Source: Sphaerolaimus hirsutus
Taxonomy: Eukaryota > Nematoda > Chromadorea > Monhysterida > Sphaerolaimidae
NCBI GenBank assembly: GCA_964036195.1
Contig: CAXIWS010000288.1
Span: 1-64,000, forward strand
Reading direction: 5' to 3'
DNA: 64,000 nucleotides
Below are positions 1-64,000 of this stretch, piece after piece. Below the pieces are notes generated by a model. It was not told where the DNA came from and did not search any database. It worked only from the letters and a program-made list of their open reading frames with translations. The position numbers and the translations under genes were made by a program. How positions within the stretch are numbered: the stretch's first letter is position 1; every line of letters starts with the position of its first letter.

Positions 1-69
1 TTTCAAAAGCGCTTTTTGTAGTGGGCTCGCCGTTGCCTAAGTAAGTGGTTAGCTAGCAGCATGCGTAAT

Positions 70-223
70 TACCGTATTACCTCGGTATACTCCCATGGGG
101 GTTACTTATTTCGCCAGCAAAATTTGAGGGGGTTAATTCGAGGGGGGTATTATTTCCTACCCCATTTTGAGGGGGGAGGGGGGTTAATCCAAGGGGGGGG
201 GGTAAATTCGAGGTAATACGGTA
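70..223. mobile_element. TACCGTATTACCTCGAA-type MITE
   Basis: Starts TACCGTATTACCTCGG and ends CGAGGTAATACGGTA, forming terminal inverted repeats. The interior is the family's CCCATGGGGG, TTTCGCCAGCAAAATTTGAG and runs of G. Downstream of the SET-hAT stop. Confidence 0.7.
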
Positions 224-584
224 TGTACAAATTTAGTCATTTGTTTAGATTTATAGAACAATTAGGTCAATTTGTTCAGATTTTTGTTAAAATTATACAC
301 GACTGTACATCACATATTTGTGATCAAATAAAATGATAATCAGAATTCAGAAACAATGCGGTATAAAGCCTTATCAAAAACAACAAATTTGATGATCTGA
401 TCGCGCACCTCAATTTACGAAACAACAATATTCATACATAAATAATATGAAAATGATAAACGATGATTCAAAACATTCCCAAAAATCAGCCATCTATCCT
501 ACCTAGCTGTCTATCGAACCCTGGGGAGTCAAAATTCAATACACCCATGGCCCCTGGGTAGGGTTCGGTTCGGACAATATGACT

Positions 585-1125
585 TTTCGATATCGATATT
601 CGATATTTTTTTCAGAAACTCGATATCGATATTTTGTTCAGAAACTCGACATCGATATTCGATATTTTTTTTTGAAAACTCGATATTCGATATCGATACG
701 ATATGGACCCTAGATATCGATATTCGATTTTAAAATGTTCGATTTCAATATCTCAATATTTTGCTTTTGGTACAGCAAGGCATATTTCAAGCGGCTTATT
801 GTATTTTCATGTGGTTGTAAACATGGCCATTTCCTGACTGGATTGGTTTGATCATCTCTTTACTGAAATGTAAAGGGTGATTTTAACAGGGTTCACAACA
901 TTCAAAATAAGAAAATGGAAGAAAAACATGATGAATCAAATTGTATCAGGAGAAAAATACTTGGTAGACATCCCAGTTCATACTTATGACACAGTTGCTC
1001 AACGGCATTTTGCAAGAAAAGCACCATATCACATCGTCGATATTCCATATTGATATTTTTTCAAAATTTTCAATATCGATGTTGATATGAAAAAACAGTC
1101 GATATCCGATATTTGATACGATACA
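585..1125. repeat. CGATATCGATATT-type AT-rich tandem and palindromic repeat
   Basis: Many imperfect copies of CGATATCGATATTCGATATT at 585-760, with related copies at 1035-1122, separated by about 270 bp of unique-looking sequence. It abuts the SET-hAT stop codon. Confidence 0.7.
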
Positions 1126-1131
1126 AGAAGA

Positions 1132-1305
1132 TCAAAAGTCGGAGTCGGAGGATCGTGATGCTGATCTTGTCCTGCGTTTTGGTTCTGGTAGGACCGCTCC
1201 TGTTGTTGGCCGCGCTCCTATCTTAGTGTGCCTGCCGACGCTGCCACTATTGAATTGGTGTGTTTTTCCCAAACCACTACTGTAGTGCAGCTGGACACGA
1301 ATGGC
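1132..1305 (-). CDS. SET-hAT gene exon 31: terminal exon
   Basis: A 58-codon last exon in phase 0 from acceptor AATTCAG (1306 side) to TGA at 1134-1132. It encodes AIRVQLHYSSGLGKTHQF and ends PEPKRRTRSASRSSDSDF. The Arg/Ser-rich basic end could be a nuclear-localisation or phosphorylated tail. It is immediately followed downstream by the AT-rich CGATAT repeat tract. Confidence 0.62.
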   Translation of the reverse strand, partial: AIRVQLHYSSGLGKTHQFNSGSVGRHTKIGARPTTGAVLPEPKRRTRSASRSSDSDF

Positions 1306-4300
1306 CTGAATTGGGGGTGGCATGGTGTGGATCTGGGTACAAAAAAAATGGATCAATGACCGAGTTAAGCACAGGCACAGCACTACTCATCCGAAATTAT
1401 CATCATTTTTTGAAAAATGTGATGATAAATAAAATCACTCCTGTTTTGGTGTCAACTCGATTTTAGTTCAATTTAGGTCGCAGGACAATTTTCAAGTGAA
1501 TGTGCGGCAAAGTCGAGGCGGAATTTATATTGCCATGGCCATGGGCATTTGAACATGGTTTTACAGCCCATAAACTAAAAATTTATGAAAAACTATCGGC
1601 CCAGTTGACATCCGTCCTGCAACCTAAATTGAACTTAAATTGAGTTGACACCGAAACAGTTGACATCCACTGTGTGGAGCGCAAGGACGTATCCAGGGGG
1701 GGGGGCGGGGGGGGGCTGCAGCCCCCCCCCCTTCCCGGGGTGAAACCCAAAAAGTCCCGGAAACTGCAACTTTTCCTATATATTTTCCGATGTTTCTTAA
1801 AAATTTTGCGCGCAAGCGCGCAATGTCGTCCCCATGCATTGTATTTTCAGCGGATCGGCCCCTGTAAACCAATATACTCGGAAATAAAACCCATTTTTGC
1901 GATTTTCGCTGTATATGTATGCATTTTACATACATATAAAGCGGTTCCTGGCGCTGGCGCCAACGCCAATAGCGCCATGGAATGTTGCCTTTGTATGGCG
2001 CTAGCGCCAAAACGCCTCTCCGTCCCTATATAGAGAAAAATTTTAGGGGGGGGGGGCTGAGCCCCCCCCCGTTCGCCGGCCCCTGTAAACAAGCAGCCCC
2101 TCCCCGCTCAAAAATCCTGGATACGTCCCTGGTGGAGCGCCTAATTCGCACCAAAAACTGCATTTTCCTTGATTTTAACAGTCTCACACGCCCCCCTGGA
2201 TACAGCCCTGATACGAATGAAACTTTTCGATACCTGTTGTTTTTTTTCATGATCTTGTTCTTCTGCGTCGGTCTCGTTACTGTCAGTGCTATCGCCGCCA
2301 TCTTCTCCGAAACTATTCTCGACCTCATCAAGGTCGTGACCGGTTTCCTCCAGCAACTCGCTGTACTTCTTCATGGACAATGTCTTTGATCCACCCGAAT
2401 TTTTGCGTTGTCGGTGACAGTTCTCTCTGACGGCCTGCGCTCAAAGTCAGAATGATTAACCGAAATTTTTATTTGAATTATGACGCGTTTCAGTTTGGCA
2501 TTGATAATGATCATAATATACAGTGCCAGATAGGGACGACTGAGGTTTTTTTATAAATAAAAATCAAGCATGGAAATCATTGGAGTAAAAATCGCTCCAG
2601 ATAGATAGATAGATAGCTTGATTCGTTAGGCCTAGGCTTAGGCCTATTCGTTAGATAGCTTAGGCCGATTTGTGGGATAAATAGACAAAAAAGTAGCCTC
2701 TGGGGTAGATAGATAGCTGGCTGATGTGGTGAGGGGGGGGGGGTCACCACTACCCCCAAACCCATTATGTAACCCCTGTTTCGAAACGCACACTAACCGG
2801 CTCGGAGTTTTCTGGCGGGTTGATAGGGGCCTCAGGGTCAGGCGCAGGAACACTGTCAACTACGACCATTTCGTTAAGCTTGACTGGGTGTTCATCGATG
2901 TTCGAAGTGGACACCACCTGAAATTTTGCGATGTTTTCACGTGGTGATTTGGTTACTTCGGACTAGGGTTGGCCGATGTTTTTTTTAAACGTTTTAAAAA
3001 AAAAAAAACGTTTTTTTTTAAAAAAAAACATGACGTCCGAAATGGTTTTTTTTAAAAAAAAACATCGGCCGAAATTTTTAGTACTAAGCACTAGGTATTT
3101 TGCAAAATTTTTGCGCGCAAGCGCGCAATTTCACACACAAATTGACATTGGTGGTTGTTTTCATTGGTTTTGTTGCATTTTTAGTATCAAAACATCCATT
3201 TCTATGTGCTTATTTTTTTTAAAATCGGGGTTGTTAAAAAACCTATTTTTTCCAACTCTGGGGTAGATAGATAGCTGGCTGATGTGGTGAGGGGGGGGGG
3301 GGTCACCACTACAATCAAACCCACTATGTAACCCCTGTTTCAAAACGCACACTAACCGGCTCGGAGTTTTCTGGCGGGTTGATAGGGGCCTCAGGGTCAG
3401 GCGCAGGAACACTGTCAACTACGACCATTTCGTTAAGCTTGACTGGGTGTTCATCGATGTTCGAAGTGGACACCACCTGAAATTGTGCGATGTTTTTATC
3501 GTGATGATTTGGTTACTTCGGTCACTTAAAAATAAGTGATTTTCAAGCTTTTCCAAAGCTCTACACCACAGTATTTAAATACCACAGTAAGCATCAGGCT
3601 GTGTTTACACGGATTCTTTGTGAATGTGACGACAAAAATTGATTTAGTCAACCATGTTTTTGGGTGACACGGCAATTGTTCATGGCAATTTTGACACCGC
3701 TTTTCAAATCAAGCACCTTCACTCAGTAAAATGTGGAAGTGGATGGGTTGTGTGGACTGGACACGTACCGTGTAGTGGATGTGTGTGCCACTATCTGCTT
3801 CCTCTTCCTCCTCATCTGCAGGGTTCTCTGAAATCCCAGTACAAACGGGATCTCTCGCCATTTTGAGCATGTTTTTGCGCAGCGGTCGTCTGAGAAGTTT
3901 GTGACCAAGCGTACCGAGGGGGGCGCACTGAAATATAACAAAGTTTGGTATTAGTGATGGTCAGCCGAAATATTCAAGCATTTTCAGAATAATCGCAGAT
4001 GTACATTGTAAATGCAGATGTCGCAAAGTCAACCACTACCCTACATGCTAGTATATGTGTGTAGTAGCTGCGATGCTATTTGGAGGTAATACGGTAGTCA
4101 ATTTAAATCCATGCGTACAATGCAAAGTCGTATGTCATGTAGCGTACCTTTTTGACAGGCGTGGCCCTCTTCGGTCTTTTACATCCTCGCTGTATGCTTG
4201 CGCCAGCTGTGCTGTCTGTACTGCCACCGCTTTGGTCACTGTCCCTGCTGCAACTCCGGCTCGTGGTTCTGGGCCTGCCTCTGCGCTTCTTGCCTGCCAC

Positions 4301-7300
4301 GCTCTGCCGCATGACCTCCCCCACTTGCAGTGGTGCAGCCTGCGGATAGGTTTATTATGATGGCTTTGGAGGTAAATGCGCATTTGCATGTTGAACTCGG
4401 GGATGTTTCCAGCGTTTTTAAGCGGGTGGCTGCTTGTTCACAGTGGCTGGCGAAAGGGGGGGGGGCTCAGCCCCCCCTACGATTTTACCCTTTGAAGAGA
4501 CAAAATGGCGTTTTGGCGCCGGTGCCATTCATAGGCGCCCGCCAAGGCACTATTGGCATTTGCGCTGGTGCCAACAACCGCTTAAATGTATGCATAAAAA
4601 TATTATGTCTATATTTTTAGAGCGACAAGAACGCCATTCAGTATATTTTAAGGTAAATTTAGGGCGCTTGTACCGATTTGTGCATAAAAGTTATGAGTGG
4701 TGAAAAAAATGCGCGCTTGCACCCAATTTTATCACACAAACGCTTGAAAAATGGTACCAAAAGTAGAATTTTCGTCATCGAGATGTTCAGGTCACACCCC
4801 GGAACGGGGGTTGCTGCAGTGCAGCCCCACACCCTCCCCCACCTTGGATATGCCCCTGGTTGAACTTGACATAAATCAAATCTATTCACTATGTAGTAGT
4901 TGATTTGAACTTAAATTGAAGTACTGTATTTCCTCGAATTACCCATAGGTGGTTTATTTTTTAAGAGTGGAAATTTTGAGGGGGGGCTTATTCGAGGGGG
5001 GGGTATTATTTCGTCAGAAATTTTTGGGAATTTCATAGTAAAGTATGCGCAATTATGTGCCCAAGTATTAATGTAGCTGCTATGCAAACTGACTGTTATA
5101 AATACATCATGTACGTTGCATACATGATGTACATCATTTCAGACGGGGGTATTTCGAGGGGGGTTTATTTTTTCCTCAGTTCGAAAACACCTGGAGGGGT
5201 ATTTCGATGGGGGGTTTATTGAAAAAATACTTTTGCTATCATGAATAAATAAGTGCACTTATCACAGATCCGCACTTCACTCATTTTTTTACACTTTGGT
5301 CTTTACCGACATTTGGAACTAGATGCCTCACATATGGTAAGTTCAATCAACTACTACAACTAACAATTTGCGGTGGTTCATTTTCTTTGTTCACCATCGC
5401 CTGTTGATGTTTCTTCGGTGGTCTGCCGCGGGGTTTTGCAGCTCTCACGTCGGTAGAAAGCGCGGCCTGTTGCTCCTTGTACTTGGTGCTATGCTTCCCA
5501 CCCGCGAAAATTTTTGTCTGTAAAATTTACATTATGAGATTATCTCGCAGTCCCAGGGGTAGGATTGGGGGAGGGTGGCGGAGGTAGGATTCATATGGAT
5601 TGACTTTTTGGGATTGGGATTGGAAACAGCTTTATTAGATGGAAACTCAATCTATTTGAATAATTTTTGGACTACATGTGCAGTAAATGATCACATATAA
5701 ACACCTTCCCGGACAAGTTCACCACCCTTTTTTTGTTTCACTCTGGTTGAAATATCTCTGTCTATGGGGGTGTTATAAAGCTGCAACTTTGGAAAATATA
5801 AGTTTGTAACACGACCCCTCTACTATGCTTCAAATGGCTTCAGTCACGCACTGCTAGAAATTGCCTAGTAGTTGCAAAAAATCAATCTTAAGGTAGCATG
5901 CACTGCTACAGTTGACACAGTTTTTTGTTACAAATAGCCCTACACACACTAGTTTTCACCGTGACTGATCTGAAAACTGAAATGTCATCATGGCGACATT
6001 CAGCCTACCTTTATTGTAAACTTTCTGTTTTTTAGTTTTGAAATTTTCAAAGTTTGACTTTAATTTATTTAAATTCAAATGTAAATTTAATTTAAGAATT
6101 CAACCGTGTTCATTAATTTGCATTTGAGAAATTTTCAGTTTTCACACGGAGTCGCGGCAAAAACTAGTGTGTGTTGCACAATGGGATACACAACTATGAA
6201 TTTTGGTTATGTCAAACAATTTTTTTTAAATTTGAGACATAAAATTTTTCATAAAAACCTAGTAATTTCAGACATAAACAATTGAGGCGTCTAATTCTAA
6301 AAGTCGTCAAGTCCACAAAATGCAATTTTGAGTAAATCGCATTTTAAGTTTCGTCTCCAATTCCAGGTCCGTAGTCCAAATGTCCTCTCATGCTCAACAT
6401 TAAGTTCCAAATGTTAACAATAAAGTGTCAAATTTTCAGGCCCTGCTCTCAACGTACATATATGTGAAAAATTGTCCATAAAATTGTACTCGGACAGAAA
6501 AAAAACTGTTTTGGGGAGTGAGATGGACTTGTCCTTCTTGCACTCGAGAACATTTTTGTTCCTGGGAGGAAGCGGCCGCCTTATGGGAAATTTATGGACT
6601 TGTCGACTTTAAGAAATCGGTGTCCATCGGTAGAAATGAAAATATACACCAAAAGTTGATTTTCCGGGGGTTTTCAGGTCCCACCCCGGGAAGGGGGGGG
6701 GGCTGAGCCCCCCCCTGGATACAGCCCTGCCTCGAAATACTCCTATAATAACTAACTGATGTCATGCGCTGCTCGACGACGTGGGCTGTTGGTTTATTGA
6801 GCAGATCATTCCTGCTGCCATATTCATTGACAACTCGGAAATGATGATCAGAAAACGGAGTTCTCATTGCCCTGGTGTCTATACCAAATTCATCCCCCTT
6901 TGCGTGCACATAGGCCTGAGGATATCCTCTCTGCGCACACTGTTTAATTTGCATCGGGGTCTGAATATGATATTTCGTAAGCGGGGGCAGCTCAATTGGC
7001 GAAACGCCGAGTTTTTTCCGCTTGCATTCTGCGCTGCTTGATCTCACTTTCTCTCCGATGGATCTCCTCACGTTTGAATTCGGCCGTTTTGTTGGTGGCG
7101 CGCTCGATATCGAGTCTCCCATGTTACCGAAGTTGTCGATACGCTGGAAAAGAAAACGTTTTCAGTGTATTCAATTTCAAAACGGATCAGGGGCCAGTTC
7201 CGCCGATTGAGAAGTGAGAAATAAAATGGCAGAATAACATTGGAATAAAACGAAGTCTATTGATGAGTAAACTTGTCAAAAGCGAAGAGGAACTACTTTA

Positions 7301-10300
7301 ATTTACGTCGCTTTTACAATTTTACTTCCCATTTCACTTCACTTTTGTTATTTTATTTAGCTTTATTCAGGGGTATTGTAGATTTGGAGCCCCGAAGGGG
7401 TTCAGATAGATAGTAAATCGCCCCTGCAGAGGGATATATAGCTGCAAAGAATTTGGGGTGGGGGGTTCAATATATAGGCTTTTTTGAGGTTTAGAACCTA
7501 AAAAGGGGAAAAAAAATCGCTAAAATAGGTGAAACATAGCTAAAAATAGGTCAAGGGTAGGTACAGTTAGGTACATAAGCACATAAATAGCCAAAAATAG
7601 ATGAAATTAGGCGATAAGACATACACACGGATGATTTTGAAGGTGAAAATATATAAATAGGTATGAAAAGTAGCGATTTTTAGTGAAAATTAGGGTAAAT
7701 TTCTCAAAAATCGATCCAGGATAGATAGATAGCTGGCGATTGGGGGGGGGGGGGGTTCAGATGATAGTAGCCAAAAATTTCGCCTCGGGATATAAAGCTG
7801 ATCGGCCTCCGGAAAAGATAGATAGCTGGAGCGTTTGGGGGGGGGTAACCGCCCCCAACCCCCCATTACCAGACCCCTGGCTTTATCCATTTTACTTAGC
7901 TTTTGCCATTTTGCTTCGCTTTTGCCATATTTATTCTCTATTTGCGAAACTGGCACCTGGTTGTCAGTTGATGACAAGAAAAATCACCTTTTAATTTTTA
8001 CAGCATTTTTGATTCGATTGGATTTCTGAACATTTGATCAAAATCAATAGTTAAATAGATGAGATGACTCGATCGATGACGATTTAATGGGCTTCACTGT
8101 ATGAAGCAGTCACCAACAGTTATATGTGGTACGCACACAGTAATGCAAACTGGATAAGTCTAGTCCAGTTTTTAGTCTAGTTTTCAACTCTAGTCTCAGT
8201 GCTGAAGCTAAACCAACCATGGTTTCTTTCGCATTGACGACACCAGATGTGCCACTCCCACTGGTCCCTGGTGCCATCACAATTTTGTCATAATCGGCGC
8301 TGTCGGTGATGTCGACATCCACGGCGTTGCCACTGGGGGCGTTTTCGTCATAGCCGCTGAAGTCGTCGAAGTTGTCGTCGTCCTCGGCGCCATCAGCATC
8401 GTCGGTGTCACCAGCAATACTTGTCGATGCAGATGCCTGTGTAAGAAATGTGAATTATTTGATGTCAGGGCACTTTACTGTACCATCGCATTGGTGGTGG
8501 TTGGCCATAAACAAGGGGTGAGGTCAGGCAAATACGACCGACTATTCCGATGGTCCTTAAGTTCCAAATATGCAAGAAAGGCAGTGAATGACCCTTACTA
8601 GTTAAGTGAACACACACTACACACATGCCCATAGTATCCAGGATTTTTAAGTGGGGGGCTGCTTGTTTACGGATGCCGGCGAACGGGGGAGGCCCTCCTA
8701 AAATGGTACCATTCGTGGGCGCCAAGCTTAAAAGCTTGAAATTCATAAAAAAATCTTTACCATTCTGAAGTGCAACACAAATTCAACAACATAGAAATTC
8801 ACCTCATTTTCGGCTGCCTGAGCCTTCTGAGCATCGACTCGCTCACAGGCAATTTCCCAAGCCTTTGCAGCCTCGTTCGACTCATAGGCGGGGGCTTTCA
8901 CTTTGTTGGCTAGCACCAGTTCATCAAGCACTTTGCTCTTATCATTCAAGTCCTTGAAGTACTCGCCTTCATCACCACGACAATCGTCAGGAAAGGGAAC
9001 CCTGTCAAGATCAATCAATTCCTTGGCGAGGTCCTGATTGAGTTTGATCGTTACCTCGGTCGCAAGCTGTGTTGTAGAAAGAACGAGTTGTGAGATGGTA
9101 CATGTAAATATATTTACTTGTGAATGAATCACGCTCATGAATTGTCCCGTATTGATGAGATGATACATAAGTACTGGTGAATAAACCGCGCTTGTGAATT
9201 GTCCAATTATGGCCCCACACACGCTAGTTGACATCGACACCAAATGTCAACTGGTTCTGTTCCTAATTGAATCATTGCATATGAACTTCGTTCGTCCACT
9301 CTTCAGCAAGCTTTGAATCGGGATCGGCACCAATTGACATTTGGTGTCAATGTCAAGTAGCGTGTGTGGGCCCATTGATGAGTTAAGATGCATAAAAAGT
9401 TTTCCGGTTATTAAAAAATAATAATCGAGAAGCAAAATTTCTGATCGAGTTGCACTATGTAGCATGTAGGTATTTTGCATTTTTTTGCGCGCAATTGCTC
9501 ATTTGAGAGAAACAACTTTTGTTACAGACAACCCTGGTCATTGTAAAAAAAACGTTTTTTTCTATCCCAAGACATAAATACCTGCTTCATGCCGAGAGCA
9601 CCACCTCTGTCCGCGGCACTACATTTGCCCGTGATCGAAAAAACGCGCTCCTCGGCTGCGGTCGTAGCCGGCACAGATAAGCAAATGATGGCTACGTCGA
9701 CCAGCACATTCAATCGGATATCCTTTCGCTGAAAATACAATGTCCTCATTTGTATATGCAATATACATGATGTATTTATTACTGCTAAATTGTATCGCAG
9801 CTACACATACTAGTTTGTGCAGCTACCTACGTTTTTATTTCCTAAAATACCCTTTTTGACACATTTTTTTTGTATGTTTTGGGGCATACATGATGTACAT
9901 CATTACATAGGGGGTATTTCGAGGGGGTTTGTTTTTTTCCCCAGCCCATTTTGAGAGGGTAATTCAAGGGGGTATGGTTCAAGGTTATACAGTACTTTTT
10001 GCACTGAGAAAATGTGAACGAAAACTAGGATCGCTTTCATGATAAAATTTCGGCCATTGTCTCAGCTTTGCCGGGGCAAGGCTGGAGTGTATGGCCGCAT
10101 TTACACAGATTTTTGTAATGGCTCAACTTCGCTAAAAAGTGCCATAAGTTGAGTAAAAAGGTTCCAAATTGACAAGAAAAATTGGTTAATTGTACATTCT
10201 ACCTAGGCGAATATACATGTCAAATAGCAGAATTGTGCTTGCAGCTTAGACTTTAAGACTTTTGGAGAATAATTGCTGTTGTCGGACAGTCTCCCGAGTC

Positions 10301-13300
10301 CCGACAGCCAGCGACAACAGCAAAATTGTTTCAAACGTATATAGGCCTAAGCTACAAGCACGACTCTGCAATTTGACATGCAAATTCACCTAAGTAGAAT
10401 ATATAGTTAACCACTTTTTCCCATGAATAGGGAACCTTTTTACTCAACTTATTGAACTTTTTTGTGATGTTAAGTCGTCACAACAAAATCCGTGTAAACG
10501 CGACCTAATGTAAATGTCATATTCAAATAGCTGGACAAAAATGGGATTTCAAAAGAAAAAAATTATATCAATTTTCATTCCATTTCCAGAGTTAGGGCGG
10601 ACCACTGGTATTAGAATGTAGCCCAAACATGTCTCTATGGGAACCTTCCGAGGGGACTCCTGTAAACAGATGTGCAACAATTTGGTGCATATGTTATCCA
10701 AATTTTGTGCCCAACCGTGTTGGTTGAAAGCGGGAAGTTTACCCGTTTAACCGTTTACGGGAAGCGGCCCTGTGGCCGCCTCAAACCGCCACCTGCACTG
10801 ATACCGGAGGCTAGCCCGGACTTTACTCTGGGCTGGGGTGGAATGAATGTTGATTGCTTTCTTTAAATTCGAAATCACATTTTTATTCACCAGCTCTTTA
10901 TGCAAATGAACTAACAAGTTTTTTCCAATGTTCAATCGGATCAAGGCTCTCGCACTGCGATGCTGCATCCTTAGGACGCATCTTGGCCATTAGCTCCAGA
11001 TGGGTGTTGAACTGCTGAATAATTTTGGGCGTTGGTTTCTCGACGTCGATTTCTTCAACATCGTCATCGCTTTCAATGAATTCGTTGCCCATCGCCATAA
11101 GGGTCGACAGCTGGAAAAGAAATTGGTCGTTTAAATACTATCCATATAAATTAAGTGACAATGAATGCTGTAGTGATTATAGTGAAGTGATAAGTGTGCA
11201 ATGTTTATATTTTGTGACGGGTGAAACCAAGGACGTACGCAGGGGGGGGGGGGGGGCGGGGGGGGCGGAAACCCCACCCCATTGTTTAATGTATAATTTC
11301 AGTAGTCCAAACAGCATTATAAAAGAGCCCAACGTGGTCATAGTAACTATATATAGCTCTTATCAGATGCGTATATAGTATACGTTGGCGCCAGCACCAA
11401 CGCCAAAAACGTCATGGCGCTGGCGCCTACAAATGGCGCCAGCGCCACAGCTCCATTCCTTTACTATAGGGCCAAATTTTAGGGGGGGGCGCCGCCCCCC
11501 CCCCCCGTTCGCCGGGCTCCGTATACAATCCGCCCCCCCCCGCTCAAAAATCCTGCGTACGTCCCTGGGTGAAACATGCCTAAAGCGGTATTTACAGGAA
11601 GTGCTAGGAGACCGAAACTTTTGATTTTTCAACGATATTTTGGGATAAAAATGAAATATTTGATAAGTGGTCATTTCCTTCATTCCTTTCCTTCATTTCA
11701 TTCTTGAATTACACCTCGCCAGTTCGCCACGTGAAAACTGTTTTTATCCCCGATCCCCAAATCTTCTTGGATTACACTTCTTATATAATATCTATCTACC
11801 TATTTACCTAATTTACCTTTTCACCCTTCACAGAGGGGGGGGGGGTCATTCAAGGGAGGGGAGTCTTATTCGAGGATTTACGATAAACACATCAATATAT
11901 ATGAGGTGTCTAATTCTAAAAGACAACAAGTCCACAAAATGCGATTTTGAGTATATCCAATGTAGTGCGTGTCCTCTCTCATGCTCAACATTAAGTTCCA
12001 AATGTTGACAATAAAGCGACAACATTTTTGTTCGCGCCCGCTTCGCGCCTGCCTTATGGAAAATTTATGGACTTGTCATGTCGACTTTTAGAAATCGGTG
12101 TCCATGATGAACTTAGAATTGGACGCCTCATATGTTTTTCAACTACGGTACATGGACAGAAAATGAACCATGAAAACCCGCCAATCCAACTCACCCCACC
12201 GGTGGCAGTACTGGTGCCAGTGCCAGCGGTAGATGTTGCTCCCTGTTTTCCCGCGCTTGTGCACTGGGTGTTCGCCTCACATTCGTTTGTTTTACAAAAA
12301 CGTGTCCACATATAATCAGTTGCTGCCTCAACAAGGCGTGCATTTTTGTAATTTTTTTGGTGTTTTGGATGGCACACCAAATAGGCATATCTGGGGTCGA
12401 AAACCGTGCACAGTGCCCAGAAGCCATCAAACTGGTCGTCATCCGGGTCCAGTGCAAACGCGAATTTGGCCAACAACGATTTCTGCAACATTGGCATATT
12501 AGAAGTAGGGTTAAAAACGTATGTCATGTGGTTCTTTTAAAAAAACAGTAGGGAGGTTGGGGGGGGGGGTGTTCCCAAATCTATGCCGGATGCAAATTTT
12601 TTGGATGTCTATTCCCCAAATCGACCCACTATATTCCTATATGTAGCGATTTTCGAGAGATGTTGCCCTAATTTTTTCTCAAAATCGCTGGGGACTTTCA
12701 TTCCAAAGTTCATTTCCTCATTTTTCGAATTTATAAAATCGCATTTTAAAGTTTGGCGCTGGCCCGACAGCGCCATTTTTAGAAGACAAAGCTTGCCCTG
12801 GACTTTTCGGATACCTCGGGCATTTCTCTACGATTTTTGTAATCACAAATTATGTTGGCCATCAAATATTTTGGGACTTATAAAATATTTTGGAAACAGC
12901 CCAAAAAATGGAGTAAATCTGAAAATTTGAAATAAAATGTTAAATAACTTTTGAACGGTGCATCGCAGTGCAAATCCAATTACACCACTAAAAAGCCCAC
13001 ATCGAAAATTACCCCAACCTAAATTTTCTGATCAATATGTATACCCGTATTTGATTTATAGTGCAAAATATTTTTCAAAATTCACGTGTGCATTTTTGGA
13101 AATAATACTTTTTTTGTATTGAAATTTCGGTAGGCTTTTCCTGATCTATCCGGATCACGTGTGCATTTTTGGAAATGAAACTATTTTTGGATATGTGAAC
13201 TTATGAAATGAAACACTGGCAGTCAGATGTGACTTATGCATTTTCGATGTGAAAGTCCCATTTTTCATAGGGCAGTGGTCGTGGATATGTGAACTTTCGA

Positions 13301-16300
13301 TATGATGATCACAATTTTTCTGAAAATCGGTACCACTGTATCTCGGGAACGGAAGGGACTATAACGCTGATTTTTTCTCTAAAATGTGAAAAACTATTCG
13401 TGAAAGTAAAATCCATGGTTAACTCAATTTTTCTGGATTTGGCGCTTGTGAACTTTTGGAATGGGAGTCCCCAATTGTCGTACCTTTTTGTAGAGGTTGA
13501 TAAATTATGGAATGGAATGTATGTAAACACCGAACCGCACAAATATATTTTAGAGCCTGCTTCTGGAAAAAAAGATCGAACCTTCATTCGTTCGGCAGTA
13601 AGGCGTATTCCACATTCAATTGTGTCAGTAACTGACGGCAACGCCAACATGCTGTCAAGCATGTTCAGTAGCACCAAACTGAACCCAATGAGCATCGATG
13701 ATGTAGCTGTCTTTTCGGTCTGAATAGCTTTGGTGACGCTCGCGAACGGTTCCATAAACACGTTGAAACGATCCAGCTCCGCCCACTCGTGGTAATTCAA
13801 GTTGTCATTTTCAAGGGAGTACGTCCGTATGACAATATCCACGAATTCTCTCAGCTGCAATATGAAACAAAGTGATTGAGTCTGGACTGATGTTATCATA
13901 ACATTGGTTTTGTAGGGGGAACCGTAAGCCGCTGCTAGAGGTAACTCAGCTAATATATTGAGGCATCTACTACTAAAAGTCGACAAGTCCAAAATTTGAA
14001 TACCTATTTCGAATTAGACCCGGAAATGTCATCTGGGGCTACTTCCACACATTCTTTATCGTTTTCCATGAATTTTTTGACCTCACTCACATGCCCATAT
14101 GGCAAAGTGACAAAGTTGACATTTTTGGGGGAAAAAATGCAAAAATTTCGGGCTTAAAGTCGACAAGTCCATAAATTTTCCATAAGGCATGCGCAACCTG
14201 GGCGGGAACAAAAATGTTCTTGAGTGCAAGAAGTGGACAAGTCAATTTCCCTCCCCAAAACGTTTTTTTTTCTGTCCGAGTAGAATTTTAGAGAGATCCA
14301 TATTGGACATGCACCAACCACCTACCGACAAGTCAATCCCGTTTGAACCCTATTCGAGAGTGGGGTTATTCAAGGGGGGATAATTCAAGGTAATACGGTA
14401 TAGCTAGCTATTTTCAGTGATTTTGGGAACTTTCACCCTAATGCTCTAAATATTTTGTGTGCTTATACGTACCATATTACCTCAGAATAGTGCATGGGGT
14501 CAAGTTTTTTCAGAGTGTTTTTAGGGGGGTACTTTTTCGTCAGGAATTTTCGTGAAATTTGTAGTAAACAATACATTCCAACATGCTCAAAACCAATAAA
14601 AATGTAACGGAATGGTATTCTATTACGATTACCGTAAATATGCAAATAATCCGCGGCTATGCCACTGGCTTATCTTATAAAGCATGAAAGGACAGCCCAC
14701 CTTGCACAAACGCAGCGTAAGGTAGTACATCGAGCACCAGCGCGTTTCCGTTGACGTGATCAAAGAATAACCCGACATTCTTTTCAAATACAGCTTTGCG
14801 CTTGTAATGGCTCTGATCTTCTCTACCAGTTTCTTAGCTTTCTCCAATACCCTTTTAAACGGAGCTTCTTCGGTATTTGATATGTCTGCCAGACTAAGGC
14901 GGATGGAGATCTGCAGGAGGTATGGGGTTTTTTTCCACATCGAGGTTTTATATTTCAATTGAAAATTTCGTATTTGTGAGAAAAAAACAGTAAAGTATAC
15001 ATTCTACTTGAGTTTTACCACCAGACAGTTTTACCAGCACTATAAAATTTTATACAGGGGTGGGCATTTTCAGCTGCCGCTGGAAAAATGCAATAGCTTG
15101 AGCTACAGTTGAGCTATCACAATGAAATTTTTACACAATAGAGTACGCTCCATAGGACATGTATAATCCGCTATTCTAGCGGCCATTATTTTTGGATCTT
15201 TTTGGCAGAAATTGCCACATATTATGCTATTCCATGGCTCCACAGCCATTCTATGGCTATATTCAACATCACATAGTATTTACTGATATACCTACATATG
15301 GTGACCGATAACCATATCTGGGACTGGGAGCTATTAAAAAAACGTTTTAAAAAATCCATCTTTTTTAAACATGGTCGTTAAAAGATTTTTTGGCCATCCC
15401 TCAGTGAAAGACAAAAAAAATTATTTACCTGAAGCGAGTGGGCAAAGCAGCCCGTCCAGATCCGTTTAAATTTTTCGCTCAATTCCACCAGCGCGTTAGA
15501 GCACTCATTCATCGCCTTATGGGAGTCGGCGATCCGCTTTTTTTTCCGCCTTTCCAAAAGCCACTTCCGCTTCTTGTTAGGGTCGCTCATAAGTTCTTCG
15601 ATGAGATCTGCTTGCACGTCAGCCATGTTGTCCTCTTCAGTGAAACCCTATAAAGGAAAACAACTCATGAACTGTGAAAGTGATTTAGTAAATTTTTTGC
15701 ATTTTACCTAGTGCTTAGTTACCAATTTATTTTTGCTCTCGAACTACCCCCCCCCCCCTCGTTCCCCCCCCCCCCCTTCGGGACCACTATGAAACGATCA
15801 CCCCCTCAAAATACCCCCCCCCCCAAATTGAGTGTAAAGGGAACGTACATGACAGTAACTGTAATTTGTGTTCTGTGTACTGCAGAACACACGTTAAAAC
15901 AATGTCGGTGTCACGTTAGAACAGTGTACATACCATCTACATACTAATTTTAGTCTACAGAACCTTATAAATTGCGGTTTTTGTTGCATTTTTCGACGTC
16001 TACGTACGTTTCAGACGACAATTTCGTACTTGGTTTTCAAAATTTTTCTTGTGAAATAATAACCCCCCCTCGAAATACCCCCCCCCCCTCTTGGGACCAC
16101 TATGAAACAATCATCCCCTGGGGGGGGGGTTTCGAGGAAATACGGTAGACAGTAATATACATCATCTACATTGCGTACATGACGTATTTATCATGTACAT
16201 GATGTACATCATTCTGAAGGGGGGTAGTTCGAGGGGGAGTCATTATTTCCACAGCCCATTTTGAGGGGGGGGGGGGTAATTCGAGGGGGGTTAAGTCAAG

Positions 16301-19300
16301 GGGGGGGGATAATTCGAGGTAATATGGTACCTACATACCTCGAACTACCTACTCAAACTTCGAATTGCCACTATCGGGACATCAAAAAGTACTTGATAAT
16401 TAATTGATAACAGCTGGATCCGAAACCTTTGATACCTCGGTACGGTGCTCGCTCAGAATTATAAATAGGTAGTATATTTCCGACTGTCAACATACATTTC
16501 TCAAAAAGTGAGACTAAGCTGAACCTAAATAGTTTGAATTAAAGCTGAAAAGGCTTATTGTGCCTACACACACTAGTTTTCGCCGTGACTTTGTGTGAAA
16601 ACTAAAATTTTCAAATGCAAATTAATGAACACGGTTGAATGCTTTTATTTAATTTGGATTTGAATTTGAATTGATGAAATTTTAAACTCAATTTTTTTTA
16701 ACTAAAACACATATAGCATACAATAAGAGTAGGCTGGATGTCGCCATCGCCAGCCATTTGAGTTTTCACATCGGTTACGTTGAAAACTAGTGTGTGTGTG
16801 TAGGGCCATTAAACCCAAAATTGAAATGTACGAACCTCAGCCTCTTCAGAAATCTTGTCGAAGGTCTCGTCGGTTGCATCCATGGCGCTTGCGTAAGCCA
16901 CTGCCAGCGATATCTTCAGGCCTTTTTTCATGTTTGCGCCATTGTCACTGATCACCTGAGGTTTGGGTTTTTTGCACTTGTTATGAATATCATGCTACAT
17001 AAATATACGCTTGGAATGCACATAGTCGGGTGCCCGTGCCTGTCATCAGGCATTTCGTCAGACATTTTTCGGTGGGAAGAGTTATCAAGGGGGGGGGGTA
17101 TTTTCTTCAAAAATTTCGAGCATATTTTTGGTCACTGATTTCATGAAATGCTTTATTTACTAAATGACATGCTTTTTTATTCAAATTGGACACGGCAATG
17201 CTATCTTATGCCTAGGAGGTGGGTTATTCTAGGTGGGAGGATTTTCTCCCCACTCGACTAACATTGGGATATTATTCAAGGTGGGGACTATCCAAGTGAA
17301 TCCTCGAGTTAATACTTGCGTGTAAACAGTATTTTACTCACACGTATACATGAGAGCGGGTAGAAAACTTAAATAGATTTTGACAGCTGTGCTTAAAACG
17401 TACCCTGAAAATCTTGTCGGTGGTTATCCCGTGATCATCAAGGCAGTCGAAGAACCGCTGGGCTATCGTCTCAGAATTGCTACCCTTGCACTCCACCAAG
17501 TCAATGAAATATTTCCTCTGGGTGCCAGTTTGGAAGTCAAAAAAATAAGCCTGGACACACATCATCGATTCTCCGTGCTTTGCGCTCCTGCGAGTGTGGT
17601 GCAGTGAGTGTGATTTGGCGATGCTTGTGATTGTGAGTTTGCTTAATGGCACTAGCGTTTCCATATTATGTTATTTAGTTAGGCCCCACACGCGCTACAT
17701 ATGGATGGTGTGCCTCTAAAAGTACCGATCTACAAAAAATCGATTTTGAGATAATCGCAATTGAAAGTTTGGAGTATGCAATATGTATGGGAATTTTGGG
17801 TATGGGTATTTCGGCCATATTGTTGGGTATCCACATGCATGGGTATAATCATTGTTTATACACATAATATATTTATACCCATATCTCAAAATTGAATTTT
17901 GCACCCCACACATATTATGTATATGTAGTTTTGAAGTGCATTTTTATGGGGACCCCAAAAATGGTCCTATCTCAAATTTGAAAAGAAAATTGTAGATCGG
18001 TACTTTTAGAAGCACACCCTTCATATGTAATTGACATGGACACCAAATGTCAACTTGTTCCATTCCAATTCAAAGCTTGCCTCTCAACTAGATTTGTCGC
18101 CTCGTCAGCAATCTTTAAATCGGGATCGGCACCAGTTGACATTTGGTGTCGTTGTCAACTTGACCCAATATACCGTATTTCCTCATTACAAATAAATCAT
18201 GTAAACCAGGGACATAGCGAAGGAAGGCGGGGGGCGTCGCTCCCCGCCAACTGGGGTCGGACAGAAAAATGCCAGAAATTTTATCGAAGCTATTTTATCG
18301 ACAGCTCGAAGAAATTCTAGGATTTTGGCACTGCACAGTGTATTTACAATTTGTACCTACCTGTGGTTTATGACCATAAATGAACTCAAAATGCGTCCAT
18401 GTCAATTCGAGGTAATACGGTACACTGAATTTGGGGGGGGGGGTATTTATTGTGGGGTTTATCAATACATAGTGGCCATTTTGAGGAGAGGGGGGGTTCG
18501 AGAAAATACGGTATGTTTTGTCACAGAAAATCTTAAATTCAAGACCGGTGAGGTTGATAAAAAAATTTCCCCACAAAACGCGTGTGAAGGAAACGCGGTC
18601 TTCAAGAGGTACTCACCAAATGTCGGTAGCCACGGTGATGTGTGTCTGTCTCTCTACGATGCTCTTTATCTCGGTACGCACAGCATTCGCTAAATGTCCC
18701 ATGACCTTCTTGATAAACGTGCGGCTCGGCAGGGCGTAATCAATTGTTATGCCGTGTTGTCTTTCAACGCAGTCCAGTACACTCCGCATATAAGCCCGTT
18801 CGCATTTTTCCTCCACTGAAAGAAAATGGTGAAGTTTACATTTACGTTAACATTTCGTTTACGTAAAATAGGTAATTTACATTCTGTTCAAACTCAATTT
18901 GGTGAGGGATTTGCAGGGGTTTCAAAGTACTGAAATTTTTGCCAAGGTATACGTAAACGTCAATTTTTTATTTTTTACTCACCCCATGAGTACAGAAAAC
19001 GTAAAGAATTTTTTTTTACTCTTACTCATGAGTTAACATAAGTAAAATAATTTACTGCCTAACTACTTTTTAACGGGTTTTTTTAAAGTATACGTAAACG
19101 TATTTAGTACTCGACACTCGAGTATGCGTACTGTTTGTATAAACGTCGATACGTTTTAACAGCTATGAAGCGCAGCTGAGGCGCTCCATACACTGGTTGT
19201 CAACTGTTTTGGTGTCAACTGTTTTGGTGTCAACTGTTTTGGTGTCAACTGTTTTGGTGTCAACTCGATTTTAGTTCAATTTAGGTTGCGGGACAAGTTT

Positions 19301-22300
19301 CAAGTGAATGTACGGCAAAGTTGAAGATGAATTTATATTGCCATGTGCATTTGAACATAATTTCGCAGCCCATAAACTGAAGATTTATGAAAAACCATCG
19401 GCTCAGTTGACATCCGTATGTCAACTGGTCCAACGGTTTTTCATAAATTTTCAGTTTATGGGCTGCAAAACCATGTACATCATACACATGGCAGTATAAA
19501 TTCCGCCTCGACTTTGCTGCACATTCACTTGAAAATTGTCCAGCAACCTAAATTGAACTGAAATCGAGTTGACACCAAAACAGTTGACATCCAGTGTGTG
19601 TGTGGCGCCTGAGAGAAACAACTCACCAAAACTGAGCGGCACGCATGGCGTGTTCGCAAAGCCGGACGCCTTGTACAGCGCGCTACTCCAATATGCCCGA
19701 ACGTTGGATCTCTTCTTCCAGAATAGTGCACTTTCTGCGTGTGTGTATGTTTGTGTGTGCGCGTGTGATGTGACAACAGTGTGTGGTGTGGTCTTATACT
19801 CAGTGGATTGCATGCTTTGCATGTAATGTTACTGTAATTTGGGGAATAGAATGTTCGAAGTTACAGACGTAGTAAAAGTCGTCGTGCATCATAATCCCAT
19901 AGAGAAGGCATTTGTTGTGATGAAAAATGTTTTGATGTTTTGAAAAACACCATCGTCAACAAGCTGAATTGAAACCGTAACAGTTTTGACTTGACACCCA
20001 TTTTCATCCCATCCTCAACTAGTGTCTGAAGAGCATGACAGTGTGGAAATAAAAAAGGACGTTCACTCACGTCGCTCCTGTTGTTGCTGTCTGGTGAGCG
20101 GGTTCACAGTCGAGGTCGAGGCTGACGCCAGTTTGCCGGCCTGTTTTTGTTTTCCTTGGCGCTCCTTTTCAAGCCATGCCTCGACGTAACTGTTTCCCAG
20201 TTGTCTTTTAGCAATTTGCTGGTGGACGTTGAAGAAATGTTTCGTGAGTACAGCTTTCCGCACGCACTTGTGCCTTCTGAACGTCCCAAATTCATTGCCA
20301 ATTCCTAATAGTTCCTCGCGGCTGCAAGATTGTGAACGGTTGTATATACATTAGTTTGGTATTGGTATTTGGTAGTTCGTTTTGTTTGGCAGACCGCATC
20401 TTAAGCGATATCTACCTATTTATAATCCTTAGAATCATTGCTTTTTTGTTCAAAGTTTTTGAGGGAGGGGATTATTCAAGGGGAAGGGGATTATTCAATG
20501 TGAAGAGTTTTTTACTCGTCAAAATTTTCAGTAAAATTCACTGCAAAAATGGGTTATAAATTGGTATAAATTTGTAGGAGCTCTAATTCCACAATTGAAG
20601 CAGTGAAATCAGGCTTGGTGAGCTTGAGCTGTATGTGCTCAGTCCGGCTGAAAAGTCCCACTCCCATACAGTGCTCGCCATTTGCTGGGTAAGCTGCGGT
20701 CATAAAATTTTGTCAGGTAAAGATATCAGGTATTTTGAGTTTTCACCCTATTTTTTTTTCACTTTTCACCCGTAATGGGTGGATCTAAATGAGTAAAATT
20801 TTAGGTGAAAGCTCAAAACACGTGATACCGTATCACCTCGAAATACCCCCATGGGGGTTGATTATTTCGTCAGCAAAATTTGGGGGGGGGGGGGTTAATT
20901 CGAGGGGGGTTATTATTTCGTCAGAAATTTTCGTAAGGAACGTAGTAAATAGTAGGCATTTTCATACCCAAAACAGGTAAAATGTGTCTATGTGTAGCTG
21001 CAATGCAAACTACCCAACAGTAATATACATCATGTACATTGCTGCATACATGACGTATTTATTATGTACATGGCGTACATCATTCCGAAGGGGGGGTTTC
21101 AAGGGGGGGGTCATTATTTCCCCAGCCCCCATTTTGAGGGGGGGAGTTAATCCGAGGGGGGTTGATTCAAGGGGGGATGATTCGAGGTAATACGGTACCT
21201 TAACCTGTCAAAATTGTTGACTGTGGGTTATCCCTAGCGCGAAGGGCAAGCACTGCCCCTGGGGACTTTTCTTTTCAGCTGGACTAAATAAGATAATATA
21301 TATTCTTACATAATAAATACAAAACGTTGGATTGTATGTATGTGTGAAATGTTTTCTACTAATCTTAGTGGGGTACATGGTTTTTACATGGTGGTATTTT
21401 TCTGAGGAGAAATCTGTGGGTAGGACTTATTGGAGTATATACGGTATTGTCGGCTTAAAGAATTTGACACCTCATCAATGACGAAATTCACACTTAGACA
21501 GACTCACCTAGCTTCTGGGTGCTTATCGCAGTAATTATCCACACAAAATCCACAGATGATCTCCCATCTCGTATTCCTCTTCCATTTTTTCTGTTTGTCA
21601 TCGCTAAGAGTTACCCGTTGCGCCTGCGAGCAAATTTTTCAGGTGTTGCTATGTGTAAAATTGTACATGTGTATGTGGAATTTTTGGGCTTTGGTGATAG
21701 AGAACAAATTTTCATGCTAATATACCAAAGTGCAAACTTGTGGGTTTGTTAATTATTTGCAATGCAACCATACTGTGTATTTCACTGGGCGGGCATGTAA
21801 TGATTTCTTCTTAAGAATTCCACACTATATTTATCACATGCGCATTTCACTTTAGACACTGAAAATGAGTTTTACCTGGGACGTTTTGCAGTTCGTGTTG
21901 TGAATGTCGTAGTATTTTATGATGACAGTGTGCTGCGGCGGTATTGAGCGACAAGCAGTGATTAGGTATGCAGCAAAAAAATTACAAGACACAATATTGC
22001 AATATGCAAATTGTCCCAGGTAAAACGGTAAAAGGTCATTTCGGCGTGCAAAATGAAATACGCATGTGATACAAATGACAAAAGTGTCGATTTAATTTCA
22101 AAAATGTCACAAAATTATCCCCGCTTCCCACTATTCGAACCTTGCAGTGTTGCCATATATATGTGTCGGCAACTGAGAGTAATCCTTCTATAGCGTCCGA
22201 CGCCATCGGTGTTCTTCCACTACCTTGAGAATCGGTGCCAACGGTGTTTACGGGCCTGCGGTCATTGTAATGGGAACGGTTAAATTACACTGGTTTTGTA

Positions 22301-25300
22301 TTTTTGTGTGAATGCATAAATATAGAAATATGTACCTAACTCAATTTTTTCACATTGGTTGTTATCGAGTTACGAAACCAAACGCCTTAGAGTATTTTAA
22401 GCAATATTCGTAAATATGTCAGCAATAATGATCCGTTTATGCTACTGTCATTTGTACTTTGTCTGTAGTGTGCACGAATCCTGACAAACATGTGATGAGA
22501 AAAAATCTCACCAGATAGCAACCACATGATAACAAAATTTAAAAAAAATTCACTTGTGAAAAAAACTAGCTTTTTTTGTTTCGGGGTGTTCTCCTCCAAC
22601 TCTTGATGGCTGACCATCCGTTCCATTTCAAGTAAGCGTTTCTGTGGGGCAGAGGTTCCAAAATTGGGAGTGTTGCCAATATGTCTGATGGTGCACGCAT
22701 CGGGTTCAGGGGCCGGACTTTCAGCCACGCTCGCCTGTTGCGATGCTGGTGGATCATCTGACGGTGGCACAACTGAAGTATTGGGGGGGGGGGGGTTGTT
22801 ATATGTTGGCAGACTCAGTGCACGAGGGGGGGGGGCATTTTTAGTGTGCTAATGTGGACTGCGCGCCCTCCCATCCGTGACTCAAATGTGGGTATTTTAC
22901 ATTAACTGAGGGGTCTAGTAGGTCCCCATCAATCGCCTAGCTATCTATTGCAGGAGCGATTAAGTCGCTGTTTGAATCCCCTGGGGTCCGACAAAATCTA
23001 CTAAACCCCTGCATAAACTCACAAATATCGCATCCTGCTTCGACCCGCTGCTGGTGCAAGTTGCCGCAGTGCTCTGCGTCGCAAACAGCGTGCGCAGCGC
23101 CAGCGCCAGCGACAGCGTCAGCGCCAGCGCCAGCGCTAGTGCCAGCGCCATCGGTGCACGCATCGGGTTCAGGGGCCGGACTTTCAGCCACGCTGGCCTG
23201 TTGCGATGCCGGTGGATCATCTGACGGTGGCACAACTGAAGTATTGGGGGGGGGGGGGTTGTTATATGTTGGCAGACTCAGTGCACAAGGGGGGGGGGCA
23301 TTTTTAGTGTGCTAATGTGGACTGCGCGCCCTCCCATCCGTGACTCAAATGTGGGTATTTTACATTAACTGAGGGGTCTAGTAGGGGAGTTATTCCCCAT
23401 CAATCGCCTAGCTATCTATTGCAGGAGCGATTAAGTCGCTGTTTGAATCCCCTGGGGTCCGACAAAATCTACTAAACCCCTGCATAAACTCACAAATATC
23501 GCATCCTGCTTCGACCCGCTGCTGGTGCAAGTTGCCGCAGTGCTCTGCGTCGCAAACAGCGTGCGCAGCGCCAGTGCCAGTGCCAGTGCCAGCGTCAGCG
23601 CCAGCGTCAGCGCCAGCGCCAGCGCTAGTGCCAGCGCCATCGGTGCACGCATCAGGTTCAGGGGCCGGACTTTCAGCCACGCTGGCCTGTTGCGATGCCG
23701 GTGGATCATCTGACGGTGGCACAACTGAAGTATTGGGGGGGGGGGTTGTTATATGTTGGCAGACTCAGTGCACGAGGGGGGGGGGCATTTTTAGTGTGCT
23801 AATGTGGACTGCGCGCCCTCCCATCCGTGACTCAAATGTGGGTATTTTACATTAACTGAGGGGTCTAGTAGGGGAGTTATTCCCCATCAATCGCCTAGCA
23901 TTCTATCGCAGGAGCGATTAAGTCGCTGTTTGTATCCCCTGGGGTCTGACAAAATCTACTAAACCCCTGCATAAACTCACAATAATTGCATCCTGCTTCG
24001 ACCCGCTGCTGGTGCAAGTTGCCGCAGCGCTCTGCGTCGCAAACAGCGTGCGCAGCGCCAGTGCCAGTGCCAGCGCCAGCGCCAGCGACAGTGCCAGCGC
24101 TAGTGCCAGCGCCATCGGTGCACGCATCGGGTTCAGGGGCCGGACTTTCAGCCACGCTGGCCTGTTGCGATGCTGGTGGTTCATCTGACGGCGGCACAAC
24201 TGAAGTATTGGGGGGGGGTTGTTATATGTTGGCAGACTCAGTGCACGAGGGGGGGGGGGCATTTTTAGTGTGCTAATGTGGACTGCGCGCCCTCCCATTC
24301 GTGACTCAAATGCGGGTATTTTACATAAATTGAGGGGTCTAGTAGGAGCAGTTATTCCCCATCAATCGCCTAGCTATATATCGCAGGAGCGATTAAGTCA
24401 CTGTTTGAATTGAATCCCCTGGGGTCCGACAAAATCTACAAAACCCCTGCATAAACTCACAATTATCGCATCCGGCTTTGACCCTCTGCTGGTGCAAGTT
24501 GCCGCAGCGCTCTGCGTCGCAAACAGCGTGCGCAGTGCCAGTGCCAGCGCCAGCGCCAGCGCCAGCGCCAGCGCCAGCGCCAGCGCCAGCGACAGTGCCA
24601 GCGCTAGTGCAAGCGCCATCGGTGCACGCATCGGGTTCAGGGGCCGGACTTTCAGCCACGCTGGCCTGTTGCGATGCTGGTGGTTCATCTGACGGCGGCA
24701 CAACTGAAGTATTGGGGGGGGGGGGTTGTTATATGTTGGCAGACTCAGTGCACAAGGGGGGGGGGCATTTTTAGTGTGCTAATGTGGACTGCGCGCCCTC
24801 CCATTCGTGACTCAAATGCGGGTATTTTACATAAACTGAGGGGTCTAGTAGGAGCAGTTATTCCCCATCAATCGCCTAGCTATATATCGCTATATATCGC
24901 AGGAGCGATTAAGTCACTGTTTGAATTGAATCCCCTGGGGTCCGACAAAATCTACAAAACCCCTGCATAAACTCACAATTATCGCATCCGGCTTTGACCC
25001 GCTGCTGGTGCAAGTTGCCGCAGCGCTCTGCGTCGCAAACAGCGTGCGCAGCGCCAGTGCCATCGCCAGCGACAGTGCCAGCGCCAGCGCCAGCGCTAGT
25101 GCAAGCGCCATCGGTGCACGCATCGGGTTCAGGGGCCGGACTTTCAGCCACGCTCGCCTGTTGCGATGCCGGTGGATCATCTGACGGTGGCACAACTGAA
25201 GTATTGGGGGGGGGGGGTTGTTATATGTTGGCAGACTCAGTGCACAGGGGGAGGCGAGGAGACACTTTTAGTGTGATTATTTCTGTGCACGCTTACTGTA

Positions 25301-28300
25301 TTGGCCAGATACCGAAAAATCATAATAATAATCCCCCCGTTGAAAAATCGCCCTTGATTCGTCCTGTCCCTCAATTATTTACATAATTTTGAGAGGACAT
25401 TATCCAAATATAGACGGCACAATAAATTGTACAGGTTGGCGCAGACAGGCGCACTGTTCAATCTGCTCCCACCTCATCAATTTTGAATGAAAAGTGCTCA
25501 CGTTTGGTATGAATGTAGATAAATACACCCCACTTGTGAAGTGCACGGTGTCATATTGCTGAATTTACACATTGATCAGATCATATGTAAAATAACGTCA
25601 CTCCACATAAGCACCATCACTCATCATTATCAGTGGCAAAACGCTGATGATAATGCAATTTTGCTCAGTCTCATAGAACCATGCAGCTACAAGGATACGC
25701 TGCTGATTTCTCATCTTGAAAATGTCTTCAAAGTGGGACATTTTGCTATTACTGTTGAACGGTATGCACAGCATGCACAGTTTTATCTCCAAATTTGAGC
25801 ACTTGTTTCTATAAAATTGACACGTCAGGAGCAGATTGAAACCATGCGCCACCCTGTATAAACTCACAATTTTTTGGCCTCTTTTTCATCCATGGGAAGT
25901 CTTCCACTGCGTCGGGGTTCCGCTCCCCATAGTCGTAAGCCAGTTCTTCGCCAGCCTTTATATCGCGCAACGCTCTCAACAACAGACACGGTTGACCATT
26001 GTGTGTCATAATTTTCATTCTCAAATTAGGCGGAAAATATTCATCCTTTTCGTGTGAATGATTGATCAAGCGGGCAAAGTGTTGTGGGTTGTCTTCTGTA
26101 GCGTCGACACTGCAAAGTGGTATAAAGCAGAGTTCAACAAATGGCCATTGAAAACCTGACGTTTTTATAGATTGTGTAGCAAAATAAAAATAAAAAGTCA
26201 AGTTTGTAATGTGCAATTTTCCCATGTTCTGGGCGACACTCATAAATTTCGCACAAATCTCCAGTCAGGGGGGGTCATATCAAAATTTACTTGGAATTAG
26301 CAGTGTTGCAAAAACGTATTTACGTTTACCCGAAATACCCGGGTATTTTGGTATCCCCCCCTCCCTCCCTAAAATGCTACCCTCCACTCACCAGCATTTT
26401 TTGTCGTTGTAGGTGAAGTAGTAAAGGTAGCTGTTCGGGTTGTCGGACAACTCGGCTTCTCGCTGTAGGACTGCATTTGCTCCAATAAACAGTACGCCCT
26501 TGTATTCCGCCACCCAGTCGTTGAATTTGATGTCCCGCTTCGTGATGACACCGCGACCTGTTAAAAGGGCGATCGGATATGATATACCTATGTATAGATA
26601 CAAGATGATGCAGTTATAAAAATGAGGCCTGGCCCCTGGATTATTTTACACACCATTTTCGAAAATTTGCCAAATTTTTCAGACATTTCATAAAATTAAA
26701 TTGTGTTAATTGAAATGTTTCCTCATGTTGAATGAAATATGAAATGTTGAATGAAATGCGGTGTGTACTATTTAAAATCATTGTCCCCACAACAAAAAAC
26801 CCCACAATTCCGAAATACACCCCCCATCTTTTGAAATTCATAGGAATTCGTGTAAATCGCTCCACAGCCGCAGCCTAACCCCGCAATTTATATGTTTCAA
26901 TTGCCCACCTGTAATACCATGAAATACAAGCGACTGCTGGACACAATTTGGCGCCCACCAAATTGTTACCAAAATACGCCATTGCCGTTGTCGCCATGGT
27001 ACAGCTCTTCTGAATTGACCAGTGCGACAACGGCGGGCTTTTTGAGTCGCTCCGGGGGGGGAGGGACGGTAATCAATCTATTTGGAGGGACTTATTTGAT
27101 AAACGATTGAAACCTATATATTGCGGGTTGGCTGGTTCCACTTTCCCGCCTTGCATTAGACGACAAAGTGGGTATAAAATATACCATGTTTACCTGGTAT
27201 TTGAAAAAAAGTATTTGACGGAACATAGAAAGTGAATGTGGCAAATGAAACATTCCCCCCTGTCGCCCAGCAATTCTTACATTTTACATTAAATTCTTAC
27301 ATTAAACCCGATCCCTGAAAGCCTGGCACACTGAAAGCGTGGCGGTTTTTACCCAACTGTTACAAGGTAAATACCTTGAAAAGATGTTTACCTTGTAACG
27401 GTTGGGTAAAAACCTTGTAGGGGTATGCAAACCCATACATAAAAGTATGAATGGGTACTAAATCATTGACGAGCACGAAACACCTGCAACAGATTCTTGA
27501 CAATGGTCCTTTCATGCGTGAAACATAATTCATACGGGTTTGGGAATAAAGTTTGGGATGGGCATTACATGGAATGTAATCCATGATGAGCCATCATTTC
27601 TAATCAACTGAACTACCGTATTACCTCGAAATACCCCCATGGGGGTTTATTATTTCGCCAGCAAAATTTGAGGGGGGTTCATTCGAGGGGGGTTTTATTA
27701 TTTCGTCAGAAATTTTCGTAAGGATCATAGTAAATGGTAGGCATTTGCGTACCCAAAATAGGTAATAAATGTGTCCAAACAGGATATATTTGGACATAAA
27801 AACGTAGATAGCTACACAAACTTGTGTATGCAATGCAAATTAACAGTAATATACATCATACATCATTTTACATGAATTTCTCATTATTTTACATTTTTCA
27901 TCTCATCATGTTAAATACAGACCTAAGATTTATCATATTGCATCTTATGACAGGAACGATACACCTGTTTTCCATGTGTAAATACCTAACCCACAAAGGG
28001 ATAAAGTCTCATACAGTGTCATCTCATCTTGGTATCGTGTGGGCTTTGTGGCCAGTGCATTTTTTGATCTCATATTATTCCCGGTACGTCCGGCTATACT
28101 CAAGGAGTGCTCTCGAGTTGCCCATTACAGTCTCATATAGTAACGTTTCATACAGTGTCATTTGATCTTGGGAACGTGTGGGCTTAGTGGCGGATTGCAT
28201 TTTTTCATCTCATATTGTTCCCGGTACGTCCGGCTATGGTCAATGCGGTACACATGGCGCGCAGCGATAATCTGTTCTGTTACTTGCGCATAAACATTTA

Positions 28301-30339
28301 AGGTCAGCCGACTGACACTTCCGCAATGACCGCAATTAGTAAAAAAATTGAAATGATAATTGACAATGGCCATGATAATCCAGCGCTACTGTGTAAGGAC
28401 GTGCAATACAAAAGTAAGGCATCTGTGAAACATTCAATCAAAAAAGTAATTGCACAGTAATGCAAATGCACTACACGCGGCGCGCATCGATAATCTATAG
28501 TTTGCACATAAAAATAAAAGGTCAGCCAACTGAAACTTTTGTAATGACTGCTTCAGAAGGATTAGTAAAAATCGGAAATGATAGTTGACAGTTCGGAAAA
28601 GATAATTGATGTATGCGCAGCAGTGAAACATGAAAAGATCGAAAAATTTGCCAAATTTTTCACAGACATTTCATAAAATTAAATTGTGTTAATTGAAATG
28701 TTTCGTCATGTTGAATGAAATATGAAATGTTGAATGAAATGCGGTGTGTACTATTTAAAATCATTTACCCCACAACAAAAAAAACCCACAATTCCGAAAT
28801 ACACCCCCCATCTTTTGAAATTCATAGGAATTCGTGTAAATCGCTCCACAGCCGCAGCCTAACCCCGCAATTTATATGTTTCAATTGCCCACCTGTAATA
28901 CCATGAAATACAAGCGACTGCTGGACACAATTTGGCGCCCACCAAATTGTTACCAAAATACGCCATTGCCGTTGTCGCCATGGTACAGCTCTTCTGAATT
29001 GACCAGTGCGACAACGGCGGGCTTTTTGAGTCGCTCCGGGGGGGGAGGGACGGTAATCAATCTATTTGGAGGGACTTATTTGATAAACGATTGAAACCTA
29101 TATATTGCGGGTTGGCTGGTTCCACTCCCCCGCCTTGCATTAGACGACAAAGCGGGTATAAAATATACCATGTGTCCATGTTTACCTGGGGTTTGTAAAA
29201 AAGTATTTGACGGAACATAGAAAGTGAATGTGGCAAATTTTTTACATGAATTTCTCATTATTTTACATTTTTTATCTCATCATGTTAAATACAGACCTAA
29301 GATTTATCAGATTGCATCTTATGACAGGAACGATACACCTGTTTTCCCTGTGTAAATACCTAACCCACAAATGGATAAACTTAATCCTATGATAAACTGC
29401 CCTCACCAACGGGGGTGCATCATTTAGCATGCTAGTCACGTAGTATGACTCGGAAATGCACGGTTGGTATGCTGTACTGCCTCATTTCAAGTGCTACTGT
29501 GCTAGAAGTGAATTGAGAAGTGAAATGAAAAGTGAATTGCGAAATAAAAAAGTACAACACACACATGGCAAGTGACAAGAAAATGCTTAAAAAATATATA
29601 ACAAATTCAATTCACATCTAATGCTCATGAAATCCATCTTAAGTATCGCATTTGATGAGCAAGCATGAAATGATTTTATGGTGGCATACAACGTGTAGCT
29701 AGTTGTCATGTCAAGCGATGCCTAAGATCCTAAGTGAGCTTTTTGGCAGCATACTAAACGACTAGCATCCTAAGTGGTCTGGCCTCTCACTAACTGGCAA
29801 ATTGCCCGCGCGTATGACAAATATTCGGTTTGACAAATAGGCGAAAACATATGCAAAACTTATTCGTATGATAAAATTGCGTTTTGATAGAAACATAGGG
29901 AGACGTGAAAACTAGTGTGTGTAGGGCCATTCCCAATAAGTGCAAAAATAGCATGTAACAAAGTGTGCAAAGCTTTCAGGGATCGGGTTTAAAAAAAAAT
30001 TTCGGGACTGCAAAATCCCAAAAAATAATTCTGGGGTCAGGATCGTGATCGCATTTGAACCCTGGAGTCAAATGTAGAAGTAGACAAATCATCAAGAATT
30101 AGCCCACCTTTATAGTCCCTAAATTCCTCAAATTTGCCACGCTCGTCCTGTAGTTCCTGGATCGCCTTCCGTAAATGCTCAGCTGGACAAAACGGCACCC
30201 GCTTTTCTATGCGGATGTGAGTGTTGTAACTGCCATCGTTGCGATTGTGTGATCCAGACGACGTGGATGGTGCATGCGCAGCCCCATACCCACTAGATGT
30301 GGACGCAACTGCAGCTGCGACCTTTTCGGTAGACTGCAT
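1132..30339 (-). CDS. SET-hAT fusion gene, whole model (31 coding exons)
   Basis: Predicted chromatin and transposase fusion protein of about 2079 residues. Exons, from 5' to 3': 30339-30108, 26557-26392, 26109-25868, 25195-24977, 24703-24461, 24199-23981, 23724-23494, 23235-23023, 22772-22567, 21623-21508, 20321-20071, 19734-19627, 18815-18617, 17587-17404, 16955-16836, 15647-15429, 14910-14701, 13854-13582, 12482-12195, 11110-10916, 9728-9582, 9066-8803, 8436-8218, 7143-6757, 5517-5395, 4339-4148, 3927-3769, 3476-3357, 2917-2798, 2434-2234, 1305-1132. Every junction is GT-AG and phase-compatible, and the total is 6240 nt including TGA. Order: SET (about 78-210), duplicated linker (214-588), Cys/His region (658-780), hAT transposase (about 780-1427), tail with AT-hooks (1428-2079). 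Weakest points are the donor after 22567 (CTA then GTTTTT) and the 5' end. The SET part and the hAT part could still be neighbouring genes. Domain identities are firm; the single transcript is inference. Confidence 0.7.
1480..1685. mobile_element. GTTGACATCCA-type MITE fragment
   Basis: Contains GAGTTGACACCGAAACAGTTGACATCCACTGTGTGGAGCGC-type end sequence (about 1636-1683), shared with the longer element at 19180-19610. Intronic to nothing; it lies in intron 30 of the SET-hAT gene. Confidence 0.5.
1684..2135. mobile_element. GGACGTATCCAGG-type MITE with G/C-run interior
   Basis: Begins AGGACGTATCCAGG with a long G run and ends AATCCTGGATACGTCC, an inverted pair. The interior has TTTTGCGCGCAAGCGCGCAA and a GGCGCTGGCGCC-rich stretch. 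Lies in intron 30. Confidence 0.7.
2234..2434 (-). CDS. SET-hAT gene exon 30: acidic exon
   Basis: A 67-codon exon beginning AVRENCHRQRKNSGGSKTLS and continuing into an acidic segment (EVENSFGEDGGDSTDSNETD) ending EKKQQ before donor GTATCG. Phase 0 on both sides. Low-complexity acidic composition, no domain recognised. Confidence 0.65.
2798..2917 (-). CDS. SET-hAT gene exon 29: Pro/Glu-rich exon, copy 2
   Basis: Near-identical duplicate of the exon at 3357-3476, the same 40 codons with the same acceptor and GTTAGT donor. The copies may be used together or alternatively; both are symmetric in phase 0, so either splicing choice keeps the frame. Confidence 0.62.
3357..3476 (-). CDS. SET-hAT gene exon 28: Pro/Glu-rich exon, copy 1
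   Basis: A 40-codon exon, phase 0 on both sides. It encodes VVSTSNIDEHPVKLNEMVVV, then DSVPAPDPEAPINPPENSEP, before donor GTTAGT. It lies in a direct duplication of about 258 bp whose other copy holds the exon at 2798-2917. The reading frame is intact in both copies. Confidence 0.65.
3769..3927 (-). CDS. SET-hAT gene exon 27: basic then acidic segment
   Basis: A 53-codon exon read in the phase-0 frame: basic (HKLLRRPLRKNMLKMARDP), then ENPADEEEEEADSGTHIHYT before donor GTACGT. A second frame is also open across this exon, so frame choice rests on phase continuity with both neighbours. Confidence 0.55.
4148..4339 (-). CDS. SET-hAT gene exon 26: second AT-hook
   Basis: A 64-codon exon containing VAGKKRRGRPRTTSRSCSRD, a second AT-hook-like core (R-R-G-R-P-R), then Ser/Asp/Gly-rich sequence and a basic end RPKRATPVKK before donor GTACGC. 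Phase 0. Two AT-hooks in consecutive exons make a DNA-tethering tail likely. Confidence 0.75.
4921..5235. mobile_element. TACCGTATT-family MITE, degenerate
   Basis: Starts TACTGTATTTCCTCGAATTA, with GAGGGGGG blocks, the internal palindrome GTACATGATGTACATCATT-like motif near 5105-5135, and TTTATTTTTTCCTCAG-type segments. The right end is unclear. Confidence 0.5.
5395..5517 (-). CDS. SET-hAT gene exon 25: first AT-hook
   Basis: A 41-codon exon ending AAKPRGRPPKKHQQAM. The P-R-G-R-P core flanked by Lys is a classical AT-hook, which inserts into the minor groove of AT-rich DNA. Acceptor CAG at 5518, donor GTGAAC at 5394, phase 0 both sides. Confidence 0.75.
5935..6185. mobile_element. ACACACTAGTTTTCACCGTGAC-type MITE
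   Basis: Inverted ends: CCTACACACACTAGTTTTCA on the left and AAAACTAGTGTGTGTTGCAC on the right. A relative lies at 16559-16808, and an end fragment at 29899-29935. Confidence 0.6.
6282..6615. mobile_element. GAGGCGTCTAATTCTAAAAGTCG-type MITE
   Basis: Left end GAGGCGTCTAATTCTAAAAG. The right half carries CCTTATGGGAAATTTATGGACTTGTCGACTTTAAGAAATCGG, which is shared with copies at 11903-12130, 13957-14330 and 58385-58812. Confidence 0.6.
6757..7143 (-). CDS. SET-hAT gene exon 24: large basic tail exon
   Basis: Encodes 129 residues: RIDNFGNMGDSISSAPPTKR, a Lys/Arg/Ser-rich part (SSSAECKRKKLGVSP), then ELPPLTKYHIQTPMQIKQCA and a His/Arg-rich end at QRMTS. Acceptor TTTTCCAG, donor GTTAGT. Coding character and phase 0 fit the model. 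No domain recognised; the basic patches could serve nuclear import or DNA contact. It could also be the first coding exon of a separate downstream gene, since an internal ATG lies at 7122. Confidence 0.65.
8218..9066 (-). CDS. SET-hAT gene exons 22-23: helical then acidic tail
   Basis: Exon 9066-8803 (88 codons) encodes a charged, helix-prone segment with NQDLAKELIDLDRVPF and AAKAWEIACERVDAQKAQAA. Exon 8436-8218 (73 codons) is Asp/Glu-rich (DDADGAEDDDNFDDFSGYDE), then Gly/Ser/Thr-rich to ETM. Both are phase 0, in line with the hAT exons, but hAT transposases normally stop soon after the dimerisation motif, so this is extra sequence. The ends at 8803 (GTGAAT) and 8218 (GTTGGT) are the chosen donors. 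No family recognised. Confidence 0.65.
9211..9373. mobile_element. CCACACACGCTAGTTGACA-type MITE
   Basis: Inverted ends GGCCCCACACACGCTAGTTG and CAAGTAGCGTGTGTGGGCCC, each followed inward by GACACCAAATGTCAA-like sequence. Relatives at 17682-18172, 41790-41958, 45546-45705, 48451-48663, 62153-62355 and 63448-63698. Confidence 0.75.
9582..11110 (-). CDS. SET-hAT gene exons 20-21: hAT C-terminal dimerisation region
   Basis: Exons 11110-10916 and 9728-9582, phase 0. The first has an acidic patch (ESDDDVEEIDVE) and ends SLDPIEHWKKL, the hAT D-P-x-x-x-W segment. The second encodes IICLSVPATTAAEERVFSIT, matching the (L)S-x-P-A-T-(S/T)-A-x-x-E-R-x-F-S signature of the hAT dimerisation domain. Its Glu (about 1404-1405) is the usual third acidic residue. 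The donor after GMKQ is GTATTT. Together with the upstream exons this gives a full-length transposase core. Confidence 0.92.
10090..10510. mobile_element. TTTACACGG-type MITE
   Basis: Inverted ends GCATTTACACAGATTTTTGT and ACAAAATCCGTGTAAACGCG in intron 20. Related ends occur at 3598, 40634-41057 and 48281-48405. Confidence 0.6.
11225..11570. mobile_element. GGACGTACGCAGG-type MITE with G/C runs
   Basis: AAGGACGTACGCAGG plus a G run at the left; AATCCTGCGTACGTCC at the right. It contains GGCGCCAGCGCCA repeats similar to those at 1930-2020 and 52205-52270. Confidence 0.7.
12195..15647 (-). CDS. SET-hAT gene exons 16-19: hAT C-x2-H site and insertion domain
   Basis: Exons 15647-15429, 14910-14701, 13854-13582, 12482-12195, all phase 0. 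The first is very basic and ends WTGCFAHSLQ, the conserved C-x2-H motif of hAT proteins. The second carries a TETRWCSMYY segment, equivalent to the hAT TRWxS motif. The third is the helical insertion domain (ELDRFNVFMEPFASVTKAIQ). The fourth has FWALCTVFDPRYAYL, the hAT LDPRyK-type motif, then a Ser/Thr/Ala-rich end. No stop or frameshift is needed anywhere in this stretch. Confidence 0.88.
15725..16330. mobile_element. TACCGTATT-family MITE cluster
   Basis: Blocks of C runs (CGAACTACCCCC, CGAAATACCCC) and G runs (TTCGAGGGGG), with GTACATGATGTACATCATTC near 16190-16213, ending GAGGTAATATGGTA at 16329. Probably two or more nested copies in intron 15. Confidence 0.65.
16559..16808. mobile_element. 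ACACACTAGTTTTC-type MITE
   Basis: Inverted ends CTACACACACTAGTTTTCGC and AAAACTAGTGTGTGTGTAGG, in intron 15 just upstream of exon 15. Confidence 0.65.
16836..17587 (-). CDS. SET-hAT gene exons 14-15: hAT RNase-H-like catalytic segment
   Basis: Exons 17587-17404 and 16955-16836. The first reads SAKHGESMMCVQAYFFDFQT, then a beta-rich part and ETIAQRFFDCLDDHGITTDK ending KIFR. The second begins VISDNGANMKKGLK. In hAT transposases this is the strand-rich RNase-H-like core, with the second catalytic Asp in a (T/S)DNxxN motif. Here S-D-N-G-A-N is intact at about residue 947. Phase 0 junctions. Confidence 0.9.
18617..19734 (-). CDS. SET-hAT gene exons 12-13: start of hAT transposase core
   Basis: Exons 19734-19627 and 18815-18617. 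The first encodes FWKKRSNVRAYWSSALYKAS, ending at CVPLSF. The second continues VEEKCERAYMRSVL, then YALPSRTFIKKVM and HITVATDIW. The order LSFVE - LPSRxT - T-D-I-W is the typical N-terminal segment of hAT transposases, and the Asp of TDIW (about residue 880) is at the position of the first catalytic Asp. The TG then G split codon makes the Trp. All borders are strong GTGAGT or pyrimidine-AG sites. Confidence 0.9.
19180..19610. mobile_element. GGCGCTCC-TTGACA MITE with internal tandem repeat
   Basis: Left end AGGCGCTCCATACACTGG and right end CCAGTGTGTGTGTGGCGCCT. Four tandem copies of GTCAACTGTTTTGGT follow the left end, and an inner inverted segment (CCATAAACTGAAGATTTATG) lies at the centre. 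Confidence 0.7.
20071..20321 (-). CDS. SET-hAT gene exon 11: BED-like zinc finger second half
   Basis: Encodes FRRHKCVRKAVLTKHFFNVH followed by a basic/Gln-rich segment ending in QQQQER. The spaced H and H in LTKHFFNVHQ match the second half of a BED-type finger, the DNA-binding domain usual at the N-terminus of hAT transposases. The CGFC pair of the previous exon could supply the cysteines. Phase 2 in, phase 1 out with donor GTGAGT; the split codon gives Gln. The position just before the hAT core supports a DNA-binding role. Confidence 0.7.
20826..21197. mobile_element. TACCGTATT-family MITE
   Basis: TACCGTATCACCTCGAAATA at the left and TTCGAGGTAATACGGTA at the right. Internal CCCATGGGGG, GTACATTGCTGCATACATGA and long G runs. 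Intron 10. Confidence 0.8.
21508..21623 (-). CDS. SET-hAT gene exon 10: Cys-rich zinc-binding exon
   Basis: Encodes about 38 residues: a basic start (SDDKQKKWKRNTRW), then IICGFCVDNYCDKHPEA. The C-x2-C-x4-C-x2-H spacing suggests a small zinc site, reminiscent of Cys-rich fingers in transposases (BED or piggyBac-type tails). Phase 0 in, phase 2 out; the donor is a strong GTGAGT, and the split codon forms Ser with the next exon. Treeble-like or BED-like identity is inference. Confidence 0.6.
22567..22772 (-). CDS. SET-hAT gene exon 9: composite linker exon
   Basis: The 5' half repeats the linker exon (VPPSDDPPASQQ through PEPDACT). The 3' half is unrelated and reads IRHIGNTPNFGTSAPQKRLL, then a charged segment ending ENTPKQKKL. 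It looks like a sixth linker copy fused to a single-copy exon. It enters in phase 1; the best exit is phase 0 at CTA followed by GTTTTTTT, a weak donor. An alternative donor is ACAA then GTGAAT at about 22557. This is the least certain splice in the gene. Confidence 0.5.
22590..25260. repeat. Tandem array of six units of about 460-505 bp
   Basis: Six consecutive direct repeats, each with one linker exon, a GCCAGCGCCAGC minisatellite of varying length, a poly-G tract beside TTGTTATATGTTGGCAGACT, and TCGCCTAGCTATCTATTGCAGG. The first unit (22.6-22.8 kb) is fused to other coding sequence. Confidence 0.9.
23023..25195 (-). CDS. SET-hAT gene exons 4-8: five tandemly duplicated linker exons
   Basis: Five exons (25195-24977, 24703-24461, 24199-23981, 23724-23494, 23235-23023) lie in near-identical genomic units of about 475-505 bp. 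All are phase 1 at both ends, so copies can be added or lost without breaking the frame. Each encodes VPPSDDPPASQQASVAESPA, an acidic/Pro stretch, a variable Ala-Gly run from a GCTGGC-type minisatellite, and a C-terminal AHAVCDAE(H/R)CGNLHQQ followed by AGC. The spacing C-x4-C-x3-H-x7-C could bind metal, but I know no family with it. Exon lengths differ (219, 243, 219, 231, 213 nt) by whole codons in the Ala-Gly run. Probably a disordered spacer between SET and the transposase. Confidence 0.75.
25868..26557 (-). CDS. SET-hAT gene exons 2-3: KMT5A-like SET domain
   Basis: Two exons (26557-26392 and 26109-25868) encode a complete SET lysine methyltransferase domain, residues about 78-213. Visible motifs in order: GRGVITKRDI (S-adenosylmethionine-binding GxG), VAEYKG, YLYYFTYN, CCVDAT, RLINHS (the NH motif), LRALRDIKAGEELAYDYGER with the catalytic-region Tyr, then FPWMKK. 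The CVDAT-RLINHS-YDYGER-PWxK order is that of KMT5A/PR-Set7, the histone H4 Lys20 monomethyltransferase family, which also ends shortly after the PW motif. The split codon at the junction (TG then T) restores Cys. Substrate specificity here is unknown. The 3' exon ends T then GTGAGTTTATACAGGG, nearly the donor sequence of the downstream duplicated linker exons. SET identity is very secure. Confidence 0.93.
26661..27246. repeat. Segmental duplication, copy 1 (intron 1 of SET-hAT gene)
   Basis: Nearly identical to 28640-29237, including an open frame starting MFQLPTCNTMKYKRLLD that is conserved in both copies. A second shared block follows: 27866-28005 matches 29239-29379. Confidence 0.85.
27614..27860. 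mobile_element. TACCGTATT-family MITE, truncated
   Basis: Begins TACCGTATTACCTCGAAATA with CCCATGGGGG, TTCGCCAGCAAAATTTGAGG and TTATTTCGTCAGAAATTTTC. The right end is missing where the second duplicated block starts. Confidence 0.65.
28640..29237. repeat. Segmental duplication, copy 2
   Basis: Pairs with 26661-27246. Copy 2 carries an 8-bp insertion near 29170 (GTGTCCAT) and a few substitutions. Lies in intron 1. Confidence 0.85.
30108..30339 (-). CDS. SET-hAT gene exon 1: N-terminal region
   Basis: The first coding exon encodes residues 1-77 from ATG at 30339, with A at -3. It is Ser/Ala/Gly-rich, then charged, and ends FEEFRDYK just before the SET glycine motif. The donor is AAAG then GTGGGC, phase 1, and the split Gly begins the GRG motif with the next exon. 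The frame stays open upstream to an AG at about 30393, so this may be an internal exon with a start further 5'. A pre-SET helical region at this position is usual for KMT5A relatives. Confidence 0.7.
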
Positions 30340-31650
30340 TATTGCATTTGCAAGCAATATTTTTACGTAGGTGCCATAATATTTATCGGATTCTGCAATT
30401 GCAAAATGCTCATTAAGTATACCAACATGCCAGCACCGTGAGGCGCTTGTGGGGTAGGACCGTGGGACACCAATCACAACAATGCGGGAAAAAAATGCAA
30501 AGAGGTAATAGCTGTTTATGTGAGATAAATGCACATTGTAGGCTTGTTGTAGCAATCAACACTAGACACAAATTCAGCAAACTTCTGAAAATAGGTTTAT
30601 AATACCTTGAAAAATGTGTAAAAATGGCGCTTGCTTATTTGTTTTCCGTTTAATTTTTCACTATCCTATTGTAATAGCTGATTGACAGACACCACTATAC
30701 TGCTATCGCCATATACATTCTGCGCCCTCACCAATGGCTTTATTAGTAATGCAATGCAGCATCGTATTGTAATGTTCATCTTAGCAAAGCGGACGGAAGT
30801 TGTAATTATGTGTTATAGTTACGGCTACAGTGTATTGTATGCGTATGTAATTGACTAGGATATTTATTGCTCGGAAACTGCTTGCTAATGCTGTGTACCG
30901 TACCCACGGTACATAAGCATGCCACAACAGCTGCGTTGCGCTTCCGCTATCGTACGTATTGTATGCATTGTCATTCCCAGTTAATTCCTGAGCTGTCAAT
31001 CACTCAGTCAGTTCCTCAGTCATCGAGTCGAGTCGAGAGTCGAGCGACGAGCGATACTTATTTTCGTCGATAGATTTATATAATAGAATCGATGTATTTT
31101 GATTTTGGGGGTTGGTTTGGTGTTGAGTCAGTTCAGTGGGGTGGGGGGGGGGGGGGTTGGTTTGTTTGGGTGGGTGGATATGGAACTCAATCAATGAGCA
31201 TAACCAACAATGATTAAGTAAAATACAGCACAGCTCTGCTAGTTCTAGATACACCAAAAATATGCTTTGCTCAGACACAACGACAACACTTTGATGGCAC
31301 ATGCAGCCAGGAACGTATCCAGGATTTTTGAGCGGGGGGCTGCTTGTTTACGGAGGCCGGCAAGGGGGGGGGGGCGGCTCAGTACATGAGCATTTCATAT
31401 ATGAAATGGATTTCATGGGCATTAGAAGTGAACTGGTTGACACACCTGTGTCCACTGATCCGTGTCAACTCAGATTTCGTCTTCACATGTCGTAGTACGA
31501 TCTACATGCGGCAATGTTGAAAAATTATTATTACATGAAGTCCATAGAATTTCTATTCGCATTTATTCTATGACGCACACTCCTTTTTCACACGTGCAAA
31601 AATTATCGTTATCCGTGTGTGAATTTCCGACGCATATAAACAAATGCAAG

Positions 31651-31790
31651 GAACAGTGCCCGACAAAAGTAGATTTTTCACACTCTCCCAAATTCACACA
31701 ATAATTCACACACCGACATTGGGAGATGCAAGCCTGCCCCGTGAAAAAGCTAGGTTTGCGTAGGGGTCAACCGTCAAGGGTCAAATAAAT
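31651..31790. repeat. Left inverted repeat flanking gene A
   Basis: CAGTGCCCGACAAAAGTAGA through TTGGGAGATGCAAGCCTGCC to the GGGTCAAATAAATG segment. The reverse complement is at 35404-35514, with one short indel and few substitutions. Confidence 0.8.
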
Positions 31791-32139
31791 GAACAGACGC
31801 ATACGCACGCGTTCTATAAGTTTATGTGTGAATGCCGGTGCCGGATGCTTTGATTTTCAATGATAGAAAGGTCGCTCTGCGCCTGCGAGGCTCATGCATC
31901 CTAAATATGATTTCACACATATTAGTTGACACTTGACCGTGGTGATATATATTTTCATGATTATATATACTTTTTGAGGGGGGGGGGGGTGAAACGGATG
32001 TCATGGCATGGCAGCATTATTTAAGTAATTTTTTAGCTGTCACTTCCGGTTCCGCGTAAACCGTTTTTCATATTGCCGCCATATTGTTTTTCATATTGCT
32101 TTATGAACAACTGTGAATGCCAGAAAAATGGCCAAAATC

Positions 32140-32370
32140 TCTATCCCTATAACCCAATCCCAATCCCGGAAAAATCCCAATCCCGATCCCGTGACCCCAA
32201 TCCCGGCCAATCCCGATCCCGAAATCTCAAAAAACCAATCCCGATCCCGATCCCGAAATCTCAAAAAACCAATCCTGATCCCGAAACCCCAATCCCGATC
32301 CAGATCCCGATCCCGAAATCTCAAAAAGTGAATCCCGATCCCGAAAAGTCAATCTCGTTTGAAATTGAAC
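32140..32370. repeat. CCCGATCCCGAA minisatellite
   Basis: Degenerate tandem copies of CCCGATCCCGAAATCTCAAA just upstream of the gene A start. Confidence 0.85.
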
Positions 32371-32503
32371 CCTAGCTGTTGTTGATTTGAAACCATTTCA
32401 CGTTCACAAGCAGACATTTCATGTTTCGCAGAGACGCAATTGAGGAACCTTGTGGAAACTGCAGCAATTGGCGGATTCCGGGGGATACATACATACCTAC
32501 AAA

Positions 32504-33823
32504 ATGGACGCGAGCACAGGTGGGTTATCTTTCTATATCCGTAAAGGGATTCATTATACTCTGAATAATGTCCCAACCGAACTGCACAAAAATATTTTGA
32601 GCATCAAGGTGCATACATCTTTAGACGCAACCGGTCAACAGAAAACGGAAAGATATCGGAAAATGAATATATTAACTGTATACCTGGAAAATAACATCGG
32701 ATCGGAAAAAGGTTGTCTATCTATCTAGGTATAGATACACAGCACAACTATCCTCTGTCTGTCCTCCCTTTATTTATATATGTCATTTGATGATCAATAA
32801 GTGCAGGGGGTGTTACGAAAATCGTATTGCTTTATGCATACGCATCAACCAATGAACAAAATTTACACCTTAATCTCTCAGATTCCGAAGCGCGCTACGA
32901 GCTGCCGATCTGGCAGCCTCAGATCAACATGCGTTGGTACCCTATGTACCAGAAGACAATCGTGGCGCCGGCCCTAAGGTGCATCATTGACACAAATTAC
33001 GAAAGCGAGATGCACCCTTTTGCCAGCTGCACCAATTGCGGGCACCACATGATGGAGACGGTTGAATTCTATGAAAATCACCTGAATTCGACAAAAGAGG
33101 TCGTCTATCGCATTGGGGGCTTTGGCGCCGAGCTGGAAATACCGGAAATTGGGCGCAATGGTGTGTTGTATGTACATATTTCAAGTAAATGTTTTTCGAA
33201 ATGAAGTTTTTAAAGTTATCTTGTTAAAGTTATCTTTTTTAAAGTTTAATAAAAAAATCTTTTTAAACTTTGTGAAGCCTGTGAAGTTTTTGAAGTCTTT
33301 TGAAGTTTTTGAATTGATCGTAAGCCCTGACAAATCAAATTGAAACTTGCTATACGGCCGATACTAAACTAGTAAAATGGCTCTAAACAATGCTAACATT
33401 CAAAAACAAACATTTTTTTAATAAATAAAACTAAAAATAATAAAAAATGTATATAGATAAACATTCATCCTCTAGAGGAAAAGCCGCAAATAACATTTAA
33501 GCCTTATCATGTGTGTGGAACATGGAAATACCTAGATAGATATAATCTTACCTGCAGGAAATCGCTGGATTCCGAACGGTGAAGACATTCACCTTTTACT
33601 GATGACCACGGACACTGACCAAAAAGGAAATATGGTGAAAATGAGAATCTGCAATGATGCAGCGCATCCGGTCCAGATCGTGTGGATGCTAAGGCCGGAT
33701 GACAAAGGGATGGTGCGTCTGCAGTTGACGATCAACTGCCACCAGTTTAAGGAGCGCTATGGCCAACTGGCCCACGCGCCCACGGGGGGGATCGATGATG
33801 AAGACCCCGAAATTGTTCTCTAA
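32504..33823 (+). CDS. Gene A: 250-residue protein of unknown family
   Basis: Three exons: 32504-32711, 32882-33160, 33558-33823 (TAA). The start ATG has AAA just upstream and G at +4. Both introns are phase 1; the split codons give Asp70 and a Gly in GRNGNRW. The protein is beta-strand-like in texture: HYTLNNVPTELHKNILSIKV; RWYPMYQKTIVAPALRCIID; a Cys/His cluster FASCTNCGHHMMETVEFYEN (C119, C122, H124, H125, possible metal site); a C-terminal PVQIVWMLRPDDKGMVRLQL; and an acidic end GGIDDEDPEIVL. I recognise no family. It is divergent from the SET-hAT gene with about 2.2 kb between starts, and inverted repeats at about 31651 and 35404 enclose it. A short exon at the right edge of the window resembles part of exon 2. 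Confidence 0.75.
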
Positions 33824-34078
33824 ACTTCTCAACAAAAAAATGTTTCAATTAGTTTTCTAAAAACTGGCATCAAGATCAAAGTATTTTTGTCATTTTTTTG
33901 TCATGTTTTTAAAATGTTGATATGCCAGGTGTATTCACCGTCGTACATTCCTGCATTGGAAATTAAATTGATAATTTCACAAATTATCAAAATTTCAAAA
34001 AAATGCAAACTTCCAAAATTTTCGAAATTTTCAAATTTTCATAACCCCAAATTTGGATATTTTCCAATATAATTCACA

Positions 34079-34084
34079 AATAAA
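34079..34084 (+). promoter_or_regulatory. Candidate poly(A) signal of gene A
   Basis: AATAAA about 255 nt after the gene A stop codon, on the coding strand. The position is plausible for 3'-end formation, but the surroundings are AT-rich and the match could be chance. Confidence 0.35.
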
Positions 34085-34732
34085 GATAAATAATGTCCGA
34101 AAATATTTCGAAACTGTTTAAAGTCCCACGAAAAATGTATGAAAATAAAGGAAAATAATGATAAATAGAATTTTAGACTAAGAATACCCAATTTCCAATG
34201 CACAAATGATGCCTTTTCACTTAATACATGTTCATCTACCCGCATACCCAGTTGATTCCTTGTCATGCAACCATACGTGTATTGTATACTGTATACGTCT
34301 ACGTGTTTTGTCATAATACCATGTATCCAGTAGCTGTTACGTGTTACACAAGCACAAAATCTGATATTATGAGAAAATAATCCCCCCAGCCTCCTTAAAC
34401 AGCACGCAAAACGTGCTGTACCTGTACGTCTACATAAAAAAATTGAGTATTTTATCGCATAAATAAAACATGAAGTCGATCTCCATTCTCCACTACCACT
34501 CTGTGCAATTAAATGACCTGAAAAGATGGGATGGGAAATACAAACAACAATCACCCTTCCTAATTTGGCAATTTCCAATACACCTGTTGAATGTCATGTT
34601 GAGGATATGTAGCAATATTGTTTGCTATGAGCCTATGATACCCAACACCAATAGCCGCTGGATACACTAGTAAATTGCACCTAGCTGTATTTCTACATTT
34701 TTAATGTAATTTAGGTAGGTACTCTTTTATGG

Positions 34733-34987
34733 TATACTCGGCGGACATGAGACTCTGCCCTCGCACTGATTTATGTATCGTGTTGGAAGCGTGCCAATGA
34801 TTATTAAATCATGCGATTTCCGTAAAAAAAAGTTGAAAAAATTCATCGATGTGAATATGTTAATGAATAACATTATAACAGCAATCAATTTTGTCATCTT
34901 TTTATGAAACTCGCACGCGACTCGCACCATCGTTGGCACACTTCCAGCGGGAACCACGCGTGCAAGGTGTAAAGTAACCGGAGTATA
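34733..34987. mobile_element. TATACTC-type MITE (copy 1)
   Basis: Ends include GTATACTCGGCGGACATGAG on the left and CACGCGTGCAAGGTGTAAAG then GGAGTATACT on the right. A related element lies in opposite orientation at 40030-40285. Confidence 0.6.
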
Positions 34988-35403
34988 CTGTAAAAATCCT
35001 TTCTGTGAGCAATTCTCTACTGTAAAAATCGTCGAATAAACAGATACACGTTGTTTTTAAGAACATAACTTTTTTTAAACTTGTTCTTTAAATACATCGT
35101 TAATCTTTCTAAAAACTTTCGTGCGACATACACTCAGCGGCTATTCATTGTACTCGTTCCATCCAATCACCATGATCGCGTGATTATGTAAATACAAAGA
35201 AAAAAAACAATACTGGATAGTAAAAATTGGAAATTGAACGGGTATTGTCCTTTTATTTGACATTTGATCTGTCTGTGAGGTACAACATCATCAACCACAC
35301 AGTCAAAAAGATTGGCGTAAATATTCGCAGCGAACACTTGTACTTTGAATTGAACCCAGACATGATATTTGTGTTCAAATTGAACGTGTATGCGTATGTG
35401 CAT

Positions 35404-35514
35404 TTATTTGACCCCTACGCGAACCTAGCTTTTTCACGGGGCAGGCTTGCATCTCCCAATGTCGGTGTGTGAATTTGGGAGGGTGTGAAAAATCTACTTT
35501 TGTCGGGCACTGTC
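35404..35514. repeat. Right inverted repeat flanking gene A
   Basis: Reverse complement of 31651-31790, starting with ATTTATTTGACCCCTACGCG. It lacks about 13 bp in the AATTCACAC region and a short piece of the left copy. Confidence 0.8.
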
Positions 35515-36832
35515 TGTTGTCGGCACATGTCAGCACGTTGGTGAATCGCTGTGTAGGGGGTCATGGCGACCCACTGTCAACAGTAAATCACCAACTCAAT
35601 CTACTAATCAAGTGAGTCAGGAAAACTGCTGGGTGAGCAAACAGTTGACTGAGTAAGCTTGTGGTCAACTCAGTCAGCCAAGGTATCAAGTGAGTAAGTG
35701 TTCTTTTTAGTCAGAGACAGTATTAAGTTTCATAGGTATCAAGTGAGTAAGAGAACTGCCAAGTCGCCACAATGCAAAGTATGGTTTTTACATATTGGTC
35801 ACATCACAAGTGAAATATCCATGATTGGAAATAACAACTCCATTCCTGAGAAAAAAAGAAAATATTGTACCTTTTGCATTTGATGTCAGATTTTTATGTA
35901 GTGTAATATCTCAAAAGAAAGTGATTTTTTTTGCTTACCGTTTCATGAAATTTCGTGAAGACAAAGATTATAAAACAATTTAAAAAATGCCATTTTGAAT
36001 GACAAACTGCACTCATGGTGCAACGTGAAAAAGCGCTCTTTTATGTAGTTAAGAAGGTTTGTAATTGTTAATACAGCGATAATCCATGTGTCGGTGAGCT
36101 CAGACAATTAGTACTATTTACCTACAAATTGTAACAATCTTTGTATCGATTGAGCATGTCTATTACTCCCTACGAGTCAATCAACACAGCGGTGGCATAC
36201 TTCGCATTGGGATCAGTTGATACCCTGTTTGTAGACGAGTTGACCGCTGCCTGACTAAAACATCCGCTTGTCTGCGGAGTTTATTACGTGACTCAGTTGA
36301 CCACAAAAATTACTCACTTGATTGCCTCTGACTCACTTGACCACATTACTCAGTTGGTATTTCCCCGTCATGGCGTCAGTCGCCATGCCGTCAGGCGTCA
36401 GGCAAGACCGCCATCGCCGCCACAACATGGCGTTCAGCAGCCGCTGCGTGACGTGACCAGTGACCACTGACCAGGTTTGATATTTTATACACTTTTGCGA
36501 ACCGCACACAAGTTACATGTCATTATGTGTGTTGTGTTTGCCGTCCGTGTCAAGTTGAGGCAAGCCAGTCTATCTTTCGGCACTTTCGTACAATCACTAT
36601 TTTTTCACAGGGGTTTTGGTTTGGTGTATGTTCTGGTATTGAATTGAACTACTGTATTTGTATTTTGTACGGTTGTTGTATTGTACCTACCTACTTTGGC
36701 TTGGCGCTGCACAACCTAATTGACACAGAGTCCGCGACACTTTTGATACTGGCAAGTTTGCATACCATGAAAACGCGACACTTTTGCTACTGAGCAAAAT
36801 TTCTCGCATGCTAATTAACTGCGACAGATCTT

Positions 36833-37292
36833 GGGCGTAAAATTCCAGCGTAAAATTCCATCGCAAAATTGATTACATAAAAGTGGATGATGATACAGGT
36901 CTGCAATTTTTCATGGAGAATATGTTTATCAATACCTTGATTGTGTCCGAGAGTCATCATCCACAGTCACTGCAATTTGATTGTGGAAATTCAAAAATTT
37001 CTATTTTACGCTGGAATTTTACGCCAGCTGAAGAAAAATCAATTCTACGCTATGTCATTGCATGCAATCACCTGGCGTAGAATTGACTTTTCTTCAGCTG
37101 GCGTAAAATTCCAGCGTAAAATAGAAATTTTTGAATTTCCACAATCAAATTGCAGTGACTGTGGATGATGACTCTCGGACACAATCAAGGTATTGATAAA
37201 CATATTCTCCATGAAAAATTGCAGACCTGTATCATCATCCACTTTTATGTAATCAATTTTGCGATGGAATTTTACGCTGGAATTTTACGCCC
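36833..37292. repeat. 460-bp near-perfect palindrome (foldback element)
   Basis: Arms 36833-37050 and 37075-37292 are near-perfect reverse complements with a 24-nt loop. Related, diverged sequence (GTGGATCATGCTACGGGTC) occurs at 62690-62870 and 63710-63930. Confidence 0.92.
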
Positions 37293-38624
37293 GAGCTGTA
37301 ATCGTAGCATTAGCGTTTGATCAGTTAGGTTTCGCTATTAGCGTATGCAGCAGTCAACTTATTAGGGGATTATTGGGATAAAAGTGCGGCGAGAAGAGAA
37401 TATATAAACATAATGGTTGGGGCGGGAATATATAAACAAAATAATGCATGACACATGTAAAAGCAATGGGAAATTCATGTAAAAAATAAATGCGGTATAA
37501 TCAAAGCATGCAAGCAAACCATGCGCTAAACAGAAATGAGGGAAAAAGTTTTATTTATCAAATTTCACTTGTTTTTGATTTGCTTCATTTACATTTTTTT
37601 ACACATTGCTAATGTTAAATTTACGCTTGTCTGTCAGTCATTATTAATGCAATTGAAAAGTTGATTTTTGAAGTAGAAATTCATGTGAAACTGAGTACCT
37701 ATATAAAATATACATTTACATAAATAACAAACCCATGAACTTGAATTGACGCACAGTAAAAAAGTGTAGGATTTTGCAGCGTGAAGCAAAAAACGGTAGC
37801 CTGAAAGAATAGCACAACGGAAAAAAATATACCTTCGTATGAAAACTGTCGCGTTTTAGCAGCATTGGGAAAAAGTATAGTATATTGTATGAAGGCTTTT
37901 GCACTTGTCTAGTTTTAGGGTGAAATCAACTTTTTGGATAGATAAGTGTAAGAAACTGCGCTCAGGTGGGGTATGTTATGCAAATTCACAATCACTTATT
38001 TTTATACATCGCGTTGTTAAGGATACACGTTACCGATACCGCGCTATCGTGTTGCAGTGCGCTACACTAGTCAAGTGATATCCACCACTGGACCACCAGT
38101 CCAGTACATTGTGTCAGATTGATGCGAAAAAACGCAGTGGCATCTGTTTATGTTATACGCACACGCTTCCGTTCCACCCATTCGCCTACACAGTACACAC
38201 CTCTCGCAACAACACAACTGTCACTCTCTGCGCTCATCACTCATCAGCTTATGTAAATGATATTTATGTATGAAAAATACTAGTAAGTAAGTAAGTAGTT
38301 AGTAACTTGTTGTATACGTAAGCTTAGACACTATGTGTGACCTGTGTGTGCCATACTGCCATGCCATGCCATTTCTTGTTGTTGCCATTGCACATTGTTG
38401 CACTGTGCTAGTGTGGTATTTCCGGTATTTGGGTGGATGGATGCGTATTCCCCCTTTCCCTTCACAACATTACATTAGCAAAGCAGTTCTTCTCGCAGAT
38501 ATTTTTTTGCAAAATAATTGATGTTTTTTTTGCAAATTTATGCTTATGTTTCATACGATGCACATCCATTTTCATGTTTCATTTTCATCCATTTTGATAC
38601 TCTGCGTCTGTAGTTCGCGCATCC

Positions 38625-38722
38625 ATTTCATTTTTGGCGCATCCATTTCATTTTTGGTTCATCCATTTTCATTTTTGGCGCGTCCATTTTCGGCGCGTCC
38701 ATTTTCATTTTCGGCGCATTTA
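38625..38722. repeat. CATCCATTTTCATTTTTGGCG minisatellite
   Basis: Four to six degenerate tandem copies of about 20-25 bp in the gene A to gene B interval. Confidence 0.8.
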
Positions 38723-39365
38723 AATCGAGTAAAATTAGTGAAATTTGATCAATAAGTTGAATCAAAAGGTTCCATATTCATGAAAAAATTTGAGTACGAT
38801 TTTTGTATACTCGGTGGACATTCAAAACCAAACCAAATGTGAAAACAACCCCTTTATCATAGTTCTGAACAGCCTGTAACTGGATGATCTAGCCAGAGCC
38901 ACAAATTTCTCATGTATGTTTGTGTTTTGGCACTCTAACGGCGTTATTTCTACATGTCGTTCTATTGAAGGCTGCCATTCTATTCTTCTCATGGGTGTAA
39001 ACAAGTTCCAAAACCTTTCCAAAAGTTCCACCTAAGAGGTGTCGTTCTATTTGAGGTATGTCGTTATATTACAAGAAATACGGTAATGAACTAAGAATTA
39101 TACAGTTTTTCATCCTATAAATTTGTTTTTACTATGTGCGAGCGTATCGGATGTGGTTATTCCCTTTGGATGTCGATTTCTAATCAGAGCAGCGCTGCTC
39201 CTACTTACGCTTGCAGCTCAAAGCATCGCATCGCATGCGTCTGCTCATGGCTCGGTCTGGTACTTTGAGTTTGAGTCTGGTCTTCTGGTGTTCTTATGAT
39301 CTAATTGATGCACCGACCTGACGCATCTGTTGCCGCGCTCGCTGTTTTAATCTCATTCAAAGGGG

Positions 39366-39644
39366 CATGCCGGCAGCAGTGGGAAAGACGACAAATGTCA
39401 AGCGACTTCACGAAAGCGTCGAAACAGGTGGGATTGTGTTCCATCCGGAAGAATGCCGTATAAGTATGTCAAGTATTCACTTTTCATCAGTTAGCGCATG
39501 CGTGCATTTTTTGTCGGTTTTGCAGCTTCCGTATGTCTATAGCCCTTATTTAAGTGAGTGACTGGAGAGTGTCATGTCGAATCTTCACTTTTTACCCATA
39601 GCACCTGATTGACATTTGTCGTCTTTCCCACTGCTGCCGGCATG
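39366..39644. repeat. 35-bp perfect inverted repeat spanning the gene B start codon
   Basis: 39366-39400 contains the ATG and next 11 codons of gene B and is perfectly repeated in inverse at 39610-39644 in intron 1, separated by 209 bp. Confidence 0.9.
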
Positions 39645-42600
39645 TTCCTATGAACGAAATTAAAACAGCAAGCAACTTTCTTTTGAGTGAATGAAAATTT
39701 CTGTTAAGTGGCATGCTTAAAACATTGTTTTTGTGTTATTTAGTTGACATTGAGTTGACGGATTCGCGATGTCAACTGGGATGTGTGTGGGCCCATTGTT
39801 GCGCAGCTTAGGCATAAATACAATACCATATTTATTCTAATATAAAATTGCCCTTCTATTTTTTACATGAACTTTTTTACCTGCCATTCTATTGGAGACC
39901 GCCCTTCTAATTGCTTCGTAAACTTCCCACCCAATCATTTTTCTAGGTCCTGCCAAGTGTTACATCACAGACAATTCATTTCATACAATGATTTTACATG
40001 ATATAGTGTATACAACATTGATATTTTTTAATGTATACTCCAGTCACTTTACACCCTGCACGCGTGGTTCCCGCTGGAAGCGTGCCAACGATCTTCTTAC
40101 GCATGCGATTTTCATACAAAGTTGAAAAAACTATAATTGTCTTGATACTAAACGTTAACTTATTCACAACAATGATTTCTTCTTCATTTATACAAAAATT
40201 GCATGCTTTATCATCATTGGCACGCTTCCAACGTGAGACACAGATGAGTGTGAGGGCAGAGTATCATGTCCACCAGGTATATATGGGACAATTCCAGCCA
40301 AGCACTTTGTGTACCTTCTATTGGAGGCGCCCTTCTATATCTATTAGAATAAATACGGTATTTTAAAACATGGATTTTGTCGATAGCAGGTTGTCATTGC
40401 ATTGAATCATTGGCAAAGATATTCACCCAACGGCTACTGCAAACTACACGCGCACAGCCATCTTTCAGCGCCATGCGAAAGCCTAACGTAGACACCGTCA
40501 GCTACTACTCGAACACGCACTATGCGAAAAAAGTCGTTGGCACTGGCAGCAAGGGCAATGCCAAGGTTGGTTTTAATTCGATCAAAAGATCACTCAAATG
40601 CTTTGAGTGAACTGACATATTTTGTTTCCTTAAGGGTCGTTTACACGGTTTCGTGTGCCGACAAAAAAGTTAAGCGAAAAAGTTCCATAATTCCGGAATA
40701 AAGTTCCGTATCTGCGGGAAAAGCCAGTGAAGTATACTCACTAGTTAAGTTTACACACATGCCAATTTGCATCTAATTTGAGCCTGTCGTTCAAAACTTA
40801 TTTGCATTTGAAGATGAATTTCAGTTGTCGGTTCGGTTTCAAAACGAAAACCGAACCGACAACTAAAATTCATCTTCAAATGCCTATAATTCTTGAACGA
40901 CATGCTCAAATTATCTGCAAATTGGCATGTGTGTACACATAACTAGTGAGCACAATTCACCGTTTTTTCTTGGATATATGAAACTTAATTTCAGAATTAT
41001 GGAACTTTTCCACCAAACTTTTTTGTCGGCACACGAAAGCGTGTAAACGCTGCTTCAAGAATTTTGGATATTTCAACCACATTAGCGCACGCACACCACT
41101 GACTCGAGCTAATCTTATTCATTTTACCTACATCTTTTGATTTTTGTTCAATATTTTTTGTGTCGCCAAATGAAAGAAGCCTATACGTCTTCAAAAACCA
41201 AGACTCGGGAATTTTTCACACAGTGATATATCTAAAAATGATATCTGGAACTTTGAAATCAGCCAAAAATTGAACACTAATGCTTTTTCGCAGTTCTAAC
41301 GATTTAAACTTTTATCTCACGTCTCGGATGAGTCGCGTTAGGGATTAGGCTGTGAAAAAATAATGATCAATCACGCGATAAAGAATGATAATAGGTGCTA
41401 ATGCCTAAGTTGTGATTGTGTCGGGAATGTTGTGATATTGTAGACTGATAAAATCAAAACTATAGTTGTATTTGATTTATTACTACAAATATGACACTAT
41501 GCACTAAGAAATCCAAATGTTATGCAACAAAAGTTTGGTATCACCAAAAATACATGGATAAAGTACTGCCCTGCCAGCAGCAACATTTGTTTGTGACCCG
41601 TTACGCCCGTGACTTGTAGAGCCAGCAGCAGTTTAAATAAATAAATAAAATTTGTTTAAAATGGCTGGCCGCAATTGTGACACATTTCATTTTTGCATTG
41701 CATTCTATTATTTATAGATCTACCCAATAAAATTGAATTAGGTAGATATTTAGGTGATCAATTGAATGCACACTTTACTCCCTATTGACTCCACGCACGC
41801 TAGTTGACATCGACGCCAAATGTCAACCGGTTCCCATCACAATACAAAGCTTGCTGACGATCCGTCGAAGTTTCGAACGACTTTCAAATACAACCTTTGA
41901 ATTGGGCAATTAACCAGTTGACATTTGGTGTTGATGTCAACTAGCGTGTGTGTGGCCACCATAATAATTTTTCTTATTCCTCAGTCCAAGCCCTGGTACT
42001 GGACTCCAGTCCGAGTCCAATTTTTTTTGGTTTTAATACATTTGCAGATATATTTACCTAGTTAATAACTCTTTGTGCATGCTGCAGAGTGATCGCACCA
42101 GCGTCGTCGCGCGTCTGACGAAACGAATGTCGCAGCTGAAGAGCGGTGCGCCACTGGTGGTGAATGCAAGTGCAATGGCGGACATCAAGAGAAATCCACC
42201 CGCCGGTACCGCCGCCGCAAGACCCAAAAGCATCCATTATCATCCCGGTTGGTGGGGTTCGTGCCTTCATTCAGGACTCAGGGGTACCATTCCATTCTAG
42301 AGTCGTTATGTATCCCTGTTGCCGTTTTCGGTGTGTGAATAAGTGTGAATTTTGGTACGCGCCGAAAAAATGACATGCTGGCTGTGTGTCAAAAATATCA
42401 CACACCGAAAAAAATAACACCGAAAAAATCACACCGAAAAAATCACACACCGAAAAAATCACACGAAATGTGATATGAAAACGCGACGGTTCTCACATTA
42501 CATAGCATTGGAAAAGTACCGAGCTTTTTTCAAAGTATACATAAACGTAAAGTATTTATTTTATACTCACCCCCTGCCCTGAGTACAGAAAATGTAAAGT

Positions 42601-45600
42601 AATTTGTTTACTTTTACTCACGAGTAAGCATGAGTAAATGTACTTTTGCTCCCAGAAAACGAAAACGTGAGTTAAAACAAAAACGCGAGTAAAGTCGATA
42701 TAAAACACTTACCAGAAATACGTTTTATGTACTGGAGGAATACTTTCAAAAAGTATACGTAAAAGCGAGTACAGGGACTTTCTATCCTTCCGGATAGAAG
42801 AGCGCCATTCTATCCCTTAGTCGACATTTTCACTTGCCGTTCTATTGGAGGCTGCCATTCAATTTTTTCACCAGTTATCTCGTTGATATGTTAACTGGAA
42901 TGTAGAAATATGTTTAGTAAACTGCAATTTGTCAACCTCTTGCATTTTATGAGGTTTGGCGGGAGGTATCCCATTAAGACAAAAGCGCTTTAAGACAACA
43001 GTAGCTTTAATGCTAGAAAAACGCTGTAGTGTGTGAAGATAGTTAAGTTCATGTGAAAGTTCATTGTGTCAATTCTACTTTAACTACTATACTTCCAGCC
43101 TAATTGCATCACCAAAAAGTTACAAAATCTATTTATATTTTTTATCATAATTATAAGTCAATTTATAATTTTCGACCTGGAACATGACATGACCCAGAAC
43201 TTTTGTCGCAATGAGCAATTTTGTTCTATAAAAGCTACTGTTGTCTTAAAGCGCTATTGTCTTAATGACGCACACCCGTTTGGCTTGCCTGCGCTCTGCT
43301 TAACTTATGGATCACCAGCGGACCATGCTTTTGCATCCACCATCGAGTGCCCGCCTTCGCTGAGCGGGCAGGCGTGTGTTCATTGGCACACGCTTTGGGT
43401 GGCTTACCATAACCCGGGTGCACCGTGTTACTGTAAAATCCAAATGTTCACAAATCACAGGGACCGTGAATATCAAGGGGCCTTCGTCCGGCGGCTTGGT
43501 CAATCGGCAGGTCGACATCAGTGGTTTTGTCTGCGACCCCAACGCCAGGGCGAAAGTTTGTTTCAACTTTCAATCATTTCCAAATCCAACTGTTTGGCTT
43601 GTTTGGTATATACCTATCTTTCCCTACCAACTCAGCCCTGGTTTTCTGTATACCGTATTTCCGCGAAATACCCCCCGGGGGTGAATGTTTCGGCAGAATT
43701 TTTTTCAAATCCTAGTACAAAATCGTCGTTTGTAATGTACACTGGGGTAGAAAAATGCATCAATCACTGACATGTATGACATAACTGACTCCCGTAGACT
43801 AATATTAGTATGTAGATGGTATAAACACTGTTGTTTGTCGGTTGTCATTGACCGAACACAAACTGCAGCATTTGCCATGTATGTTATGTTTACACTCAAT
43901 CTTGGGGGGGGGGGGGTATTTCGAGGGAGGGGTGATTGTTTCATAGTGGTCTCGAGAGGGGGGGTCAAACGAGGGGGGGGTATTTCGAGGAAATACGGTA
44001 TACGCAGCGGACAGTACACAAAGTATTCAAACGACCATATTTTAAGAATAAATCGTATGATAAATTTGCTAATTTATATTTAGTTCCATAGAAAAATGTT
44101 AGGTAGCTACCTTCATTGTGATCATGTGTGAGGGATCCTTTGAATAGCTCCTACCTAGCTCTTTGAATAGCAGTAGTTCAGTTACACACATTACATTTTT
44201 ACATCCCACATGTGCGCAGAGTGTTCGCTTCGGGCTGTTCGCGGGGCTGAAGAGTCCTGTTGCCCTGCTGAAGAGAAAGGAGCCAACGATGTATGCGAAG
44301 ACACTGAGAGAATCTTTCGGGCTCAATGGACCTGCTAGCGGCGCTGTTCAGCCTTCCGCTTCCACCACCACGAAACCCAGAGGCATCCTTAAGACGTTTG
44401 GCTGTAAACGTACCGCCAACTGCGCCAAGGTTCGATTGGTTGTTTTTTTCTTTGCCATCGGATGTCTGATAACTGTTGGCTTTTTTGTGGAAACAGTATA
44501 CTCTCATCTCAATGTGTTAGAGACAAGAGTTCTCTTACAATATTATTCAAGCATATTTTCCATGCCCAACCAAAGTCACGAACCTTCAACACAAGATGCT
44601 TATTTTATATACCGTATCTCCTCGAAATACCCCCCCCCACATTTGACCCCCCCTCTCAAGACCACTATGAAACAATCACCCCTCCCTCGAAATACCCCCC
44701 CCCCAGATTGAGTGTAAAGAGAACGTACATGGCAAATGCTGCAGTTTGTGTTCTGCGTAGTACAGAACACCTGTAAAAACAATGTCGGAAGCACGTGAGA
44801 GCAGTGTTTATACCATCTACGTACTAATAAATATATGTATACAGGAGTCTATACATATGTCAGTTATTGATGCATTTTTCTACCCCAGCGCACATCACAA
44901 ACAACGATTCTGTACTACCATTTCAAAAAATTTCTGGCGTAATAATAACCCCCCTCCAAATACCCCCCTCGTTTACCCCCCCCCCCCTCTCGGGAGGACT
45001 ATGAAAGAGCCCTCCCGGGCCCCCTCGAATAACCCCCTGGAATTAACCCCCCCCCCCCAAATTTTGCTGGCGAACTAATATACCCCCATGGGGGTAATTC
45101 GAGGTAATACGGTACCTGTATCTATGTTTGATCATTCTAGCCCCGAAAGCTTTTTACGGGAATGTGAAGAAAAACATTTAGGTAAATTGAACGTTCTTAA
45201 AAAAATTGATCGTAAAAAAACTTCACCATGCTCACTCATCCCATCCCCTGTTTGCAGCGAGTACGGTTCAGCGCGGTTGTTGGCAAGTTTCCAGATATGG
45301 GCATGGCTTCATCTTCCTACACGCGCAAAATGCTGCGATGCGAACGCAAACAGTGGGATCCTAAGGGTATGGCGGTCTGTTTTTCTGTTATATTTTCAGC
45401 CACAGGGGTCTCAAATGGGGGATGGGTGCATGCATTGTACACCCCGATCTAGCCAGCGATGTATTTATCTTTGGATGTTGTGGGGCAGCTCTGCTATCAA
45501 TCTAGGTATACCGGTGGAAAAAAATTGGCAACTGATACAATGGCTGCCCACACGCTAGTTTGACATTAACACCAAATGTTAACTTGTTCACAGCCCAATT

Positions 45601-48242
45601 CAAAGCATGCGTTTTAACTTCGTTCTTCGGCTCGTCAGCAAGCTTTGAATCGGGATCGGCACCAGTTGACATTTGGTGTCGATGTCAACTAGCGTGTGTG
45701 GGCCCATTGTCCCTTGATTGCACCCCACACCACCCAGTCAGTATATCCTCTACATTCTCGAAAAAGTCTCCATGAACCATACAGTCAAAAGTGTCAATTC
45801 AACAGTAATAATGTAGTTCAAAAATTCAGCAATAAATTAATTTCTTCAGCATTTTGATGACATTTGACATGACATTGAACATTCCATTGGACACTTGACT
45901 TTGCACGGTGTGATGCGGGGCAGGAATGGCCTCAGACTCCATAGGCTACTTCCGCAAGTTGACAAGTACTTTACTCTTCACCATTGACTTGACTTCTTAA
46001 TTCACTTCGCTTTTGCCATTCATTCGGCTTTTGCTGTTTTACTTCTCACAGCTCAGTTTGCGGAACTGGTACATTGTGCCGGTTACACGAATGACAAAGG
46101 GTCAAGTTTAAAAAAAGTCAAGATAGTCAAATCAAGAGTGAATAGTAAAGTACTGTCAACTTGCGGGACTTGTGCCTGGTCTGATTGACCCTGGCCAACT
46201 TGTTTGTTGCTTCTGGTCTGATCAAAATAAAATTTTTTTTCTGAAAATAAAATTGCTAAAATTGGCTTTTTATGTCAGGTTGCAGTGGGTGAGGATGGCT
46301 GCCGGTCGGGTGACAACGACGATACTGCGCCTCGCGTACACATACCGCCGCAACATTTTGTTTTAGTATCCAACAGACATACCGGACATGGAAAAAGCAC
46401 CCGATACCGTGTTTTTTTGCGTTAAAAACCCTTTATCGTGAACATTTAGACACGCCCACGTGCCCCCTGGCTACGCCACTGACTGTTACTTTAGGTGTGG
46501 AGTTATCCGATAGTTTGTACTTGTAGTGCATTTTTTTACAAAGGTGAACTTTTGTGGTTCTTTCGAGTGATGAAACTTAAGAATTACTATTTATTGTGCT
46601 GTTCATATCAGGTCAGGTTGTAGTATTTATTACCTCAGGACAGGAGTATTTATTGTGCTGTTTTCTGTTTCCGAATGTTCTGAATCGCCAAATATTTGAA
46701 AATTGTCAGATTCTTTCTGACCTGATTTGTCAAGTGTACACTATTACTAATAAAGCAGCGGATGTCATGTATGTTGGTTGATTTCGTTTGGTATACCGCG
46801 TAACATATTGCGCGTGCCCAGCCAGACCCAGAGGCAGGCATATATATATATATATACTTTCACATTCTAAATATTTATTGTAAACTGCTGGCAAATATAC
46901 TTGTGAAACTGATTTCATAAAATTTATCTCATGCGCCCCGGTATGCAAGCTGTGGGGGTGGCGTCCAGTATGGGTGTGCCCCCGTCGCGTGTTCCCAACA
47001 AAGTACTCAGATGGCACCCACTGCACTGGTACCCCCACACAGCTGGACGACAGCGTTGAATAATTTCCCCCTGACAAAAATTGCTATATAAAATATTTTA
47101 CGCTGTCATCCAGCTGCGGGGGGTTGCCAGGAAGTGCCATCTGGGGACTTTGTAGGGCACCCCCTATAGTAAACGCCACCCCCATAGCTTGTGTACTGGC
47201 AACGGTGCATGAAATAAATTTAAGATTTTATGAAATCATCTGACCCATCATGTATCTGCCACCAATTTACCGTATTTCCTCAAAATACTCCCGGGGGGTT
47301 TATGGTTTCAGAGTGAGAATTTTGAGGGGGGTTAAACGAGGGGGGGGGTATTTCGAGGGGGGGGTTTATTATTTCGCCAGAAATTTTTTGAAATCCCAGT
47401 ACTAAAATGTCATCTGAAACGTACGCAGACGTCGAAAAATGCAACAAAAATCGCCATTTATAAGACTCTTAAAGACATTTATAAGTGTGTATACGTACAA
47501 ACACTGTTCTCACATAACAGAGTCATTGTTTTTAACGTGTGTTCTGCATTGTCGGGATGACAAACCGCAGCCTTTGTCATTTACGTTCTCTATACACTAA
47601 ATTTGGGGGGGGGGTATTTCGAGGGGGTGGTTTTATCAGTTCATAGTGTCCATTTTGAGGGGGGTATTTCGAGGGGGGGGCATTTCGAGTGGGGGGGTAT
47701 TTTGAGGAAATACGGTATCATACAAACCAAAAAAAACACGAACTGTGGCGCGAACTCGCTTAGTGTGGGTCTAGAATAAAAATAAAAGTTGCACATTTTT
47801 TTGCACAGGTGTTTCAGCACAGCACGGCCTGTCCGCCTTCGTCAAAACGATGGAACCAGCCGGACACCATTACCGCTGCCCTTACTGCGGGGCCAATTTT
47901 TTCGACCGACTCCTGCTGGACATACATTTGAGCACGCACCACACAGTGGCGCATTATCGCGCTTGTTTGGAGCACTACAAGGAGCTCGCCAAGGTGAGTG
48001 GGAATGGGATGGGTCGTATTTGATTGCTGTGTTCTGCTCCTGTGTGTAAACCCCACTGAGCCCATTCATGCCTGGCTCAAATCTTAACTATCCATTTCAC
48101 TCAAACAATGCCTTTCAATTCCGAAAAAAAAAAGTTTTGTATTGTCATTCAGAACCAACGCGTGACAGTCGTCATCCCTGTATGCGTACTTTGCAAAGGC
48201 AAATGCTGTCGCGACCACAAAAAGAAGCCCGGTGGCAAGTGA
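39367..48242 (+). CDS. Gene B: 406-residue protein with PP1-docking-like and zinc-binding motifs
   Basis: Nine exons: 39367-39463, 40390-40565, 42088-42247, 43319-43417, 43461-43555, 44220-44429, 45258-45366, 47809-47993, 48153-48242 (TGA). All phases agree and the total is 1221 nt. Residues 1-80 are helix-rich (ISCHCIESLAKIFTQRLLQT). A basic part has TSVVARLTKRMSQLKSGAP. Residues 264-267 are GILK (SILK-type) and 280-283 RVRF (RVxF-type), across an intron. A C2H2-type finger has C339, C342, H355 and H359/H360 (YRCPYCGANFFDRLLLDIHL). The C-terminal module has VCVLCKGKCCRDH (388-399). Gene D shares the last two modules. The function is unknown; a nuclear PP1 partner is a guess. The 43-nt intron 43418-43460 is the least certain junction. 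Confidence 0.7.
40634..41057. mobile_element. TTTACACGG foldback element in gene B intron 2
   Basis: Outer inverted ends GTCGTTTACACGGTTTCGTG and CACGAAAGCGTGTAAACG. A second long hairpin centred near 40840 (GTTGTCGGTTCGGTTT against AAACCGAACCGACAAC) is nested inside. Confidence 0.8.
42395..42470. repeat. CACACCGAAAAAAT tandem repeat
   Basis: About five copies of CACACCGAAAAAATCA with small length changes, in gene B intron 3. Confidence 0.8.
43651..44000. mobile_element. TACCGTATT-family MITE
   Basis: TACCGTATTTCCGCGAAATA left end, GAGGAAATACGGTA right end, G-run interior. Gene B intron 5. Confidence 0.8.
44611..45114. mobile_element. TACCGTATT-family MITE
   Basis: TACCGTATCTCCTCGAAATA left end, TTCGAGGTAATACGGTA right end, C-run interior. 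Fills most of gene B intron 6. Confidence 0.8.
47268..47717. mobile_element. TACCGTATT-family MITE
   Basis: TACCGTATTTCCTCAAAATA left end, GAGGAAATACGGTA right end. Gene B intron 7. Confidence 0.8.
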
Positions 48243-48944
48243 TGTTCAGTGGCTTTATTTTGATAAATATGTTGTATTAAGGGTCGTTTACACGGTTTAC
48301 TTACTGTTCCAACAAAGCGCCACACTGCCGTTCGCCGGCCTCCGTATACATACCCCCCCCCCCCTAAAAATCCTGGCACACAAATCAGTGTAAACGTTGC
48401 TTTACCATGTTTGTATTCTCCCATTTTGTATGTAAGCATTTCTATTGGGCGGCCACTCGCTAGTTGACAAGGACACTAAATGTCAACTGGTTCCCATCCC
48501 AATTGAAAGCTCACTGCTGACTACTAACACAATGCATACTTTGCGAAATTATCTTGCAAATTGCAATAACGTTCAAGAGATTTTAATTCGATCCCTTCAG
48601 CATGAATTGGGATTGGGGAACCAGTTGACATTCTGTATCCTTGTCAATTGATGTGTGTATGGCTACTGTGTTGTATATTTTTGTTGCATTAGCCATTCAA
48701 ATGAATTAGATGATTGACTCTGTGAGTGTGACTGTTGAATAACTGGTGGAAAGTATGGGTCATTGTCGAAATGTCCCTAGCAATGTCACTAATGTGTGCT
48801 TTGCTGTATCACATCTCAATTTGCAAAATTTAATTTATTTATTTCTGACGTTAGGTGTGCGCAGGTGCTGTTTAAGTGAATTTCAGTGACCAGCGCATAG
48901 TGGTACTCAGAATCAGGACCAGGAGTTGCTTGGTGTACATCATC

Positions 48945-51900
48945 ATGCCTGGACCGGTCATCAACATTTCGTCCGAATTCGACTCGGTTGAATCCGTGTG
49001 CATGGCCGACGACGGGCACGAAGGCGGCGCCAGCCGGCATCATCTAGTCGTCACTGGACGCGGACAGCATGCTGAGGGCTGCCAGCGCGACAACATGTTC
49101 GGTGACAGAGCCAGCTCCCGTTCCAGCCAGATCAGCGCTGTGTCTCCGCGCCGGAAGAGAGTCAGAAAAGATTCTGCTGGACTGTCGTGGACTGTTGGTT
49201 TATGTTGTGACTGGATTGTTTTGATTGGTAAAATTCACTGGATCAATCTATTTGAAGTGAATGGATTGTTGTCAAAACACAATTTTCATTGTGTTTTGAA
49301 TCTAACGTGACATAGATTTTTATGTTGCTAACTTTTTTTGAAAACCCTGGAGAACGTATACCGTATTTCCTTGAAATACCCCCCCCCTTGTTTGATGCCC
49401 CCCCCCCTCTCGAGACCACTATGAAACAATCACCCCCGGGGGGTATTTCAAGGAAATACGGTAGTGTTAAGTTTTTACATCTTTTGTTTACGTTTTTACA
49501 TCACTGGATGTGACCATTGTGTTAAAAAAACATCTCCACATTCCACTCCAGGGCGATATTTCGAGCGACGGTTTAGACGAGACGATTCGCGGCGGCCGCC
49601 GAGCCCAGCGGCGCCGCCGCCGCCGGCGCGGTTCGTCCAGGTCCAACCGGGAGGCGAAGGCAGCGGCCGAGGCATACGTGAGTGGGAGGAATGTTTTTCT
49701 GATAAGATTAATTTTTTATAGTAAAAAGTTACAATGGCGCCAGTGCGAAATGGCGCCAAAGCCACTTTCATCAATGTGCTACCAGTACCAAGGACGTAGG
49801 CAGGGTGGGGGCGGCCGCCCCCCCCCCCCCTTTCCGGGCCGGACCAAAAAATGTGCCAATTTTGGACTGTGCCCACTCTAAACCCGCAAAAACGGCGTTT
49901 CGGTCAATCACAAAACCCCTCCAAAAAGGGTGTTGGATTTGTTTTGGACACTATGTTCTGCCATGTCTCGCGGCCCGGACAAAACCGCCGCCGGGGCGTG
50001 GTGCCAATTATTTGACAGTTAGGGTCGGTGACCCTGACTACAAATGCGATTCTGTGAAATGAGTTGTTGGCCCAGCGCACACTAGTTTCCGTCAGATTTT
50101 GCAAACTCATAAATCGGCATTGAACGCATCTGCGTTGCCCAGAATGATGGGGATTAGGATTAACTAATTTCAGTAAACTCAGATGCGTTCAAAGCCGATA
50201 TATGTGTTTACCAAAATATGGCAGTAAACTAGCGTGTGCCGCACAATAGAAAAGTGCTTGAAAATTTTGACGAAATGATAATTCCTCCCTTCGAACAGCC
50301 CCCAGAAAAGTCTGACCAATGCCAAGAGTTCCACTACAGTACTAGAATAATGTTTAAAAAGCCAATCTAGCGTCAAATTCGCCGTGAGGATTTTTTTATG
50401 ACTGAAATGAAAAACAGGTGGTGAATGAAAAACACTTTTCAGAGTTCATCCGATGACGATGGCGCATTTGCTGATGTTGTCGGTTTCATTTGTACGAAAA
50501 CACCTACAGGTAAATCGTTTTCTATCAAGTTTACAATAGGTGTGTAGTGTAAATTTATGTAATGCCGAGTGATGTAATAAGTGCCAACTGGCTGGCACCA
50601 AGCGCCGAAAGAGCTCTGGCGTTTTTCCTTGTCTGTGGCTATGCTCTGGAATGCCCGGCGATATGACGCATTTAACATATTAGCTTGAATAGTCCCCCCT
50701 CCCCTTGAAAAATCCCCCCTTCAAAGATTCAAAATTGCCACACTATCATGTTAATAATGCATATTCTGTGAAATGAGTTATTGGCCCAGCGCACACTAGT
50801 TTTCCGTCAGATTTTGCAAACTCATAAATCGGCTTTGAACGCATTTGCGTTTACCAGAATGATGTGTCTGTCAACTGCAATTGATGGGGATTAGGATTAA
50901 CCAATTTCAGACAACTCAGATGCGTTCAAAGCCGATATATGTGTTTACCAAAATATGGCAGTAAACTAGCGTGTGCCGCGCAATAGAAAAGTGCTTGAAA
51001 ATTTTGACGAAATGATAATTCCTCCCTTCGAACAGCCCCCAGAAAAGTCTGACGAAATACTAATCCACCAGCCAGAATGATTATTCGAGCAAATACAGTA
51101 CATCCTCTAACTACATTTTCCTATGCATCAGTGAAAAAAATCGTAATTCTAATTGCAAATTTCACAGGAGGACTCCAATGGACACCGGTACGCAAGCGCT
51201 CTCGGCTACTACAGTCTACTACTCCCAAAGGCCTACACAATCGCTTACGTTAGTGTTTCCTGCTATTTGACTACTGTATTTCCTCGAAATACCCCCCCCC
51301 CCAAATGAAATAGTGCCCTGGTTGCTGAATATAAATATTTCATTTCAGCATATGGGCATTTTCGAAGACTTGAGTTAGAAGGGCATTTCGCTCTGCTCAA
51401 TGCCCTTCTAAATTATGTGAACATGTGCATATACCGAAATCAAATATTTATTTTCAGCGACCAGGGCACTATTTCATATGTCGATATTTGATCCATGACA
51501 AAAAATAATCCCTACTCCCTGTTGCACCGTGAAACAATCAAACCCGCAAAGTTTATGTTTCGGTCGCTTTCGACAACCAGGCTAAAACTGTATTGGTTGC
51601 TCGTGTTGGTCGAGATGTAGTTGATTCCTCCCAGCGGACCGGCCGGAGCCGCCGCAGGGAAATTATTACTATTTGACGGTTAGGGTCATTAAATGACCCT
51701 AACTAAAAAACACAGAACCCCTTGAAAACAGTGGCGCGTGGCGCCCTGCCCAAAAAGGGTGCCAAAATGGCGCCAGCAGGTTTTCAAGGCGAGCGTAGTG
51801 TAAATGGAAAAATAAAATAAAAATTAACACTAAGTCACTTGTCACAGTAAAAGGTACACCGAATATTTATACCGAAATGAAATATTTATTTTCAGCGACC

Positions 51901-54900
51901 AGGGCACTATTTCATATGTCGATGTAAAGTGTCAATTGTCATGCAAAGTGTCAGTGGCGTAGCCAGGGGGGGCGGGGGGGCGGCCGCCCCCCCCCCTTCC
52001 CGGGCCGGACATAAAAATTGCCGAGAGTGCCACTTTTCTATACCGATTTTGTAGGTTGTTTTCAAAAATTTTGCGCGCAAGCGCGCATTTCTTTCCTCGC
52101 AATCTCTGTTGTTTTTATGTACGTCGCATTAGTATAAATACCACTTCAAATTACTAAATGCGGTACAAATTTTCAGACATCTAGGTACAATTTTTTTTTT
52201 ATATTGTACCCATTGGCGCCAACGCCGACGCCAATCACGCCATGGCGCGGCGCCTACGAATGGCGCCAGCGCCATAACTCCATTCCGCTATCATAGGGCC
52301 AAATTTTAGGGGGGGGGGGGCGCCGCCCCCCCCGTTCGCCGGACTCCGTATACAATCCCCCCCCCCGTACCCCCTTCAAAATGGGCTGGGGAAAAAATAA
52401 AAAAAACCTCGAATAAACCCCCCTCGAATTAACTCGAATTGTCTTTAGAGTCTTATAAATGGCGATTTTTGTTGCATTATTCGACGTATGCGTACGTTTC
52501 AGACGACATTTTAGTACTGGGATTTCAAAAAATTTCTGGCGAAATAATAAACCCCCCTCGAAATACACCGCCCTCGTTTAACCCCCCCCCCCTCAAAATT
52601 CTCACTCTGAAAAAATAAACCCCACGGGGGTATTTCGAGGAAATACGGTATACTTGTGGTGCGCAAAGATACTAAAAATGTGACTATGCATGACAAAAAA
52701 TAATCCCCAGAATTTCCCCCAAAACTCCCCCAAAAGCGAATATGTAAAAACTACCGTATTTCCTCAAAATACCCCCCCCCCCCCAAATGAAATAGTAACC
52801 TGGTCGCTGAAAATAAATATTTCATTTCGGTATATGCGCATGTTCACATAATTTAGAAGGGCATTTCACTCTGCTCAATGCCCTTCTAAATTATGTGAAC
52901 ATGCGCATATACCGAAATCAAATATTTATTTTCAGCGACCAGGGCACTATTTCATATGTCGATATTTGATCCATGACAAAAAATAATCCCTACTCCCTGT
53001 TGCACCGTGAAACAATCAAACCCGCAAAGTTTATGTTTCGGTCGCTTTCGACAACCAGGCTAAAACAGTATTGGATGCTCGTGTTTGTCGAGATGTAATT
53101 GATTCCTCCCAGCGGACCGGCCGGAGCCGCCGCAGGGAAATTATTACTATTTGACGGTTAGGGTCATTAAATGACCCTAACTAAAAAACACAGAACCCCT
53201 TGAAAACAGTGGCGCGTGGCGCCCTGCCCAAAAAGGGCGCCAAAATGGCGCCAGCAGGTTTTCAAGGCAAGTGTAGTGTAAATGGAAAAATAAAATAAAA
53301 ATTAACACTAAGTCACTTGTCACAGTAAAAGGTACACCGAATATTTATACCAAAATGAAATATTTATTTTCAGCGACCAGGGCACTATTTCATATGTCGA
53401 TGTAAAGTGTCAATTGTCATGCAAAGTGTCAAATGACAAGTAAAGTGTCAAATGTACCATATTACCTCGAATTATCCCCCTTGAATTAACCCCCCTCAAA
53501 ATGGGCTGGGGAAAAAATAAAAAAAACCTCGAATAAACCCCCCTCGAATTAACTCAAATTGTCTTTAGAGTCTTATAAATGGCGATTTTTGTTGCATTAT
53601 TCGACGTATGCGTACGTTTCAGACGACATTTTAGTACTGGGATTTCAAAAAATTTCTGGCGAAATAATAAACCCCCCTCGAAATACACCCCCTCGTTTAA
53701 CCCCCCCCCCCCCTCAAAATTCTCACTCTGAAAAAATAAACCCCACGGGGGTATTTCGAGGAAATACGGTATACTTGTGGTGCGCAAAGATACTAAAAAT
53801 GTGACTAGGCATGACAAAAAATAATCCCCAGAATTTCCCCCCAAACTCCCCCAAAAGCGAATATGTAAAAAACTACCGTATTTCCTCGAAATACCCCCCC
53901 CCCCCCAAATGAAATAGTGCCCTGGTCGCTGAAAAAAAAAATTTCATTTCGGTATATGCGCATGTTCACATAATTTAGAAGGGCATTTCGCCCTGCTCAA
54001 TGCCCTTCTAAATTATGTGAACATGCGCATATACCGAAATGAAATAATTATTTTCAGCGACCAGGGCACTATTTCATATGTCGATATTTGATCCATGACA
54101 AAAAATTATCCCTACTCCATGTTGCCCCGTGAAACAATCAAACCCGCAAAGTTTATGTTTCGGTTGCTTTTGACAACCAGGCTAAAAAGATCGCTCAGTA
54201 TCATTAGCTTCTGGGTGATAATGTCCACAAGGGGGACAAATCTGTTCGCTGGCCAGAACAGGTAGGTCAACCTTGCTTTTATTTGGAAGTTGGAGTGAAA
54301 AACTCCAACGAAAAGCTACAGCTCTGTGAGCGAACGCGAAACAAGCTTCAGTAAATTGCGGGGGGCATCACTTTTAAATGTACTGTATTTCCTCGAAATA
54401 CCCCCCCTCAAAATGGACACTATGAACTTATAACCCCACCTCGAAATACCCCCCCCCCCCAAATTTAGTGTAAAGAGAACGTAAATGACAAATGCTGCGG
54501 TTTGTCATCCTGACAATGCAGAACACACGTTAAAAACGATGACTCCGTTATGTGAGAACAGTGTTTGTACGTCTACACATTTATAAATGTCTTTAGAGTC
54601 TTATAAATGGCGATTTTTGTTGCATTATTCGACGTATGCGTACGTTTCAGACGACATTTTAGTACTGGGATTTCAAAAAATTTCTGGCGAAATAATAACC
54701 CCCCTCGAAATACACCCCCCTCGTTTAACCCCCCCCCCTTCAAAATGCTCACTCTGAAAAAATAAACCCCACGGGGGTATTTCGAGGAAATACGGTATAC
54801 TTGTGGTGCGCAAAGATACTAAAAATGTGACTAGGCATGACAAAAAATAATCCCCAGAATTTCCCCCCAAACTCCCCCAAAAGCGAATATGTAAAAAATT

Positions 54901-55678
54901 GTTGAATTTTTTTAGCCACATAATAATCCCCATCCTTAGAAAAATTAATGGAAAATTGCAGCGAAATGAATTCTAACAAAACATTTTATTTGCAGGGTTA
55001 ATCAAAGGTTCATCCGATCAGCCCGTGTCTCCACCGTGGGGCCCCAACGTTGGCGATAAGCTCAAACGAAAAAGGCCGTCGTCTGTACTGGCAAATGGTG
55101 ACAGCACTGTTGAAATAGAGGTTCGTTTCGCAACTGTTTGCACTCTACAGGAGCTTGATGTCACCTGAAAAATTTTCTAAATTCACCATGCCATCCAATA
55201 CTGGGAGGTTAAGTTGAAAATGCAGGGATGGTTGAAAATGCACAGCTCGCTCAGACTTGGTTGTATTTGAAGGGGGGATATTTAGAGGTAATACGTTTTT
55301 CGGCATACCGTATTACCTCGAATTATCCCCCCCTTGAATTAAACCCCCCCTCGAAATACCCCCCCCCTAAAATTCGGCTGAGGAAATAATAACCCCCCCC
55401 CCTCGAAATACCCCCCTAAAATTGAGTGTAAAGCGAATGTACATGACAAATACCGTAGTGTGTGATCTGTACAATGCAGAACACACGCAGAACCCTGGGC
55501 TGGGGGTATTTCGAGGTAATACGGTATATAATAAGGCATGCGAAGCGCGACCGCCCCCCCCCAAAAAAAATAAACTTTGATGAAAAGGCATGTATTTATA
55601 ATTTTACCTACCTACCATGTTTTTGTGCAGAAACACGGAGAAAAGAGATCTTTAGATGGAACGCAGCTGGACCTGGAA
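48945..55678 (+). CDS. Gene C: SUMO-interacting-type motif and Arg-rich nuclear protein (3' end unresolved)
   Basis: Six phase-compatible exons: 48945-49160, 49552-49677, 50443-50509, 51168-51248, 54996-55120, 55631-55678, 221 codons so far. The start ATG has A at -3. Residues 5-12, VINISSEF, fit a SUMO-interacting motif (hydrophobic core followed by Ser/Glu). Exon 2 encodes GGRRAQRRRRRRRGSSRSNR. Exon 3 is acidic (SSSDDDGAFADVV). Exon 4 has WTPVRKRSRLL, where TPVR fits a CDK site. Exon 5 has GDKLKRKRPSSVLANGD. Exon 6 ends LDLE before GTGAGT. Joining in phase 0 to the acceptor at 57379 would add 24 residues and stop at 57453, but that frame conflicts with the gene D exon there. An unseen exon may link C and D. 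No family recognised. Confidence 0.6.
49359..49463. mobile_element. Short TACCGTATT-family MITE
   Basis: A 105-bp minimal copy: TACCGTATTTCCTTGAAATA, C runs, then AAGGAAATACGGTA. Gene C intron 1. Confidence 0.8.
50073..51056. repeat. Duplicated MITE pair flanking a gene C exon
   Basis: 50073-50335 and 50781-51056 share CCCAGCGCACACTAGTTT, the CGATATATGTGTTTACC segment, and TAATTCCTCCCTTCGAACAG. They bracket exon 50443-50509. Confidence 0.75.
51270..54800. repeat. Nested, repeatedly duplicated block in gene C intron 4
   Basis: One module (CCAAATGAAATAGTGCCCTG hairpin, then the AAACCCGCAAAGTTTATG and TGGCGCGTGGCGCCCTGCC segments) occurs at 51290-51960, 52770-53455 and 53890-54190, and again at 62850-63175. 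A second module (TCTTTAGAGTCTTATAAATG onward) occurs at 52440-52720, 53560-53860 and 54590-54895, between TACCGTATT-family ends. There are no exons in this 3.7-kb intron. Confidence 0.8.
55306..55526. mobile_element. TACCGTATT-family MITE
   Basis: TACCGTATTACCTCGAATTA left end and TTCGAGGTAATACGGTA right end in gene C intron 5. Confidence 0.8.
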
Positions 55679-55850
55679 GTGAGTTTTAAGAAGATGGGTA
55701 TTTTATGAGACACCAGCAATTATCGGGGGTACCGACGAGCCGATAAGTGATGATTAATCAACTGTCTACCGTATTCATTCTAATATACCATAAATATGAC
55801 TCCGAGTATAATTCCGGGGGTACAATACAAATATAATTCCCGGGCTATTT

Positions 55851-56088
55851 TCAAACACTTTCCGAGTGCTGTGGATAACTCCGGGTCCGGGGCACTATGC
55901 AATTCACCTAATGTTGCATGGCATCATGACTTCATTTTCAAATCCATTTTCTATTGTAAGAAATTTTCAAACATTGTCCGAGTGCTGTGCATAACTCCGG
56001 GCCCGGGGCACTATGCAATTCACCTATGGCGCATGTTGTATGGCATCATGACTTCATTTTCAAATCCATTTTCTATTGTAAGATATTT
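55851..56088. repeat. Tandem duplication of about 116 bp
   Basis: Two consecutive copies starting TCAAACA(C/T)T(T/G)TCCGAGTGCT and ending CCATTTTCTATTGTAAGA, differing at a few sites. Confidence 0.85.
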
Positions 56089-57404
56089 TTTTATACTGAT
56101 CACCCATTACGGTGCTTAGACTTCAGAGCATCATTGAAACCCTTTTTGATCTCGCCGAAAATATTGTCTGATATATAAAAAACTGCCCGCAATGCGTGAT
56201 TGCGTGTGAAAGTACCATCAAACTGACACTTGACCAGACGCGTTCACCAGACGCGTGCCGCAATTCATGCAACAGGCGCTTTGGGTAATCCCCTTTGTTT
56301 GCAAAAATATTTTTTGGGCATTGCGTTGTGTGCCCAGGCGGCACTATGCATATAACTTTTTCCAAGGTATTATACTCAGAGTACGATAAGATAGAGGCGC
56401 TGTTCTATGTTTTCATTCTGACGACTCTCACTTGACTCGCCTCCTCATTCACTTGTTTTTGCCTATTTTCAACTATGTTTGGTATTGGCTTGTTTTGAAT
56501 CCAGTGGGTTGTATTTTTTCATAAGGCTCTTACAGTGGGACTCAATTCGAGCATGGTACACAATTTGTATTATTTCATAAGACATTTTGTTCATATTTAT
56601 TTCCATTCCATTATCAATATATCTGTTTGCTTTTTGCATCACATCAAAGTGATAGATTTGTTGGGAAATTTATCCTTCCAAAACGTTGAGTTGAGCCTAT
56701 TGTCCGATTTGGATTAAGCACCACCTAAAAAAAAACGTGTGTCCAGCCGAGCCCACACGAAGTCAGTCGTCACCTAAATTTTGGCGTTTGGCGTATATGC
56801 ATTTTGTAAAATTCAAGTATTTTTTGCTTACTAAATAGTACTGATAATGTTACTTCAATTATTAAATTTGTACTTCAACACATTTTTGAAACAAGTTTTG
56901 AACCCATTTACACACAGTAAGTTGATCATTGATCATGGAAAAATTATCACATCAAAATAACCCTCTTCTTGAAAAAATCTGCTGTCTGAAAAGTCTGACG
57001 AAAAAATAACTACTCTAAAAAAAGGACTGGACTTATTTGTGGATATATGGTAATTGGTTTTCGGCATTCACTGACATACCTTAAATTTGGTTTCTTGTTT
57101 TATTAGCACTTGTACTAGTTTTCAGTGAAAATGTCATGCAACTAATGACTGATTTTTGATTGTTTGTTTACTTTTCCTATTTTTTATTTGTTTTCCTGCT
57201 ATTTAATATAAAATGAAGACTGATGCGATGCTGGTGAATGGTTGAATACTCTTGACAAATATTGACTCGGTCATTAGAATGTCCCTCCTAGCGCTAATGG
57301 CGCTATCTATCTTCTATAGAATGTAGATAATTTGATGTATTCTTCTTATTATAACCCATAATCTATTCACATTTACAGGCAGACATATTTATTAACTCAG
57401 AATT

Positions 57405-60339
57405 ATGCGTTCCGATCCGCGTACCGTATTCCTCAAGCGCAAGCGGCCGCTGAACTACCTTACTGTGTCGGAGTCGGAGTCGGAGTCGGAGTCGGAGGAG
57501 ATTGTGGAGCGGGTGAGTCATGTAGTTCCGAATGTCTATAACTCGATCAAGTCCACTTTTTCCAAAGTTTTCCACCTAGTTCAACATGATTTTAAACCAA
57601 ACATTTACCAAGTTCAACATGATTTTAAATGAAAAATTTACCATGACCGAATTTTTAATGATCGTCTGACGGTGACCTGGTGCCGGTTACGCATGTGGAA
57701 GAATTAAAAACGTAGAAGAATTAAAGTTGGTTGGTAAATTTTTCAGAGTGAAAATTTTGAAGGGGGGGGGGGTATTTCGAAAGCGGGTGATTATCTGTGA
57801 CATTTTCATGAAATTAATATTAAACATTATAGTCTAACATGCCGAAACCGGTAATAAATGTGATGGATTACATATATTTGGGTATTTTGAAGTACATGGC
57901 TACTTAGCTAGGTATATGTGTAGCTGCAAACCGGCAGCAATGAATACATCATGTACATTGCATGCATGATTTACATCATTCACACGAGGGTGGTCATGCA
58001 AGGGGTGTATTTCGATGAAATATGGTATACACTTATATCATATGTGCACTATTTGATCAGAAACTCAGTTTTGTGATCAACTTGTTTTTTACCGACATCA
58101 GTATACCCCTCAGGCGCATACGGGAGAACCGAAGGAGCCGCCTTTTGTACCGTGCATCAAACGCAAGCCGCAGCTGAATGTGCTCCACGAGTCGTGTGAG
58201 TCGGAGTCGGATGAGGAGGAGGATGATGAACAGGTGAGGCGTGTCTAGTTCCGAATGTCTGTATCTCCATCATTAGCTTTTTTCAAATTTCATCACTAAG
58301 TTCAACTAAAAGTGGGGACAGGTGAAATTCTGTGAACACCGTGGCCGTGAATATGGCCAAAGTTACAACGATCATATCAGCATCACAAGCAAAGTCGACA
58401 AGTCCATCTTTCCCGGAGCCTTTTTTTATGGAAAAACGCAAGAAATGTGATAAGTCCATCCTGGACACCGATTTCTAAAAGTCGTCATGTCCATAAATTT
58501 CCCATAAGGCAGCATTTTCTTCCCCGGGGACAAAAATGTTCTCGAGTGTAAGAAGGCGACACGTCTATTTCCCTCCCCAAAACCGTTTTGTTCAGTCCGA
58601 GTATGATGTTACAGACACTCAATTTTTCACATTTACGTTGAGAGCATGTGCTGAAAATTTGACACCGTATTGTTAACATTTGGAACTTGTTGTGTATGAG
58701 AGAGTCCCATCGGACACACCACGGACCTGGAATTGGGTCTGAAACTTAAAATGCGATTTACTCAAAATCGCATTTTGTGGACTCGTCGATTTTTAGAATT
58801 AGACGCCTCAATCACTCCATGTACATTGCATGGACATGTCCATACGGCCATGGTTTCATATTGGGTAGGGGTAATTCAATAATTTCTAATTTCTAAGCTG
58901 ATTTCTAGGGGTAATTCAAGATGGATATAAATATATGTACTTCTCAGGTGTATTCGCGTCGTGAACCGTCCATTGCTGAGGCAATGGAGGACTGGTCGTG
59001 GCTGTGGGAGGAAGAAGATAGAACGGATAAGGTGAAAGAGCCCGAGGAAATGGAGGGCGAGGAGGAGGAGGAGGAGGAGGAAGAGGAAGAGGAAGAGGAA
59101 GAGGAAGAGGAAGAGGAGGAGGAGGTCGTGGATTCTCCCAGGTGCCCGTCCCATACCCTGTAAAATGACCTGTAAAATGTAAAATATCTGGCAAATTGTC
59201 ATGTAAAACGCTGTATAAAATGTCAAATGTATCTTTTTTAGGACATTACCATCACTTTTGACAATTTGTCTGATATTTTACATTTTACAGGGCATTTTAT
59301 TAGGTCTGGGACTGCCTCCAGGTGCTCATGCGGACTCAAAATTGATCCAGCCGACCTACATTTGTTCAAAGTAGCTGGCGGTTGTTTACACTTTAAAGAC
59401 GCGTTCAATTGCTTGCAAGTGGAGCGCGCCGTGTGCGTGAACTGCGGCGTCCGGTGCCACTCCCAGACTCTGTAAAAAGCCCGGTAAAATGTCAAATATC
59501 ATGCAAAGTGTCTTATGTACCGTAAATCTTTGAATATGTTTTATTCCCCTCCTTTCCCCTCGTTTTATTCTTCTCCTCGAATAATTCCCCCCTGTAAACT
59601 GACTGAGGAAAAAATTAACTCCCCCCTCGAATAACTCCCCCTCCTTTATGTGTTGGAAAAAGTACACGCATAAAAAAACGTATGTATGTAAATATAGGTA
59701 TGTCATTAAACTGCATTTTTTAGCTGTTGATGGACACTATACTGATTTCATTGCATGAATTTAATGATTTCTATTCTGGCTTACACGTTTATGCAACCTA
59801 CTTAACCCCATTCCCATGACATTTCACATGACTTTGACACTTTGCATGACTTTTGACATTTTACAGGGCTTTTTACAGGGTCTGGGAGTGCCCGCAGCGT
59901 GAACTCCCCGAAACTCACTTTGGCACACCAGAGCAGCTTTGGTAAAATGAGGGTGCACTCTTCTATACGAGTGAGTGGTTTTCGTTGGCGTGGTGTGGAC
60001 AGTTTGAATTTGTTGCTAGGTTTTTGCGAGGTTTTGTAGATTTGGAACCCCTCGTCAGTTCATACTGATACTAAATCACATCAATCCTCCGGTCCGGAGG
60101 GATAGAAAGCTGAAAAGTTTATCTTTTTGCGGGTGGGGGTGTTACGTCATGGTAAAAAATTAAGTCAAGTAAAATTGCAAATCAAAAGTACGAATTTATT
60201 GTTTTTTGTATAATGTGGGGTTTTATTCATTTAATCATCCATCATTTGCATCATACAGCGCCAACTGGTCAAGGTCGTCATCGAGAAATGCGTTCTGTGC
60301 GGCAAATGCTGCGACGGTCACCAATCCGAGGAGTTGTGA
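57405..60339 (+). CDS. Gene D: acidic protein with gene-B-like zinc-binding C-terminus
   Basis: Six exons: 57405-57512, 58114-58233, 58948-59141, 59322-59453, 59898-59970, 60259-60339 (TGA), 708 nt, 235 residues. Exons 1 and 2 are related modules (TVFLKRKRPLNYLTVSESES and VPCIKRKPQLNVLHESCESE). Exon 3 has EAMEDWSWLWEEEDR and a long poly-Glu run. Exon 4 has CSCGLKIDPADLHLFK and ends in CVNCGV; exon 5 completes a finger, C179, C182, H195 (CVNCGVRVNSPKLTLAHQ), with the same C-to-H spacing as gene B. The last exon VVIEKCVLCGKCCDGHQSEE matches gene B's end. ATG 57405 is a weak start and an in-frame stop lies upstream, so exon 1 may instead continue gene C through an unseen exon. Two introns are transposon-derived. 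Confidence 0.7.
58385..58812. mobile_element. GAGGCGTCTAATTCTAAAAGTCG-type MITE
   Basis: Contains TTTCTAAAAGTCGTCATGTC and CTTCCCCGGGGACAAAAATG. Ends GATTTTTAGAATTAGACGCCTC, the inverse of the family's left end. Gene D intron 2. Confidence 0.65.
59142..59321 (+). mobile_element. Introner 1: MITE acting as a 180-bp intron
   Basis: The intron of gene D is itself an inverted-repeat element. The left end (CCGTCCCATACCCTGTAAAA onward, then CCTGTAAAATGTAAAATATC) is mirrored, in reverse complement, by the right end (CAGTCCCAGACCTAATAAAA, then CCCTGTAAAATGTAAAATAT), for about 55 bp per arm. CCAGGTGC stands on both sides as an apparent 8-bp target-site duplication. The donor GT lies in the left copy (CCAG then GTGC) and the acceptor AG in the right copy. 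8-bp duplications are typical of hAT elements. Confidence 0.75.
59454..59897 (+). mobile_element. Introner 2: MITE acting as a 444-bp intron
   Basis: Same family as introner 1. The left arm CACTCCCAGACTCTGTAAAA (59458 on) is repeated inverted at the right end, ending near 59890, with about 50 of 55 positions matching. Flanks are TCCGGTGC and CCCGCAGC, which could be a decayed 8-bp duplication that supplies GT on the left and AG on the right. It interrupts the zinc finger of gene D between CVNCGVR and VNSPKLTLAH. If unspliced, translation would stop inside the element at 59473. Confidence 0.75.
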
Positions 60340-61139
60340 TTTTAAATAATATCGCTGCTTTACCATATATACCGAATTTGCTTGAATAGCTCCCCCCTTG
60401 AATAAGCCCCCCCCTGCGAATAAGCGAAACACCCTAGAAATGATTTTACGTAATAACGGTATAAGCCCTCGAATAAGCCCCCCCTGTAAAGCGTGTGATG
60501 AAATAATAATTCACCCCTTCAAATCATCCCCCCCCCATAAAGATTTTGATGAACTTGTTAGATGAAGTTTATCAAAAATGGCTCGTTATTGTGTTTATAG
60601 GGCATATTTTGTGAACTAAACCCGCTAAAAACTAACTAAAAATTATCCCTATTCCCCTCCCCCCCCCCCTCGAAATACCCCCGCCCCAAATTTAGTGTAA
60701 AGAGAACGTAAATGACAAAACGTAAAATACCCCATTCTAAACCCGCAAAAACGGTGTTTCGGTCAATCACAGAACCCCTCCAAAAAGTGTGTTGGAGTCA
60801 ATTGCTTTTGGTTTACCATTTCGCGTGGACTGGCCCCTGAATCCACCGCCGTGAAAGGTAGCCGTGAAATATATTATTTGACTGTCAGGGTCAGAGACCC
60901 TGGCTAGAAAAGCGAGAAAACTTTTATTAATAATAATTCCTAATAATCATAATAATTCCCCCCTCGAATAATGCCCCCCCCCCTCAAAATATGTCTGACA
61001 AATAATAATCCCCCAGGGAGATTATACAAGCAAATATGGTACTTGAATAAGTTATTTCCTTGCAATACTTTTGGTCATGAAGCAATGTCAAAATAATACC
61101 CATGTATTGTATTGTAATTAGCATTGAAAAAATCTCTGA

Positions 61140-61505
61140 GAGATTTATATTTAAAAAATTTAAGAAAATCTCAGAAAATATAAGATTTTCTGAGATTTAT
61201 ATTTGTTCCGTGATTTTCCAGAGAGATTTTATTATATTTTCTATGATTGAGAAAATCTTTTGAGAAAATCTCTCTATACAACATGTGTGATGTATTGATT
61301 TTCAATAAGTATACTGAGGTGAGTACTGGTACCTTTTTCAAAGGAAATGTATATGTATTTACTCAGTACTCAAGATATTGAACTGAAAAAGATTTTATCA
61401 GGGATTAAATTATATTTTCTAAATTGACCCATAAGATTTAATTATATTTTTCCTTGAGAGATTTTCTGAGATAACATTTAATTATATTTTCTCAAAATTG
61501 GCCAT
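61140..61505. repeat. GAGATTTTCTGAGATTTATATT low-complexity inverted repeats
   Basis: Many copies, in both orientations, of GAGATTTTCT and AATCTCAGAAAAT, with a TAATTATATTTTCTC tail. Intergenic after gene D. Confidence 0.75.
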
Positions 61506-61652
61506 TTTTTCAATGCTAATTGTAATGTTTTCGAATTCTGATTTGATTTTTGACATTTTATATATGGAAAACACAGTTTTCTTATCAAGTATATACGGAT
61601 TACGTACACGGAGTTATTGTGCCTATATAATTGTCAGCGCGATATTGGTATC

Positions 61653-62097
61653 TACCGTATTACCTCGAAATACCCTCATGGGGGTTTATTATTTCGCCAG
61701 CAAAATTTGAGGGGGGGTTAATTTGAGGGGGGGTGTATTCGAGGTGGGGTGGGTTTATTATTTCGTCAGAAATTTTCGTAAGGATCGTAGTAAATAGTAG
61801 GCATTTGCGTACCCAAAATCGGTAATAAATGTGTCCAAACAGGATATATTTGGACATAAAAACATAGATACCTACACAAAATACTCTATGTGTAGCTGCA
61901 ATGCAAATTCACAGTAATATACATCGTGTACATTGCGTACATGACGTATTTATTATGTACAGTACATGACGTACATCATTCCAGAGGGGGGGGGTATTTC
62001 GAGGGGGGTTTATTATTTCCCCAGCCCATTTTGAGGGGGGGTTAATTCGAGGGGGGGGGTTAATTCAAGGGGGGGGATAATTCGAGGTAATACGGTA
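61653..62097. mobile_element. TACCGTATT-family MITE, long and complete
   Basis: TACCGTATTACCTCGAAATA at the left and TTCGAGGTAATACGGTA at the right. It contains every family block in order: CATGGGGG, TTCGCCAGCAAAATTTGAG, TTCGTCAGAAATTTTCGTAA, GTACATGACGTA palindromes and G runs. A useful reference copy. Confidence 0.88.
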
Positions 62098-62463
62098 GTA
62101 TAAATATTTGACATTGAAAAATTCCGCTGTATTGCTATTTATCATTTATTGGCGCCACACACGCTGCATGTGTCAACTGAATTGGTGTCAACTAAATGTC
62201 AGCGAATTGTGTGATTTCAACTTCCCTATCTGATAGAGCATAGTCAATCTTACATCATGGCACTTTATTTTTCATTTTATTTTATCTCACTTTTTTATTT
62301 ATTTCACTTTATTTTATCTCGATGAATTTGCGATGTCAACTAGCGTGTGTGGGCCCACCCAATGTGTTTTTGAAAGTAAGCTTTTTGTGTTCATGCTAAG
62401 GTATTATAGTAAATTGCCTATCTACCTAATATATATATATATACCAATATCTATCATTTTTCT

Positions 62464-62572
62464 ATGTGGCATGACAATGAACACTATCAGCGATTTCGTC
62501 TATTGAATGTTTATTTTCAGCCAAGTTATGAAAACACTATAGATGATTACATAACAGTAACTGCCCAAAAAG
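62464..62572 (+). CDS. Possible first exon of a gene-A-like gene
   Basis: ATG followed by WHDNEHYQRFRLLNVYFQPS. The pattern E-x-Y-x-R/K-x-x-L-x-V-Y resembles TERYRKMNILTVYLEN of gene A exon 1. The frame then runs into a known repeat near 62565, so no donor could be set. Weak evidence. Confidence 0.2.
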
Positions 62573-62659
62573 GGTGCCAAAATGAAAAATTGACAAAATT
62601 GACCCCCCCTCAAAATTCTCACTCTGAAAAAAAAAACCCCCAGGGCCGGGAGTATTAGA

Positions 62660-63933
62660 GCTCAGCGTGGATTCGACGTGAAATGACGACGTAAAATGAC
62701 GTCGTGAAATTAATTACATGAATGTGGATCATGCTACGGGTCTACAAATTTCTAAGGATGCTACGTGATTCAATTCGCTCTAGTTGTGGCTGATAACACT
62801 CAGTATTGGACACGATTAAGGTATTGATCCATATATTATCCTGAGAAAATTCATATTGGACTATTTCATATGTAGATATTATGATCCATGACCAAAAAAA
62901 TAATCCCTAATCCCTGTTGCACCGTGAAACAATCAAACCCGCAAAGGTTATGTTTCGGTTGCTTTTGACGACCAGGCTAAAACTGTATTGGATGTTTTGG
63001 AGACGATATTTTGCCACGTCTCGCGGACCTGCCGCCACCGCCGCAGGGTCGTGGTAATAATTACTATTTGACTGTTAGGGTCATTAAATGACCCTAACTA
63101 AAAACACAGAACCCCTTGAAAACAGTGGCGCGTGGCGCCCTGCCCAAAAATGGCGCCAGCAGGTTTTCAAGGCGAGAACACATATACGTGATATGATTTT
63201 ACAGAACAATAATTGCCCAAAACGGGCGCCAAAATGATAGGTGATTACAGAACAATAACTGCCCAAAACGGGCGCCAAAATGGCGCCAGCAGGTTTTCAA
63301 GGCGAGAACACATATAGGTGATAGGTGATTACAGAACAATAACTGCCCAAAACGGGCGCCAAAATGAAAAATTGACAAAATTGACCCCCCCTCAATATTC
63401 TCACTCTGAAAAAATAAACCCCCCGGGGCCGGGAGTATTAGAGCTTAGGTCCCACACACGCTAGTTGACGCCAAAATTAGCATCAACTCAGAGTCAACTG
63501 GTCAAAAATTCAATTGACTATGAGCCATTTACAATATGTATCCAAAAAATCCCCTTCTTTCATTCTACATCAATCAACTTCTTAATATTTCTTAATCAAC
63601 ACAGGTAAAAAATTAAAAATATTTATACTTAAAACAGTTGACTCTGAGTTGACTCAATCGACTTCTAAAAAGTAGCGTCAACCACCGTGTGGAGCGCCTA
63701 AGCGTCGATTCGACGTGAAATGACGACGTAAAATGACGTCGTGAAATTAATTACACGAATGTGGATCATGCTACGGGTCCACAAATTTCTAAGGATGCTA
63801 CGTGATTTAATTCGCTCTAGTTGTGGCTGATAACACTCAGTATTGGACACGATTAAGGTATTGATTCATATATTATCCTTAGATAATTGTAGACCCTTAG
63901 CATGATGATATGATCCCCACTTTACGTCGTCAG
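62660..63933. repeat. Repeat-filled stretch: two foldback relatives, GGCGCC module, CCACACACGCTAGTTGAC MITE
   Basis: 62690-62870 and 63710-63930 are two copies of a foldback-related sequence (GTGGATCATGCTACGGGT). Between them lie tandem copies of GCCCAAAACGGGCGCCAAAATG near 63210-63370 and a CCACACACGCTAGTTGAC-type element at 63448-63698. No coding sequence seen. Confidence 0.7.
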
Positions 63934-64000
63934 TGACAACAACGCTAATCCGGCCTGGCGCATGTACCAGCCGCTCGCAGCCAATCCATGCATGCCATCA
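63934..64000 (+). CDS. Partial exon resembling gene A exon 2 (runs off window)
   Basis: Open frame with coding-like third positions reads DNNANPAWRMYQPLAANPCM to the window edge, after a CAG acceptor at 63933. The W-x-M-Y-Q spacing recalls NMRWYPMYQK of gene A, and the leading Asp matches. Only 22 codons are visible and the similarity is short. The acceptor coincides with the end of a foldback repeat. Confidence 0.35.

Follow-up and report, generated by a model that had tools for sequence, protein, structure and literature searches.

The window analyzed here, the first 64,000 nucleotides of contig CAXIWS010000288.1 of the nematode Sphaerolaimus hirsutus, carries on its minus strand, from position 30339 to 1132, a splice model of 32 exons and 31 introns whose joins are all in phase and free of stop codons. 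The preliminary description of this range was right about the open, in-phase joining and counted one intron too few (30). The acceptors read CAG at 30 of the 31 introns and TAG at the remaining one, and the introns range from 220 to 3550 bases in length, with a median of 518. The resulting frame comprises 2117 amino acids if the donor at 22567 is used and 2101 if the one at 22615 is used. All the SET and hAT motifs named in the preliminary description are indeed encoded on the minus strand within this range, and their positions are given below as mapped in the 2101-residue model. Overall, 19 introns are in phase 0, nine in phase 1, and three in phase 2; the last 17 (17404 to 1332, from after E10 to after E26) are consecutively in phase 0, and the preceding 14 are mixed. 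The many phase-0 introns in the transposase region suggest intron gain of one kind. No tRNA or Rfam matches were found in the window.

The first three exons encode a SET domain. E1 (30108–30339) provides the start codon and the N-terminus, where the KMT5A-like region begins, followed by the first part of the SET domain in E2 (26392–26557; GRGV at residue 78, EYKG at 95) and the second part in E3 (25868–26109; RLINHS at 146, ELAYDYG at 188, and PWMK). Their product matches the Pfam SET family (E = 5.3e-20), and its best relative of solved structure is SETD8/KMT5A (E = 1.3e-25), ahead of 4ldg (1e-20) and KMT2A (1e-9). The best 14 of 90 PDB matches (60 listed) are KMT5A/SETD8 chains scoring 78 to 94 bits, after which come 4ldg at 77.7 bits and KMT2A at 41.8 bits. 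The catalytic motifs of the SET domain, EYxG, NHS, and ELxYDYG, align residue by residue with those of SETD8. Judged by these sequence comparisons, the domain is of the KMT5A type, closest to KMT5A/SETD8, an enzyme that monomethylates H4K20. A protein search with this part recovered two proteins of 212 and 242 amino acids, under length limits that exclude fusions, and neither the SET part nor the hAT part described below has a relative among the viral contigs searched. The catalytic motifs and the PW(L/M)K motif are common to this SET domain and to that of KMT5A/SETD8/PR-Set7; however, KMT5A ends at that motif, whereas the model here runs on through a splice donor for more than 1880 further residues. 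Immediately after PWMK, E3 offers this donor rather than a stop codon. Reading through it leads to a stop at 25809, 18 residues past the donor codon, and a scan of split points (see below) yielded another possible 3' end for a SET gene at 25598.

Beyond the SET domain, the model enters a tandem array of linker exons. The five full copies, E4a (24977–25195), E4b (24461–24703), E4c (23981–24199), E4d (23494–23724), and E4e (23023–23235), are 213 to 243 nt long, are each a multiple of three, and have phase 1-1; the last linker exon, E4f (22615–22772), has a new 3' half and ends at the donor at 22615. The array (22690–25275) is built of units of about 487 bp, each with one linker exon and an inner 6-bp repeat of the GCTGGC type. 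The donors of E3 (25868) and E4a (24977) share ATTGTGAGTTTATRCAGGG, which goes beyond what the splice consensus needs, and the array may have copied the donor of E3. Because two of the three frames are open throughout E4, phase agreement across E4a to E4e is weak evidence for the model. The 21 variable sites among the copies divide into six synonymous and 15 nonsynonymous in the used frame versus 8/13 and 3/18 in the other two; hence, pairwise counts (30 synonymous and 30 nonsynonymous), which are not specific to a frame, were discarded as proof that the array is coding. The same applies to exon lengths divisible by three, the inner repeat unit being itself six bases long.

The array is followed by E5 (21876–21932), an uncertain exon of 57 nt, and by a candidate zinc-finger region in E6 (21508–21623; CGFC) and E7 (20071–20321; HFFNVH), which has cysteine and histidine residues in an unusual spacing. 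Pfam zf-BED gives no match to it up to E = 1, a result compatible with a hAT protein, since two of the three aligned relatives likewise lack a zf-BED match at E 0.001. Homology to hAT transposases begins in E8 (19627–19734; PLSF/VEE) and continues through E9 (18617–18815), with the first catalytic aspartate (TDIW, 882); E10 (17404–17587), in the RNase H-like region; E11 (16836–16955), with the second aspartate (SDNGAN, 949); E12 (15429–15647), with an insert and the CxxH motif (CFAH, 1053); E13 (14701–14910; TRW, within TRWCS at 1115); E14 (13582–13854); E15 (12195–12482; DPRY); E16 (10916–11110; DPIEHW); and E17 (9582–9728), with the dimerization region and the catalytic glutamate (EERVFS, 1407). 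The hAT region ends in E18 (8803–9066), where the tail begins. The insert between SDNGAN and CFAH (16955–15429) comprises about 80 residues, many of them charged, and is absent from the three relatives.

In Pfam, Dimer_Tnp_hAT (PF05699) is the only transposase family above its cutoff (E = 1.3e-6; 28.5 bits versus a cutoff of 21.4); DUF659 matched below its own cutoff, and no Harbinger or MuDR transposase family matched above cutoff. A protein search with the hAT part returned three relatives (P0003 at E = 1.9e-12), with which E8 to E17 align along the hAT core; one of these database proteins is from the tick Hyalomma asiaticum. The invariant columns of the four-sequence alignment (A1) include D185, D252, C355, H358, R418, W419, E710, and R711; the aspartates of TDIW and SDNGAN, the cysteine and histidine of CxxH, TRW, and the glutamate of ERVFS do not vary in it. 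A profile of the four sequences, three of whose rows are other proteins, matches Hermes with E = 2e-41, compared with only 0.063 for the window protein alone, and its D, D, and E columns fall on Hermes blocks; the catalytic residues of Hermes are D180, D248, and E572. The hAT part has catalytic columns and a C-terminal dimerization region in common with Hermes, and these alignments support a transposase that looks complete, with D, D, and E kept. Proteins of the hAT type bind element ends and dimerize. No SET domain has been described in Hermes or in the hAT-derived ZBED genes, and the latter, as far as the accessible text of their description goes, bear a BED finger (PMC10027918), whereas Pfam detects none here.

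The tail of about 580 residues is encoded by the acidic E19 (8218–8436), E20 (6757–7143), E21 (5365–5517), E22 (4148–4339), E23 (3769–3927), E24 (3357–3476), E25 (2798–2917), E26 (2234–2434), and the proposed last exon with the stop codon, E27 (1132–1332), which is uncertain. E24 and E25 agree at all 120 bases, and the flanking copies of that duplication differ. E21 and E22 each contain one AT-hook-like motif (KPRGRPPKK at 1748 and KRRGRPRT at 1789, respectively); AT-hooks bind AT-rich DNA. No family matched the tail above its Pfam cutoff, AT_hook reaching 13.2 bits versus the 17.4 required; the Pfam comparison covered 543 tail residues, with one of the two identical 40-residue copies omitted, and the linker with one of its five full copies.

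To what extent does this exon series stand up to gene prediction? A gene finder was run on the region without being given the location of the gene, with generic splice matrices and with coding odds that compared 11 exons homologous to SET or hAT proteins (744 codons) with the non-exon sequence of the region. Its best unconstrained path is a single gene of 31 exons, 24 of which are identical to exons of the model, and it scores 388 nats on this strand, whereas the other strand of the region yields 42 nats. Together, these figures place the exon model beyond chance; the 11 training exons all lie within the 32-exon model, so that the remaining 21 carry more weight as confirmation. The gene finder omitted E5 and E8, the latter being backed by hAT homology, and left E27, whose coding odds are negative, unused, placing 2025–1934 in its stead; it added one exon of 9 nt, shifted the acceptors of E4a, E4d, E4e, and E4f (starts at 25180, 23709, 23220, and 22757, respectively), and shifted the donors of E4f (to 22615) and E21 (end at 5395). 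As its best path leaves the region inside an intron, the 3' end and the stop at 1132 are unconfirmed. The donor at 22567 (CTA/GTTTTT), through which the preliminary description had run its junction, scores −1.7, at the 24th percentile of the GT sites of the region; we rejected it for the one at 22615 (ATG/GTCAGC), which has the same phase and was preferred by the gene finder.

The central question is whether the two halves belong to one gene. Their domains lie on the same strand in compatible phase, as had been claimed, and a shared product is no more than the likelier reading. A competing explanation, to which we accord an appreciable probability that nonetheless falls clearly short of even, is that two adjacent genes lie on this strand, a KMT5A-like gene ending soon after its SET domain and a hAT-derived gene starting within or after the array at 25.2–22.6 kb. 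With 14 split points allowed in the region 31000–14500, the one-gene model outscores the two-gene model by 5.87 nats. This preference is nondiscriminating because it falls within the range obtained with shuffled spacers (25840–21640), where the one-gene advantage averages 4.97 nats (SD 2.33, maximum 9.75; 60 shuffles, which were incomplete, at 52% identity to the original as checked on the last one). The finder would connect the SET and hAT halves over almost any spacer, and in this respect the score leaves room for two genes. An earlier comparison, in which one forced split cost 17.0 nats versus 0.1 to 13.9 in 25 shuffles, was rejected as proof of a fusion because its single split point for the real sequence differed from the two applied to the shuffled ones; with the same 14 points, the advantage was gone.

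The location of the cheapest split also speaks for two genes: in a scan every 60 bases, it lies at 25560–25200, directly after the SET domain, and costs 5.9 nats. The weakest point of the fusion is thus at 25.6–25.2 kb, close behind SET, and not at the junction singled out in the preliminary description; splits at that junction (22.56–21.6 kb) cost 13.8 to 17 nats, which counts against two genes divided there. In the cheapest split itself, the second gene begins in E4a in another frame and switches frames between the copies, and hence looks contrived. In solved structures, the KMT5A chain stops at PW(L/M)K or shortly past it, a point reached here in E3, and read-through of the E3 donor would give a short C-terminus; against this stands the donor found in place of a stop right after PWMK. 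As for the start of a separate hAT protein, E5 to E8 contain no in-frame methionine, the nearest being at 638 and 641 in E4f and the next at 844 in E9 (2117-residue model). Therefore, unless the frame is wrong, such a protein would have to start in E4f, whose ATG codons could initiate it, or further upstream. The E4 copies are in phase with E3, and so is E4f with E5 and E6, as expected less readily of two genes than of a continuous one. Poly(A) signals on this strand between E3 and E6 are scarce (no AATAAA versus 1.39 expected and one ATTAAA versus 1.42 expected), but with only about 1.4 of each expected, this is of little weight. Taken together, a single protein with both SET and hAT parts is plausible from the sequence, with about as much to be said for it as against it.

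The distribution of repeats bears on whether the gene belongs to the host or to a mobile element. We defined dispersed repeats by comparison of the window with itself (at least 80 bp, E 1e-6), excluding direct repeats within 3.5 kb and with them the E4 and E24/E25 duplications. Such repeats cover none of the 6354 exon bases, 4736 of the 22854 intron bases (21%), and 6912 of the 33661 upstream bases in the window. When the exon map is rotated, only one of 584 positions is equally free of repeats, and the mean overlap is 1023 bases. This fits exons that were kept intact while the introns filled with repeats; since the exons were chosen for openness, it is to be read as support rather than proof. 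Among the repeats of the window are two direct copies of an approximately 590-bp sequence in intron 1 (26662–27246 and 28643–29238; 96% identical); thirteen MITE-like palindromes of at least 120 bp and up to 466 bp, 98% matched (sites include 36830–37295, 40638–41049, 19243–19589, and 10093–10505); and a block of near-identical long direct repeats of up to 700 bp (51270–54898; 97%). Upstream, on the plus strand, 32444–33823 contains three protein-like open frames, none with a significant Pfam match; one of them was compared with solved structures, and nothing significant was found.

An alternative that takes the transposase at face value would see in the locus a large autonomous hAT transposon with a SET domain in its transposase, mobile or recently so, which modifies the chromatin at its own copies. 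The conservation of D, D, and E and the absence of any broken exon in the model are consistent with this, as are the SET genes reported, in the accessible part of one study, from transposons of other superfamilies, HarbingerS and MuDR (PMC12730594). However, a search for inverted ends with a target duplication of 5 to 8 bp flanking the gene gave nothing convincing among 25 loose candidates, with a 3' flank of just 1131 bp; the only candidate with an 8-bp duplication was seen on inspection to fall within a C-rich repeat found more than once in the window. Moreover, 31 introns containing dispersed repeats are unlike a young element, and, exon duplicates aside, the window contains no second copy of the gene. 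Accordingly, we consider such a transposon quite improbable.

The architecture nevertheless has relatives in kind. The closest is SETMAR (Metnase) of anthropoid primates, in which a SET methyltransferase is fused to a DNA transposase downstream, the same order as here (PMC8616336, accessible text). The SET domain of SETMAR is described as acting on H3K36 and its transposase is of the mariner type, whereas a KMT5A-type SET domain is paired with a hAT transposase here. The hAT part here has kept D, D, and E and is followed by an AT-hook tail; on the other hand, SETMAR is an established single protein, whereas the single protein here is only predicted. Host-transposase fusion genes of tetrapods likewise join host chromatin or transcription domains to transposases, and hAT is counted among their most frequent sources in the same article, which cites a survey of 106 fusions; its accessible part names two mariner fusions, SETMAR and KRABINER, but no pairing of SET with hAT (PMC8616336). 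The HarbingerS elements and the SET-carrying MuDR elements of Phytophthora provide a further parallel in associating SET genes with DNA transposases, but they are of other superfamilies, and here the transposase is hAT and no element ends were found (PMC12730594, accessible text). SETMAR is also named in a study that screened ten million eukaryotic proteins for fusion to domains of transposons or viruses, and the accessible portion of its text makes no mention of a SET-hAT case (PMC12062965). More generally, we found no description of a SET-hAT fusion in the abstracts and accessible texts searched. The novelty asserted in the preliminary description, a "new type" of transposase, is an overstatement in view of the SET genes in HarbingerS and MuDR (PMC12730594) and the frequency of hAT fusions in tetrapods (PMC8616336), as far as these partly accessible sources go. 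The same architecture was sought among proteins: none of the 7982 candidates scored, 637 to 2028 amino acids long, contained both parts at E 0.001, with a query of 1159 residues that ran without E4a to E4e and E19 to E27 and with the 22567 donor. As the database appears thin in eukaryotes, judging by the few hits, this result says little about absence of the architecture.

The reading that best accommodates these observations is an intron-rich, probably immobilized SET-hAT fusion gene with a repetitive linker and an AT-hook tail, and we put its chances at about one in two. In such a case, the two halves would share a transcript, and the most likely origin would be a KMT5A-like gene that began splicing to a hAT transposase, the hAT part having afterward stayed put as a host gene with loss of its mobility. 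Brought to DNA, perhaps to relic element ends, by the hAT part and the AT-hooks, the SET domain would methylate a lysine there; by analogy with its family, the product would be H4K20me1. Beyond the assignment of the domains, we infer these steps. A more ambitious reading, a working hAT transposase that permanently carries an H4K20-type monomethylase and AT-hooks and marks the chromatin at the element ends it binds, whether to silence or time its own family or, after adoption by the host, to mark relic ends, appears unlikely to us.

If the SET and hAT parts do form one protein, both the class of methyltransferase and the superfamily of transposase would differ from those of SETMAR, and D, D, and E would have been kept. 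It would mean that histone methylation and transposase DNA binding have been joined more than once, and the gene would offer a test case for the marking of chromatin at element ends by proteins of this kind.
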